Shown here in pieces: positions 1 to 64,000 of a stretch of 64,000 nt of DNA. The notes beneath the pieces are model-generated. The model searched no databases and was not told where the DNA came from. It saw only the letters and a program-made list of their open reading frames with translations. A program made the position numbers and the translations under genes. Numbering within the stretch: the stretch's first letter is position 1; every line of letters begins with the position of its first letter. The DNA lies in NCBI GenBank assembly GCA_026874595.1, contig CM049313.1:77182659-77246658 (forward strand). Direction: 5' to 3'. This stretch comes from Sipunculus nudus. Taxonomy: Eukaryota; Annelida; Sipuncula; Golfingiida; Sipunculidae.

Positions 1-412
1 AGGGATATCAATTTCTGTTGCCTGCTGCCGCCCAAACATTTGTAATACTTGCTGAGCATAAGTGTCATCTTGTTGACCTCTGACATCTGGGGTCTGGTGT
101 GTTGCTAGCCTTGGTTCTTGTAGGGGTTCTTCTCATTCTCTAACTGTCTCTGTCCCCGACCGTCCGCCATCTTGTTGGCCAGCCCCTAAGGGCCCATTTT
201 GTTCTTGAGTGCTTTGTAGTTCTCTCACTGCCTTCAATATCAACTTCCGTTGGCCTCTCGGAATCTTGGTTTTGGCTATATCGTCCGGGTATCATGTACT
301 CTAAAGCCTCAATGGACATGAAGCCCTCTTTTCAGCATTTGATCAGTTCCACTATCTTATACTTCACCGCCCATGTTTCAATTGTGAAGTCGCTTTTGTC
401 GCTCTCTCCCAT
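1..412 (-). pseudogene. DIRS-like ORF1 (gag) N-terminal fragment with SAM-like region, cut by window edge
   Basis: Reading leftwards from an ATG at 412 gives MGESDKSDFTIETWAVKYK, then an in-frame stop and a frameshift. The adjacent frame continues with PDDIAKTKIPRGQRKLIL and a Gln/Gly-rich tail that runs to the window edge. The pattern of a helix, a GF.SIEAL turn, then DDIAK and GQRKLIL resembles a SAM-type helical bundle, which occurs at the start of ORF1 in some tyrosine-recombinase retroelements. It lies downstream of the DIRS-type RT relic on the same strand, so it is either a second, tandem copy or an independent insertion. At least two stops and one frameshift make it non-functional. 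The family assignment is an inference from the pattern and neighbours; the coding nature is fairly clear. Confidence 0.45.
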
Positions 413-628
413 GTTTAGAATAAGTCGTGGTCAGTAGCTGTTTTGCTGCCGTACTCGCATATTCATGCCATACAATGACAAATACCCCGCTAACAATGCA
501 TACCCCCGTATGAAAGGTGCCCCTTATGGTAAGTCATGCATTACTGACTGTGGTGGATCCTAGCATACTTTTAAGGCATTAGGCTAGCTCCCAGCTCCCC
601 CAGAGTTACCTGCAGATTTATTAAAAAA
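413..628. other. Spacer between two DIRS-type fragments, nothing recognised
   Basis: No coding similarity or repeat structure is visible. It separates the ORF1 head on the left from the RNase H end on the right, and may hold terminal or leader sequence of one of the two elements. Confidence 0.3.
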
Positions 629-2250
629 TTAAACGATACTTGCCCAGTTGAAGTTTGATGCGAACTGACAATTTAGCCTGGAAGCAAAGAGGTCTATCTG
701 AGTAGTTCCCCACAATTTTGTTAGTTTCTGAAACAGTATAGGGTTCAATTGCCATTCAGCATCATGATTTTCGTCACTTGAGAGTTTGTCAGCCTCTATA
801 TTTTGTACTCCAGGTACATTAGCTGCTGAGAGCCACACTTTCTTTTAACGCACCAATCCCAAATGTATCTTGCTAATGCATAAAGTTTGAGTTTTGTACT
901 TCCTTGCTTGTTAATGCAAGCTACAACCGTTACATTGTCCATAAGAAGCCTAATGTGTTTGTCACTTTTTTCCACAGAGTGATTGTAAGGCTAAGAATGC
1001 TGCCAGGAGTTCTAGATAGTTTATGTGTTGATCTGACTCAACACTATCCCAATGACCACCTGTTTTGGTGTCCCCTAGAACATCTCCCCAGCCGGTGTTA
1101 CTGGCATCTGTTTGTAGTACCAAATGCGGCTAATTTCTTTTCATAGGTTTGTAGGAAGAGTGCACATTCTCAATCCACCACTTCAGGTCCAAATTGTGCA
1201 TTATCAGAAAGTGACATTTTTCTCCTCATAATCTCTTCTAATTGCTTTTACTGCTTCAGATTTATCCACTTCTGTGTATCTGGATTTAAGTTGATCTAGG
1301 GATACTGCTGGGCAACTAGAAATAAGAAGTCCCAAATCTCTGCCACATGCCTTATGGTGGGAAGTGCTGTATGTAACAAGCATTTGCAACTGGTTACTAT
1401 TTTATCAGCTTTTATCTGGTGTTAGAGGTACTGTCATGGATTTTGAATATAGAACAAATCTTAAGAATATTATTTCCTGTGATGGTGAAAGAACTGATTT
1501 CTGCTCATGAACTTGAAACCCTAGTTTTTTAAACAGAGCAACTGTATCTCTTACATTGTCAGCATATTCTTTATAATTATCTCAATTCAGTAAAGAGTCA
1601 TCAATATATGCCATATTGACATGGCCCAGTTTTCTAAGGGATGAGTACCCTGGTTTCAGGAGTTTGGTAAAGAAGCGAAGAGCTGCGGACAGTCCATTTG
1701 GCAGGCAAGTAAACTTATAGTACTTCCCTTTCCAAGCAAAACTAAGAAATTTTTGGAATTCTGAATGTATTGGCACACTGTAATAGGCATATCTTTTAAG
1801 TCAATTGAAGCGAGGTAACAAGTGGAGAAATCAAGTTTATGGCTTGTTCCAATGATTCCATTTTGAAATGATGATATTCAGTCTGGGTGTTAAGTGATTT
1901 AAAATTCAGAGTGACTCTATAATTCCCATTTTTTTTTTCCTTAAGGGAAATATTTGAGAAAACACAACCTCATTCTACCTGGGTTTCTTTGATCACTCCT
2001 TTTCACAATTAACTTTCTTCTTCAGATTTAACAATAGCTTCTTTGGCAGCATTAAATCTCATTGGATTTGGTATGAAGTTTCTGACAGGTGGTTTGTAAG
2101 AGGTAAAATCTAAATCTAATTTTACTCCCTTGACCATATCTAATATATAGTTATCAGTAGTGAGGATTTGCCATTCCTTGTAATAAGAATTTATTCCACC
2201 TCCTATTTTTGTACCGGAATGACTGTTAGGCACTGATTTATCATGTCTTA
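629..2250 (-). pseudogene. DIRS-type reverse transcriptase / RNase H, decayed
   Basis: The N-terminal piece (2233-2009) contains GGGINSYYKEWQILTTDNYI followed by VKGVKLDLDF, the start typical of DIRS-family RTs. The palm piece (1776-1582) contains KFTCLPNGLSAALRFFTKLL and then the catalytic box AYIDDSLL, in which both aspartates are kept. Around 1140-850 a frameshifted RNase H region reads through WGDV-like and LLMDN-like motifs. The C-terminal piece (838-629) has WLSAANVPGVQNIEADKLSS and IDLFASRLNCQF, the conserved DIRS RNase H tail. Stops and frame changes at several points show it is dead. The enzyme would normally copy element RNA to DNA; integration would need a tyrosine recombinase, which is absent here. 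Confidence 0.8.
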
Positions 2251-2494
2251 AAAAAGAAATGTCACTTGCCTGATTTTGGTTTGGTCTATTCTGTACATTT
2301 ATCTCCAGTATGGTTTGTCCTTGTGGTATGGTTGCTGGTCTGGTTTACGGTAGAACAGTCCCTTATGGCCTAAAAAAAGGCTTGTTCACTGACGCTTTGC
2401 CTTTTGGACTAGAAGTTGCATGTAGTTTGCTTTACTGGTGGCTGTACTGGTGTTGGTTTTTTCCGACAATTCACTGTGCCAGGGCATTTCAGGC

Positions 2495-3541
2495 TTAGAT
2501 TTTTTGTACAGATTGCTGAGGATTTCCTCCGAACAACATATCTGTGACTGGGCCATCAGGTTTGCTTAACTCTTTGCACAGCCAATGAAGATCCCCCTGT
2601 ATAAGCTCTCTTCTTCTTAGATTCAGCTCATGGTTGGCATGGCCAATGATACCTGTGCCACCCATCATTTGTCTGATAAGAGAGTCAAGATTGATGTCTG
2701 AAACAGACGTGTGCCCCAATTATATATCTGTAACAGTGCGCCTGCTACTTTTATGGATGGGGTTACACCTTTAAGGATGGCAGCCTGGAATTTTAGATTT
2801 TATTGTCTCTCACGTGTCATTACGCAGTTTAATCCATATTTCTTTGTTAATCCTTCTTCCTTTCGGGCTGGATAGATTGGATGGCGTAAGTACAGTTTCT
2901 CCTGGACCATTTAACTATTACTGGACATGAACATCAGATTTATCAGCTCTGCCAATTTAGGATTTACCTCGGGGCCTTAGCTCTCTTTTCTCTCAAAGGA
3001 GGCAGCTATTTGATCAAGAAAATCAGACTCACCAGCATGTGGTTGAGAGCAAGGAGGCGTGTCCATCAACTGATCCAACTCTGCTTCTTGATCGTAAGCT
3101 TGGGTTCCTCCTCATCTGTGTTGCATTCCGTATTACTACCCATGGTTGTTGCGTGTCCACCATCTTGGTCCTGGACCTGACTTTTTTCCAGTGCAGTTGA
3201 TGGAACTGAAGCTGCCCTATGTTGATGTTCCTTTAACATCTTGATTTCTTGTTGCATGCTACTGATGGTGTTGGCAGTACCATGTGATATGTTTGTGAGC
3301 TCTCCTTAAAATCTTTTAAAGGGGGAAGTACCGTGGCAAGTGTGCTATTTTCGGGCTCCCCATAAACAGGGCTGGCAACACGGTAACTTGACTCCGGTTC
3401 ACCACTGATACATGGTTGGTCTGCCTTTGCCTCCCGGGGATTATAATCATCATTTTTTCTGATTTTTGAGTCACTGCTCCGAGAGCTAGTAGACATTGCC
3501 CATTTCTTTTTCCTGTCCAAGATGCTGCTGCACAAAGCCAA
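2495..3541 (-). pseudogene. DIRS-type gag-like ORF1, decayed
   Basis: Three broken reading frames lie upstream of the DIRS RT on the same strand. The first (3541-3233) starts with MALCSSILDRKKKW and is Ser/Lys/Asp-rich. The second (3257-3066) begins in a Gln/Glu/Lys-rich, coil-like stretch. The third (2719-2495) reads MGHTSVSDINLDSLIRQMMG and then an Arg/Leu-rich helix ending in PDGPVTDMLFGG. Position and composition fit the nucleocapsid-like ORF1 of DIRS elements; there is no zinc knuckle. It is assigned mainly by context, and is interrupted by stops between about 3066 and 2720. Confidence 0.5.
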
Positions 3542-3545
3542 TGTT

Positions 3546-4985
3546 ATGAAAGATCCCGGGGACCGGTGATCACCGTGAAATCAGGATGATTCACAATCTT
3601 TACTAAATACTGCTATCTGGGCTAACAAAACACTAATTCCTACTAGAACTCTAACCTGTATACAACTGCAATTGAAAGGAGCAAAATGACATCTGTACGG
3701 TTGGTAATCTAGCAATGATTTGAATTAAAAATTCCCACAGTGATACATGCTTGCAAGCCTCACAGGAACCGGAAGTGCATTGCTCAATGGGAACAATGGA
3801 CGTGCAATATCACGTGATCTATCGCAAGATGAGAGGTGAGACAGAACTTATGTCAATCTTACATTATAATAAAGTTCCTTTCTAAGAAGATGGGGAGTAC
3901 AGAAAAATGCCACACACATTATATACAATATATGTGTTATGTTCTTAATACATTACTGGACAAAGAAATTTAGACATTAACAAATCTTTTCTTGCATAGC
4001 ATATAATTCGATTTTACATTCAAAATATATTAAAGATATAAACATTACACTCCTAAGTACAATACAATTAACAAAATATGCAACATTTCCAATTATTGCA
4101 TCATGCACGGATTAAAGTATTACACTCAAAACCAACTAAAATGAAGATAACCACTACCTGGTGTATCTTAAAGACATCCTGTATTGACACCTGACCCTAA
4201 ATTAGTGTACATATATAGTAACTGACCTTCATTATAGTGACAGATAACTGGTGGTGCTATATTGGGGAGGTGGAGGGATAAAACACAAAACAATTCAGGT
4301 AGTTTGTTGTAGCAGTGAACAAATGGTGATGTGATATGAAGTGATTCTTATTTATATTTGGCAATGGTCACATGAGAGTACCGTCCAACGTGAATGTGTG
4401 ACTTCCATCTGTCCTATTATCATCCATAATCTAAATGGCTACCATGCTGACTAGGCAGCTGAACAAATTAGAGAAATAGACCTGATGAAACTTATTTCAA
4501 CTATTTACTTTGTCCTGAAATAATTACATGTTGTATTCTAATTGAATATACCTAAACAAGAATGAATTCAATCATCCCAGTACCAAGCAACCACCATGGC
4601 CTATCTCTATGACGGAGTTCCCAGTGACTGTTTTGGCCAACTAAAAGTACATAATAAGTAAGTAATTAACTTAATAGTTGGATTTATATATTTAAAACTA
4701 TTACTACTACTATAATAATCATAATTAAATGATAACAATGATAAGGTGCCAAAGGACCAAGTTACCGCTATGGTCTACACCTATGACGACAGGCTCAGCT
4801 TCCACTGATAAACATATGATAAGGTTTCAGAAGTTCTTTTTGACTTAAAGCTAAAACAGCTGGCTTGCACCATTTCCTGATGAAGGATACAATCTGGCCT
4901 TATTTTTTTTTAAACTGTGTCCCATCTATCAGTATTCATCATCAGGTAAAATTGTCTCTCAGCTGTTTCATTTTGCACAATTATT
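3546..4985. other. AT-rich non-coding stretch
   Basis: No gene was recognised. Two short segments at about 4578-4620 and 4754-4790 resemble each other (CCAAG, TGG.CTA and CTATGACG in the same order), a possible local duplication. Strings of TATA and ATAAT are common. Confidence 0.4.
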
Positions 4986-4989
4986 TCTG

Positions 4990-6340
4990 AAGTATGATCG
5001 GATATTGGATTTTCCATCAGTTCTGCATTGGCGTCAAGAGCTTGCTGATCAATGTCTCTTTATACCTCTGCCTCTTCTTCTTAATCTTGCAACTATGTTA
5101 TCAACACCAGGCGCAACATTTTCCTAAGCATATTCAGTCCAAACTCTGCATGGTTTTGGATTGCTTCATGCGCAAGTTCTAGGTTATCTGTATATCTTTG
5201 GTTCATTTTCAGCTGTCAAGTCCTGTGTATGAAAGTAACGCGACACAAAATCAGGAAAACCACCCAACAGGTCAACATCTTCGTCCCACCTGACCCACCA
5301 TGGCAGATATAGCATAAGTTTGTATCAATAGAAGTCACTTTGATCTTTTTCAATACTAAACTTGTGAAATTTAATGAAATTTTACAACTTACTGCCACTG
5401 TTGTTCTATTTGATCTATTGTTGTAGTTCTGTTTGAACTTCTTCTTGAACATTGTCAGTATCTAATACAAAAAGTACACAGTCATTTTCATCTTCATTCA
5501 AGTTTCATATCGAACTCTATAATTGGTTGCAAAGTCTACTAGACAGATTTTTTATGCAATTATGTTTTTATGAGTATCATTCAATCACATTACTCATCCT
5601 CTTGTTCTCCTGAATCATCCAGTCCCTTCCATGGGTTGAGAACAGCTGCTCGAACATCTTTGGCATCCGTTTTAACAAACAAGACTTCTCTGCTGAATTG
5701 TTTCAGGGGCATGGAAAATAGTTCTTGTGAAAAAGCTTCTTATATACCGACCTCAAGATGATAAAGGAAAACTGAACCTACACATGAAAGCATGGATTCA
5801 TTCTATTGGTCCTTGTACTCTTTAATACTTGTTTTAGCATGTAACCAATTTTTGGTCATAAAGGCATCAATGTTCATAACACAAACATATGCATTTATGA
5901 TATACTGTATGTCTATATTTGCCTGCCATGCATTTTGTATCACAAGGTTGTATGGATTGATAAGAGTTTCTGCTGGTGACCTCTTTAACACTATTATTTT
6001 GCATCTTTGTGATTCCACTAAATGTTGAACGTACTCTTGCAGCGAAACAGAGGATTTGTCTAGAATTTGTTTCAGTGATGCATTGAAGTATCCTCATCAG
6101 ACATTACATGGTTTACTCTTTGTAGTACATGGTATGCACAGTCTTTCTTCAATTATGCCTTTTCATCATCTGGTCCTTTTGCAATGATTGTTACAGGGCC
6201 AGGTCCAAAGTGATGGCCCAGAAAAGCTGAATCAACATGGTCCCTTCTTGTTGCAAAAACTTGGGAGTGTGAGTTTGCAATTCCTTGACAAGCCTTTGCA
6301 GAGTCTTGTCTTCATTGCAGAATGATCCGAGTTCACTCAT
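4990..6340 (-). pseudogene. Helitron-type Rep/helicase protein remnant (central part)
   Basis: The minus strand encodes pieces of the large protein found in animal Helitrons and PIF1-like helicase families. At about 6045-5805 the frame reads SQRCKIIVLKRSPAETLINP, then YNLVIQNAWQANIDIQYI and INAYVCVMNIDAFMTKN. This matches the conserved pattern of an LKR box, INPYN, W-AN-DIQ, an aromatic YAC and a terminal lysine. Around 5745-5640 another frame gives MPLKQFSREVLFVKTDAKDV, the next conserved block of the same proteins. At 6330-6290 DEDKTLQ-like residues and LQTH precede it. Many stops and frameshifts show it is a relic. Weak coding-like sequence continues to about 4800, but the helicase Walker motifs were not found. 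In an intact element this protein would drive rolling-circle transposition. Confidence 0.6.
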
Positions 6341-6496
6341 AGATTCTCACAAAGCGAGAATACACACAGACTTGAAGAACACGTGTAGTTCATTACAGTT
6401 TAAAATGGAGAGAGAATTGGAAGCGAGGCTGGGTGGAAGTTACGCATAAAACATAGCACACTTTTACAAAACCCAGATTGGTGTATGGCACAAGTA

Positions 6497-6535
6497 TATA
6501 GCATGTCAGATATGATGCTCATCTACATTCATCAC
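6497..6535. repeat. Direct repeat, left copy
   Basis: This 39-bp sequence starting TATAGCATGTCAGATATGAT is repeated at 8071-8110 in the same orientation with one inserted A. The two copies bracket 1.54 kb that interrupts the Helitron-type protein remnant. In the right copy the sequence is in frame with that protein. Confidence 0.85.
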
Positions 6536-6539
6536 GTGA

Positions 6540-8070
6540 TATAGCGGATAAAGCGGAAAAGAACTACCGAAATCCCGCCTCGCGTAGAAAAAAGCGGCCT
6601 TTTGACACCGGAGGCATGTAAAAGCCGTATGTAAAGCTTGCGCGGGAGAATAGTTCCGATTATAACACAGTAATATGCAGCGACGATCATCTACACAATA
6701 GCAAAATTATAATTAGAAAGCCAACTCGAACCCGAAATTTCGAGTTAAAATAAAGTTTGCACATTAAAATAATGGGAATTGAGAATGTACATTCGAACTC
6801 AAGTGGCGTATAATTGTACGAACGACCTATCTACATAACCACTGATAACCGACCGTGCCATTTTGTTTTACACGAGTCGCGGGTCAGCAGCGGTCCGATG
6901 GGGGATTTAATCCCTGCCAAGTTAAAATATCGACAGACGACAGGGAATTTTCCGGTCTAATCACGGAAGAATGTCCGATAACAAGGAACTTGAGCTAAGA
7001 TAAGCGTGAAAATTTTGAGGAAGCTCACAACTCGGCGTCATTTATCTGCCGACAGGTTATTATATTTCGTGCGGCGCAAACGTACTGATCGCAACAGAAA
7101 TCAGCGAGAATGGAGATTCTTGTGCAATGGATAAATAGTTGGTGGTCTAATTCTAAAAGTGGAAATGACAACTACGTCTTAATTAGAATACATACTGAAG
7201 AACCACGGTTCGGCTTAGCACCGACATTGAACACACAAGAAGTCCGAACCACTGCGCGTGAAAATAATGCATACATACTAGTAACACTGCCGAAAAAGCG
7301 CTGGCAGAAACACACCAAGCAATATTTTTTAATGATAAAATATGAATGTCATGGCCGGATCGAGTAAACAAAAGCATGAGGAAACCTAATAAATATACAC
7401 AACGTGGATCAACCAATTTCACGTATGGGTGACGCGCTAATGAACATGACCGTAATGGGTTCCCACAAAAAATTCCGCCGATCGGTCAAACAAAACATTT
7501 CATTGTATTAATTTGGGGTAAGGTAAGGCGCTCGTTGATTAATTTATTAAACCACTTATCGCTGGCGCCGATGGCGAAATACATTATCTGTTCATTTGAA
7601 CAGAAGGTTCAATTACCCACCGGTACTGATCGAGGGAGCAACATACAGAACCCATCTGCCATGCAAGACAAATTTAACAAAATATTATGTTAGTAATATA
7701 TCATCTGACAGTTGGGGATAAATCTTACCTCCAATACATTCTGATCTTTGGTCTATGACTGCCGAGGACGACAAAATGTGCATGAAGGCCCTTATTAAAA
7801 AAGAAAGTAAAAATTCTTGCGACGTGCTGTTCAGTGGCATGACGCAAGAGAAAAGACTGGATATCCCAAGTGGTACCCCAACTACGAATTATGCGCATGC
7901 GCAGTGGAGAACTAACAGTGTGTGATAAATTGATAACCAATAAGATTCCGTTATCTCTCAACCTTCTGTATATGATAGATCACTAAATATACAAGTTATA
8001 CATGAGAAACCTTGAATGCATCTGTGGTGCTTAATAAATGCTTTAATGTTCCTTCGACCCTGAAAGGTCA
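6540..8070. other. 1.5-kb segment interrupting the Helitron relic
   Basis: The segment lies between two 40-bp direct repeats. It is less AT-rich than its surroundings between 6540 and 7100, with several CpG steps. An 85-codon open frame on the plus strand at 7110-7367 and its counterparts on the other strand resemble no protein known to me. No transposase, terminal inverted repeat or polyadenylated tail is evident. It may be an inserted element with an unusually long flanking duplication, or the product of recombination between duplicated gene pieces. Confidence 0.4.
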
Positions 8071-8110
8071 TATAGCATGTCAGATATGATGCTCAATCTA
8101 CATTCATCAC
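8071..8110. repeat. Direct repeat, right copy
   Basis: This is the second copy of the 40-bp repeat at 6497-6535. Its minus strand continues the Helitron-type reading frame seen at 8220-8110, so this copy is the one still attached to the upstream part of the protein. Confidence 0.85.
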
Positions 8111-8260
8111 CAGATATTGCACAGGTAATGTATTTGTCAACAAATGATGCAACTGCTTCATCTGTGTCAGTCGTGTCTTTCACCCATAAGAGTGTATTAG
8201 AAGAACCATGAGCCTCGAATTCTAATGGTTGTTAATGTATTCAACTATTTTACTTAAACA
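8095..8260 (-). pseudogene. Helitron-type Rep/helicase remnant, upstream piece
   Basis: The minus strand reads SSNTLLWVKDTTDTDEAVAS followed by FVDKYITCAIS. This corresponds to the conserved block of animal Helitron proteins in which a G-S-H-I-H-type motif and LLW-KDAP are followed by an FIDKY-TC motif. The histidine dyad expected just upstream has decayed. The rest of the protein resumes on the other side of the 6540-8070 interruption, in the same strand and order, so the two pieces are the same relic. Confidence 0.6.
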
Positions 8261-8261
8261 T

Positions 8262-8985
8262 TGCACTTTTGATTTGAGATAATCTTAAAGCAAGAGTTAT
8301 AATCTGTACCGACACTGTCATGCAGCAGTAACTGGGTTCCTTCTCAGCCATTGTGATCACTCAGTGAAAGATAATTGCTTCACATCATCATCAGTCAATA
8401 TCGTCTGTTAAATATCAGTTCTTCATCAAGAACACTCAAAGACAAGATGATGCCCACAATAACAGTTATAACATTTATTCCAAGATGGTGGATGGAAAAG
8501 TTATAGCTACCCAGATGAAAACACACTTGAGTACGGGAATATAACCTCCCATCATAATGCCATATTCTGATGTACGACCACTGATATAATGGAATACACA
8601 AGATAGCTCCTATCCTGTTATGACATAATAGGAAAAACACCACATGATATTTTCACAAAGTCCTTATACCAGATTATACCGAGGAACATGTTGTTCAGAT
8701 GAGCATACGAGAAGTCCAATGGAAATTGTTAATAAAGAATTCTGACTTATAGACAATGCTTGGTCATTAAAAAAAGAAATGGAGCACTCCTCGCTTGTAA
8801 CACTGTTCAGCTCTTTAAGTTACAGTCACCAATCAACTGCTTTAAGTGAATGTATTTTTCTTACTACTTAATTTATGTATGTATTCTACCAATTTAATAT
8901 GCCTGTAGGATGATGTGCACATATTTACTGCCTTAACCTGGAGATATCACTGCTCTGTTCTTGCATCGCTGTTGAAATTTCACCA
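8262..8985. other. Non-coding stretch, nothing recognised
   Basis: There is an 82-codon open frame on the minus strand (8395-8643), but it shows no recognisable motif. The stretch could include the 3' untranslated region and LTR of gypsy element B, whose integrase tail starts just to the right, but no matching LTR copy was found. Confidence 0.3.
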
Positions 8986-8989
8986 TCAG

Positions 8990-9417
8990 TTAGGGGGGCG
9001 CAAACTGAAGTTTCTTTCCCACAGAGAGTACAGCTTGACCCACTGATGTAGAATCATTATCAGCAGATTGCACTGGAGAAAGGATAGATGTTGCTACCTG
9101 GGAAGGTGGATCCCCAGAATCACATTCAGAAACATCTGTTCTGACACAGACACAGTATTGCTGACATAGATTATCACTATGTTGTTTCCATGAACGACCA
9201 TTGTTGAAATGAATTCTATACGACACTGAACCAGTCGTCTCCTCCATGACACCCTGAACCATATGTGACCATAAGCACCAACATTCTGTGTGAACACTAA
9301 ATCACCTAGGTAAACTCACTAGCTTTTGCAGGTTTGTCATACTATGACTTAATCTCTGCTTGGCTTCTGTTCACAAATATGTGGTACCACTGAATGTAGC
9401 CTTGATCTTGTTCCCCG
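8990..9417 (-). pseudogene. Ty3/gypsy element B: integrase C-terminal tail
   Basis: In two overlapping frames, the minus strand gives GDLVFTQNVG-like residues (about 9310) and then GVMEETTGSVSYRIHFNNGR with SWKQHSDNL. This is the C-terminal end of a gypsy integrase: the LGDLV-V-N strand, then a V-E-TGPVSY (GPY/F-type) motif and a basic RRH-DQL-like end. The piece stops exactly at the LTR end of element A at 9418. In the same strand, protease, RT and gag of a related element resume beyond A at 19.7 kb, so this is read as the far end of the same element B. Frameshifts make it non-functional. Confidence 0.7.
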
Positions 9418-10035
9418 TGTTTTGATACTTCATGGCATATATCACTCATAACACATATTTATCTCAGTCACCAGTAATACAGAAATACGACAAGATGATC
9501 TGGCGTCACACAACTGTAATGTAGGTCGGAAAGTACAGAGTAAAAGTCAGAGGGCTTGGGCGTAGTTACGGACTGACTATTAAAAACTGTATAATGATGA
9601 TGGATTCATTGAGACATTTAGACATATTATGGGTCAGCCTTTTTACATTAAGCATGTGGCTGAGGGAGATAGGCAGGGCAATAAAGGCTCTAGCTCTGTT
9701 TGCATTCGCATTCACTCAGTGATACAACACTCCCGTCTTGTGGGAAAATATCCAAACGTAAACTTGATGTCAATCAGTAGTTGTAGAATAAATGGTGCCA
9801 TCCCACCCGGCCTCCCCCTATTAATTGTTATTCATAACGGCGGTACCACGACCGCGGATGAAAAGTAGTACCAGAGCGTTATTGGCCCAGACGGCTGACG
9901 GTAGCAACAGGATATATCAATGTAACCGGAATACTTCAAGCGGTTAATTTGAACTATTATACGCTTGAGTAATTGGACCACCAGTTGACCCATAAATAAA
10001 TTATTGACCTCTGTTCAATAATTGTAATTGTTACA
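9418..10035 (-). repeat. Element A 3' LTR (618 bp)
   Basis: The sequence begins TGTTTTGATA on the plus strand and ends TTGTTACA, so read on the element strand it starts TGTAACAATT and finishes TATCAAAACA, with TG and CA ends. A match of about 190 bp occurs at 19503-19695 in the same orientation, next to the primer-binding site. The right boundary is set by the pyrimidine run (polypurine tract of the element strand) that starts at 10036. The outer flanking 5 bp are CCCCG; the partner duplication is lost with the far end of the 5' LTR. Confidence 0.85.
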
Positions 10036-10049
10036 TCCCCTTTCCTTCA
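10036..10049 (-). promoter_or_regulatory. Element A polypurine tract
   Basis: The plus strand reads TCCCCTTTCCTTC directly next to the inner end of the 3' LTR; the element strand is therefore GAAGGAAAGGGGA. This is the expected position and composition of the plus-strand DNA primer of an LTR retrotransposon. Confidence 0.75.
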
Positions 10050-10390
10050 GAAGTTGAACATATTAGTTTTCTGTCTATAAAACTTGATATTTAAAGTATT
10101 CCGGGTGACTGTGGTTCCATATACTGGAAACAAATCCATTTAAATGTTGGTTAACTCGTTAAGAGGTTTTACAATTTCTTTCATGGTTCACTGTTTTACA
10201 ATTTCTTTCATGGTTCACTGCTGGTCTCTTTCATAGTTCTTTGTGCTGAACTTGGGCTTGTAATATATGTGTGTACACAGTTATTTCATGTAGTTATAAC
10301 ATATTACATAAGTATGATGGTGAACTTTGTCAATGAATCCGTACAATGTTGAATTGATCATGTTTTTTGTATTAAATGACCAAATTATCA
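10050..10390 (-). other. Element A 3' untranslated region with 27-bp duplication
   Basis: Non-coding sequence between the end of pol and the polypurine tract. Two head-to-tail copies of a 27-bp unit (TTTTACAATTTCTTTCATGG followed by TTCACTG) lie at about 10167-10220. Confidence 0.6.
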
Positions 10391-11234
10391 GTGTTTACTA
10401 TGTGTTCCTTTTACTTTTATATCTCTTGCGTGCATGTGATTGACTATCAAGTAACTTGGTAGTTTCTTGCTTCTTCTTGGTCTGATGATCTTTTCTGATG
10501 CAGTAGCAGTATTTTTGCTTGTGCTGGGTTTAATAGTGTTTTCATTTGTAGACAATTTTCCTGGGGTCTGTTCAGTGTTGGTTTGGCATTCTTGATTTGT
10601 TTGTGTGTCACCCTATTGAGCTGTACCATCTTCACTCTGCTGTGTTCTCTCTATGGTAGCTCTCAGATGTTGTGTTCCTTTCTCTGTTTGTACTTGGTAT
10701 GATCTTTCATTTAGTCTTTCTATCACAGTTCCCCTTTTTCACTCGTCATTGTGTTTAAATGGTTTCAGTCATACACTTTGGCCTGTTTTCAGATCGGGAA
10801 GATCTTTAGCTGTTCGATTATAGTAGTAAGCCTGCTTTTGCTTTGACTTGTGTAGCTTCTCTTTTGTTTGGTTGTCTATTTTAGGTTGCAGGAGTTCTTT
10901 TGTGGTAGGCAGTAAAGTTTTGGTTTGTCTGCTGAATAGACGTTGTGCAGGACTAGTGTGTGTGTTTTGTGATGGTGTATTTCTGTGGTCCAATAATGCC
11001 ATGAATTTGTCTTTGAGAGCAGCTTTCTCTTTCTTTAGTAGTTTCTTTGCTGTTTTAACAGCAGACTTGGCCATTCCATTGGCCTGTTGATGTCCTGGAC
11101 TGCTAGGTATGGTTTCAAATTCCCATTTGTGTGAGAACTTTGCGAATTCATCGCATGAGAACTGCGGCCCATTGTCACTGATTACCTGGTCTGGGCATCC
11201 ATGTCTTGCAAAATGTTACTTCAATTTTTTGCTC
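10391..11234 (-). pseudogene. Element A integrase, catalytic half and C-terminus
   Basis: The minus strand contains the second catalytic block, CPDQVISDNGPQFSCDEFAK, then the block around SPGHQQANGMAKSAVKTAKK. The glutamate expected in the QANGMAESAVK context is a lysine, so the D,D-35-E triad is broken. The helix-rich continuation (FMALLDHRNTPSQ, SPAQRLFSRQTKTLLPTT, YYNRTAKDLPDLKTGQSV) is the standard end of the core domain in this gypsy group. A basic C-terminal tail follows to about 10400. The first half of the domain is at 16278-16490, across the inserted block. Confidence 0.85.
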
Positions 11235-12974
11235 AGCTGACTATAGGTCATCTGAGCTATAGTCGTGGTCCTTTATCCTTATCTATAACGGCCGTCCGTC
11301 CGTTAACAGGGCAAGTTTTAAAACCGTTGGTCATACGATTCTAAAATTTTGCATACCATTAGATGTCCCCAAAATCTCCTACCATACCGAAAATTGGGTA
11401 ATAAGGGCTTCGTTCCTTCGAGATAATAAGGAAAAACCACCGTTTTCCATAAAAAGCCATTGTTACACTTCAAGGCCGACTAATATCAAAACCACTGATC
11501 TGTTTGACATCATATTTAGTATTCATATTCTTCCATACATTTTCTATGAACATATAAAAATTAGGTCAGTGTTGGGTCTTATTTGAAGATATGGGCCAAA
11601 ATATAATGCAATTTTTAAAAAATCAGGAAATATATTTACTTACCTACCATGAGAATTGCTGAAGCTAGAGACTTTTTTCCAGGAATATAACTTTATTTAA
11701 CCAAGATTCAATTGTTTACCCAAAATTAGATCTGAATTTTGCAAATTTTTAAAGTTATTAGCATAAATAAAAAATCAATACCTTTAATTTTGTCCAACTT
11801 TGGCAATGGCACGTTTTTTTTCCCTGTAAGCACTGTTGATTTAATTTTCACAGCATATATACATATGGATTTAATCTTATAAAACCTGAAATTTCAAAGG
11901 AATTAATTGAAAAGGGTAGCTTTTATTCAAGTTTTCATACCCTATGTCAAGTGTTGTTTACATCTAGCCCACCTGGTAGTATAGCCTTCACTTGCATTTT
12001 CTAACCCACCCCAGGCAGCTTGCCTTGGCTCAGCTTGGCCACTACCAGCAGGCTTCCCCTCTGCCCTGCACTCCCCCCCCCCCCCCATCCCCACACGAGA
12101 TGGTGCATAAACAAGATGATTATTGTTAATATATTATTATTTTCTGTATTTGATTCATTCTTATTATAGGCTATGCTACATTTTAAATTTTGTATTGTAC
12201 CACCAGGGCTACAATGATTAAAGTGTACATGTAATTGTTTCCTCAAAGTGGTGTATTGCTATGAAAGTGTGGATGTTCATCAGATAAGTAATTCCTTTCT
12301 TCAGAAGAGTAAAAACTTCACTGCGTGTGAAATTGACTATCAATTCCAGAAATAAATTAAAGCTGAGATAGTAATTAGCACAATGATATTGTTTGTCCCT
12401 CATTCAACCAACAGTGTGTATACTTTATTTGAAAAGATGTTTTATTTTATCAAATTTACTGAATCTTTTATTTTATTTCAGTGAATAAAATTAAGCATGT
12501 ACTGAAAACTCTAACGTGCAAAACTTTTTAATAGTCATTCAAGGAATTATCTTGTAGATGCCATCATATGGCATTATTTTCTTTTAAATTCTGTTTAAAC
12601 ATTTGTGATTTAAAAATAATAAAAAATGTGTATGTATAATATGACCCAGTATGCGCTACACCCTGGATATATGATTGCAACAATTCTAATATTTTAACTT
12701 GTATTTTCAGTTTTTTTTATTAAAAATTTATAAAACTTGTAAATAAAAAATTGATTCAGATAAAAACTTTTGATGGAGAAGGGGATATGCTAAAAAATTG
12801 GCTTATATATTAACTTAAATGCATTTTTCCCTTGAAAGTGAAATAAAGGTATTAGTCCATTCTGTCCACATGCCTGTCTATCTGTAAATTTTCATATGCA
12901 TTACAGTATCTCAAAACTGTTACTGTTTTTCTTTATGACAGTCTTGTCAGAGTATTAGTTTGCAATCGTATATT
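11235..12974 (+). repeat. Family X copy X1
   Basis: Contains the head hairpin (AGCTCAGCTGAC...GTCATCTGAGCT), a TCCGTCCGT tract at about 11290, the shared AGATGTCCCCAAAATCTCCT segment at 11350, an AT-rich body, and a poly-C run at about 12068-12086. Most of it aligns with X3 (13780-15410). Confidence 0.7.
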
Positions 12975-13670
12975 TAGCTCAGCTGACTATAAGTCATCTG
13001 AGCTATAGTTGTGGTCCATTGTCCGTCGTCTGTCCGTCTGTCTGTCCGTCCGTCTGTCCGGATGTCCGTCCGTAAGACTGGCACATTTCGACACCGTTGG
13101 ACCTACGAATCTGAAATTCGGCATACAGTTAGATGTCCCCAAAATCTACTACCATGCCGAAAATTGGGTCAATAGGACTTCGTTCCTTCGAGATATTAAG
13201 GAAAAACACTTCAGGACTGCCTAATATCAAAACCACTCAACTGGTTTTCTTCATATTTACCATAATTATTCCTCTATATAATTCCTATGTACATGCCAGA
13301 TATTAAGTCAGTATTATATAATTTAAAAAAGTTATGGGCCCAAACATAATGGACTTTGTAAAAACATCAGGAAGATATTTGGTCACTTAAGACCAAAAGT
13401 GTTAAAGGTAGGGACTTTTTTCCAGTAATACAACTTAAATTAATCAAAATTTAATTGTATACCAAAAATTAGATCAAAATCTGTTAATTTTTTTTAAATA
13501 TTGGCAAAAATATAAAATTGGTACCTTAATTTTTGCCCAACTTTGGCCACGGCACGTTTTTTTTCCTGTAAGTACTGTGGATTTAATTTTCACAGCATGT
13601 ATACATAAGGATTTAATCTGTTAAAATCTGAAATTTGAAAATAAAAGCTGCTAAATATAGCTAGTTATTG
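12975..13670 (+). repeat. Family X copy X2 (head part)
   Basis: Starts with the same hairpin head at 12975 and has the longest CTGTCCGTCCGTCTGTCC tract (about 13020-13070). It aligns with the first 650 bp of X1, then is replaced near 13670 by an X3 segment without a head. Confidence 0.7.
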
Positions 13671-13779
13671 AATTTTTTTGGAGGCTCTTGTTGTATTCCC
13701 TTACATTGTCAAGCAGTCCACTTTGATGACTGTAGGTCATTCAGTGCACATCTCTTTGCTCCCCAGGCTGTTGGCATAA

Positions 13780-15410
13780 TTTTAGATGTCCCCAATATCT
13801 CCTACCATACCGAAAATTGGGTCATTAGGACTTCGTTCCTTCGAGATATTAAGGAAAAAAAAACTTTTTTCCATAAAAAAAGCCATTGTTACACTTCAAG
13901 GCTGCCTAATATCAAAACCACTGGTCTGTTTTTGATTGAATTTAGTATTCACATTCTTTCATACATTTTCTATGAACATATCAAAAATTAGGTCAGTATT
14001 GGGTATTCTTTTGAAGTTATGGGCCAAAACATAATGCAAATTAAAAAAAAAATCAGGAAATATATTTACTCACCTAACATGAGAATTGCTGACCCTAGAG
14101 ACTTTTTTTCAGGAATATAACTTTATTTAATCAAGATTCAATTGTTTACCCAAAATTAGATCTGAATTTTGCAAATTTTTCAAGTTATTAGAATAAATAA
14201 AAAATCAATACCTTAAATTTTGTCCAACTTTGGCACTGTTGATTTAATTTTCACAGCATATATACATAAGGATTTAATCTTTTAAAATCGAGAATTTCAA
14301 AGAAATTGATTGGAAAGAATAGCTTTTATTCATGTTTTCATACACCATGTCAAGTGTTGTTTACATCTAGCCCAGCTAGTAGTACAGCCTTCATTTGCAT
14401 TATGTAACCCACCCCAGGCAGCTTGCCTTAGGTCAGCCTGGCCACTACCAGTAGGCTTCCCCTCTGCCCTGCACTCCCCCCCCCCCCCGGATGGTGCATA
14501 AACTAGATGAATGTTATTATTTTCTGTATTTGATTCATTCTTATTCTAGGCAATGCTACATTTTAGATTTTGTATTGTACCACCAGGGTTACAATGATTA
14601 AAGTGTACATTTAATTGTGTCCACAAAGTGGTGTATTGCTATGAAAGTGTGGATGTTCATGAGATAAGTAATTCCTTACTTCAGAAGAGTAAAAACTTCA
14701 CCAGGTTAGTAATTAACTGGGATAGTAATTAGCACAATGATATTTTTTGTCCCTCATTCAACCAACAATGTGTATACTTTATTTGAAAAGATGTTTTATT
14801 TTGTCAAATGTATTTTTATTTTATTTTGGTGAATAAAATTAAGCATGTACTGGAAACTCCAATGTGCAAAACTTTTTAATAGTGATTCAAGGAAAATTCT
14901 TGTAGATGCCATGTTGTGGCATTACTTTCTTTTTAATTCTGTTAAAACATTTATGATTTAAAAATAATAAAATATGTGTATACATAATATGACCCAATAT
15001 GAGCTACACTCTGGATATATGATGATTGCAACTTTTGCAACAATTCTAATATTTTAACTTATAGTTTCAGTTTTTTACTCTGTATATATAATGATTGCAA
15101 CTTTTGCAACAATTCTAATATTTTAACTTATATTTTCAGGTTTTTTTATTAAATATTTATAAAACCTGTAAATAAAAGAAAATGATTCAGATAAAAATTT
15201 CTTAATGGAAAAAGTGGATATGCTTAAAAAAAATAGGATTATATATAAACTTAAATGCATTATTCCCTTGAAAGTGAAATAAAGGTATTAGTCCATTCTC
15301 CACTTGCCTGTCCATCTGTAAATTTTCATATGCATCACAGTATCTCAAAATTTTACTTTTTTTCTTCATGACAGTCTTGTCAGAGTATTAGTTTGCAATC
15401 ATATATTTAG
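13780..15410 (+). repeat. Family X copy X3 (headless body)
   Basis: Begins within the AGATGTCCCCAATATCTCCT segment and follows X1 closely to the TTAGTTTGCAATC tail, with a poly-C run at about 14477-14489 matching that of X1. A local duplication of AATGATTGCAACTTTTGCAA-like sequence occurs at 15020-15110. Confidence 0.7.
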
Positions 15411-16276
15411 AACTTTACTATAACATATAGGAGGGCCCCTTTCCTCTTAGCTTTTCATATTCTTATGTAAATGAAAAACATTACAATAGAATATTTCTAT
15501 ATCCACCTTCGTGCTGCCCTCACTTTTCCCTTCTCCGAACCCCATCCCAAAGTCAGCGTCAGTAAGCAAGTACAAGATGAAGCAGATATATTCATACTTT
15601 AATATTTTGTATAACTATTTGTCCATAGGTACCTATGTACATGCCAGAAATTATGTCAATATTGTGTAATATGTAGACATAGTGGGCATCACAATAATGT
15701 ACCTTGTCAAGACTAAAGAGATATTGTATCAAATTCATAAATCACTTCATCAGCATAGTTAATCATAACATCATATCTGTCAAATTGAATGCTTGCAGAC
15801 TACCATACACTTTAGATCCTTCAACAAATAGCCTTATCATCATTCTACTACTGCTTATTACTGCTGTCATTGCATTCATATTTGCTCAAATATTTCACAG
15901 TTTTTAACCCCTTCTAAATAAATAATAAATAAACAACTATATTTGACTCTATTAATCCATCAGTCAGGTAATTTCATTTATCATTTACTCACATATTACA
16001 TTACATACCTTTATAATAGCCCAACATGTCCATGATATTCATAAGCTTTATCGACTCGATATAGTATCACAGTGGAGAAACATTTATAGTCCAATTACGA
16101 TCAGCTGAGCGCCGTGACCCATGGGTCCCTTGTTAGAACTTTACTATAACCAAGTAGGAGGGCCCCTTTCCTCTTAGCTTCTCATATTCTTATATAAAGG
16201 GGGAAAATTACAATAGAATATTTTGCATTTGCAAAAATTGCAAACTTCAGCTGAGTGCCGTGACCCATGGTTCCTT
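15411..16276 (+). repeat. Family X 3'-end modules, two copies
   Basis: The segment AGAACTTTACTATAAC...GGAGGGCCCCTTTCCTCTTAG occurs at 15410 and again at 16135. The terminal CAGCTGAG.GCCGTGACCCATGG occurs at 16102 and 16248. The tail contains a GACCCATGGGTC-type palindrome just before the end, so two element ends lie in series. Confidence 0.65.
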
Positions 16277-16277
16277 G

Positions 16278-17140
16278 ATATTTTTGGTGATGGCTGTGGT
16301 ATTTTCTAATTTGTCTATTTCCAAGAAATTACTGTCGTAATCCACTGTAACAAGATCAAGAGTAAAAATATCTGTTCCAACTTTCTGCCAAGGTCGTGAG
16401 GGTGTTTCATGGCTCATCAAGGTTTCCGTTGCTTGTTCTATTTCAAACCAATGGCATATGTCACATCTATTGATGAAATATTTAATTTGTTAGTTCATGG
16501 CAGGCCAGTAAATACACTCTCGTGTGTGGCATAGGCAGCCTTCAGTGCCTATGTGTGAACTGTGGATACGTTCTAATATCTCCTTTTGTAGAGAAGTAGG
16601 AATGACGCATCTGTGAGAGCCAAATATAATTCCATCTTGCACAGATAGTTCATCGCGGAAATTTTGGTAAGATCTGATGTTTTCAGGTATTTGCTGTTTA
16701 TTTTCAGGCCAACCAGCAAGGATGATAGTCTTGAGTGTTTTGAGACATTCAACATCATCAGTTTGTTTCCGGATTTCGGTGATTTGTTCACTTGTGACTG
16801 GTAGATAGTCTAGAATGTTGATTGATTCGGTTTCTAATTCAGCTTTTGATTGCTGCTGTCCTACTAGGGCACGGGATAAAGCAGTCGGGATAATGCTGTA
16901 GTCTAAGAAGCATTCTCTGTAACCTCTTAGGTTATTCAACAATGGTTTGTGGCATATGGTTTCAAGAGGTTTATGGTGACTCTCAACAGTTACATGGCAG
17001 CCGTGTGTAAACTGATGGAATTTTTCCATGCCAAAGACGATGGTAGTTTTTTCAGTACTGGTTAGTTTTCTGCAGGCCCAGCTAACTGGCTGTCCATTTT
17101 GCATAAGCACAGCACTTAGCCCAGTGCTTGACGAGCACAT
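16278..17140 (-). pseudogene. Element A RNase H and integrase N-terminal half
   Basis: At 17140 the frame reads SSSTGLSAVLMQNGQPVSWA followed by CRKLTSTEK and VESHHKPLETI, the RNase H domain of gypsy elements. The integrase zinc region lies at about 16570-16440: HIGTEGCLCHTRECIYWPAM, then CDICHWF after one stop. The catalytic core begins PSRPWQKVGTDIFTLD, keeping the first aspartate, with VTVDYDSNFLEIDKLENTTA. The frame then ends at the inserted block. Length and order match the usual RNase H to integrase transition. The sequence is nearly open over 216 codons, so decay is moderate. Confidence 0.88.
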
Positions 17141-18130
17141 TCCAGGCTTGTGGGTTGGGCGGAATTAAAGTATTTTAAAACAGGTGAATCACTGACAGCC
17201 TGTTTAACCCTGGTGAAGGCACTGTCATGAACATCTGTCCATTTGAACTCACAATCCTGAAGTGTCAGCTGGTTGAGTGGTTCAGTCATGTCAGTTAGTT
17301 TTGGTAAGAACTTTGAAATGTAGTTTGCTACCCCAATAATGCGTTTGACTCTGTGAATGTCCTCAGGTCTTTCTATATTTTGTATGGCTTCTACTTTTTG
17401 AGGATCTGGCGTCCATCTTCACTGAGTAAATTGCCTATGTAAGGAAGCTCTTTACACTTGAGCTTGAACTTTGTCCTGTTGAGTTTCAATCCAGACTGCT
17501 GGCATCAAGTTAATAGACCTATAATGTTCTTGTCATGATCACTGATTGCCTCTGTGTGTCTCCCTTTACAGGTCACTAATATGTCATCAGCTACAGTGTG
17601 AACACCAGGCAGTTCTTTCAAGACTTCATCAAGTGTCTGCTGGAAATATTTACTTGCTGGTGATATGCAGAAGGGCATTTGACGCCATCTATTACGACCA
17701 AATACGGTCTCAAAGGTTGTGAGTCGGCTTGAAGCCTCTTCAAGTTTGATGTGCCAGTACCCATTTTGCACATCACATAAGGAGAAGACGCTTATCGTAA
17801 ATCCGGTAGGAGGTCCTCAATGACTGGCAGGGGGTAGTAGTTTCTTTTGAGAGCTGTATTTTGGTATCTAGGATGGATATAAACCCTGAGCTTGCCGCTA
17901 GGTTTTTTAACAACAACAAGGCTGGAGATCGAGTCTGATGGTGTGTTTACCTTTTTAATTACTTTCATTTGTTCAAGTCTCCTTAACTCAGCCTTTAGAG
18001 GTTCTCTGAGTGCTATTGGTATTCTTCTCATTGGCATTTTTACAGGATCAATGCCAGGGACTGTTTCAAGGTGCAGTGTTGTTGGCAGTGTGCCTAACTC
18101 TCCATCAAATACCTCTCTGAATTTGTGATG
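17141..18130 (-). pseudogene. Element A reverse transcriptase
   Basis: The fingers region (18037-17792) reads MRRIPIALREPLKAELRRLE and KKPSGKLRVYIHPRYQNTAL; the palm (17771-17505) reads QNGYWHIKLEEASSRLTTFE followed by MPFCISPASKYFQQTLDEVL. The catalytic box is HTVADDILVT, with the paired aspartates kept. The thumb and connection continue to about 17200 in broken frames (for example, PKLTDMTEPLNQLT-like). A frameshift near 17780 separates the two main pieces. The style of the RT, with VADD in the active site, is usual in the Mag-like branch of Ty3/gypsy elements. Confidence 0.88.
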
Positions 18131-18193
18131 TTATGTCAGACATAGTAAGGTCAGAATTGTTAACCTCAAATATATTGTGGTATCTAACTTTGA

Positions 18194-18495
18194 TCAGACG
18201 CATTTTTTTATAGTGATAGCACCTAGGATAGGACTTAGGTCTTGGTTACATTCAACTATATCGAAATCAGTTTTGTATCTCTGACCTGTTTTGGGGTTTA
18301 CCACTTTCAGCGCACACTCTCCTCCAGTCTGTAGGTTTGACTTGTTGTACATGGACAGAAGACTTTCTGTTTGCTTGATTGGTGAGTCAGGCGGTAGGTA
18401 GCAGGAAGGCAAGTTGTTGCATGTGGCATCACTGTCAAGTTGTAATAGCACAGTTTTTTATTGATGAGCATCATAGCGAAGACCTTTTTAGGCAA
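18194..18495 (-). pseudogene. Element A aspartic protease
   Basis: The minus strand frame contains LLQLDSDATCNNLPSCYL, which lines up with the D-S-G-A-T-C-N active-site motif of this gypsy group, with glycine changed to aspartate. It continues with GECALKVVNPKTGQRYKTDF and ends near the ILGAITIKKC-like second motif (ILG-). The active-site change and the frameshift with the upstream piece suggest loss of function. Confidence 0.75.
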
Positions 18496-18669
18496 ATGTA
18501 TCTATCTTATTGATCGGCTGGTCAGTGATTGTCAGTACATCTTCTTCACATCTACTACATTCAGTGATGTCTTCAATTGAATGAACATTTGACCTTTTCT
18601 TGTACCTTCCCTGGTGTCGCTTTGAATGTCCTCTTTTGCTTGGGCACTTGATAGCAAAGTGATTTTCTT

Positions 18670-19400
18670 CATCTCACTTTTTGCATTTGGAGCCCCAGGC
18701 TGGGTATTCTGATTTTGCCTTTCTGTGTGCCTAGCTACAGAATTTGCAGTTAATCATAGGTGGTGCTGGATTGTTGGAGGGATTTCTCTGTGAGAATTTC
18801 TTTTGTAAGGAGTGTACTTCATCTGTCTCTCTGTTCACTTCTTTTGGCTTCTTTTGAACTGATTTCTGCAGGCCTGATAATGTCATTAATTTTTTGTAGG
18901 GTAAGGTCTGGCAGCTGTAAGAGGTTCCTTCGCACACAGTTATCTTTTATACCAAAGACTATACGGTCTCAAATGAGTTTATCATGTAGGTTTTGGTACC
19001 TACAGTTTTTGGCGAAGTTCCTTAGAGCAGGTGTCTATATTTTCACCAGATTCTTGAGATCTCTTGTTGAAGATGGACCTGTCATATATGACATTAGGTT
19101 CACCCACACAGTGTTTTTCAAACAATGGTAAGATTTTGGACGTGTCATTTCTATCCTCTTTCGATTCAAAGGGATGTCCATTAAGAATTTCCACTGCTTC
19201 TGGGCCAAAACAGGTGATAAAGGTAGCTTTTCTATACTTGTCATCTTGTCCGTTTAGTTATCACCTGATAACTGTTACATAGCTGACTCCACAATTTCCA
19301 GTTTTCGCCTATGTTTTCACTTAGTTCTAGACACGGGGGTAACAGTATATTTCTTGGTAAACCGCCTGTCGCCTAGATTCACAGGAATGCAAAAGACAAC
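18670..19400 (-). pseudogene. Element A gag
   Basis: Read from the right, broken frames give GENWKLWSQLCNSYQVITKR, the classic start of a gypsy capsid. This is followed by EDRNDTSKILPLFEKHCVGE and RSQESGENIDTCSKELRQKL, and later by KLMTLSGLQKSVQKKPKEVN. A zinc-knuckle start (INCKFCS, with ARHTE-like continuation after a stop) is at about 18740. Gag would form the particle that holds the element RNA. At least three frame changes are present. Confidence 0.75.
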
Positions 19401-19484
19401 TTTGCCAGGTGGGCAATAATAGGAGCTTATACGGAGAAGTGCTTACGTAGAAGAATTCTAGCACTGGCAGTCACTGTGAATGAT

Positions 19485-19502
19485 ATCCCACTTCTGACAC
19501 CA
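19485..19502 (-). promoter_or_regulatory. Element A tRNA primer-binding site
   Basis: The element strand reads TGGTGTCAGAAGTGGGAT immediately after the LTR terminus CA. It begins with TGG, the complement of the CCA tail of tRNAs, and follows the LTR without a gap. The exact primer tRNA was not determined. Confidence 0.8.
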
Positions 19503-19695
19503 TGTTTTGATACTTCATGGCATATATCACTCAGAACACAGTTTCATCTCAGTCACCAGAAATACAGAAATAAGTCAAGACGTTCTGGCGTCACACAGCT
19601 ATAATGTAGGTCAGGAAGTACAGAGTAAAAGTCAGAGGGCTTGGGTGTATAAAGATGCTGGATTCATGGATACATTTACACATATTGTTCATATT
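19503..19695 (-). repeat. Element A 5' LTR, truncated
   Basis: Matches the 3' LTR from its TGTTTTGATA end for about 190 bp, with a gap of roughly 26 bp near 19650. After about 19695 the sequence switches to the RT region of element B, so some 425 bp of LTR are missing. Confidence 0.8.
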
Positions 19696-20640
19696 GTTGT
19701 CTTGCCTCCTTGGTCACCATACACTTTAGGGATTCAAAACAACTCTGATGATTGGGCTCCCATACGTAAGCACTGTCTTCTTTTAGTAGATCTCCGGGTA
19801 CAGCTGTTTTCTCAGCAAGATTAGGTATGAATGAACTAAAGAATGTCGCTAGACCAAAGAATTGTATCTCTGTGTTGTAAGAAGGAGTTGGCGTATCGTT
19901 GAGATCTTGAATCTTGACTAGATCAGATTTGATGCCATCAGCACCATAAACAAGACTGTAGAATCAAATACCGTTTGGTTTTATCAGGCACTTATCTGAA
20001 TTGAAGACAAGTCAATTTCTAGCAGCTATGTTCATTAGCTGGTGAAGATTTTTGTTGTGCTCTGCCTCTGTAGCACCATAAACAACTACATCATCAGCTA
20101 TTCCTTCTGCTCCATCACACTGTTCAAGAATCATGCCATTTTACACTTGAATATGTCTTGTGAATGCATATCTACCATATAGAGACTGGAATGTTGTAAG
20201 CAGCTGTGAGTCTTTCTGAAGTGCGATACTTCAATACACAGATTTTGCATCGAGTTTCAAGAAATATCTTGCTCCAGCAAATTTGTAGTTTAGCTCCTGT
20301 TACGTAGGAATCTAGTGATATGATCAGATTGCCATCCTTTTTTTCAAGTAGGCGAGACTAGAAATCCATTCTGTTGGTTCGTTCACTTGAACTTTGCGGA
20401 TAATGTCATTTTCCACAAATTAATCAAGACTGGTTTTAATTGCATCTTTGTGCGCTATTGGCGTTTTTCTTGGTGGATTAAAATGTGGAGGAACCTCTGG
20501 ATCCACAACTAATTTTACTTCACCTGGAAGATATCTAATGCGATCAAACTGTTCTGGGTACATTTGTTTCATTTCATCAAGAGTATTGACTATACGTGTG
20601 TTGTTTTGTGTTTTTTGCACAGTAGACTGATTTGCATGTG
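19696..20640 (-). pseudogene. Element B reverse transcriptase
   Basis: The minus strand reads DEMKQMYPEQFDRIRYLPGE followed by VPPHFNPPRKTPIAHKDAIK (20620-20420), the entry to the RT. Then come KLDAKSVY with a stop, LYGRYAFTR, and the active-site box GIADDVVVYGATEAEHNKNL. LVFNSDKC, FYSLVYGADGIKSD and a thumb region with FFSSFIPNLAEKTA and LLKEDSAYVWEP close the domain. Both catalytic aspartates are present, but there are at least four stops. The frame ends within the helix before the RNase H, at the junction with element A. Confidence 0.85.
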
Positions 20641-20699
20641 TTTGTGGCTATGATGAGACTGTGCTTGTATGCGGTAAGTCGCGTGTCACCTGCTGTAGA

Positions 20700-20990
20700 G
20701 GCTACTGTGTGCACTGGAAGACCCTTATCGTTTGTTAGTTCAGGATACATAATCTGAATATCAGTAATGGCAAGGTATTCCCTTGAGCACCCGTATCTAC
20801 CTTCAGTTGTAGATTGTGTATTCCAGGCCTATTATTTAATTCAACATTTACCCGTGAGTATGCCTCATCTTTCCAAACACCATGCCGAAAATTTCACATT
20901 GTTGAATGTTAAAGTTTCAAATGACCGTGTAAGCGCATCTGCATCTTGTTGCTCCGTCTGTTTAGCATGTACATTCCTAGGGTTTGTGTG
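20700..20990 (-). pseudogene. Element B aspartic protease region
   Basis: A minus-strand frame at about 20830-20760 reads LQLKVDTGAQGNTLPLLIF, the D-T-G-A-Q active-site block of gypsy proteases, preceded by VNVELNNRPGIHN. It lies between the zinc-knuckle gag end and the RT, the expected place. The surrounding frame contains stops. Confidence 0.75.
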
Positions 20991-21841
20991 TCAGTACTGG
21001 CCTTGTTTGTAAGTGGCATTTCTGTTACTTGACCTTGACTGATGAGGCTTGTAATGCTCTTCTGGCTTACTCCTGTGACTGGCCAGGGGTATCCTATGAC
21101 CTTGGCCAGGGGTCCCCCTGTATTTTCTATATGTATGAGTTTGCTTTGATATACAGCATTTAGCCCAATGGTTAAACTTTCCACAATGTCTACACTCTGA
21201 TCCACTAGCAAGGAATAGTTGTCTGGGGTGAAAGGGATGCTGCTGGGCACAGTTGTGACACTTGCCATTTCTGGTAGGATTCTGGGAGATATTATGCACT
21301 GTGGTTGAGCTTATAGCTCCTATGTGTTTAAGCTGCATCACATGAGAAGCTGCTGCTTCATATGTGCGTCCTACCCTAACAGCTTCTTCTAATGTATATC
21401 TAATGTTTATCTCTCTCCAGTAATTCTTTCTTGTACTCTGGAAACTGAGTGCTGGGTATTATCATTTCAATGAGCTTTTCATTAATTTCACTATCAGTGA
21501 AATCACACTTTAATGCTAGCAGATGGCATCTGTTGATAAAGTAAACGAGACTTTCATCTGGCTTCTGTCTGTAGTACATTAGCTTTAGACGGCTAACTCT
21601 ATAATTTTCCTGACGGCTATAGTTGTTCTTCAAACTTAGGGTCTTTCTTATCATCTTCTGAGAATGACCACGAAATATATTTGCGCAGACCTTTGTTGCT
21701 GACTTGCATAGGATATGGGCCACCTGATCAGCTGATGCGATTTTCTTTGCTATAAAATACAGTTTCATACATTGTCTACACAATTTAAATGACTCTGCAG
21801 GGTTGGGCACTCCCGGTCCATCCTTGGGACACTATCCATTT
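20991..21841 (-). pseudogene. Element B gag with zinc knuckles
   Basis: The N-terminus begins with MDSVP at about 21839, and then PNPAESFKLCRQCMKLYF (frameshift). The capsid helix region reads KLMYYRQKPDESLVYFINRC followed by LLALKCDFTDSEINEKLIEM and PEYKKELLERDKH. A nucleocapsid lies at about 21270-21160: KCHNCAQQH, then CRHCGKFNHWAKCC, a CCHC zinc knuckle with a preceding Cys pair. The 136-codon capsid frame (21810-21400) is open. This is a typical gag of the gypsy group that includes invertebrate K02A2.6-like pol proteins. Confidence 0.85.
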
Positions 21842-21850
21842 TGGAATGAG

Positions 21851-22365
21851 GTGATTTAAACAAAGTCTGTAGTTGATTAGCGTGTCTCTTTAAGTATTGC
21901 AATAAGCACTTGTAAATGCACTAATTATTGTCACCGTTAATGTGGTGCTGCTCTCACATGTGAAGCGATATGATCTGGAGCGTATCGAGTACACATGTCA
22001 GCATATTGTTGCTGATCATGATTATGACAGTCTGAACAATACTTATCACTTTTGTTGTTTGCAGGATTTGTTTCCGCTGCAATCATGTTATATGATGGTA
22101 TTGGACCGTTGTATGTGTCTGATCATGAAGAATAACAACAACCTGCCATGATGGGCTTTGCTGGAACAATATACATGAAATTACTGCGCGGTGCAACCGC
22201 AGCACTTATGACAAGTGCCTAAGACTGTGTACAAAGGTGCGTTAAAGAATTCATGACAGTGAGTTTTGTTTGACCATCTGACAAAATACGATCTACCGCC
22301 TCATTGAAAAGGGACATCAATGTCTGATATTGTAACAGATCTCCACTGAAGACATCGAGCTCTGT
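21851..22365. other. Element B leader or flank, nothing recognised
   Basis: Lies upstream of element B gag. An LTR and primer-binding site are expected near here but no TGG start next to a CA terminus was convincing. Confidence 0.3.
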
Positions 22366-22651
22366 CTATGGTACACTCATGAAGTTGATCAATTTTATAG
22401 AAGAGGGCCCTGACTGGTTAAAGAGTTTTAGTCTGCTTCTTAAGCCAACACCTGGCGTCCTTAACTGCATTAAGATATTCAGTCTGTGTGTCTTTAAACA
22501 ATGTATCACTGTCACTGATAATGGCCTCCTCAGTGATGGAATCATGATACTCATAGTGAACAGCTTCCAGATTGTCATCTTCTTTCTCCTTGGTGACATG
22601 GCACTGAAGCGTATTTAGATGCCTGCTGACCACCCGTAATTTATCTGCCAT
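22366..22651 (-). pseudogene. Retroelement-like ORF start, unassigned (MADKLRVVSRHLNTL)
   Basis: An open frame from an ATG at 22651 gives 77 codons: MADKLRVVSRHLNTLQCHVT, Lys/Glu/Asp-rich in the middle, ending with DARCWLKKQTKTL before a stop. Coding-like sequence may continue leftwards in the next frames (YKIDQLHECTIDRARC). The charged helical composition recalls the start of gag in some retroelements. A plausible polyadenylation signal on the same strand (AATAAA in the complement of 22738-22748) lies upstream, as it would in a 5' LTR. I do not recognise the family. Confidence 0.3.
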
Positions 22652-25390
22652 GATTACAGAAGACTGGTCTGCTGATGGTTAAAATCTGCTCACTGAGGCG
22701 TGTGGAAGTGCGAAGAAACACCAAGAGTGTATGCTGACACTTTATTAGACACAGATAAGGCGCAGTGCTCCAAGCATGTGGATGCTGAACCTGGTGAGCC
22801 TTCAAAGATATGACAATACAACGACATGACAATACAATCTACCACACACATGACAACATTGGTACATATAACAGCAATAGCAAAACAACCATGGCTATTC
22901 CACACACTAAGAGCCACCTAAACTTACTCAGATGATGCATGTTATATTAACACCTTGATGATGCCTGTTAAGAGTTATACAGCTTACAGAATGGTAAACG
23001 TATACTAATTCAGGCATATGATCACATGGTGAATTTTGAGTCCTAACGAATATGTGGCAAGTCCGTAACGACGTTGACGTTTGGTACAGTTTATTATGAC
23101 TATGACATCACATCAGGTACAAAAAGCCATATCCATATCTGGAACCTGGGCTCTAGTCAGAAAGAAGCCCCCACTGCAACAAATGAAAAACCTGTTGCAG
23201 ATATTCTGCACATAATAAAAGAAAATGATATATAATGTCCTTCACTGATCAATTTTCAATAATACAGAATCCTGTTATTTATATCACAACTTATGTCACT
23301 TATTATAAGCAGTTGTACTGCAAGATATGTTATACGTACAAATAAAGGCTCAATCAAATAATCTGTTTACTCATTTACAAATCCGTGACTATGTTCTGTT
23401 ATTTTCCTTTACATCGACGTTAACATCAGTATTTAGTCAAACCACTAAGAGATTAAACACATACGTGACTTTAAAATAATATTGTCCCCAGCACCACATT
23501 AGCAAGTAAATTCTACATAGCATTTATGTCTCATAAAAACAGCATGACAAATTAACTACAAGATAGCAAGATATATTTTCAATCCTAACTCAACCCGCGC
23601 AGTTAACAATGAGCATAGTTAGATGTAAACAAACACAAAGCTGTGAGGTATTACGAGCACTTCCGCCCAGACAAATGTACACAAAAGGGTTTCTCTGAAC
23701 TGCAAATGGCATCCCCGATACTCGGTTCCATCAATTTCCAAATATTCTCTATTATTCACGACAACAGTTTTCTTTAAAATATTCATAATATTAATAGGAA
23801 GCCACAGAAAGCTTACCAAAACATACATTTAACTGCATAATCACCCATATTACACGGAAATTATGACATATTTACCAAGAATTACCAAAGAAACGATACA
23901 GCCGTACATAAATATAAAGTTCACTTCTTTCGCCGGTTAAACTTTAAATGGCCATGTGCGGGCACAAACGTACATACGTCATCCTTGTTTTACAAGAAAT
24001 AAATAAATAAATACTTACGAAATCTATGCCAATGCGAGCAATAACCTGCTACTATATCCTGCCATGACGACAACGGCTGTCCTATTCCCCAAAAACTTCA
24101 GCAAAGGAACAAACTTTACTTAGTAACGCCGTCCATCCGGACCTATGAAAGGTTACACCGGAAAAATACAAAGCGTTTCCCAGCAATCCTTGCGCTAACA
24201 ATCTAAGACTGCCTTCCGTTGGGCTGTTCCTTAAAACTACATGAGCCAATACAAAAATATGGGCTATTCCACATAAAGTGCATCACGGACCCGTCACATA
24301 TAGAAACTTCACACTGACTGACTCTCATGTGACATAACATAACAACAACGTAAGATTCTGGGATAACGCAGTATTATACAGCTACAGTAGCCAACATACA
24401 CTTGCACCAAGCAAATGACAAAGTCCATGTTATGACAAGTATATGCCAGGCGATGACAAAGATGACAAAATCCAGTATTTGACTCTATAGGCAATATTGC
24501 AACAACTCCCTACTAGTAAGTGTCCAAGTTTATCAAGCTTGCAAATGAACAAGTGTAATGTTTATGAATTCTGATGTAAGAAGTTAACACGAGCTAATGC
24601 ATGACAAATCCCATCTCAAACAGTACTAAATATACTCGTAACCTTGTGCTAAATATGTGCACACAAGTCTACATACGTGTGCGCACTTATGGAAACACTG
24701 CTCACACCCATAACCACGAAACCTGGATAACACATCACAGTTAAATATAAAACATTCAAATTTTACGCCTTTCTAATTTCCACACACACACTGGCTGGGC
24801 CGAGCACAGACCTACTGAGCTGAACTGCGAACTTTGGTCTTGTCGATCAAACTATGTGCTGACATCACTGTAAAGCAACAAAGCAAAGTTAAACAAAAAT
24901 CACCCCTTCGCCCGCATCAACCAAAACTGTGAATATGACTGCATAATACCGAAACACACACCGTCGGCCCTTTAAGGTAATCCTCAAACCTAATACCGTC
25001 AAGATGGCCGCAAAATTGCGCATGGTGTCAGGTATGACACACAACCTTATAAAACCACAATATGCCTCATATCTCCTCCTTTAAAGCTAACAAGTTCAAA
25101 GTAGGCAAATGAACCAGCAATTGCCTGATCTGAAAACCCACATTAAAGAATCACTGATATGTTCACATGAAACTATAAGTCCAATTTCTTGGATGGTTTT
25201 AGAACACGAGTAGAACGGCACAAAGGACCAGCCAATCCCAAAGGAGTAAGGCTAGGAACTGAGATGTTATTCTCACTATTCACCTGACAATGGTCAGTTA
25301 CGACGGCATCAATAGAAATCACAGTCAGGTTCAGGCAAGTCTGGTGTATCACTGTTTACAATATCAACCAGGGTGTCTCTCTGGCATTGA
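22652..25390. other. Long stretch without recognised genes
   Basis: Short open frames occur on both strands, but none has a recognisable motif. The region 23900-25060 has more CpG than its surroundings and could hold LTR sequence: TATAAAA on the plus strand at about 25040 and an AATAAA complement at 22738 are the only signals seen. Confidence 0.35.
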
Positions 25391-25406
25391 CCTGCTATCT
25401 TCAGCG

Positions 25407-25905
25407 TTAGTGGAACTTTCTCTCGGGTTTCTGTGGTGTCAAGGTAGGGGAGACGATTATATTGAAATAGTCCCTTTGGTGTATTAATGGTAACATTTTT
25501 CTTTGAAGACTCTTCCAGCTCAACTTGTAAGTATGCTTTGTGCAGTCTAGTCTTGTATAAGTCTGACCTCCAGACAGTGAAGCATGTAAATCCTCAATAT
25601 GAGGCAGTTGATTTTTACTCAGTTTAGCCACACTATTCACTGTTGTTCTAAAGTCACCACATATAAGTACTCCTTGTCCTCCTGACTTTAACACTGGGAT
25701 AATCAGGGCAGCCAATTTTGAGAATTCTACTGCCATTTTTCCGTAACTTGTCTAATTCATTATTGACAGGATTTGTAAGGGCATATGGTACTCTTTGTGG
25801 CTTAAAAAACTTTGGCCCTGCTTCAGTATCCACCAAAAAATGACCCTTTACTCCTTTAAGTGTACCAAGTCTATCCTCTATCAACACAAGAGTACTGATC
25901 TAATA
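25407..25905 (-). pseudogene. Element C reverse transcriptase, N-terminal part
   Basis: One frame reads EDRLGTLKGVKGHFLVDTEA with PKFFKPQRVPYAL; the next reads PVLKSGGQGVLICGDFRTTV, LPHIEDLHASLSGGQTYTRL and then DCTKHTYKL. This is the fingers and first palm part of a gypsy RT of the K02A2.6-like type. The first catalytic aspartate (in the TRLD block) is kept. The frame ends near the TINT-G-F-Y motif, before the second active-site box. One frameshift is needed at about 25740. Confidence 0.82.
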
Positions 25906-26159
25906 ATGCCTGACATGAAGTATCACTGGGCTGGCTCACTGCAGTCAAGTTATAGATATTTTTGGTATGTTTCGATAAAAATGTCAAATGATAAGGGAAA
26001 AGCATGATAATAACAGATTTATTTTGCTAAACAAGTAAAAATACTACATAATAAAGGAAAGTGTATGATTTTGTCTTCTTGAAAGAAATGTCCGAGCAGC
26101 TGTAGCTCAAAATTGGTAACTTACTTCGGAAAATAAAAATAAAAATTTTTGATGCGGGG

Positions 26160-26600
26160 GTTTAAAATTGATCCGGGCGGTGCCTAGGAACCATACCTAT
26201 TATTTTTGTTGGCCTTACTAGTCTAATCTCAGCCCCATCAAAGATGGCCTCTCTCCTGGTACAAATAACAATGGTAGGTTGGCACACTGACCTTTGCATG
26301 CAACAGTAAAGTGGATCATCCCAAGAACGGATATGGATTCTCCTGCACATGTTTACAGCACTTATTTCACTGGGTGAAAAACAATGCCTGGTAAAGACAT
26401 CTTATATGTCTTATCACTAATCAGGGATACAGAAGCACCTGTATCAATGTCCATTTTAAGATTTTGGCCATTAATCAACAGTTCAACATTTGTGTAAGTG
26501 AAACTACTTAAAAAAACCATTACAGATAGTCTTAATATGATTGCATGTGTCTGCTTGTGGTTCTCATTACTACATCTAAAACACTTAATTCTGCCTGCTG
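26160..26600 (-). pseudogene. Element C zinc knuckle and protease
   Basis: At about 26595-26540 a frame reads RIKCFRCSNENHKQTHAI, a CCHC knuckle whose final cysteine has been lost. The protease follows at about 26475: VELLINGQNLKMDIDTGASV with SLISDKTY, an intact D-T-G-A active site, then GESISVLG in another frame, where -SVLG- is the expected flap-region end, and LPLLFVPGERPSLMG, which resembles the second conserved block. Stops near 26370 break it. Confidence 0.75.
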
Positions 26601-26707
26601 GCTTCCCCTTACTGGAAGTCGTACTGTATGCTGACTTCTCAACAAACTATACAGTTTCTTTATCATTATTGCTAGTACAGTGAAACCCTGGGCTGGGGAC
26701 ACCCATC

Positions 26708-27825
26708 TCAGGTGAACTCTTGGAACCCAATACGAGTCCGCCGCAGCCTCTGTCTTACAGGTGGGGAGTCCCCAGTCTCTATTTTATGTCTAACTGCGGA
26801 TAAGCAGCCCAGATCCAAGTCATCTTTGGCAAAGATGTCCTCATAGTCCAGCAGCAACTGGCCTAATGACTTAAGGCATTCGTCAGGCTGACCCTGCGGC
26901 GAATCCTCACACAACTGGTTCAGATGAGATGGCATTTTGGCTGTAAGCTCATCAAGTGACTCTGATACTGATACTCTCATCACCTCACGCCGTTTCCAGC
27001 TCTGATGATTCTGTATTCCCTTTCACTTCATCTGAATTATCATGCTGTAGACTAGATTTTGTCGGCTCTGCGATTCCCAGCGGTGCCGATACAAAATCAT
27101 TCATGCTAGACGACAGAAAGCCACAAGCCACAGGATCTTGGCCTTCCATGATATCTTCTTCTTGAACTGCTGTGCCCACAATGGTTAGAGCGGCCAAACT
27201 GACTGATGTATTTGATTCGTTCGTCACATCAAAGAAACCTTTGTTCTGGATTAAGGACAGGAGGGTCGCAAATTAACTAAATCGCTACTGGGTTCCAAAA
27301 CGAAGATCTCTGTTGCTGGCGACCCGTTTCGCTATTTCCACAGGGATTCACATCAGTGTATTAGGAGGTATGCAACATGATTTGGGCACAACCGTTTTAT
27401 AGACGTGGCATTCTTCCCCTTGGTAGCTTTTCTTAAGTGTTGCATAGATCCGTTACCATCTACAGAGATGCATTTGTCCATTAAGTTGATCTTACATCTA
27501 TGCCGCACCAGAAAGTCAAGCCCTAACAGGACCGGGTCTCTTATCTCGGCCAGAAATACGTCCCACAAGAAGACAGAGTTGCCAACTTGTATTGGAACTT
27601 GTAGCAACTTGTGGGCTTGGATACCACGACCACCACCAATCCTGTTAACTGTACCTTTGGGCATTCAGTCAGTTGGTCTTCTGGAATACCCATTAGATCG
27701 TAGCTTACTACAGTAACTTTTGCGGCACTGTCAACGATGGCGGATGTTTTTATTCCGTTGATAGCTATGGGTATGATTAGGTTTAATCCCTTTGACTGCC
27801 TAATGTGCATTATAATTTCAGTCAT
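26708..27825 (-). pseudogene. Element D protease and pol linker
   Basis: The protease starts at 27825: LNLIIPIAINGIKTSAIVDS then AAKVTVVSYDLM, where the active site reads D-S-A-A instead of D-T-G-A; D-T-A-A variants are, from memory, common in this branch of invertebrate gypsy elements. The second block is VGNSVFLWDVFLAEIRDPVL followed by LGLDFLVRH. The linker before the RT (26983-26708) has LTAKMPSHLNQLCEDSP, LLLDYEDIFAKDDLDLG and HKIETGDSPPVRQRLRRT, the conserved approach to a gypsy RT. The RT itself is missing. Frameshifts occur near 27600 and 26985. Confidence 0.8.
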
Positions 27826-27989
27826 TAAAGTCGTTGGATTATATATGTATTTGCTTTCAGCACCTGACAGAGTGGATTAACGATCCACCTTTATGTCTGT
27901 CTGGCTAAGTGTAAAGCTGCCTTTTTCCAAGTTTGAGGTCGCATCACGGCAACCATTTTTAGTTTAAATTTGTATTGTCCTAGCTAGTT

Positions 27990-28131
27990 TGGCTTCTTCC
28001 GGATTATTTCTGCAAGCAGGACTTTGCATAGTGTCCCTTCCGGTGACAGTAGAAGTATATGGCTTCCTTTGGATCTCGAATGAGAGATGGTGTTGGTGGG
28101 TGCTCCTGGAAAGTTACTGTGGGCTTAGTTT
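27990..28131 (-). pseudogene. Element D gag zinc knuckle, left of the Y insertion
   Basis: The minus strand reads RDPKEAIYFYCHRKGHYAKS followed by CLQK and a stop. It is a C-x2-C-x4-H-x4-C knuckle in which the first cysteine has become tyrosine. The upstream gag frame continues across the Y element on its right side. Confidence 0.75.
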
Positions 28132-29632
28132 TTATGCCCCCGCCACAAAGTGGCCGGGGCATATAGTTTTACCAATGTCCGTCCTTCCGTCATTCCGTCA
28201 TTCTGAAATCAAACAGTTGTAGGGACTTTTCTTCGCAATGCCTGCAGATATTGGCCTGATTTTTGGTGTGTGGGCGAATAATGACCAGTTACAGATCGAG
28301 TTCGCGTTTCGTCCCGGTTGACCTACTTTTGACCGTTTTACGGCTCCTAAACTAAGAAAATTTCATGAAAAATAGAAATTTTCATGACAAATACACATGT
28401 ACGGACTTTTTTTCGCAATGCCTGCAGATATTAGGCTGATTTTTAGTGTGTGGGCAGATAATGACCAGTTACAGATCGAGTTCGCGTTTTGTCCCGGTTG
28501 ACCTACTTTTGACCGTTTTACGGCTCCTAAACTTAGAAACATTCATGAAAATAGAAATTTTCATGACAAATACACATGTACAGCCGTTTTAGCCCTCAGC
28601 TCATAGGCTGATGGGCTATTGTCGTCATCCAAGCTGTCCCTCTGTCCGTCCGTCCATCTGTCTGTCCGGTGTCTGTCCGTCCGTCCGTTCCGCGTCTGTT
28701 AACTTTTACCTTGTGAGCGAGATATCTCTAAAAGGATTCTCCGTTGGAATTTTATTTCATCAGTGAAGATGTATATCGATAAAATCTCCGTCAAGTTCGA
28801 AGATGGGTGACCTTGACCCATTTTTCTACATTTTAGAGCTGATTATAGAAAAACACTCAGAAGTTTATATCTCAGGAACCATTGTGTGGATTTTCACAAA
28901 TCTTACTATGATCATTGGGACTGATTGTCTGTATGTGCTGCACAATTTTGGTGGCGCCACCTGCAATTTCTGATTTTTTAATGAAATTTTATCGGATTTT
29001 TTCAATTTTGGCCAGGATATCTCCAAAGGTATTCAACACAGGAACTTCATTTCTTCAGTGCTATTGCATTATATTTACAAAATCTTGGTCAAGTTCAAAG
29101 ATGGGTGATCTTGACCTACTTTTCAAGGTCACAGAGCTTAGTATAGAAAAAAACTTAGGAGCTTATTTCTCAGGAAGCATTTGGTGGATTGTTATGAAAC
29201 ATGGTATATACCTCTCCAATTTAAATTTATAAATGATTATCAACTTTTGCTAATATTCTAGTTTCGCAATGCAGTGCTTACAGATACTGGCCTAATGTTT
29301 GGTCTGTGGGCGCATAATGACCACTTACAGATCGAGTTCGCGTTTCGTCCCAGTTAACCTACTTTCACCATATGACAGATCCTGAACATAGAAAAATTCA
29401 TGAAAGACAGAAATGTTCATGAAAAATGCACATATATGGACTTTTTTTCACAATGCCTGCAGATACTGGCCTGATTTAGGTGTGTTGCTGGATAATGACC
29501 CTTTACAGATCGAGTTTGCATTTTGCCCTTGTTGACCTACTTTTGACCATACAACACCTTTTTTTACAAAATTTAACAAATGTTTCTAATTTGCCCCAGG
29601 CGGGGGCATTCGTGTCGTTCCGACACATCTAG
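28132..29632 (+). mobile_element. Helentron-like non-autonomous element Y (1501 bp)
   Basis: The element begins TTATGCCCCCGCCAC with a hairpin: arms ATGCCCCCGCCAC and GTGGCCGGGGCAT around AAA, one mismatch. It ends with a second hairpin (GTGTCG-TTC-CGACAC) followed by AT and CTAG, then T of the host. ATGCCCCCGCC at 28134 recurs inverted as GGCGGGGGCAT at 29600-29609, close to the 3' end. A 3' hairpin followed by CTAG, subterminal inverted repeats and insertion at a T-T site are hallmarks of Helentron-type rolling-circle elements. If the two starting T residues belong to the element, the element D gag frame on either side is restored. Inside, a unit of roughly 185 bp beginning GGACTTTT.TTCGCAATGCC recurs at about 28227, 28402 and 29440. 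No protein is encoded. Confidence 0.7.
28585..29258 (+). mobile_element. Element Z nested in Y
   Basis: Between two Y internal units a different sequence starts with CAGCTCATAGGCTGATGGGC (a CAGC.CAT-AGGCTG inverted pair), then CTGTCCGTCC-type tracts (28640-28690), GAGCGAGATATCTC and two GATGGGTGA.CTTGACC blocks (28803, 29100). The Y internal repeat resumes at about 29260. The same body sequence occurs inverted at 48000-48490. No coding capacity is seen. Confidence 0.6.
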
Positions 29633-32103
29633 TTGACAACTGTGCCAGCTTTGCGTCCATGGCATTAATCTTAGCCAGGATGTCTGACAGCTTCACTTTC
29701 TGATCAGAAATTGACCTGTTTTGCTCTGACTCTGCATCTTGGCTGTGAGCTTTTAAATGGTGCTGTGGTGAAGATGGTGTCAACATTGCGGGATCATGAT
29801 GCCGTGTAGGCGCAGGTGTGTTTTGCTTCAGTCGAGATCGCTGAAATTGCTTCTGCCTCAAGGATGCTTGTCGTATTCAAGTGTCATGTCATCTATGAGG
29901 TCGTCACTGCAGTCTGAGACATTAACACAGTAAGCGGACCTCTTGGCTCGATAAGCGGTCTTCCCAAAAATAACTCTACTATTGTTGATAAAGCTCTTGA
30001 CATGTTTTACTGCCCTATTGACAGTTTGAGGGTTCTTGTCCATGGCTGAGGCTGCCGCGTTCTTATCAAGACAACCTCTCAAGTAAGCTCCAGTCAGCCC
30101 CAGGTAACCATCTAAAACCATAAATAAAACTCACTGGCCATACGTTTCTAATGTTTCATCCTCATTTTGTCTCACAAACTGTAGTGAGCTCCCGACAGTA
30201 ATTGGTTCATCACTGTGCCCAAATCGACTGTGCAACTTCTTTTATGCTGCGATAGTCATCCTGGATGTTCAGTTTCCTGACCAGCTCCAGGGCTTTCCTT
30301 GTCAGACAATCTACCAGGCGTTCTGCCTTTTTGTCAATAGACCAGTTGTATCTGGAAGCATATCTCTCAAATTGGAAGATGAATGATTTCCAGCTGCATT
30401 CCCCGTCTCCAGAGAAACTGGATAGCTTTGGCGGGGGTGGAGATCTCCCCCTTTGTCCATGGCTGGGAATTGACTCGAACGACCTGCTGTTATGACCATC
30501 AAATCTCTTGCATTCAGGTTCCTTGGACCCTGAATTTGATGAGGAACTGGGACTTTGGCCAAAAGTATGTCTATAAGGTTCCCCACGCGGAGACAGCCAT
30601 TACAGAGGCCTCGCTCTGCCTGGAGCACGTTCAGCCGGGGACTGACTTCTGCTGTACTGGTGGGTGTTACTAGACTCCTTTGGCCTTGACCTGCTCCTAG
30701 GACAGCAATCCTTGTGTTCCCTAACTTGTGAGTAAGGAGAAACAGCGTTGGGTATTTTGGGTGGAGCATAGGTAGTTTCTGGCTGTAAAACTGTATTACC
30801 ATACCTTCCAGAATATGGTGACCTTGACCTTTGGTTTGCCACTTGTACATCTTGCATATGTGCATGACAGGGTCTATGATCCATATCTCCCTGTAATATC
30901 TTCGTTGGATCAGCAGACATTCCTGGTATTGGCAGCAGCCTGGGATCTTCCCTAATCCCAGATGCAACAAAAGGTGATGGTGCATATGTTTGATCAGGCA
31001 ACAGCAGATATGGCTGCACGGGTGAAACAGGGGAAGCAAAAGGGGTAGGAGTGTGAGCAAACATTGGTGGAGGCGGAGGGGGATACATGGAGGAATTAGG
31101 ATTACCCGGGAATAGGTATGGGTAGTAGGGCATTGGGTAACGACCTTGGCCGGGGTCCCCGCAGTAAGGGCGCGCTTGTGACAGTACCTTTTGGTTTACT
31201 GGGACACCATATGGACACCATATATCTGATGATCAACATATCCGGAAAGTAGGGGCCGGTAAGTATGGTGTGGTCTATGTGACTGTTGCGCAGGTGTACT
31301 CTGCATAGAAATGGGCCCAGTTTAATTCCTCCCATATGTATGGCCATGCCTGGTAGCCTTAGGCTGCTAATATTTAGGGGAAGGGCGATCTGATGGTGCT
31401 TGTATAACATCCGTTTCCAGATCATATGTTCCATGTATATCCTGAGGGGGAATATTGTTAACGATTTTATGTACAGAATGGATTACCTGTGGGACTGTAT
31501 TTATTTGTTGTCGAGCAGGGCTAGCTGGATTGTCAGCTGTAGATAATAGAGTGCAATTGGCCATATCATAGCATTAAGAACTTTCTTCTGAATAAGGTAC
31601 AGTAGGCTGCTGCCCTGGAGAATTGGTGGCATGAAAATCAGTCTGCTGTAAGGAGAGTCTGTCCGGCGTTTATGATGGGACCCCAAAACCCTGTCTCATT
31701 ATGACTTTCCTGTCTGAAGTGGTTTCATCAATTATTTGGCCAACAGACTTTCCATACACATTATCTTTAGGAATTTTGATAGAATATTTAGAGAATGAGG
31801 GTCAGTGCCAGATTAAGGAAACTTTGTGCATTCCTTCGGAACATCTGTAACTACAAACTGAGATTCACTTTGAATCTCACCAACCGTGGTGAGTGAAATC
31901 CTGCAAGTGCGTGTTAAATTTTCCCATTCAGTATCAGGAACACCTGTCACTCCCGGCAGATCATTAATGGAAAAATCTGGTTTTTCCGCACGCAACAAAA
32001 GAAGTGCAGCGGCAGAGTCGGCATTATGATAATCTGCCAGGTGAGCAGATATCTCTTCAAGAGTGGCAGAAAGGGGATTCAATATACGAGTCGGAGTGAA
32101 CAT
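29633..32103 (-). pseudogene. Element D gag
   Basis: The frame starts with MFTPTRILNPLSATLEEISA at 32103 and reads DLPGVTGVPDTEWENLTRTC. It passes through a Pro-rich region at about 31130-31030 (MPYYPYLFPGNPN, then several prolines) and an Arg/Ser-rich region. A capsid-like core lies at about 30400-30200, where broken frames give FIFQFERYASRYNWSIDKKA and ERLVDCLTRKALELVRKLN. Frames from 30121 to 29640 continue with CLDKNAAASAMDKNPQTVNR, AVKHVKSFINNSRV and a basic tail up to the Y insertion. The gag is long (over 800 codons when frames are followed), broken by at least five frame changes. Confidence 0.7.
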
Positions 32104-33048
32104 GGTTTAGTTTATGTTGGAGCTGTAGATATATTTATACATAAAATGCGACAAATAGCTCTACCACCTCGCCTCAGGATGGACAGAATCAGATAAAAGT
32201 GACTGGTAGATAAAGCAGAAAAAGCATTGAATCATGCAACACGCGAAAACATCAACTAGATAAGGCAATTGAAAGCGCTAAATTGCTGACAGAATAAATA
32301 AAAAGGAGAGAAGCAAGTTGCAAGGAAAGTATTATTGCATATTACAGTGCTGAGTTAAAGGAAAAGCAGGCACAGCAGTATAATAGATAAGCAATATGAT
32401 ATAAAATATTTGACTATGAGGTATATGAATATTATTAGAACCAGGGTAGTGACAGGCTCTGAACAGAAAATATTGGACCAATGACAAGGACTACATGCAG
32501 GTTATCATGCAAGTGGATTCACACAATGAGAAAAAATAGGCCTGAAAAAATTGTGCTGGTTAAATAATACTGAAAAAACGGCAGGTTGTCAGCAGAATTA
32601 TTGTGAAAGAATAATGTCAGCCTTGACTAACAAATAAGTGTCAAAAATCCAATAGGACTGTCAACACCGCTAATGACTGACTGACTGACAACAGCACTGA
32701 GCGACAAACAGTTGGCAACGGCGCTGAGCGATAATTGGTTGACAACACCGCTGTGCATTAAACTGGAAAACCCCACGTTAGGTGGACGTCAGGCGTGGAG
32801 TTGGGGGATAATAACAGAGCGCACCGCTACAGTGTCAGTTATCCTAAGCAGGGAATAAATAACAGTAAACAGATAAATACGGTTCAACTGGTCTAAGGTA
32901 AACCTAACAAGTGACGAAGTGGTTACTGAAGGCTATTAATATCGGAAGAGAAAATTGTGGTGATAAACTGAGGAAAGAAATCAACGGGGGGAAAATGGCT
33001 TCCCCAGTGAAAAGTCTCTGCTGAAAACTAGCAAAGACACGCTAGCAA
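32104..33048 (-). other. Element D leader between primer site and gag
   Basis: Non-coding. Three diverged copies of a unit of about 28 bp (TGACAAC...CTGAGCGA) lie at 32685-32765. Confidence 0.55.
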
Positions 33049-33070
33049 CCGATTCATCTCGTCGCCAAAA
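33049..33070 (-). promoter_or_regulatory. Element D primer-binding site
   Basis: The element strand reads TTTTGGCGACGAGATGAATC directly after the LTR end CA. The TGGCGACGAG core beginning with TGG is the usual primer-binding form of many invertebrate gypsy elements. Confidence 0.75.
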
Positions 33071-33320
33071 TGTAAGCGGGAGACTTACGTAAAGCTTACA
33101 TGACACTTACGAGGCCGATGAGTCCGATAAGTGACTCCCGGCAGTATAGTTCAATATAGAAGCCTTCTTGTTTAGGAAACCTGGAAACTCTCTCAGTGCG
33201 CATGCCCAGATGTGCCTGGTGTCACGGCGGATGATGTCCAAGGGAAACTCTCTACAGTGCGCATGCCCAGATGTGCCTGGTGTCACGGCGGATGATGTCC
33301 AGGGGAAACTCTCTACTACA
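33071..33320 (-). repeat. Element D 5' LTR (250 bp) with internal 60-bp duplication
   Basis: The LTR runs TGTAAGCGGG...CTCTACTACA on the plus strand, with TG and CA ends on both strands. It is bordered by the primer-binding site and by element E RNase H coding sequence. Two head-to-tail copies of a unit of about 63 bp (GGAAACTCTCT, CAGTGCGCATGCCCAGATGT, CACGGCGGATGATGTCCA) lie at 33182-33310. No second LTR copy is present. Confidence 0.75.
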
Positions 33321-33324
33321 CTGT

Positions 33325-33578
33325 AATAACACAGACCTAGCATCTACAGCTAACTTAAAAGGTACAGAAAAGTCTGGATCTGCTAAAACTGGTGAACTAT
33401 GCAGAATTGCTTTCAAATTCTTAAATGCATTTTCACACTGAACACTCCATACAAACTCTTGTTCCTTCTTTAACAAATTAGTCAAAGGTTCAGCTATGTC
33501 AGCAGAAAAATTTTGACAAAACTTCCTGTAGTATCCAACCATACCAAGAAAACACATTATTTGCTTTTTGTTTTCTGG
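33325..33578 (-). pseudogene. Element E connection and RNase H N-terminus, truncated
   Basis: Reads MCFLGMVGYYRKFCQNFSAD, LTNLLKKEQEFVWSVQCENA and then SVPFKLAVDARSVLLQC. LAVDA is the start of RNase H with its first catalytic aspartate. A few residues expected between VDA and VLLQ are deleted. The frame is cut by the outer end of element D's LTR at 33320. Confidence 0.85.
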
Positions 33579-34328
33579 TCAAGGAAATGCAGAAATAGCA
33601 CTTATCTTAGCATCAACAGTTTTTACCTTACCCTGCCCTACAATATGACCCAAACATGTTACTTGTGCATGACAAAACCCAGATTTTACTAAGTTGACGG
33701 TCAGACGTGCTTCACTGAGTCTTTTGAAGAGGTCGCGAAGTATTTGCAAATGTTTCTCCCAGGTGTCGCTGTACACGATAAGGTCATCAATATATGCGTC
33801 ACTGCCCTGAATGTCCTTGACAACCATATGGATGTGGCGCTGGAACGTGGCTGGTGAGTTTTTCATGGCAAACGGCATAACTTTATACTGGTACAGTCCT
33901 TGCGGCGTAACAAATGCGGACACTTCTTTCGCTCGTTCTGTTAGCAGAACTTGCCAGAATCCTTTTAGCAAGTCAAACTTGGAGACATATCTGGAGCTAC
34001 CGACACTATCAATACAATCATCGATCATCGGAATCGGGAACGTGTCAGTCTTGGTGACAGAGTTCAGTTTTCGATAATCTGTGCACATACGGTAACTTCC
34101 ATCATGTTTTGGCACAAGAATACATGGTGAACTCCAGTTACTGTTACTAGGTTTAATAAAATCATTATCCAGCAAATATTGAATCTCATCCTGTAGATAC
34201 TTTTGTTTTTCTGGATTCAGTCTATATGGATGTTGCTTGACTGCGCTTGCCTCGCCAACATCGACGTCATTGCAGAACATGTTAGTTCGCATTGGAATGT
34301 CACTAAACAAATGTTCATAATTCCGCAC
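33579..34328 (-). CDS. Element E reverse transcriptase, intact open frame (249 codons)
   Basis: An uninterrupted frame covers the whole RT from the leader helix (MRNYEHLFSDIPMRTNMFCN) to the thumb. Motifs in order: LVPKHDGSYRMCTDYRKLNS; FDLLKGFWQVLLTERAKEVS; AFVTPQGLYQYKVMPFAMKN and SPATFQR; the active site DAYIDDLIVYS with both aspartates; then HLQILRDLFKRLSEARLTVN and CLGHIVGQGKV. Residues look intact for polymerase function, and the frame continues in sense to the connection domain after one stop near 33579. It is embedded in a dead element. The likely true start lies upstream within the polyprotein, so the ATG at 34328 is only the first methionine. Confidence 0.9.
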   Translation of the reverse strand: MRNYEHLFSDIPMRTNMFCNDVDVGEASAVKQHPYRLNPEKQKYLQDEIQYLLDNDFIKPSNSNWSSPCILVPKHDGSYRMCTDYRKLNSVTKTDTFPIPMIDDCIDSVGSSRYVSKFDLLKGFWQVLLTERAKEVSAFVTPQGLYQYKVMPFAMKNSPATFQRHIHMVVKDIQGSDAYIDDLIVYSDTWEKHLQILRDLFKRLSEARLTVNLVKSGFCHAQVTCLGHIVGQGKVKTVDAKISAISAFP

Positions 34329-34539
34329 CAGGTTCTTTAGGTCTTGTTATTGTTGTGCGGTAAGGTGTGACAGTTTGGCATCCAGGTTTTTAACCACGTC
34401 AGAGATTTTTAATGGTACTGTACCACACTTAATGTCTACATCACACTTACAATCAGTATCTACTTTAACTGGGTCAGGGTCAGTGTTTACACAATTTACA
34501 GCAGTAACATTTTGTACAACATCTGATGTTCTATTTCTG

Positions 34540-35760
34540 TCATTATATGGTTATAACATGTTAACATGTTTCTTCTTACGTCTATCTGGTGTAAACAGTA
34601 TGTAATTTAAATTACTGACTTTCTTGTCAACAATGTAAGGACCAAAAAACCCTAGTTTGCAGAGGTCTGCAAGGTATAGGAAGTAAGGCAAGGACCTTTT
34701 CACCAGGCTCAAACACCCTACTTACAGTGTACTTGTTATACTTTGTTTTTATTTTACTTTGTGCAGATTTTAGATTTCCCTTTGCAATCTCACAAGCATT
34801 GTGTAGTTTAGTGCGAAAGTCTGAGACATACTGCAGTAAACTAAGAGAATCAGGATTTTCACACAAGAGTTTTTCTTTAAGCAGTGGCAATGGACCTCAA
34901 ACAGAGTGTCCAAAACCTAGTTCAAAGGGACTGAAACCAAAGGACTCTTGAAAGGATTCTCTGACAGCAAACAGCAATAAGTGGATTCCTTCATCCCAGT
35001 CTTTCTGTGTGTCATAGCAATAAGTCTTGATCATGTTTATTAATGTCTGGTGAAAACGCTCGAGGACGCCCTGACTTTCAGGATGGTATGGCGAAGAGCT
35101 CTACTGTTTTATACCTAGCTCAAGCATAACTTGTTTGAATAAGCCAGACATAAAATCAGACCCTTGGTCAGACTGGACAGATTTTGGTAATCCAAAAGTT
35201 GTAAAAAAACTTGGTCAGAGCTTTTACAACACTTTTGGCATTAATTTTGCGAATGGTATTGCCTCAGAGAACCTGGTTGATGTGTACATAATTGTCAGCA
35301 AGTATTCATGTCCAGGTTTTGTTTTGGGCATTGGTCCAACACAATCAACAATAATCCTGCTGAATGGTTCCTGGAAAGCAGGAATAGGCCTTAGTGGGGC
35401 CTTAGGAGGATTCTGATTGGGCTTGCCTACCATCTGGCATGTATGGCATGATTTACAATATTATACAACATCTTTCTTGAGGTAAGGCCAATAGAATCCT
35501 GTACAAACTTTCTGATAAGTTTTATTTATACCTAAATGGCCAGACAAAGGAACCTCATGTGCCATGCTTAGAACTTCACTGCAAAAGCTTTTGGGCATTA
35601 CTGTTTGATGTTTGACGGCCCACTCATCATCAGCGCATACATCAGGTGGTCGCCATTTACGCATAACCACTCAATTTTTAACATAGAAACAAACTGGGTT
35701 TTGTGACAGTTCATCTTTAGAAACTGCCCTTGGAAACAAACATGAAATATCAGGGTCCTT
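34540..35760 (-). pseudogene. Element E integrase (upstream of RT)
   Basis: The N-terminal zinc region lies at 35670-35450: MRKWRPPDVCADDEWAVKHQ, HEVPLSGHLGINKTYQKVCT and GFYWPYLKKDVV, then CKSCHTCQ after a stop. The core starts FSRIIVDCVGPMPKTKPGHE (first aspartate). In neighbouring frames come SDQGSDFMS (second aspartate) and HPESQGVLERFHQTL (glutamate), so all three catalytic residues are present, though in broken frames. The C-terminal part (34890-34590) reads KSAQSKIKTKYNKYTVSRVF, EPGEKVLALLP and a GPYIVDKK motif of the GPY/F type. It lies between protease and RT, a Gmr1-like arrangement. Confidence 0.88.
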
Positions 35761-35766
35761 ATGCTG

Positions 35767-36399
35767 TTACGCGATAAGTTCTGACCTTGAGAATGTTGCT
35801 TCCTGTACGGGCGAGTCGTTAGACGAGTCACTAGTGACTCCCAGAGTGTTATTATCTGGACCATTATCCTCATGTGTGTTTTTCTTGGCCATAGATCTAG
35901 TTACAGCACATGAAGGATACAAACCAGGAATTTCCTGACTCTCTGGATCAGTGTCTTGATCAAGTGACCGCTTTTCTGTCACTATTGATACAGGCTGTAA
36001 TTTATCACCTGCAACATCATTGCCTAGTAGCAACAGAATTCCCTTAAAGGGTAACGTAGTTCTTATGCCCACAGTAATATTCCCAGAAATCAAATTTGAC
36101 TTTAAATAGATACTGTGAAGCGGAACTGAAGTGAGCCTGTCTGAAAACACACCATTAACAAGTCCATGTGCACCAGTAAAGGACCTATTAGAAAATGACA
36201 AAGTGTTTGCTGTCATGAGAGTCTGGCCTGAACCAGTGTCCCTCAAAATTCTAATAGGGGTAGAATCTGAAAAATCACTCGAAAGTGATACAAAACCATC
36301 ATGTATGAATGGCTGAAATAACTCCATTTCAGAGTCAGGAGAGAAATCTACTACCTCAACCTCATCAAACAAAGAACTGACATTGACAGTGTCAGTCAT
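35767..36399 (-). pseudogene. Element E aspartic protease region
   Basis: A 210-codon open frame. An acidic start (MTDTVNVSSLFDEVEVVDFS) leads to the active site RILRDTGSGQTLMTANTLSF, with D-T-G kept. It continues VPLHSIYLKSNLISGNITVG and PFKGILLLLGNDVAGDKLQP, the LLLGND motif being characteristic of proteases of Gmr1-like and related gypsy elements. The C-terminal part is Asp/Ser-rich and joins the integrase region. The frame is intact, but its upstream connection to gag is broken. Confidence 0.85.
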
Positions 36400-37313
36400 A
36401 AACTCTGTTTCAGAGTCATCTAAGGAATCTCCATCCTTTTTTTCATCAGATTCCTCATGGGAGTCATCAGAGGAATTTTCCTCAGCAGAAGCAAACTTCT
36501 GTTTGTCATAAGAGGACCTAGCCTCATTTGAAATACTCTCGTAGGAGTCATAAAAGGACTTAGCCTTATCCAGAGAATACTCCTCGCAGGAGTCTTGAAA
36601 TGACCTAGCCTAATTTAATTCCTCGCATGAATCAACTGAGGTTTTTACACCGCAAGCTACAGATTTTTCTTTGGATTCAGAAGGCACTTGGGCCTCCGTA
36701 GCATCAAACTCTTTATTGGAGTCAACAAAGGAGTTGTACCCCTTATTTACATGAAAAGAGCCTGGCTCTTGTACTATGCTACGCATATATTTTGAAACAA
36801 ACCAAGAAGGTTTGATATTTCGTTTATTCGCAAGTTTCCAGCAGTCAGATATTAGATGACCTTCCTTCTTTGCAGTAATGACAGATTTTCTTTGAAAATG
36901 ACTGGTCTTTGTTGGACTTAGACACAATGGACGTGGACTGAGGTGTAGCAATGGACTTTGCTGAACTATCAGGACTACTAGTACTGGGTGACTGCGCTTT
37001 AAACTTCTTTTCACCATACTGATTTACATTCTTGTTTGTGAATGACTGGTTTCATTTGCTAGTAAAGGACATTTTGTGTAATGAATAATCATCAGCTAAT
37101 TGAGCAGCAATGTCAAGTGTTTCAGGACTTTTCTCATCGAAAAAGTTTTGACATCTGCGTTAAGCAAAATCAACTGGCACAAATTGTTATAATCTTTCAT
37201 TACAATTTTAGAACTACACCAGCGATCAAACAACTGCTCTTTTGTCCTATAAAATTTTGACGTAAGTCTTTTCTATGCGTTTTTCCCAATTTCTGGCGGT
37301 AAGCCTCCGGAAC
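36400..37313 (-). pseudogene. Element E gag, nucleocapsid part
   Basis: Broken frames contain a knuckle at about 36905-36850: CHYC followed, after a frame change, by KKEGHLISDCWKL, together a CCHC zinc finger. Between the knuckle and the protease lies a Glu/Ser/Asp-rich linker with repeated ES..S.S motifs (36600-36420). The stretch 37310-37020 contains capsid-end sequence with multiple stops. Confidence 0.7.
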
Positions 37314-38010
37314 TTACTCATAACCTTTTAGGATTAACCGTTTTACCAGGTCATAGTCAGCAGCAGCTTCTCCTGAAAGCTCTGTATAAATTTCTCTGGC
37401 GATGCCAATCAATACACTTTGTAACAACATAGTCCAATTTTCCTTAAGCCATTTTAAATTTTCAGCTACCTTCTCAAAGTGTAAGAAATATTTATCAACC
37501 TCGTTTTTCCGAAAAGGTGGGACAAGTCGAATGTGTTTAGTTACATCAAAACTGTGAGTTGGGGCAGCACTTAGACTACGTTCTACTTTAATTCTTTCCA
37601 ACTCCAGTCGTTTTAACTCAATTTCTTTTTCTTTTTCTAGTCTGTCTCTTTCTATTTCTTTTTCTAGTCTTTCTCTTTCTAACCTTTCATGTTCTTCCCT
37701 CTCTTTTCTCTGTTTTTCTTTTTCTAATCCTAACTGTTTTAATTCTATCTCATGTTGCATTTCTAACTTCTTTAATTCCAATTGCATAGCAAGGCTATCA
37801 TTTTTAGATGTTTCAACTTCAGTCTCTTCAATCATACCTTTGCTTATAAGATCTTGCATGATTTTAGCAAAGATATCAGGCTTTCTAAAAGCTTTTTTTC
37901 ACACTTAGCTCCAAGTGTTGTCCCAAACGCAACAACTGTTCTTTTGCCAACTGTTCAAGTTGTTCAGGGTCAGGATCGTCAACAAATGTCTTAGGTTTGA
38001 AATCTGCCAT
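37314..38010 (-). pseudogene. Element E gag N-terminus with coiled coil and SCAN-related capsid
   Basis: The start is MADFKPKTFVDDPDPEQLEQ at 38010, followed by LAKEQLLRLGQHLELSVKK; a one-base frameshift at about 37895 leads into the next frame (MQDLISKGMIEETEVETSKN). A long charged coiled coil follows at about residues 85-150, rich in EKE, RER and KEI. Next comes a capsid piece: RLVPPFRKNEVDKYFLHFEK, WTMLLQSVLIGIAREIYTEL, GEAAADYDLVKRLILKGYE. This F..HFE....WP-W...L...L.G.A.....L pattern is the SCAN-like capsid of Gmr1-type gag proteins. The start is chosen for the family-typical acidic beginning. Confidence 0.8.
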
Positions 38011-38452
38011 GTTAGATGTCAAACAAAAACAAAAAACCACTGAGATAAATCTTGTAAACAATGTACTGTAAACAATATGTAATCTTGTAAACAAGGTATG
38101 ATAAAACAATGTGTCCAGGTCAAGGCCTAATAAATTTGAAAACTATTAAGCATCCAAGACGAGCCTTTAATTTTAGGTTACGGAACCTAAAATAAACAGA
38201 TCATGTATGATCACAAATGATGAACACAAATTCTGTAACGGAATTTAAAAAATCAGATTCTGTAACACTAGGCAACGTGATATGTCTAGGGGAATGAATA
38301 AAGAAGTCTGTGTTTTTTTGTAAACAAATAACTATTATTTATTCTTAAAACAACTCTAACATTACAAAACACCAAATCAGTACAATTATACAGTACGGTA
38401 TTTTCTCAAGTATTTCGGAATGAAAAAAATAATTACGATCTTGGAATAACGA
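38011..38452. other. Element E leader or flank
   Basis: Upstream of gag. TGTAAACAA-like words recur (38044, 38068, 38089, 38320), and ATTCTGTAAC.GAATTT is partly duplicated (38230, 38258). No TG...CA LTR with adjacent primer site could be set. Confidence 0.35.
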
Positions 38453-40110
38453 AACTAGACGACCATAGGTCGAACGCTTGCCGGAAATCGGAAGTGAAAC
38501 ACAGACGGACAGACAGAACATATTGTCGGTTTTCTATTAATGGAAAGACTCTCAGGGACATTGCTGAGAATATGTGGCCCGTAGAATGACATATGAGACA
38601 AAAGAACAGGCAAGCAAACAAAGCTGGCAACAAAAGACGAACAGACAGGCATACTGACTTTGTGAGACAAGATTGACACCAGATGACATAACCTAGTTAT
38701 TGAGAAGATTCAAAGTAAGAAAATGAGTTATAATGTATATAATTAAGATTTATAGTTTTGGAGGTATGGCGAATTAATGATATACTTGGGAGGCTCGACT
38801 GTAGCGCCCTCTAGCGGACAAATTCCGAAGACGACAAATGCGTTTCGTATTATTAATGTATGACATGAGATGTCCCAGTTTCAAAAGGATTCCGTCAAAG
38901 CTGTGGCCTGTAGAATGCTATATGTAAGGCGTAGGAACCAGAAAGCAGGCGACTTTGAGGATAACGGACAAACAGATGGACACACTGATAAAGTGACAGA
39001 AGAATGAAACCAGATGCCTTAATCAGGTTATGGAGAAGACTCAAAGGAAGAAAATAAGCTATAGTTTATGTAACTGAGGCTTTGGGTGTAGAGATATGGC
39101 CAATACAATGGTATGTGTGGGAGGGTCGTGTGCAGCGCCCACTAGTGGCCATATCCGGAAAATGATAAATTTATTTCTAGATATTAGTGTAAGACATAAG
39201 ATGTAATAGTTTCAAAAGGATTCCGTCAAAACCGTGGCCTATAGAATGCTATATGTGAGACGCAAGAGCCAACAAGCAGGCGAATTTGAGGACAACTGAC
39301 AAACAGACGAAAACACTGACAAAGTGACTCAAGATTGAGTCCAGATGACTACTCCAGGTTATGGAGAAGACTCAAAGGAAGAAATAAGCTACAGTTTATG
39401 TAACTGAGGTTTATAGTTTTGGAGATATTGCCAAAGCATGACATGTTGGGGAGGTTTGCATACAGCGCCACCTAGCGGCCGCATTCAAAAAATGGAAAAA
39501 CAATTTCGAGATAATAGTGTAGGACTTACGATATGTCAGTTTCCAAAAGATTCCTGCAAAACTGTGACCTCCAGGGCAAGATTACTGAAATCTCGAAATA
39601 TCTCGTTTGACGAGATATTATAGGAGATATCGCGAAACTTTTAATTAAATCTTGCAGTACTTGTTAAATGCTACCTGATGCAAAAAAACTAGACCTCTCT
39701 AGCTTTAAAACTGACAAAGTTAGAAAAATAAGACCCCTTATTTCAGAATATCATGACTTTTTCCCCCAATGCGTAACCATGGTTACGGCAAATTTGAAAG
39801 AGCTACACACCAGAAGAAAGGCCTGGGAATGACGTTTAAAATGAGCTATGTTTGAAGAAGATACCACTAATAGTAACAAAGATATGAAGAAAACCCGTTT
39901 TGTATACTTTTGATGACCTTGACCTTGACCTTTGACCTATATTGCCAAAAAACAATAGGCTCCTTGCATTTTTGATTATCTATAAAGTGTGTAAGTTTGA
40001 AAGTGATTGGTGCAAAATTGAGACCTGTAGAGAGATGACAGACAAACAGACAGACATCCGCGACTGACCAACCAGCTTGCGAAAATCGAAGATTTCCGGC
40101 AAGCAACAAG
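38453..40110 (+). repeat. Higher-order satellite unit, first copy
   Basis: Starts CTAGACGACCATAGGTCGAA and contains three roughly 330-bp subunits (CTCF-like motifs at 38802, 39133, 39463). A distal block follows with TCTCG...CGAGATAT hairpins, CTAGACCTCTCTAG, GTAACCATGGTTAC (39773), the TGACCT half-site run (39914-39938) and GACAGACAAACAGACAGACA. It ends in a hairpin (CTTGCGAAAATC/GATTTCCGGCAAG, about 40077-40106). Same architecture as the units from 54.2 kb on. No coding capacity. Confidence 0.8.
39914..39938 (-). promoter_or_regulatory. Nuclear-receptor-like half-site run (intact example)
   Basis: Four TGACCT half-sites in a row on the plus strand, the last two separated by one T (AGGTCAAAGGTCA on the minus strand, a DR1 form), the others preceded by TCA as in monomer-binding receptors. 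Other intact runs are at 43178-43202 and 58288-58311, with diverged ones in every higher-order unit. Receptor binding is untested. Confidence 0.4.
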
Positions 40111-40960
40111 ACGACCAGAAGTCACTCGCTTGCCGGAAATACTTTGACCCAGATTGGTAGAATAACAAGAACATGTCATAACCAAGACAAAGACCATGAA
40201 AATAAGCCCCTAGCGGCCATTTTTCAAAAATGAAAAATTCTTTTCGAGATATTAGGTGAAGATGTATCAGATGTATCAGTTAAAATAGATTCCTGCGAAA
40301 CTGTGGCCTGTAGAATGTTTTATTTAAGACAAGGTCCAGCTAAGAGGCAAAATTTAGGAGAGCTGACAAAGAGACAGAAATACTGACAAAGTGACACATC
40401 TGAGACAAAAGTTGGCCTTACAAAAGTTGTGGGGAAGATCAAGCGGAAGATATTTAGCCTAAGATTGTAAAGATAGGATTAAAATTCAAAATTTTTTGAT
40501 GACCTTGACCTTGACCTGTGGCAGATATTGACAAAAAAAAGCATGCAGAACGTTTGGTCTTCCATGATCTCTGTAAGTTTTAAAGCGGTTGCTGTTAAAT
40601 TGTGGCCTTTGTAGTGCTATATGTAAGACAAAAAAACCAGCAAGAAGGCGAAAATGAGGACAGCTGACAAAGAGACAGAAATACTGACTAAGTGACACAT
40701 CTGAGACAAAAGATGGCTTACAAAAGTTGTGGGGAAGACCAAGAAGAAGAAAATGAGCCTAAGATTGTGAAGATAAGACCAAATTTGATAAAGTTATGAA
40801 GAAAATAAATTTCAAGGTTTTTGGCCGACCTTGACCTTTAACTCTGACCTATATTGACCAAAAAGAATAGGCTTCCAGGATTTGGAAATTTCTACCAGCT
40901 CTGTAAGTTTCAGGGCGATTGCTGCAAAATTGTGCCCAGGAGAGTACTGATAAACAAACT
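40111..40960 (+). repeat. Diverged satellite units
   Basis: Two degenerate subunits containing GATGACCTTGACC (40497 and about 40828), TGTGGCCT.TAGAATG and GACAAAGAGACAGAAATACT repeated at about 40363 and 40665. A shortened CCCCTAGCGGCC lies at 40207. Confidence 0.65.
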
Positions 40961-41540
40961 AGACCTGTCTAGCTGTAAAACTCGCCGAGTTATCAGCATT
41001 TCCCTGAAATCTCGTGTTTTCTCGTATGACCTGATACGGTGCGAGATTGTGCCTGACTTGCAGTTTTGTCCTGTCAAGCTGGTCATGTGGAACGAAATGC
41101 CGAAAACTAGACCTGTCTAGCTGCAGTTTCGTGAAATGTCGTGTTATCTCGTTTGACGAGATACGGTGTGAGATTTTGCCAGGCTTGCATATCTGTCGTG
41201 TCAAGGTGGTCTAGTGGAACCAAATGCCGAAAACCAGACGTGTCTAGCTGTAAAACTGGCCGAGTTATAAGCATTTCTGTGAAATGTCGTGTTTTCTCGT
41301 TTGACGAGATACGGTGCGAGATTTGGCCTGTCTTGCAGTTCTGTCGTGTCAAGCTTGTTTGGTGGAACGAAATGCCGAAAACTAGACCTGTCTAGCTGTA
41401 AAAGTCGCCGAGTTATAAGCATTTCCGCGAAATCTCGTTTTTTCTCGTTTGACGAGATACGGCGCGAGATTTGGTGTGACTTGCAGTTTTGTCGTGTCAA
41501 GTGCGTCATGTGGAACAAAATGCCGAAAACTAGATCTGCC
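40961..41540 (+). repeat. 148-bp satellite array, copy at 41 kb (about 4 monomers)
   Basis: Monomers start CTAGACCTGTCTAGCTGTAA and recur every 148 bp (about 40970, 41107, 41240, 41388), the second being shorter. Each has a CTAGAC/GTCTAG hairpin, a CTCG-TTTGA-CGAG hairpin and AACTCGCCGAGTT. Open frames on both strands repeat with the period and are not genes. Confidence 0.85.
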
Positions 41541-43320
41541 TAGTTTAAAAACTGACAAAGTTACAAAAAATGGTCGTGTTATTTCCAATTTCCATGAATT
41601 TTGGCCAACAAAATGTAACCATGGTAACGGCAAATTTAAGTAAGCTACATGTCAAAAGAAAGGCCAGGTAATGACGAAAAAAATGAGCTATCATTGACGT
41701 AGATGCGACTATTAATGGCCAAGTAATCGAGCAAAAACTGTTAACCAGACTTTTCGTGACCTTGACCTTGACCTTGAAGGAATGTTGACCAAAAACAATA
41801 GGGCACCTAGAAATCGGTTTGTCAATCACGCCTGTAAGTTTCAAGTTGATTGAGGCAAAAGTGTGGCCTGGAGAGTCGTGACAAACAGACAAAGAGATAA
41901 ACAGACTAGATGACCTGAGGTCATGCGCTTGCCGGAAATGATGTAAAGTTAGTCAGATGAACGAGCAGTATAAAAGTGAAAGAAAATAATCCATAGTTTG
42001 TGAAGAAAGAACCAATATTAACAAAGTTCTAAAGAAAATAAGATTTTGATATATTTTGATCACCTTGTCCTTGACCTTTGACTTATTTGAATAATAAACA
42101 TAGGACTTCCAGATATCATCATGATATATGACAAGTGTAATTTACAAAACGATCCCCCTCAAAACTGTCAAGTAGAATGCTACATGTGAGACGCAAGCAC
42201 CTGGAAGCAGGCGAAATTGAGGACAACTGACAAACAGACAAACATACTGACAAACTGACCCAAGATTGAGACCAGTTGACTTAATCATGTGATGGAGAAA
42301 CCTCAGAGGAAGATAATAAGCTATAGTTTATGTAAATGAGGTTTATACTTTTGGAGATATGGCCAAAAAATGATATGTTGTGGAAGTTTGAGTGGACCGC
42401 CCCCTAGCGGCCAATTCTGGAAAAGGAAAAATCCGTTTCGAGATATTAGTGTAAGACATAAGATGTAATAGTTTTAAAAGGATTCTTTCAAAACTGTGAG
42501 CTGTAGAATGCTATATGTGAGACGCCATAACCGGTAAGCAGGCGAGTTTGATGAAAACTGAGAAACAGACGGACACACTGACAAAGTGACTCAAGATTGA
42601 GTCAAAATGACTCCACCAGGATTTAGAAAAGACTCAGAGGAAGAAAATAAGCTATAGTTTATGTAATTGAGGCTCACAGTTTTGGAGATATCGCCAAAAC
42701 AGGATATGTTGGGGAGGTTTGCATACAGCGCCACCTAGCGGCTGCATTCAAAAAATGGAAAACCTGTTTCGAGATAATAGTGTAGGACTTACGCTATGTC
42801 AGTTTCAAAAAGATTCCTGCAAAACTGTGACCTCCAGGGCAAGATTACTGAAATCTCGAAATATCTCGTTTGACGAGATATTATACGAGATATCGCGAGA
42901 CCTGTAATACAATCTTGCAGTACTTGTTAAATGCTACCTGATGCAAAAAACTAGACCTCTCTAGCTGTAAAACTGCCAAAGTTAGAAAAATAAGGCCCCT
43001 TATTTTCGAATATCATGACTTTTTCCCAAAAATTCGTAACCATGGTTACGGCAAATTTGTGTCAGCTACACACCAGATGACTGGCCTTGGAATGACGTTT
43101 AAAATGAGCTATGTTTGAAGAAGATACGACTAATAGTGACAAAGATATGAAGAAAACACCGTTTTGAGAAGTTTTGATGACCTTGACCTTGACCTTTGAC
43201 CTATATTGACCAAAAACAATAGGCTTCTTGCATTTTTTGATTATCTATAAAGTGTGTAAGTTTGAAAGTGATTGGTGCAAATTGAGACCTGTAGAGAGAT
43301 GACAGACAAACAGACAAACA
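41541..43320 (+). repeat. Mixed satellite units with three CTCF-like motif sites
   Basis: The distal block (GTAACCATGGTAAC at 41615, TGACCTTGACCTTGACCTTG at about 41757) leads to ATGACCTGAGGTCAT (41910-41924) and GCGCTTGCCGG. Subunits follow with motifs at 42395 and 42726, then another distal block with GTAACCATGGTTAC (43036) and the half-site run (43178-43202). Confidence 0.75.
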
Positions 43321-43500
43321 GACAGACATCCGCGACTGACCAACCAGCTTGCGAAAATCGAAGATTTCCGGCAAGCAACAAACAGACATACGGAACTGAC
43401 GAACATGCTTGCCGAAATCGAAGATTTCCGGCAAGCAACAAATTGACATACGCGACTGAGCAATATGCTTGCCGAAATCGAAGATTTCCGGCAAGCAATG
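43321..43500 (+). repeat. Three perfectly phased 60-bp hairpin repeats
   Basis: The 60-bp unit occurs three times without indels. Each holds an inverted pair GCTTGCCGAAATC / GATTTCCGGCAAGC around GAA, with one bulged C, followed by AACAA and GACATACG.GACTGA. The last copy runs into TGACCGGAGGTCA and GCTTGCCGG. Confidence 0.9.
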
Positions 43501-44470
43501 ACCGGAGGTCACGTGCTTGCCGGAAATGCAAATAAACGGACAGGGAGAGAGCAAAAGTGAAATCGTTTGAGGAGATGTGGTGCAAGGTTTCAAGACCTAG
43601 GTGTCCAGCTGGAAAACTCACCAAGTTATAAGGATTTCCGTTAAATGTCGTATTTTGTTGTGTTATGAGATATGTTGCTAGATTTCATGTGACTTGCACT
43701 TCAGTGATGTCACATTGGTCGTTTTCAACGAGTTGTCTAGCTTGAAAATTCCCCGAGTTATATTAAGTATTTGTGCGGAATCAGCGATTTGCTGGTTTTC
43801 GAGATATAGTGTTAGATTTTGTGTGACTTGCAGTTCTGTCATACCAAGCTGGTCATTTGGAATGAAATGGCGAAAACTAGACTTGTCTAGCTTTAAATCT
43901 CTGAGAGTGATATGGATTTCAATGAAATGTCGTGTTTTCTCGTTTGATGAGATACGATAGGAGATTTTTCGTGATTTGCAGTTCTATCATGTGAAGCTGA
44001 TTGTGTGGAATGTAATGCCGAAAGCTAGACCTGGCTAGCTGTAAAGATTGCTAAGTTATGCATTTCCGTGAAATCTCGTAAAACGAGATATGGTGTGAGA
44101 TTATGCGTGAGTTGCAGTTCTGTTATGTGAAGGAGGTCATGTGGAACGAAGTGCCATAAACTAGACTTGTCTAGGTGTAAAAGTTGAGACTCGGTGAGTT
44201 TTAAGCGTTTCCATGAAATGTCTTGTTTTGTCGTTTGATGAGATATGGTGCGAGATATGAGATGACTTATGGTTGTGTCGTTTCAGGTTGGTTATTAAAA
44301 ATAGATATGTTTAGCTAGGAAGGTGAGCAAATATATAAACGTTCCATCGCAATGTGATGTTTTTCTTGTTTGAAGAGATACAGTATGTGATTTGTAATTA
44401 TATTATCTAGGAGATAGGGGTGTCAATGAGTGGTGTAGGTTTCAAGCTGATTTATGTGGTGAGAAGACTC
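43501..44470 (+). repeat. Diverged 148-bp monomers
   Basis: Decayed monomers with CTAG.C.TGTCTAG (43885, 44160), TTTCTCGTTTGATGAGATAC and GTTGCAGTTCTGT recur at about 43620-44300. The last, near 44480, ends in GACAGACAAACAGACAGACA. Confidence 0.75.
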
Positions 44471-45125
44471 GAGAGTGATAAATGAAGAGACAGACAAACA
44501 GACAGACAGAACTGACAATTATGCTTGTCAATATTAAGGATTTTGTGGAAGATACACAACGACTGCTAGAATTAAAACGATTTTTATTAAAAAATAAGAT
44601 GATTATACAGTTGTGTGATTGTAATGATAATGCAAGAGGTTTAATGTATGAATTTGCAAACTATGAAAAAGGTGAGAAGGAAGAGAATAAGATAGTGATT
44701 TACAATGAGAGACAATTATATGGAGAACTGTAGGAAAAAAAAAGAGAAATATTTTTGTTGTTTTATATAACTGATTTGAATAGTTGTCGTATAAACTAGG
44801 ACAGAACAATAAATAAGATGTAAACAGAATGCTGTCTCGTTCTATAATGAACAATTACAATATGATAGAACGAGGGACCTAAGGGTGAAAGTGGTGAGAT
44901 GAGTGGATATGAAAAATAAAAAATATAAAATATGAAATGTAGATAAATTGCATGAATAACAGATAATTAGGATATCGAAGATTTATATGATTGGAGATGT
45001 AAATAATGTTTTGATATGTAATCATGCATTTCCTCATCATGAAAGTTGAGGATAAAAAAAGTTTAATTAAGACCCAGATTATTACTATGGTTATTGGTTA
45101 ATTTTAAATAAGGTGTTACACATGA
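44471..45125 (+). other. AT-rich spacer
   Basis: An 83-codon open frame at 44482-44733 begins inside the GACA microsatellite (MKRQTNRQTELT) and resembles no known protein. Short inverted repeat TCTCGTTCTATAATG/ATATGATAGAACGAG lies at 44834-44871. Confidence 0.35.
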
Positions 45126-46350
45126 GATAAACTGTACATCTGTCTGAGCAGAGATGGTGGAGTAGGATTACATAAGAATAAAAATGTCTGCCCGAAGTTT
45201 TACTTGTACATCTGTCTGAGCAGAGATGGTGCAGTAGGATTACATAACAATAAAAATGTGTGCCCGAAGTTTTACATGTACATCTGAGCAGAGATGGTGC
45301 AGTAGGATAACATAACAATAAAAATGTCTGTCCGAAGTTTTACTTGTACATGTGTCTGAGCATAGATGGTGTAGTAGGATTACATAACAATAAAAATGTG
45401 TGCCCAAAGTTTTACTTGTACATCTGTCTGAGCAGAGATGCTGCAGTAGGATTACGTAACAATAAAAATGTCTGCCCGAAGTTTTAATTGTACATCTGTG
45501 TGAGCAGAGATGCTGGAGTAGGATTACATAACAATAAAAATGTTTGCCCAAAGTTTTACTTGTACATCTGTCTGAGCAGAGATGCTGCACTAGGATTACA
45601 TAACAATAAAAATGTCTGCCCGAAGTTTTAATTGTACATCTGTGTGAGCAGAGATGCTGGAGTAGGATTACATAACAATAAAAATGTGTGCCCAAAGTTT
45701 TACTTGTACATCTGTCTGAGCAGAGATGCTGCAGTAGGATTACGTAACAATAAAAATGTCTGCCCGAAGTTTTAATTGTACATCTGTGTGAGCAGAGATG
45801 CTGGAGTAGGATTACATAACAATAAAAATGTCTGTGCGAAGTTTTACTTGTACATCTGTCTCAGCAGATATGCTGCACTAGGATTACATAACAATAAAAA
45901 TGTCTGCCCGAAGTTTTAATTGTACATCTGTGTGAGCAGAGATGCTGGAGTAGGATTACATAACAATAAAAATGTTTGCCCAAATTTTTACTTGTACATC
46001 TGTCTCAGCAGAGATGTTGCAGTAGGATTAAATAGCAATGAAAACGTCTGCCCAAAGTTTTACTTCTATATCTGTCTGAGCAGAGATGCCGCACTAGGAT
46101 TACATAACAATAAAAATGTCTGCCCAAAGTTTTAGTTGTACATGTGTCTGAGCAGAGATGCCGCAGTAGGATTACATAACAATAAAAATGTCTGCCCGAA
46201 GTTTTAGTTGTACATCTGTCTGAGCAGAAATCTGCAGTAGGATTATATAACAAATAATGTCTGCCCGACATTTTACTTGTACATCTGTCTGAGCAGAGAT
46301 GCTGTAGTAGGATTACATAAGAATAAAAATGTGTACTCGAAGTTTTACTT
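45126..46350 (+). repeat. 72-bp minisatellite, about 17 copies
   Basis: The unit contains ACATCTGTCTGAGCAGAGAT, GCAGTAGGATTACATAACAA and TAAAAATGTCTGCCCGAAGT. Copies step by 72 bp (e.g. GCAGAGATGCTG at 45432 and 45504). Because 72 is divisible by three, long open frames appear on both strands (24-residue periods such as HFYCYVILLQHLCS on the minus strand). They are artefacts of the repeat. Two subtypes, CTGTCTGAG/GCAGTAGG and CTGTGTGAG/GGAGTAGG, alternate through the middle copies, suggesting a duplicated dimer. Confidence 0.92.
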
Positions 46351-46411
46351 GTCACTGTTCATTAGGGAAAACTGAGGTACATGATGGTACATGATGTGGT
46401 TTGTTTACTTG
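46351..46411. repeat. 60-bp duplication of the RPA-like ORF's 3' end
   Basis: CACTGTTCATTAGGGAAAAC plus TGAGGTACATGATG here repeats, with small changes, at 46413-46450, which contains the stop codon and last codons of the minus-strand exon. Confidence 0.7.
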
Positions 46412-47194
46412 TCATTGTTCATTAAGCAAAACTGAGGTACATGATGTGCTTTGTTTGTGTTTAGGGTCTGTGTTTTTAACACACACGTCTGACTTGTGTT
46501 GCAGGTTTGGCAGTGCTGTTGGTGCGGTAAATGGCAATGTTTGATTCTGTTCTGGCTGGGTTTGAGCAATGTGTATAATTTCATTGTCATGCAAAAGTTT
46601 GATTTTGTAATGTTCGATTTCAAGGAAATGTTCCTCAAGACTGTCTTTGTCTTGCTTGATGTGAGTTATTGCATTTTGATCCAAGTATTTATCCAATGTT
46701 TCATTCTGTAAGATGATACGGTGCAAAATTTTGTCTTTGAAGGACATGTCAAATGACAATGAAGCAGAATTTAGAAATCTGCTGTTTTTTCCCTTAATAC
46801 CAGAGGTGTCGCATGTGGTGAACTTCACATCAAGATTACATGATCTCCCACATGCTGGGCAGAGGTGCTTTAAATTCGCTTTAGCGGTGATCACTTCAAT
46901 ATTGTAGACACTCAGTTCAATCGGATTTAAAGTTTCTTGAAATGGCTCAGTCGGTGAGAATAGTGTTTCGGTAGTTGTAGTGAGAGTCTTATCATTTTTG
47001 TACATCCTTGTGTTAACATTTTTGATAATATATGTGTGTCTGGTTTCGATTTCGTTTACTTGATTTTGCCATACTGTTAGAATGATAGATGCAGTTGGAT
47101 CAGAGATGATACAATCTTGTTTCTCTTTTGGTTCACCATATATGATGGTTTTCTTTATGCCCATGGTTTCGGTAATGACTGCTTTGACTGAAAC
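46412..47194 (-). CDS. RPA-like OB-fold protein, terminal coding exon
   Basis: An open frame of about 260 codons on the minus strand. The first part reads GIKKTIIYGEPKEKQDCIIS, DPTASIILTVWQNQVNEIET and RHTYIIKNVNTRMYKNDKTL, matching the OB-fold pattern of replication protein A large-subunit-like proteins: a D-T-S-I-L-W strand, then Y-I-N-V-R-Y and a TT-rich end. A Cys-rich part follows (HLCPACGRSCNLDVKFTTCD), perhaps a degenerate zinc ribbon. The C-terminus is low in motifs. The frame opens just after TTTCTTTTTTGTTTCAG, an excellent splice acceptor, so an upstream exon is expected to the right; none was identified before about 48 kb. It could be a host or a transposon-carried gene. RPA-like proteins are known in some Helitrons. 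The ssDNA-binding role is inferred. Confidence 0.6.
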   Translation of the reverse strand, partial: VSVKAVITETMGIKKTIIYGEPKEKQDCIISDPTASIILTVWQNQVNEIETRHTYIIKNVNTRMYKNDKTLTTTTETLFSPTEPFQETLNPIELSVYNIEVITAKANLKHLCPACGRSCNLDVKFTTCDTSGIKGKNSRFLNSASLSFDMSFKDKILHRIILQNETLDKYLDQNAITHIKQDKDSLEEHFLEIEHYKIKLLHDNEIIHIAQTQPEQNQTLPFTAPTALPNLQHKSDVCVKNTDPKHKQSTSCTSVLLNEQ

Positions 47195-47211
47195 CTGAAA
47201 CAAAAAAGAAA
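47195..47211 (-). promoter_or_regulatory. Predicted splice acceptor of the RPA-like exon
   Basis: The minus strand reads TTTCTTTTTTGTTTCAG just before the reading frame: a pyrimidine tract and a CAG acceptor. It sets the start of the exon at 47194 in place of any ATG. Confidence 0.65.
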
Positions 47212-47550
47212 TATAAATGGCAACTATATCATTTCAGAGAAGGCAGTTGAATAAGCTGAGTGTTAGAATAGTGTGTTGTGATTAGTGATTGCAAATATAT
47301 GACAATATTTTAATGAATAACATGCATGATTATTTGTTATCAGAAAAGGATATACACATCACGACGGTAGGTAAATTGGAACAGACTGAGAAAAAGTGAC
47401 TATAGGTAATATTACTCTGTGAAGTGACATGTATGTTAATAATATGCTCTTGCATTTGCAACAAATTAAACTACATATTTCTTCGCTATTCAGGTGCAAT
47501 AGTATTGCAACCGAATTAACTCCCTGCCAGCTAGGAATAAGTCTCCATTT
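47212..47550. other. Probable intron sequence, nothing recognised
   Basis: AT-rich, no coding signal. It is expected to be the intron upstream of the RPA-like exon. Confidence 0.35.
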
Positions 47551-47720
47551 TAGGGGGAGGACGTAGCCTAGTGGTTTAGGTGTTGGACTTTGGAGCTGAA
47601 GATCCGTGGTTCGAAGGCTGCTGGAGCTTCAGTGGCATGGACAGTGTTATCTTGTTGCATCTCAGAGATTCGCTCTAATGTCTTAATGACAAGTTATGAA
47701 TTCTGGATTATTCTTTACCC
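47551..47720 (+). mobile_element. tRNA-derived SINE
   Basis: A pol III promoter pair is visible: A box TAGCCTAGTGG at 47565-47575 and B box GGTTCGAAGGC at 47608-47618, 43 bp apart as in tRNA genes. The start GGGGGAGGACGTAGCCTAGT and the text around ATCCGTGGTTCGAAGGC give a tRNA-like body. The sequence after the B box (TGCTGGAGCTTCAGTGGCAT) is the tRNA-unrelated part. No complete cloverleaf is formed, so it is a SINE and not a tRNA gene. The 3' end is uncertain. Confidence 0.7.
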
Positions 47721-47999
47721 TGTGCATAGAAAACATGAAATCGAGAAGTGTTAATATTTACATATCATTCTTATCGTATGGTTTCCTTCCTTATAATTCA
47801 ATAGACAGTGCCACTAACAGGCAATGGACGTTTCCTTAAAAAAAAATTCTCCATTTTAAACTCAGATGCCCAGATTAAACAGAAAATGAACTAGTATACT
47901 GGTAGTTGAAAGCGACTTTTGTGTATTTGCCGAAATCTGTGATACTGGTGAAATGATGGATGGATGAAGTGGTACAGGGAAATAGTGAGATGTATGGTG
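47721..47999. other. Non-coding spacer, nothing recognised
   Basis: Contains an A run at 47840. No repeat family could be assigned. Confidence 0.35.
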
Positions 48000-48492
48000 C
48001 CACCTCCCAACATAATCAAATATCTATCCAAGATATATTTACATGTCAGATTTCAAACCAGTAAGTCAATGCATTGCAGTGATATGCATGATATTATATT
48101 TTAATGAGATATGTGCATGGATGTGTGCAAAGAAAAAGAATAGGTACATGGCGCCACATGTCATATCAAAGAAAATTGTATCGAAGATGTATTTATGTGA
48201 TAAATTTAAATTTCTCTGATGAATTCTTGTCAAGATATCCCGCTCACAAGGTATGGATAGACGGAGCTGTGTGATCTTGAAAAGTTAGTCAAGGTGACCC
48301 ATCTTTGAATTTGATCGAGATTTTGTTTATATACATTTTTACCGAAAGAATAAAATTTCTGTGATGAATGTTTGTGAAAATATCCCACTGAGAAGCCATG
48401 GACGGACGGATGGATGGATGGACGGACGGACAGACGGATGGATGGATGGTGCTCATACCATAATACGTCCTGTCATAGACGGGCGTATAAAA
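48000..48492 (-). mobile_element. Element Z-type repeat, reversed copy
   Basis: The minus strand starts with a hairpin (complement of ATACGTCC...GGGCGTAT, about 48462-48487). A TCCGTCC/TCCATCC tract follows (48400-48450), then CTTGTGAGCGGGATATC-like and GGTCACCTTGAC-like blocks, in the order seen in element Z at 28.6 kb. The head differs from Z, so it is a relative and not a direct copy. Non-coding. Confidence 0.6.
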
Positions 48493-49055
48493 ACAGAAAG
48501 AAGGAAAACAAAAGGAATCACTTTAATTCCCATCATAGTCAGGCAGGAAAATATTCAACAAATTTTTTAATTAGATCAAATTTTTTTAATAGATCAACAT
48601 TTTTAATTTATATAATTTTACAATACATTAACAGTATATCATAAATATTTAAAAATTCATGTTGATTCAGAATTGTAAATTGCATCACGATTTGTATTTG
48701 ATCTGGTTAGCCAACATCAGATTATGTACTCAGAAGTTTTTATTTTTTCTTAAAAAAAATATATATTTTTTTTTTAATTTGCAAAATAATTAATATCTGA
48801 AAAAAAATTAATTCAGGATTTCAAAGATGTGTATAAATTAAATCGGAAACAGCTTTACAATTAGAGATTCATTTAAGAATAATAGTACGTAATGCAAGAT
48901 AGGTTATTATTTGGGGGGGGGGGGGGTGGAAGTGGGGTGATGGTTGGTCACATATAATTGTAGCAGTGAAATCCTAGTTTTGCATCTGACACTTATAAGC
49001 TGAGCAAGGCTGTAGTGAATAGACATGACTGATATGGAGGTTTTAAATTTAAATG
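48493..49055. other. Very AT-rich stretch with a poly-G run
   Basis: Runs of T and A (48740-48800), then 14 G residues interrupted only by TGG at 48913-48930. Nothing coding. Confidence 0.5.
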
Positions 49056-49057
49056 CA

Positions 49058-50292
49058 GTGGAACTGCGCCTTGCGACCACCTCAGAAATACGACCACCCC
49101 AAAATTATGACCAGTTTTGTTGGCACCGAATGTTTTTTAGTGTTACTTATGTTTATAAATGACTGAGAATTACGACCACCCTTGAATTCAGAATTACAAG
49201 CAATTTTTGTGGCTCAAGTGCGCTTGTGACCCCAGTAATGAGACCACCTCTGGCAGTACTGTGACAACATTTGTCATAAGTTAATGGCTTTGCCTTGTCG
49301 CAGATAGCAGAATAAAGGATGAAGGGGGTGAACATGATTCCCCAACTCCGAGTATTAACCTTGTCGCAGTGTCCAGGCCGACACTTGCAAGCATATACTT
49401 GCGATACATAAAACAGGCTGGTTAATTAATGGACTATTTATCTAATTATAGCCTGCCGGTCTATCGTTGGGTTCTTGTGTTAACCTGGTGATGCTTATTG
49501 CCCCTCATTAATTAACTGGGTTGCAATTACCTCAAATGTGGGGTTAGGGCAGACTATATCTACTGATCAAATATTGTTTGATTCTCATCGATTCTAAATA
49601 AATCCATAAGTCAGTAATGTATTTATAATGTATTATAAATAACGGTTGCTTTGGGTGAATCCTGCACATTTTGTTATTTATCAGATGGATTGCTGTCAGA
49701 TTATAATTTATTGCTATACTGTTGTGTAAGCATGCTTTGTACGGAGCCGTCCTTGATGGAGAAAGTGGCAAAATAAGGCTGCAGTAAGTACCAACTGGCT
49801 CAGCAGTTTCGCGATGGTAAAACTCAAGTTGACTCATTCATGAATAAATGACATCATCATGTAAATAATGTATTCACAGTGTTTACAATATTTGCAGGGC
49901 CATATGAGCACCTATTCTGTCATGTTTTGTGTTCATTTTGAATCCATTGTGCTGGTAAGGTATTTCAGTGAATGTAATTGTATGTTGATCGTCAGAGCCA
50001 ACGTTTTTGTACATGTATATTTATTTTTTTATCTTGGATAAATATATGTATATAGAATGATTTGCTTTTCAGGTGTGGTATACAGACAAAAAGAATCAAA
50101 ACAAGGGACCTACGCAACATAGTTCTAAAACATTATTATTATTCCCATTAAAGATAGGCAACTCATTTTACATTAAGCAGCTACGTGCTATATGAGACTA
50201 AGATCAGAGTTTCACAAATAGGAGTACCCCCAAATTATGACCAGTTTGCTCAGTCCCAAACGTGGTTTTAATTCCGGGGTTCCACTGTACAT
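49058..50292. mobile_element. Possible pogo/Tigger-like element with CAGTGGAAC ends
   Basis: The left end reads GCAGTGGAACTGCGCC and the right end GGGGTTCCACTGTA, an imperfect inverted pair with the CAGTG start common in pogo/Tigger-type DNA transposons. CCCAAAATTATGACCAGTTT near the left end recurs as CCCAAATTATGACCAGTTT near the right end (50230), in direct orientation. No transposase is encoded: a 97-codon minus-strand frame at 49544-49837 shows no DDE motif. A TA target duplication could not be confirmed. Confidence 0.4.
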
Positions 50293-50299
50293 TTAGAAC

Positions 50300-50957
50300 T
50301 TCTGAAAAATTAAATAACTATACTAATTTTAAAGCTGCAACTTTCAAATTTCAAATTCAGTTTAAAGATCAATTTTCTAATTTTGCTAATAATTGAAAAA
50401 AATATTTAATATTTTGATCAATTTTATTTTTGGTATACAAGTAAATTTTGATATATTTAAGTTGCATTTACTGGAAAAAAAGTGGTTAGCTTGAATGTTT
50501 TTGTCATTAAGTGACTGTGACTAAATATGTTTTCTGATTTTTTACAAAATGCATTATATTTTGGCCAATAACTTTTTTAAATTATATAATACTGACTTCA
50601 TTTCTGGCATGTACATAGAAACCATATGGTAGAATATCTATGGTAAATATGAAGAAAAACAAATTTGTGGTTATGATACTAGGGAGTCCTGAAGTGTGAA
50701 AATAGACCTGTTTTTTTTTTTTTTTTTTAATTTCAGGTTTTCCTTAATTTCTCAAAGGAAGAAAGACTTAGAGACCCAATTTTTGGTATGGTAGGAGATT
50801 TTGGGAACATCTATCTGTATGGCAAAATTTGGATTCGTAGGTCTTACAGTTTCAAAACGTGCCCTGTTAACGGGGTGGCCGGATGGACGGACAGACAGAC
50901 GGACGACGGACAATGGGCCATGACTATAGCTCAGATGACTTATAGTGAGCTGAGCTA
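50300..50957 (-). repeat. Family X head, reversed copy
   Basis: On the minus strand it starts AGCTCAGCTCACTATAAGTC ATCTGAG, then CGTCCGTCTGTCTGTCCGTC CATCC, GATGT.CCCAAAATCTCCTACC and the AT-rich body seen in X2 at 12975-13390. A T run of 22 (50710-50731) lies inside. Confidence 0.7.
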
Positions 50958-51509
50958 AAAATTGGTCCAGTGATCTCAGAGGAGTTCTCCGGAAACGAAC
51001 GTGGCGGAACCCGGTTAAAAGCATATTATCCTTAAAAGTTTGTTTTGGCGGATACAATTATGTGTATTATTAGTATTAATGATAAGTGAAAAGTAGAGAC
51101 TTACATTTGTATATGCTGGCAATTTCAGGATATCAGCAATAATGCATACATGAAATGTATCTGGACACAGTCCGCTGTCTTCAAGAAATTATATGCGTAG
51201 TTGTATATCTCTAAAAAAGTGCTGACCCCACTATGTTATATATATAGCAGTTCAGATAAAAATAATATGTAAATATATATACGAGCGATCAAGACTCAGG
51301 TCTTTTAACTGTGCCCCCAGGAGAAATATAGTGAATGGCAGCAAGTTGCGTTAAAAATAATTAAAACGCGATTACCTCTACCCACAAAAGATGCTACTTA
51401 ATTTAAGGGTTCGCTGATCAATTTTAATTGCCACTAAAGGGTGGTGTAAACCATAGAGATGTCAGTAATCATTACTCAACTGATGGTAACAACCTGCACT
51501 GCCGCAAGA
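50958..51509. other. Non-coding spacer, nothing recognised
   Basis: No coding or repeat signal beyond short TATATA runs at 51235-51290. Confidence 0.4.
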
Positions 51510-51510
51510 A

Positions 51511-51561
<51 letters not shown>
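51510..51561. repeat. (TA)n microsatellite
   Basis: About 50 bp of uninterrupted AT dinucleotides. Confidence 0.95.
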
Positions 51562-51563
<2 letters not shown>

Positions 51564-52040
51564 CATAAAAAAATAAAATCTATTACTTTCATTTCATTGT
51601 TGTTATTATGTGTTACATTTTTGCATAGATGAGTCGGAATGTGTCCTAATTATAAAGCACCAAGCAAATGAAATGAAATTATAAATATTTATGAGACTTG
51701 GTCAAAACATTTTACGTAGCTAACAGGCGGAGAGATATTCCAAAGTGAGGGCCATGCTATTTTTTGTAGTTTTATTCTCAATTTACAGGAAATCACATAC
51801 ATAGCAGTAATTGAAATACTTCAGATAAAACTAGCCATCTAACATCATAAAACTAGCCTTAACATCACCAAAACATATAAACATTATATTTCCCTAATTA
51901 TGGTTGGAAATAGAACAATTTCAAGTATTGTAGATTTGCCATGATAAGTTTAACAAATCGTACGTAATACCGAAACATAGACTGTGTACCTTGTAAAATT
52001 GCCCACTTAAGACATCTTTTTTCTCGTTTGACAATATAGG
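51562..52040. other. AT-rich spacer before the satellite
   Basis: No coding signal; repeated CAAGCAAATGAAATGA-like and ACTAGCC.TAACATCA words (51830, 51855) are minor local duplications. Confidence 0.4.
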
Positions 52041-53870
52041 CTGCGAGTTTTATCATGCCAAGGTGAGCAAATCTTACAAAATCACAGAAACAAACCTGTC
52101 TAGCTTCAGAAAGGTACCAAGTTGTAAGAATAGGGAAATGTCATTTTTCTCCAATATACTAGATATCATGTGTCGTTTGGCGAAGCTTACAGTTATATCA
52201 CGTCAAGTTAACCAAATGTCTAGCTTTAAAAGTCTACGAATTATAAACATTTCTCTGAAATCTCACTTCTTCTCGTCTGGCAAGATATCGTTGGACATTT
52301 CATGAGTAGTTTAACTGTACCCAGCTGTCCAAATGTGATGAAATGCTGAAAACTGGACATGTCTTACTTTAAAAGTGACGGAGGTATAACAATTTATGAA
52401 AATTAGACCGGTGTAGCTCCAAAGTCCCCGAGTAATAAACGTTTATGTCAAATTCCGTTGTGTAAAGTTTGACGAGATATAGTGTCACATATGGCAAGAC
52501 TTTAAGTTTTATCTTGTCGAGCTGGCTACATATTAGAAATGCTAGACACTAGACATCTGTAGATGTAAAGGTCTGGGAGTTTAAAGCATTCCCCTGAAAT
52601 ATTTATTTTTGCGTTTTGACCAGATTTGACCAATTTGGCAACCTGGTGATGATGCGAAATGACGAAGACAAGACCAATGTAGGTGTTAAAGTCGAGGAGT
52701 TATAAGCATTTCCGTGAAATCTCTTCTTTACTCGCTTTGACAAGATATGATGCAAGATTTGGTTTGATTTTGAGTTTTCGCATGACAAGCTTGCCATCTG
52801 AAAAGAAATGCCGAAAACTAGACCTGTCTAGCTGTAAAAGTCGCCGAGTTATAAGCATTTAAGTGAAATCTCGTTGTTATCGTTGGACGAGATATGGGAA
52901 GATTTGGCCAGACTTATGGCGTAATCTTGTCAGGCTGGACACATGTGACAAAATGCCGAAAACTAGACCTACGTAGCTGTATAACTCGTCGAGTTATAAT
53001 TAAGCATTTCAGTGACATGTAGGTTGTTCTCGTTGAACGAGATATGGTGCGAAATTTGGCCAGACTTATGACTTTATCTTGTCAAGCTGGTCATATGTGA
53101 CAAAATGCCGAAAACTAGAACTACTTAGTTGTAAAAGGCGCCGAGTTATAAGCATTTCAGTGACATCTCGTGTTTTCTCGTTTGACGGGATACGGTGCGA
53201 GATTTTGCCTGACATGCATGACTGTCGTGTCAAGCTGGTCTAGTGGAACAAAATGCCGAAAACCAGACGTGTCTATCTGTAAAACTCGCCGAGTTATAAC
53301 CAATGCCGCGAAATCTCATGTTTTCTCGTTTGACGAGATACGGTGCGACATTCGGCCTGACTTTTAGTTCTGTCATGTCCAGAAACAAAATGCCGAAAAC
53401 TAGACCTGTCTAGCTGTAAAACTCGCCGAGTTATAAGCATTTCCGTGAAATCTCGTGTTTTCTCGTTTGACGAGATACGGTGCAAGATTTGGCCTGACTT
53501 GCAGATCTAACGTGTCAAGCTGGTCATGTGGAAGGAAATGCCGGAAACCAGACGTGTCTAGCTGTAAAACTGGCCGTGTTATAAGCATTTCCCTGAAATT
53601 TCGTGTTTTCTCGTTTGACGAGATACGGTGCGAGATTTGGCCTGTCTTGCAGCTCTGTCGTGTCAAGCTTGTTTGGTGGAACGAAATGCCGAAAACCAGA
53701 CCTGTCTAGCTGTAAAAGTCGCCGAGTTATAAGCATTTCCGCGAAGTCTCGTATTTTTTCGTTTGACGAGATATGGCGCGAGATTTGGCGTGACTTGCAG
53801 TTCTGTCGTGTCAAGCAGGTCATGTGGAACAAAATGCCGAAAACTAGATCTGCCTAGCTTAAAAACTGAC
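52041..53870 (+). repeat. 148-bp satellite array, copy at 53 kb
   Basis: Decayed monomers from about 52040 become regular towards the right; those starting at 53250, 53398, 53547 and 53697 are spaced at 148-150 bp and closely match the array at 40961-41540. The gradient from diverged to homogeneous suggests younger amplification on the right side. The hairpins CTAGACCTGTCTAG, CTCGTTTGACGAG and AACTCGCCGAGTT are kept in the regular monomers. Confidence 0.88.
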
Positions 53871-54211
53871 AAAGTTTCAAAAAATGGTCGTGTTATTTCC
53901 AATTTCCATGATTTTTGCCCAAAAAATGTAACCATGGTAACGGCAAATTTAAGTAAGCTACATGTCAAAAGAAAGGCCAGGTGATGACGACAAAAATGAG
54001 CTATTGCAGAAGTGGATAAGCCTATTTATGGCGAAGTTATAGTGCAAAAACCGTTAACCATACCTGTCGTGACCTTGACCCTTGACCTTGGAGCAATGTT
54101 GACCAAAAACAATAGGGCACCTAGAAATCGGTTTGTCAATCAAGCCTGTAAGTTTCAAGTTCATTGATGCAAAAGTGTGGCCTGGAGAGTCGTGACAAAC
54201 AAACAAACAAA
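53871..54211 (+). repeat. Distal satellite block before the main array
   Basis: CTAGATCTGCCTAG, GTAACCATGGTAAC (53928-53941), GTGACCTTGACCCTTGACC (54069) and GACAAACAAACAAACAAACTAG, a close relative of the block at 41541-41890. Confidence 0.8.
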
Positions 54212-55808
54212 CTAGACGACCATAGGTCGAACGCTTGCCGGAAATCGGAAGTGAAACACAGACGGACAGACAGAACATATTGTCGGTTTTCTATTAATGG
54301 AATGACTCTCAGGGACATTGCTGAGAATATGTGGCCCGTAGAATGTCATATGCGACAAAAGAACAGGCAAGCAGACAAAGCTGACAACAAAAGACGAACA
54401 GACAGAAATACTGGCTTTTTTAGACAAGATTGACACCAGATGACTTTACCTAGTTATGGAGAAGATTCAAAGGAAGAAAATGAGTTATTATAATTTATGT
54501 AATTTAGATTTATAGTTTTGGAGGTATGGCGAATTAATGATATACTTGGGAGGTTCGACTGTAGCGCCCTCTAGCGGACATATTCCGAAGGCGACAAATG
54601 CGTTTCGTATTATTAGTGTATGACATGAGATGTCCCAGTTTTAAAAGGATTCCGTCAAAGTTGTGGCCTGTAGAATGCTATATGTAAGGCGTAAGAACCA
54701 GCAAGCAGGCTAATGAGGATAACGTACAAACAGATGGACACACTGACAAAGTGACAGAAGATTGAAACCAGATGCCTTAATCAGGTTATGAAGAAGACCT
54801 AAAGGAAGAAAATAAGCTATAGCTTATGTAACTGAGGCTTTGGGTGTAGAGACATGGCCAATACAATGGTATATGTGTGAGGGTCGTGTGCAGCGCCCAC
54901 TAGTGGCCATATCAGAAAAATGTAAAATTTATTTTTAGAAATTAGTGTAAGACATAAGATGTAATAGTTTCAAAAGGATTCCGTCAAAACTGTGGCCTAT
55001 AGAATGCTTTATGTGAGACGCAAGAGCCAACAAGCAGGCGAATTTGAGGACAACTGACAAACAGACAGACACACTGACAAAGTGACACAAGATTGAGTCC
55101 AGATGACTACTCCAGGTTATGGAGAAGACTCAGAGGGAAAAAATAAGCTAAAGTTTATGTAATTGAGGCTTTGGGTTTTAGAGATATGGCCAATGTAATG
55201 ATATGTGTGTGAGGGTTTTGTGCAGCGCCCCCTAGCAGCCATATTCAAAAAATGAAAAAACAATTTCGAGATACTAGTGTAGGACTTATGATTTGACAGT
55301 TTCAAAAAGGTTCCTGCAATAATGTGGCCTTTGACGCAAGATGAATGAAATCTCGAAATATCTCTATTCACGAGATATTTTACGAGATACTGCAAGACTT
55401 ATAATAAAATCTTGTAGTACTAGTTGAATGCTACCTGATGCAAAAAACTAGACCACTCTAGCTTTAAAACTGACAAAGTTAGAAAAATAAGACCCCAGAT
55501 TTTCGAATATCATGACTTTTCCCCGAAAACTTGTAACCATGGTTACGGCAAATTTGAGTCAGCTACACACCAGATGACAGGCCTTGAAATGACGATTAAA
55601 ATGAGCTATTGTTGAAGTAAATACGACTAATAGTCACAAAGATATGAAGAAAAAACCGTTTTCAGAAGTTTTGACAACCTTGACCTTGACCTCTGACCTA
55701 TTTTGGCCAGAAACAAAAGGGCACCTAGAAATTATGTTTTTTATCATCCCTGTAAGTTTCAAGGTTATTGCTGCAAAATTGTGGTCAGGAGAGTGATGAC
55801 AAACAAAC
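54212..55808 (+). repeat. Higher-order satellite unit H1 (1597 bp, three subunits)
   Basis: Starts CTAGACGACCATAGGTCGAA. CTCF-like motifs at 54562, 54891 and 55223 (the last with one core mismatch), palindrome GTAACCATGGTTAC at 55533, half-site run at 55680. Confidence 0.88.
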
Positions 55809-58423
55809 TAGACGACCATAGGTCGAACGCTTGCCGGAAATCGGAAGTGAAACACAGACGGACAGACAGAACATATTGTCGGTTTTCTATTAATGGAATG
55901 ACTCTCAGAGACATTGCTGAGAATATGTGGCCCGTAGAATGACATATGAGACAAAAGAACAGGCAAGCAGACAAAGCTGACAACAAAAGACGAACAGACA
56001 GACATACTGACTTTGTGAGACAAGGTTGACACCAGATGACATAACCTGGTGATTGAGAAGATTCAAAGGAAGAAAATGAGTTATAATTTACGTAATTTAG
56101 ATTTATAGTTTTGGAGGTATGGCAAATTAATGATATACTTGGGAGGCTCGACTGTAGCGCCCTCTAGCAGACATATTCCGAAGACGACAAATGCGTTTCG
56201 TATTATAGTGTATGACATGAGATGTCCCAGTTTCAAAAGGATTCCGTCAAAGCTGTGGCCTGTAGAATGCTATATGAAAGGCGTACGAACCAGCAAGCAG
56301 GCGACTTTGAGGACAACTGACAAACAGACGAAAACACTGACAAAGTGATTCAAGATTGAGTCCAGATGACTACTCCAGGTTATAGAGAAGACCCAAAGGA
56401 AGAAAAAAGCTACAGTTTATGTTACTGAGGTTTATAGTTTTGGAGATATTGCCAAAGCATTATATGTTGGGAGAGGTTCGAGTTCAGCGCCCCCTAGCGG
56501 CAATATCCGGAAAATGAAAAATTGGTTTCGAGATATTAATGTAAGACTTAAGATGTTATAGTTTCAAAAGGATTCTTTCAAAACTGTGCCCTATAGAATG
56601 CTATAGGTTAGACGCAAGAGCAAGCAGGCGAATTTGAGGACAACTGACAAACAGACAGACACACTGACAAAGTGTCACAAAAGTGTGACCAGATGACTAC
56701 ACTAGGTTATGGAGAAGACCCAGAGGAAATAAATAAGCTATAGTTTATGTAATTGAGGCTTATAATTTTGGAGATATGGCCAAAATATGATATGATCGGG
56801 AGGTTCGCATCCAGCGCCCCCTAGCGGCCCTATTAAAAAAATGAAAAAACAATTTCGAGATACTAGTGTAGGACTTATAATATGTCAGTTTCAAAAAGAT
56901 TCCTGCAATAATGTGGCCTTTGGCGCAAGATGAATGAAATCTCGAAATATCTCTATTCACGAGATATTTTACGAGATACTGCAAGACTTGTAATAAAATC
57001 TTGTAGTACTAGTTGAATGCTACTTGATGCAAAAAAATAGATCACTCTAGCTTTAAAACTGACAAAGTTAGAAAAATAAGACCCCTTATTTTCGAATATC
57101 ATGACTTTTCTCCAAAATTTGTAACCATGGTTACGGCAAATTTGAGTCAGCTACACACCAGATGACAGGCCTTGGAATGACGATTAAAATGAGCTATCGT
57201 TGAAGTAGATACGACTAATAGTCACAAAGATATGAAGAAAAAAACCGTTTTGAGAAGTTTTGATGACCTTGACCTTGACCTTTGTCCTATTTTGACCAAA
57301 AACAATAGGGCACCTAGAAATTTAATTCTCGATCATATCTGAAAGTTTCAAGGTGATTGTGGCAAAATTGTGGCCAGGAGAGTGCAGACAAACAATCAGA
57401 CAAACAGACAAACAGACATACGCAACTGACCAATATGCTTGCCGAAATCTTTGATTCCGGCTAGCAACAAACAAAAAAGCATGATATGTTGGGAGAGGTT
57501 CGAATTCAGCGCCCCCTAGCGGCCATATCCGGAAAATGAAAAATTGGTTTCGAGATATTAGTGTAAGACTTAAGATGTAATAGTTTCAAAAGGATTCTTT
57601 CAAAACTGTGGCCTGTAGAATGCTATATGTGAGACGCAAGAGCAAGCAGGCGAATTTGAGGACAACTGACAAACAGACGGACACAATGACAAAGTGAAAC
57701 AACATTGAGACCAGATGACATCATCAGTTTATGGAGAAGACTCAAAGAGAAAAAATAAGCTATAGTTTATGTAATTGAGGCTTTGGGTTTTAGAGATATG
57801 GCCAATGTAATGATATCTGTGTGAGGGTCGTGTGCAGGGCCCCCTAGCAGCCATATTCGAAAAATGAAAAAACAATTTCGAGATACTAGTGTAGGACTTA
57901 TGATATGTCAGTTTCAAAAAGATTCCTGCAATAATGTGGCCTTTGGCGCAAGATGAATGAAATCTCGAAATATCTCTGTTCACGAGATATTTTACGAGAT
58001 ACTGCAAGACTTGTAATAAAATCTTGTAGTACTCGTTGAATGTTACCTGATGCAAAAAACTAGATCACTCTAGCTTTAAAACTGACAAAGTTAGAAAAAT
58101 AAGATCCCTTATTTTCGAATATCATGACTTTTCTGAAAAGAATTGTAACCATGGTTACAGCAAATTTGAGTCAGCTACACACCAGATTACAGGCCTTGGA
58201 ATGACGATTAAAATGAGCTATTGTTGAAGTAGATACGACTAATAGTCACAAAGATATGAAGAAAAAAACGTTTTCAGAAGTTTTGACGACCTTGACCTTG
58301 ACCTTTGACCTATTTTAACTAAAAACAATAGGGCACCGAGAAATTATGTTTTCCAACATCCCTGTAAGTTTCAAGGTTATTGTTGCAAAATTGTGGCCAG
58401 GAGAGTGGTGACAAACAAACAAA
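55809..58423 (+). repeat. Higher-order unit H2 with partial extra copy (2615 bp)
   Basis: Subunit motifs at 56155, 56485 and 56812, then a distal block (palindrome 57121, half-sites about 57264) and a 3' hairpin (GCTTGCCGAAATC/GATTCCGGCTAGC, 57438-57467). Two further subunits (57507, 57835) and a second distal block (58145, 58288-58311) follow without the hairpin head, as if the next copy had lost its first 650 bp. Confidence 0.85.
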
Positions 58424-60350
58424 CTAGACGACCATAGGTCGAACGCTTGCCGGAATTCGGAAGTGAAACACAGACGGACAGACAGAACATATTGTCGGTT
58501 TTCTATTAATGGAATGACTCTCAGGGACATTGCTGAGAATATGTGGCCCGTAGAATGACATATGAGACAAAAGAACAGGCAAGCAGACAAAGCTGACAAC
58601 AAAAGACGAACAGACAGACATACTGACTTTGTGAGACAAGATTGACACCAGATGACATAAGCTAGTTATTGAGAAGATTCAAAGGAAGAAAATGAGTTAT
58701 TATTTATGTAATTTAGATTTATAGTTTACGAGGTATGGCAAATTAATGATATACTTGGGAGGCTCTACTGTAGCGCCCTCTAGCAGACATATTCCGAAGA
58801 CGACAAATGCGTTTCGTATTATTAGTGTATGACATGAGATGTCTCAGTTTCAAAAGGATTCCGTCAAAGCTGTGGCCTGTAGAATGCTATATGTAAGGCG
58901 TAAGAACCAGCAAGCAGGCGACTTTGAGGATAACGGACAAACAGATGGACACACTGACAAAGTGACAGAAGATTGAAACCAGATGCCTTAATCAGGTTAT
59001 GGAGAAGACTCAAAGGAAGAAAATAAGCTATAGCTTATGTAACTGAGGCTTTGGGTGTAGAGATATGGCCAATATTGGTATGTGTGTGAGAGTCATGTGC
59101 AGCGCCCACTAGTGGCCATATCCGGAAAATGAAAAATTTATTTCTAGATATTAGTGTAAGACATAAGATGTAAAAGTTTCAAAAGGATTCCGTCAAAACT
59201 GTGGCCTACAGAATGCTATATGTGAGACGCAAGAGCCAACAAGCAGGCGAATTTGAGGACAACTGACAAACAGACGAAAACACTGACAAAGTGACTCAAA
59301 ATTGAGTCCAAATGACTTCTCCAGGTTATGGAGAAGACTCAAAGGAAGAAAAAAGCTACAGTTTATGTAACTGAGGTTTATAGTTTTGGAGATATTGCCA
59401 AAGCATGATATGTTGGGAGAGGTTCGAGTTCAGCGCCCCCTAGCGGCCATATCCGGAAAATGAAAAATTGGTTTCGAGATATTAGTGTAAGACTTAAGAT
59501 GTAATAGTTTCAAAAGGATTCTTTCAAAACTGTGGCCTGTAGAATGCTATATGTGAGACGCAAGAGCAAGCAGGCGAATTTGAGGACAACTGACAAACAG
59601 ACAGACACACTGACAAAGTGTCACAAAATTGTGACCAGATGACTACACTAGGTTATGGAGAAGACTCAGAGGAAGAAAATAAGCTATAGTTTATGTAATT
59701 GAGGCTTATAATTTTGGAGATATGGCCAAAATATGATATGATCGGGAGGTTCGCATCCAGCGCCCCCTAGCGGCCCTATTAAAAAAATGAAAAAACAATT
59801 TCGAGATACTAGTGTAGGACTTATAATATGTCAGTTTCAAAAAGATTCCTGCAATAATGTGGCCTTTGGCGCAAGATGAATGAAATCTCGAAATATCTCT
59901 ATTCACGAGATATTTTACGAGATACTGCAAGACTTGTAATAAAATCTTGTAGTACTAGTTGAATGCTACCTGAAGCAAAAAACTAGATCACTCTAGCTTT
60001 AAAACTGTCAAAGTTAGGAAAATAAGACCCCTTATTTTCGAATATTATGACTTTTCCCCCAAAACTTGTAACCATGGTTACGGCAAATTTGAGTCAGCTA
60101 CACACCAGATGACAGGCCTTGGAATGACGATTAAAATGAGCTATTGTTGAAGTAGATACGGCTAATAGTCACAAAGATATGAAGAAAAAACGGTTTTGGG
60201 AAGATTTGACGACCTTGACCCTGACCTTTCGCCTATTTTAACAAAAAAAAATAGGGCACCTAGAAATTAGGTTTTCCATCATCCCTGTAAGTTTCAAGGT
60301 TATTGTGGCAAAATTGTGGCCAGGAGAGTGGTGACAAACAAACAAACAAA
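58424..60350 (+). repeat. Higher-order unit H3 (1927 bp, four subunits)
   Basis: Motifs at 58771, 59100, 59431 and 59758, palindrome at 60068, half-site run near 60213. Longer than H1 by 330 bp, one subunit. Confidence 0.88.
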
Positions 60351-62356
60351 CTAGACGACCATAGGTCGAACGCTTGCCGGAATTCGGAAGTGAAACACAG
60401 ACGGACAGACAGAACATATTGTCGGTTTTCTATTAATGGAATGACTCTCAGGGACATTGCTGAGAATATGTGGCCCGTAGAATGACATATGAGACAAAAG
60501 AACAGGCAAGCAGACAAAGCTGGCAACAAAAGACGAACAGACAGGCATACTGACTTTGTGAGACAAGATTGACACCAGATGACATAACCTAGTTATTGAG
60601 AAGATTCAAAGGAAGAAAATGAGTTATAATGTATGTAATTAAGATTTATAGTTTTGGAGGTATGGCGAATTAATGATATACTTGGGAGGCTCGACTGTAG
60701 CGCCCTCTAGCGGACATATTCCGAAGACGACAAATGCGTTTCGTATTATTAATGTATGACATGAGATGTCCCAGTTTCAAAAGGATTCCGTCAAAGTTGT
60801 GGCCTGTAGAATGCTATATGTAAGGCGTAAGAACCAGAAAGCAGGCGACTTTGAGGATAACGGACAAACAGATGACACACTGATAAATTGACAGAAGATT
60901 GAAACCAGATGCCTTAATCAGGTTATGGAGAAGACTCAAAAGAAGAAAATAAGCTATAGTTTATGTAACTGAGGGTTTGGGTGTAGAGATATGGCCAATA
61001 CAATGGTATGTGTGGGAGGGTCGTGTGCAGCGCACACAAGTGGCCATATCAGGAAAATGATAAAATTATTTCTAGATATTAGTGTAAGACATAAGATGTA
61101 ATAGTTTCAAAAGGATTCCGTCAAAACTGTGGCCTATAGAATGCTATATGTGAGACGCAAGAGCCAACAAGCAGGCGAATTTGAGGACAACTGACAAATA
61201 GACGAAAACACTGACAAAGTGACTCAAGATTGAGTCCAGATGACTACTCCAGGTTATGGAGAAGACTCAAATGAAGAAACAAGCTACAGTTTATGTAACT
61301 GAGGTTTATAGTTTTGGAGATATTGCCAAAGCATGATATGTTGGGAGAGGTTCGAGTTCAACGCCCCCTAGCGGCCATATCCGGAAAATGAAAAATTGGT
61401 TTCGAGATATTAGTGTAAGACTTAAGATGTAATAGTTTCAAAGGGATTCTTTCAAAACTGTGGCCTGTAGAATGCTATATGTGAGACGCAAGAGCAAGCA
61501 GGCGAATTTGAGGACAACTGACAAACAGACAGACACACTGACAAAGTGTCACAAAATTGTGACCAGATGACTACACTAGGTTATGGAGAAGACTCAGAGG
61601 AAGAAAATAAGCTATAGTTTATGTAATTGAGGCTTATAATTGCGGAGATATGGCCAAAATATGATATGTTCGGGAGGTTCGCATCCAGCGCCCCCTAGCG
61701 GCCCTATTCAAAAAATGAGAAAACAATTTCGAGATACTAGTGTAGGACATATAATATGTCAGTTTCAAAAAGATTCCTGCAATAATGTGGCCTTTGGCAC
61801 AAGATGAATGAAATCTCCAAATATCTCTATTCACGAGATATTTTACGAGATACTGCAAGACTTGTAATACAATCTTGTAGTACTAGTTAAATGCTACCTG
61901 ATGCAAAAAACTAGATCACTCTAGCTTTAAAACTGACAAAGTTAGAAAAATAAGACCCCTTATTTTCGAATATCATGACTTTTCCCCCAAAATTTGTAAC
62001 CATGGTTACGCAAATTTGAGTCAGCTACACACCAGATGACAGGCCTTGGAATGACAATTAAAATGAGCTATTGTTGAAGTAGATACGACTACTAGTCACA
62101 AAGATATGAAGAAAAAACTGTTTTGAGAAGTTTTGACGACCTTGACCTTGACCTTAAACCTATTTTAACCAAAAACAATAGGGCACCTAGAAATTATGTT
62201 TTTCATCATCCCCGTAAGTTTCAAGGTTATTGTGGCAAAATTGTAGCCAGCAGAGTGATGACAAACAAACAGACAGACAGACAGACAAACAGACAAACAG
62301 ACATACGCAACTGACCAATATGCTTGCCGAAATCTTTGATTCCGGCAAGCAACAAA
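60351..62356 (+). repeat. Higher-order unit H4 (2006 bp, four subunits)
   Basis: Motifs at 60698, 61028 (decayed), 61359 and 61686, palindrome at 61996, half-site run about 62142. It ends with a 3' hairpin (GCTTGCCGAAATC/GATTCCGGCAAGC, 62321-62350) followed by AACAAACTAG. Confidence 0.88.
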
Positions 62357-63949
62357 CTAGACGACCATAGGTCGAACGCTTGCCGGAATTCGGAAGTGAA
62401 ACACAGACGGACGGACAGAACGTATTGTCGGTTTTCTATTAATGGAATGACTCTCAGAGACATTGCTGAGAATATGTGGCCCGTAGAATGACATATGAGA
62501 CAAAAGAACAGGCAAGCAGACAAAGCTGACAACAAAAGACGAACAGACAGACATACTGACTTTGTGAGACAAGATTGACACCAGATGACATAAGCTAGTT
62601 ATTAAGAAGATTCAAAGGAAGAAAATGAGTTATAATTTATGTAATTTAGATTTATAGTTTACGAGATATGGCGAATTAATGATATACTTGGGAGGCTCGA
62701 CTGTAGCGCCCTCTAGCAGACATATTCCGAAGACGACAAATGCGTTTCGTATTATTAATGTATGACATGAGATGTCTCAGTTTCAAAAGGATTCCGTCAA
62801 AGCTGTGGCCTGTAGAATGCTATATGTAAGGCGTAAGAACCAGCAAGCAGGCGACTTTGAGGATAACGGACAAACAGATGGACACACTGACAAAGTGACA
62901 GAAGATTGAGTCCAGATGACTTCTTCAGGTTATGGAGAAGACTCAAAGGAAGAAAAAAGCTACAGTTTATGTTACTGAGGTTTATAGTTTTGGAGATATT
63001 GCCAAAGCATGATATGTTGGGAGAGGTTCGAGTTCAGCGCCCCCTAGCGGCCATATCCGGAAAATGAAAAATTGGTTCCGAGATATTAGTGTACGACTTA
63101 AGATGTAATAGTTTCAAAAGAATTCTTTCAAAACTGTGGCCTGTAGAATGCTATATGTGAGACGCAAGAGCAAGCAGGCGAATTTGAGGACAACTGACAA
63201 ACAGACGGACACAATGACAAAGTGACACAACATTGAGATCAGATGACATTATCAGTTTATGGAAAAGACTCAGAGGGAATAAATAAGCTATAGTTTATGT
63301 AATTGAGGCTTATAATTTTTGAGATATGGCCAAAATATGATATGTTCGGGAGGTTCGCATCCAGCGCCCCCTAGCGGCCCTATTCAAAAAGTGAAAAAAC
63401 GATTTCGAGATACTAGTGTAGGACTTATAATATATCAGTTTCCAAAAGATTTCTGCAATAATGTGGCCTTTGGCTCAAGATGAATGAAATCTCGAACTAT
63501 CTCTATTCACGAGATATTTTACGAGATACTGCAAGACTTGTAATAAAATCTTGTAGTACTAGTTGAATGCTACCTGAAGCAAAAAACTAGATCACTCTAG
63601 CTTTAAAACTGACAAAGTTAGAAAAATAAGACCCCTTATTTTTGAATATTATGACTTTCCCCAAAAACTTTTAACCATGGTTACGGCAAATTTGAGTCAG
63701 CTACACACCAGATGACAGGCCTTGGAATGACGATTAAAATGAGCTATTGTTGAAGTAGATACGGCTAATAGTCACAAAAATATGAAGAAAAAACGGTTTT
63801 GGGAAGATTTGACGACCTTGACCTTGACCTTTCACCTATTTTAACCAAAAACAATAGGGCACCTAGAAATTATGTTTTTCATCATCCCTGTAAGTTTCAA
63901 GGTTATTGTGGCAAAATTGTGGCCAGGAGAGTGGTGACAAACAAACAAA
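62357..63949 (+). repeat. Higher-order unit H5 (1593 bp, three subunits)
   Basis: Motifs at 62704, 63035 and 63362, palindrome slightly changed at 63670, half-site run at 63814. Confidence 0.88.
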
Positions 63950-64000
63950 CTAGACGACCCGAGGTCGAGCGCGTGCCGGAAGTTGAAATGACAGACAGAC
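63950..64000 (+). repeat. Higher-order unit H6, start only
   Basis: Opens CTAGACGACCCGAGGTCGAG, with the loop changed from ATA to CGA but the stem intact, and continues beyond the window. Confidence 0.85.

Follow-up and report, generated by a model that had tools for sequence, protein, structure and literature searches.

The window analysed here is the whole stretch of 64 kb, in which a profile search found fragments and 24 full satellite units of about 330 bp. The full units form eight blocks, the first beginning at 38,590 and the last ending at 63,487, and every one has + orientation. The unit profile was built from 23 motif-bearing units and was thereby biased toward such units; the 24th (60816-61154) was not among the seeds. 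A single minus-strand CTCF-like 19-mer occupies a constant position within every full unit (24/24), which bears out the preliminary description of at least 24 sites, one per subunit and all on that strand. The window contains tandem units that each carry a same-facing CTCF-like site (24/24 units, one strand), the arrangement taken as characteristic of a DXZ4-like platform. The spacing of about 330 bp that had been given for the whole of 38.8-63.4 kb was found only inside the eight blocks, each of two to four units. Of the 23 site-to-site distances, 16 measured 327-332 bp; the remaining seven, from 695 to 11,836 bp, leave gaps of 0.7-11.8 kb in the region.

The 19-mers were scored with a JASPAR-type CTCF matrix, a vertebrate consensus with a maximum of 30.1 bits. 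Block 1 (38590..39588, three 330-bp units; like all the blocks, on the + strand and delimited by profile match) has minus-strand sites at 38802..38820 (22.0 bits), 39133..39151 (22.1 bits) and 39463..39481 (24.6 bits), and block 2 (42183..42851, two units) at 42395..42413 (24.6 bits) and 42726..42744 (22.6 bits). Between these two blocks, a partial unit at 40207..40326 (+) was recognised by profile match and by reading of the letters; its similarity to the family starts within the motif, which is truncated. Also on the minus strand are the sites of block 3 (54348..55348, three units), at 54562..54580 (22.0 bits), 54891..54909 (22.1 bits) and 55223..55241 (16.5 bits), those of block 4 (55943..56937, three units), at 56155..56173 (12.7 bits), 56485..56503 (24.0 bits) and 56812..56830 (23.9 bits), and those of block 5 (57302..57960, two units), at 57507..57525 (25.8 bits) and 57835..57853 (11.3 bits, with C at position 16). 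Block 6 (58559..59883, four units) follows with minus-strand sites at 58771..58789 (12.7 bits), 59100..59118 (22.1 bits), 59431..59449 (25.8 bits) and 59758..59776 (23.9 bits), block 7 (60486..61811, four units) with 60698..60716 (22.0 bits), 61028..61046 (9.2 bits), 61359..61377 (21.5 bits) and 61686..61704 (23.9 bits), and block 8 (62492..63487, three units) with 62704..62722 (12.7 bits), 63035..63053 (25.8 bits) and 63362..63380 (23.9 bits), again all on the minus strand.

By this vertebrate matrix the 24 sites span 9.2-25.8 bits, 19 of them scoring at least 16 bits and five 9.2-12.7 bits; the scoring of all subunits that had been proposed as a check thus gave a resemblance over the full 19 bp that reaches 25.8 of 30.1 bits. 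Places above 16 bits numbered 19 in the window vs a mean of 0.5 in shuffled windows (20 first-order Markov shuffles), and a given 331-bp unit would contain a site of at least 22 bits by chance with a probability of about 1.6e-5. The sequence CCNSYAGRKGGCRS is matched exactly by 14 of the 24 sites and with one or two mismatches by nine; one site (61028) has more. The differences between subunits had been said to fall at positions left open by the consensus, and this does not hold for all of them. In the CTCF matrix, T at position 11 is nearly forbidden and position 5 is nearly invariant. Units of type B have T at matrix position 11, and 26 of 123 aligned units have T at position 5, a C-to-T change that is common in unit type A and is present, by the letters, in the window sites beginning at 55223, 56155, 57835, 58771 and 62704.

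Other repeats and gene fragments are also found in the window. Subunits between and beside the CTCF blocks contain direct repeats of TGACCT, which we take to be nuclear-receptor half-site-like, for example at 39914, 43178, 55681, 57264, 58293, 62143 and 63819 (+). The sequence TGACCTTGACCTTTGACC has 25,621 exact occurrences in the genome vs 0 for its reversed form, often at a spacing of about 288 bp in the listed places on contig C1. Tandem repeats of about 127-148 bp with palindromic TCTCGTTTGACGAGA-like cores lie near CTCF blocks at 41005-41554 and 52657-53864, and are present also in L001, one of the genomic copies of the family. A tandem array of 17 copies of 72 bp occupies 45133-46352; two places on C3 hold a 91% relative of 45001-46000, and beside the array a frame of 263 aa (46412-47203, -) matches an Ssb-like OB-fold with E 2.1e-6. 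Retroelement gene fragments, with an RNase H-like domain and reverse transcriptase, were found at 16490-17140 and 33579-34328 (-).

A search of the genome (1,426,538,692 bases, 153 contigs) with a single unit returned 1,441 candidates, and the best 40, which were scored, were full-length and 99-100% identical, on at least 12 contigs and on both strands. The core CCNSTAGRKGGCGC occurs 7,943 times (4,155+3,788) vs 31 (11+20) for a reversed control, and the motif followed by the conserved family flank occurs 4,479 times exactly (2,017+2,462) vs 0 for the control. The dispersed motif-bearing copies for which a search had been suggested are therefore present, and in large number, as in a repeat-borne expansion of CTCF sites of the B2-SINE type. 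The first 100 core places on C1, all within its first 21.2 Mb, were taken as a sample. The exact 16-bp family box stands at unit spacing in 22 of them; of the other 78, 60 match a motif-masked profile, every one in the orientation of the unit, and the 18 without a match include L163, which at 47.1 bits lies just below the 50-bit cut-off. Reversed copies of the first 40 fetched core places gave no match to the same profile. Family members thus make up 82 of the 100 places, a proportion from one chromosome end which makes any share given for the whole genome an extrapolation, and repeats, not unique DNA, hold most of the strict CTCF-consensus matches in the sampled stretch of C1. When the 100 places were grouped by gaps of up to 5 kb, 40 clusters were obtained, 20 of them with at least two sites; 19 of these 20 lie on one strand and one flips once, and at least two of the 20 are non-family. 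Element ends were read in two (L001 and L004) of five 10-kb copies compared, and because these stop at different places no transposon class is claimed.

The same contig holds a second repeat with TGACCTCTAGGTGGCGCCA (23.4 bits), which gave no match to the family profile and whose copies are 98.9-100% identical, at C1:16034404-16036467 (L146, L147, L176) and C1:15858283-15858643 (L121). Seven CCNGCAGRTGGCGC sites lie on one strand at 336-680 bp spacing in C1:24041159-24043888, perhaps another CTCF-like tandem array.

The fingers of human CTCF were used to search the genome, and among the 126 scored of 1,737 candidates the best match was an open frame on C11 (67037578-67038510), with 56% identity over 2-309 of 314. 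The frame encodes eleven fingers, human CTCF is its best PDB match (E 6e-109, covering 2-310 of 311 aa), and on finger number and order we call it the predicted CTCF orthologue of the host. A search for the haemocyanin family PF14830 gave no match in this genome, nor in 14 controls, and thus says nothing about the taxon. With human and host residues paired by finger order and alignment, fingers 3, 4 and 5 are identical to those of human CTCF at the base-reading residues -1/2/3/6, finger 7 keeps the human residues -1 and 3, and finger 6 keeps -1 only. A caution in the preliminary description concerned the third core base (matrix position 6), which is G in 20 of the 24 window sites and A in four, so that the A preference of vertebrates is not seen. 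The observation was correct, and its weight as a caution is largely removed because sites of a type hardly used by the family lack an A preference as well. The variant CCNGYAGRKGGCGC, hardly used by the family, occurs at 1,915 genome places vs 27 for the control. In 100 listed places, which include at least one family member (C1:10451873, L116), its third base is T in 51, A in 26, G in 22 and C in one; without one frequent word, possibly a repeat, the counts become A 26, G 22, T 21 and C 1, and among thirteen distinct non-family 19-mers they are G 4, T 4, A 4 and C 1. The enrichment of this variant suggests that the genome uses a CTCF-like motif independently of the family. A preference of the host CTCF for G at the third base was considered and rejected, as these other sites have no such preference.

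The conservation of the motif was assessed in 100 units on C1 chosen via a separate box, AGTTTCAAAAGGATTC (3,401 genome copies vs 0 for the control), so that the motif itself did not select the units. At least 16 bits were reached by 62 of the 100, 26 scored 9-16 bits and 12 less than 9; taking the best 19-mer within a 90-bp span of each unit favours high scores slightly, and the aligned position alone also gave 62/100. When the units were ranked by distance from the overall consensus, a distance that includes unit-type differences, and divided into quarters, 22/25, 19/25, 9/25 and 12/25 units had at least 16 bits, the most distant quarter having a mean distance of 29%. The 100 units and the 24 of the window were then placed on a tree built with the motif and box columns excluded, and changes were counted by parsimony after omission of columns with less than 60% occupancy, of the first and last 15 columns and of the 16-bp selection box. 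The core showed 5.21 steps per column vs 7.77 for other columns, and with CpG columns kept, 22 of 245 other windows of 14 columns were as slow as the core. CpG columns changed more than non-CpG columns both outside the motif (13.2 vs 7.4 steps) and within the core (9.5 vs 3.5). The ten non-CpG core columns had 3.50 steps vs 8.93 for base-matched columns of the unit, a ratio of 0.39, and 0 of 20,000 draws, which ignore the neighbourhood of columns, were as low; the ratio was 0.25 for internal branches and 0.49 for terminal ones. When one unit was kept per locus (47 units) the ratio was 0.43, and the fraction of draws that fell as low was 0.0 for all changes together, 0.00005 for internal and 0.002 for terminal ones. 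Among 255 sliding non-CpG windows, six were as slow as the core in total changes, three in internal and nine in terminal changes, the slow windows including one around TTTCGAGATATTAG; the motif is thus one among a few conserved boxes and not the sole one. A comparison between unit types (57 units in 10 groups) gave the core rank 5 among 326 windows. Changes within the 19-mer numbered 109 vs 170 predicted from the flank spectrum, with a mean of -2.6 vs -3.9 bits. Three comparisons gave no significant result: the lower count of steps in core CpG columns than in other CpG columns (9.5 vs 13.2) was not significant (p 0.07), substitution rate did not correlate with the information content of the matrix (rho -0.15, p 0.54), and damaging changes were not significantly rarer on internal branches in three subsets (Fisher p 0.21, 0.50, 0.57). 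The proposal that the motif diverges more slowly than its flanks, and may be kept for its own sake, is thus partly supported: the non-CpG positions change at 0.39 of the matched rate, the CpG positions are not significantly slower, and the 22/245 windows as slow as the core do not agree with a uniquely conserved motif. Among inverted repeats, 31 pairs were found in 38-64 kb, those listed being mostly one AT tract; none of 25 listed overlaps a motif, and a palindrome or hairpin was rejected as the cause of conservation.

The units could be passive carriers of a real CTCF site acquired long ago, with arrays that are methylated or heterochromatic and unoccupied, and with a motif that only decays. 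The lack of a significant slowing at the motif's CpG positions relative to other CpGs would fit such a history, as would T at the nearly invariant position 5 in 26/123 units and the 38 of 100 sampled units below 16 bits. Simple decay, however, agrees poorly with the reduced rate of the non-CpG core, seen on terminal branches too, and with the 12 of 25 units in the most distant quarter that still score at least 16 bits, and we regard this explanation as possible and rather unlikely. It is improbable that the box works for the repeat itself, in its replication, its excision or its expression via another factor, and resembles a CTCF site only outwardly. Other boxes of the unit are equally conserved, namely the TTTCGAGATATTAG region and the AGTTTCAAAAGGATTC box with its 3,401 copies, and the subunits adjoining the CTCF blocks hold another factor-like box, TGACCTTGACCTTTGACC, which speaks for such a role; yet a 22-bit CTCF match in a unit would hardly arise by chance (about 1.6e-5), and the family-sparse variant CCNGYAGRKGGCGC is strongly enriched as well (1,915 vs 27). 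Least probable of all is an absence of constraint, the units having been copied recently from a small number of masters and made uniform by conversion: the best 40 of 1,441 candidates are indeed 99-100% identical, full-length and spread over 12 contigs, but youth or conversion would be expected to act equally on every column, and the base-matched contrast holds when each locus is represented once (47 units, ratio 0.43, 0/20,000 draws).

From the sequence match, the orientation, the dispersal, the host CTCF orthologue and the slower non-CpG motif positions observed for the family, we favour, with some reserve, the explanation that a dispersed satellite-like family of about 330 bp spreads genuine same-facing CTCF-consensus sites, with predicted binding by the host, constraint on the motif and one-sided stalling of cohesin. 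Intact, unmethylated units would be bound by host CTCF, and constraint on the motif would be clearest in the lineages that spread. Because every unit contributes a single site and its orientation in the unit does not vary, the sites of an array all face one way and, to judge from vertebrate work, may stall cohesin from one side. Under the convergent-motif rule, minus-strand CTCF sites would stop cohesin coming from lower coordinates, and the arrays of the window should therefore anchor contacts toward lower coordinates. Units with the C-to-T change at position 5 are probably weak or unbound, given that this T should reduce binding, and an array is therefore likely to contain both functional and inactive sites.

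Each part of this arrangement has a known counterpart. Rodent B2, dog SINEC-Cf and opossum MAR SINEs carry CTCF sites with ChIP-seq support in mammals (PMC3368268), and the satellite resembles them as a repeat family by which CTCF motifs are distributed widely within one lineage; unlike those of the dispersed SINEs, its predicted sites stand in tandem arrays of units of about 330 bp. With the DXZ4/Dxz4 macrosatellite (PMC5899087) the satellite shares a tandem structure and tandemly oriented CTCF motifs. In mouse Dxz4 the tandem CTCF motifs have a common polarity (PMC5899087, PMC6985041) and their orientation sets the direction of contacts, and in human DXZ4 there are two motif sets in opposite orientation (PMC5899087). 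DXZ4, however, is a single X-linked locus bound by CTCF (PMC5899087), whereas the satellite lies on at least 12 contigs, with predicted sites and, in the window, blocks of two to four units. The Cg_HINE Helentrons of the Pacific oyster likewise form short satellite-like arrays scattered genome-wide; the abstract makes no mention of CTCF (PMC7492417), and the satellite copies L001 and L004 end differently. Among spiralians, a CTCF-like motif is enriched at domain boundaries of squid (PMC9023564), and the loop anchors of three coleoids also contain motifs resembling that of CTCF (PMC12407938). According to a review of spiralian genomics, the mechanism of the domains of a squid could not be inferred because no motif directionality had been identified (PMC10658182), and an annelid study describes mostly single motifs without clear directional arrangement (PMC7854359). 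Repeat-borne CTCF sites, tandem CTCF motifs of the same polarity and dispersed satellites are thus each known; no report joining them in a CTCF-bearing dispersed satellite of an invertebrate was found among the matches listed in the open-access literature on CTCF with molluscs, bivalves, gastropods, satellites, transposable elements or invertebrate arrays.

In its strongest form the favoured explanation would have an invertebrate genome draw most of its CTCF sites from a mobile satellite, with thousands of one-way cohesin barriers, a motif under selection and chromosome folding that depends largely on a repeat, and this wider claim we consider doubtful. The family offers many natural same-facing arrays, in which diverged and motif-damaged copies are built-in controls for testing the directionality rule of CTCF sites outside vertebrates.
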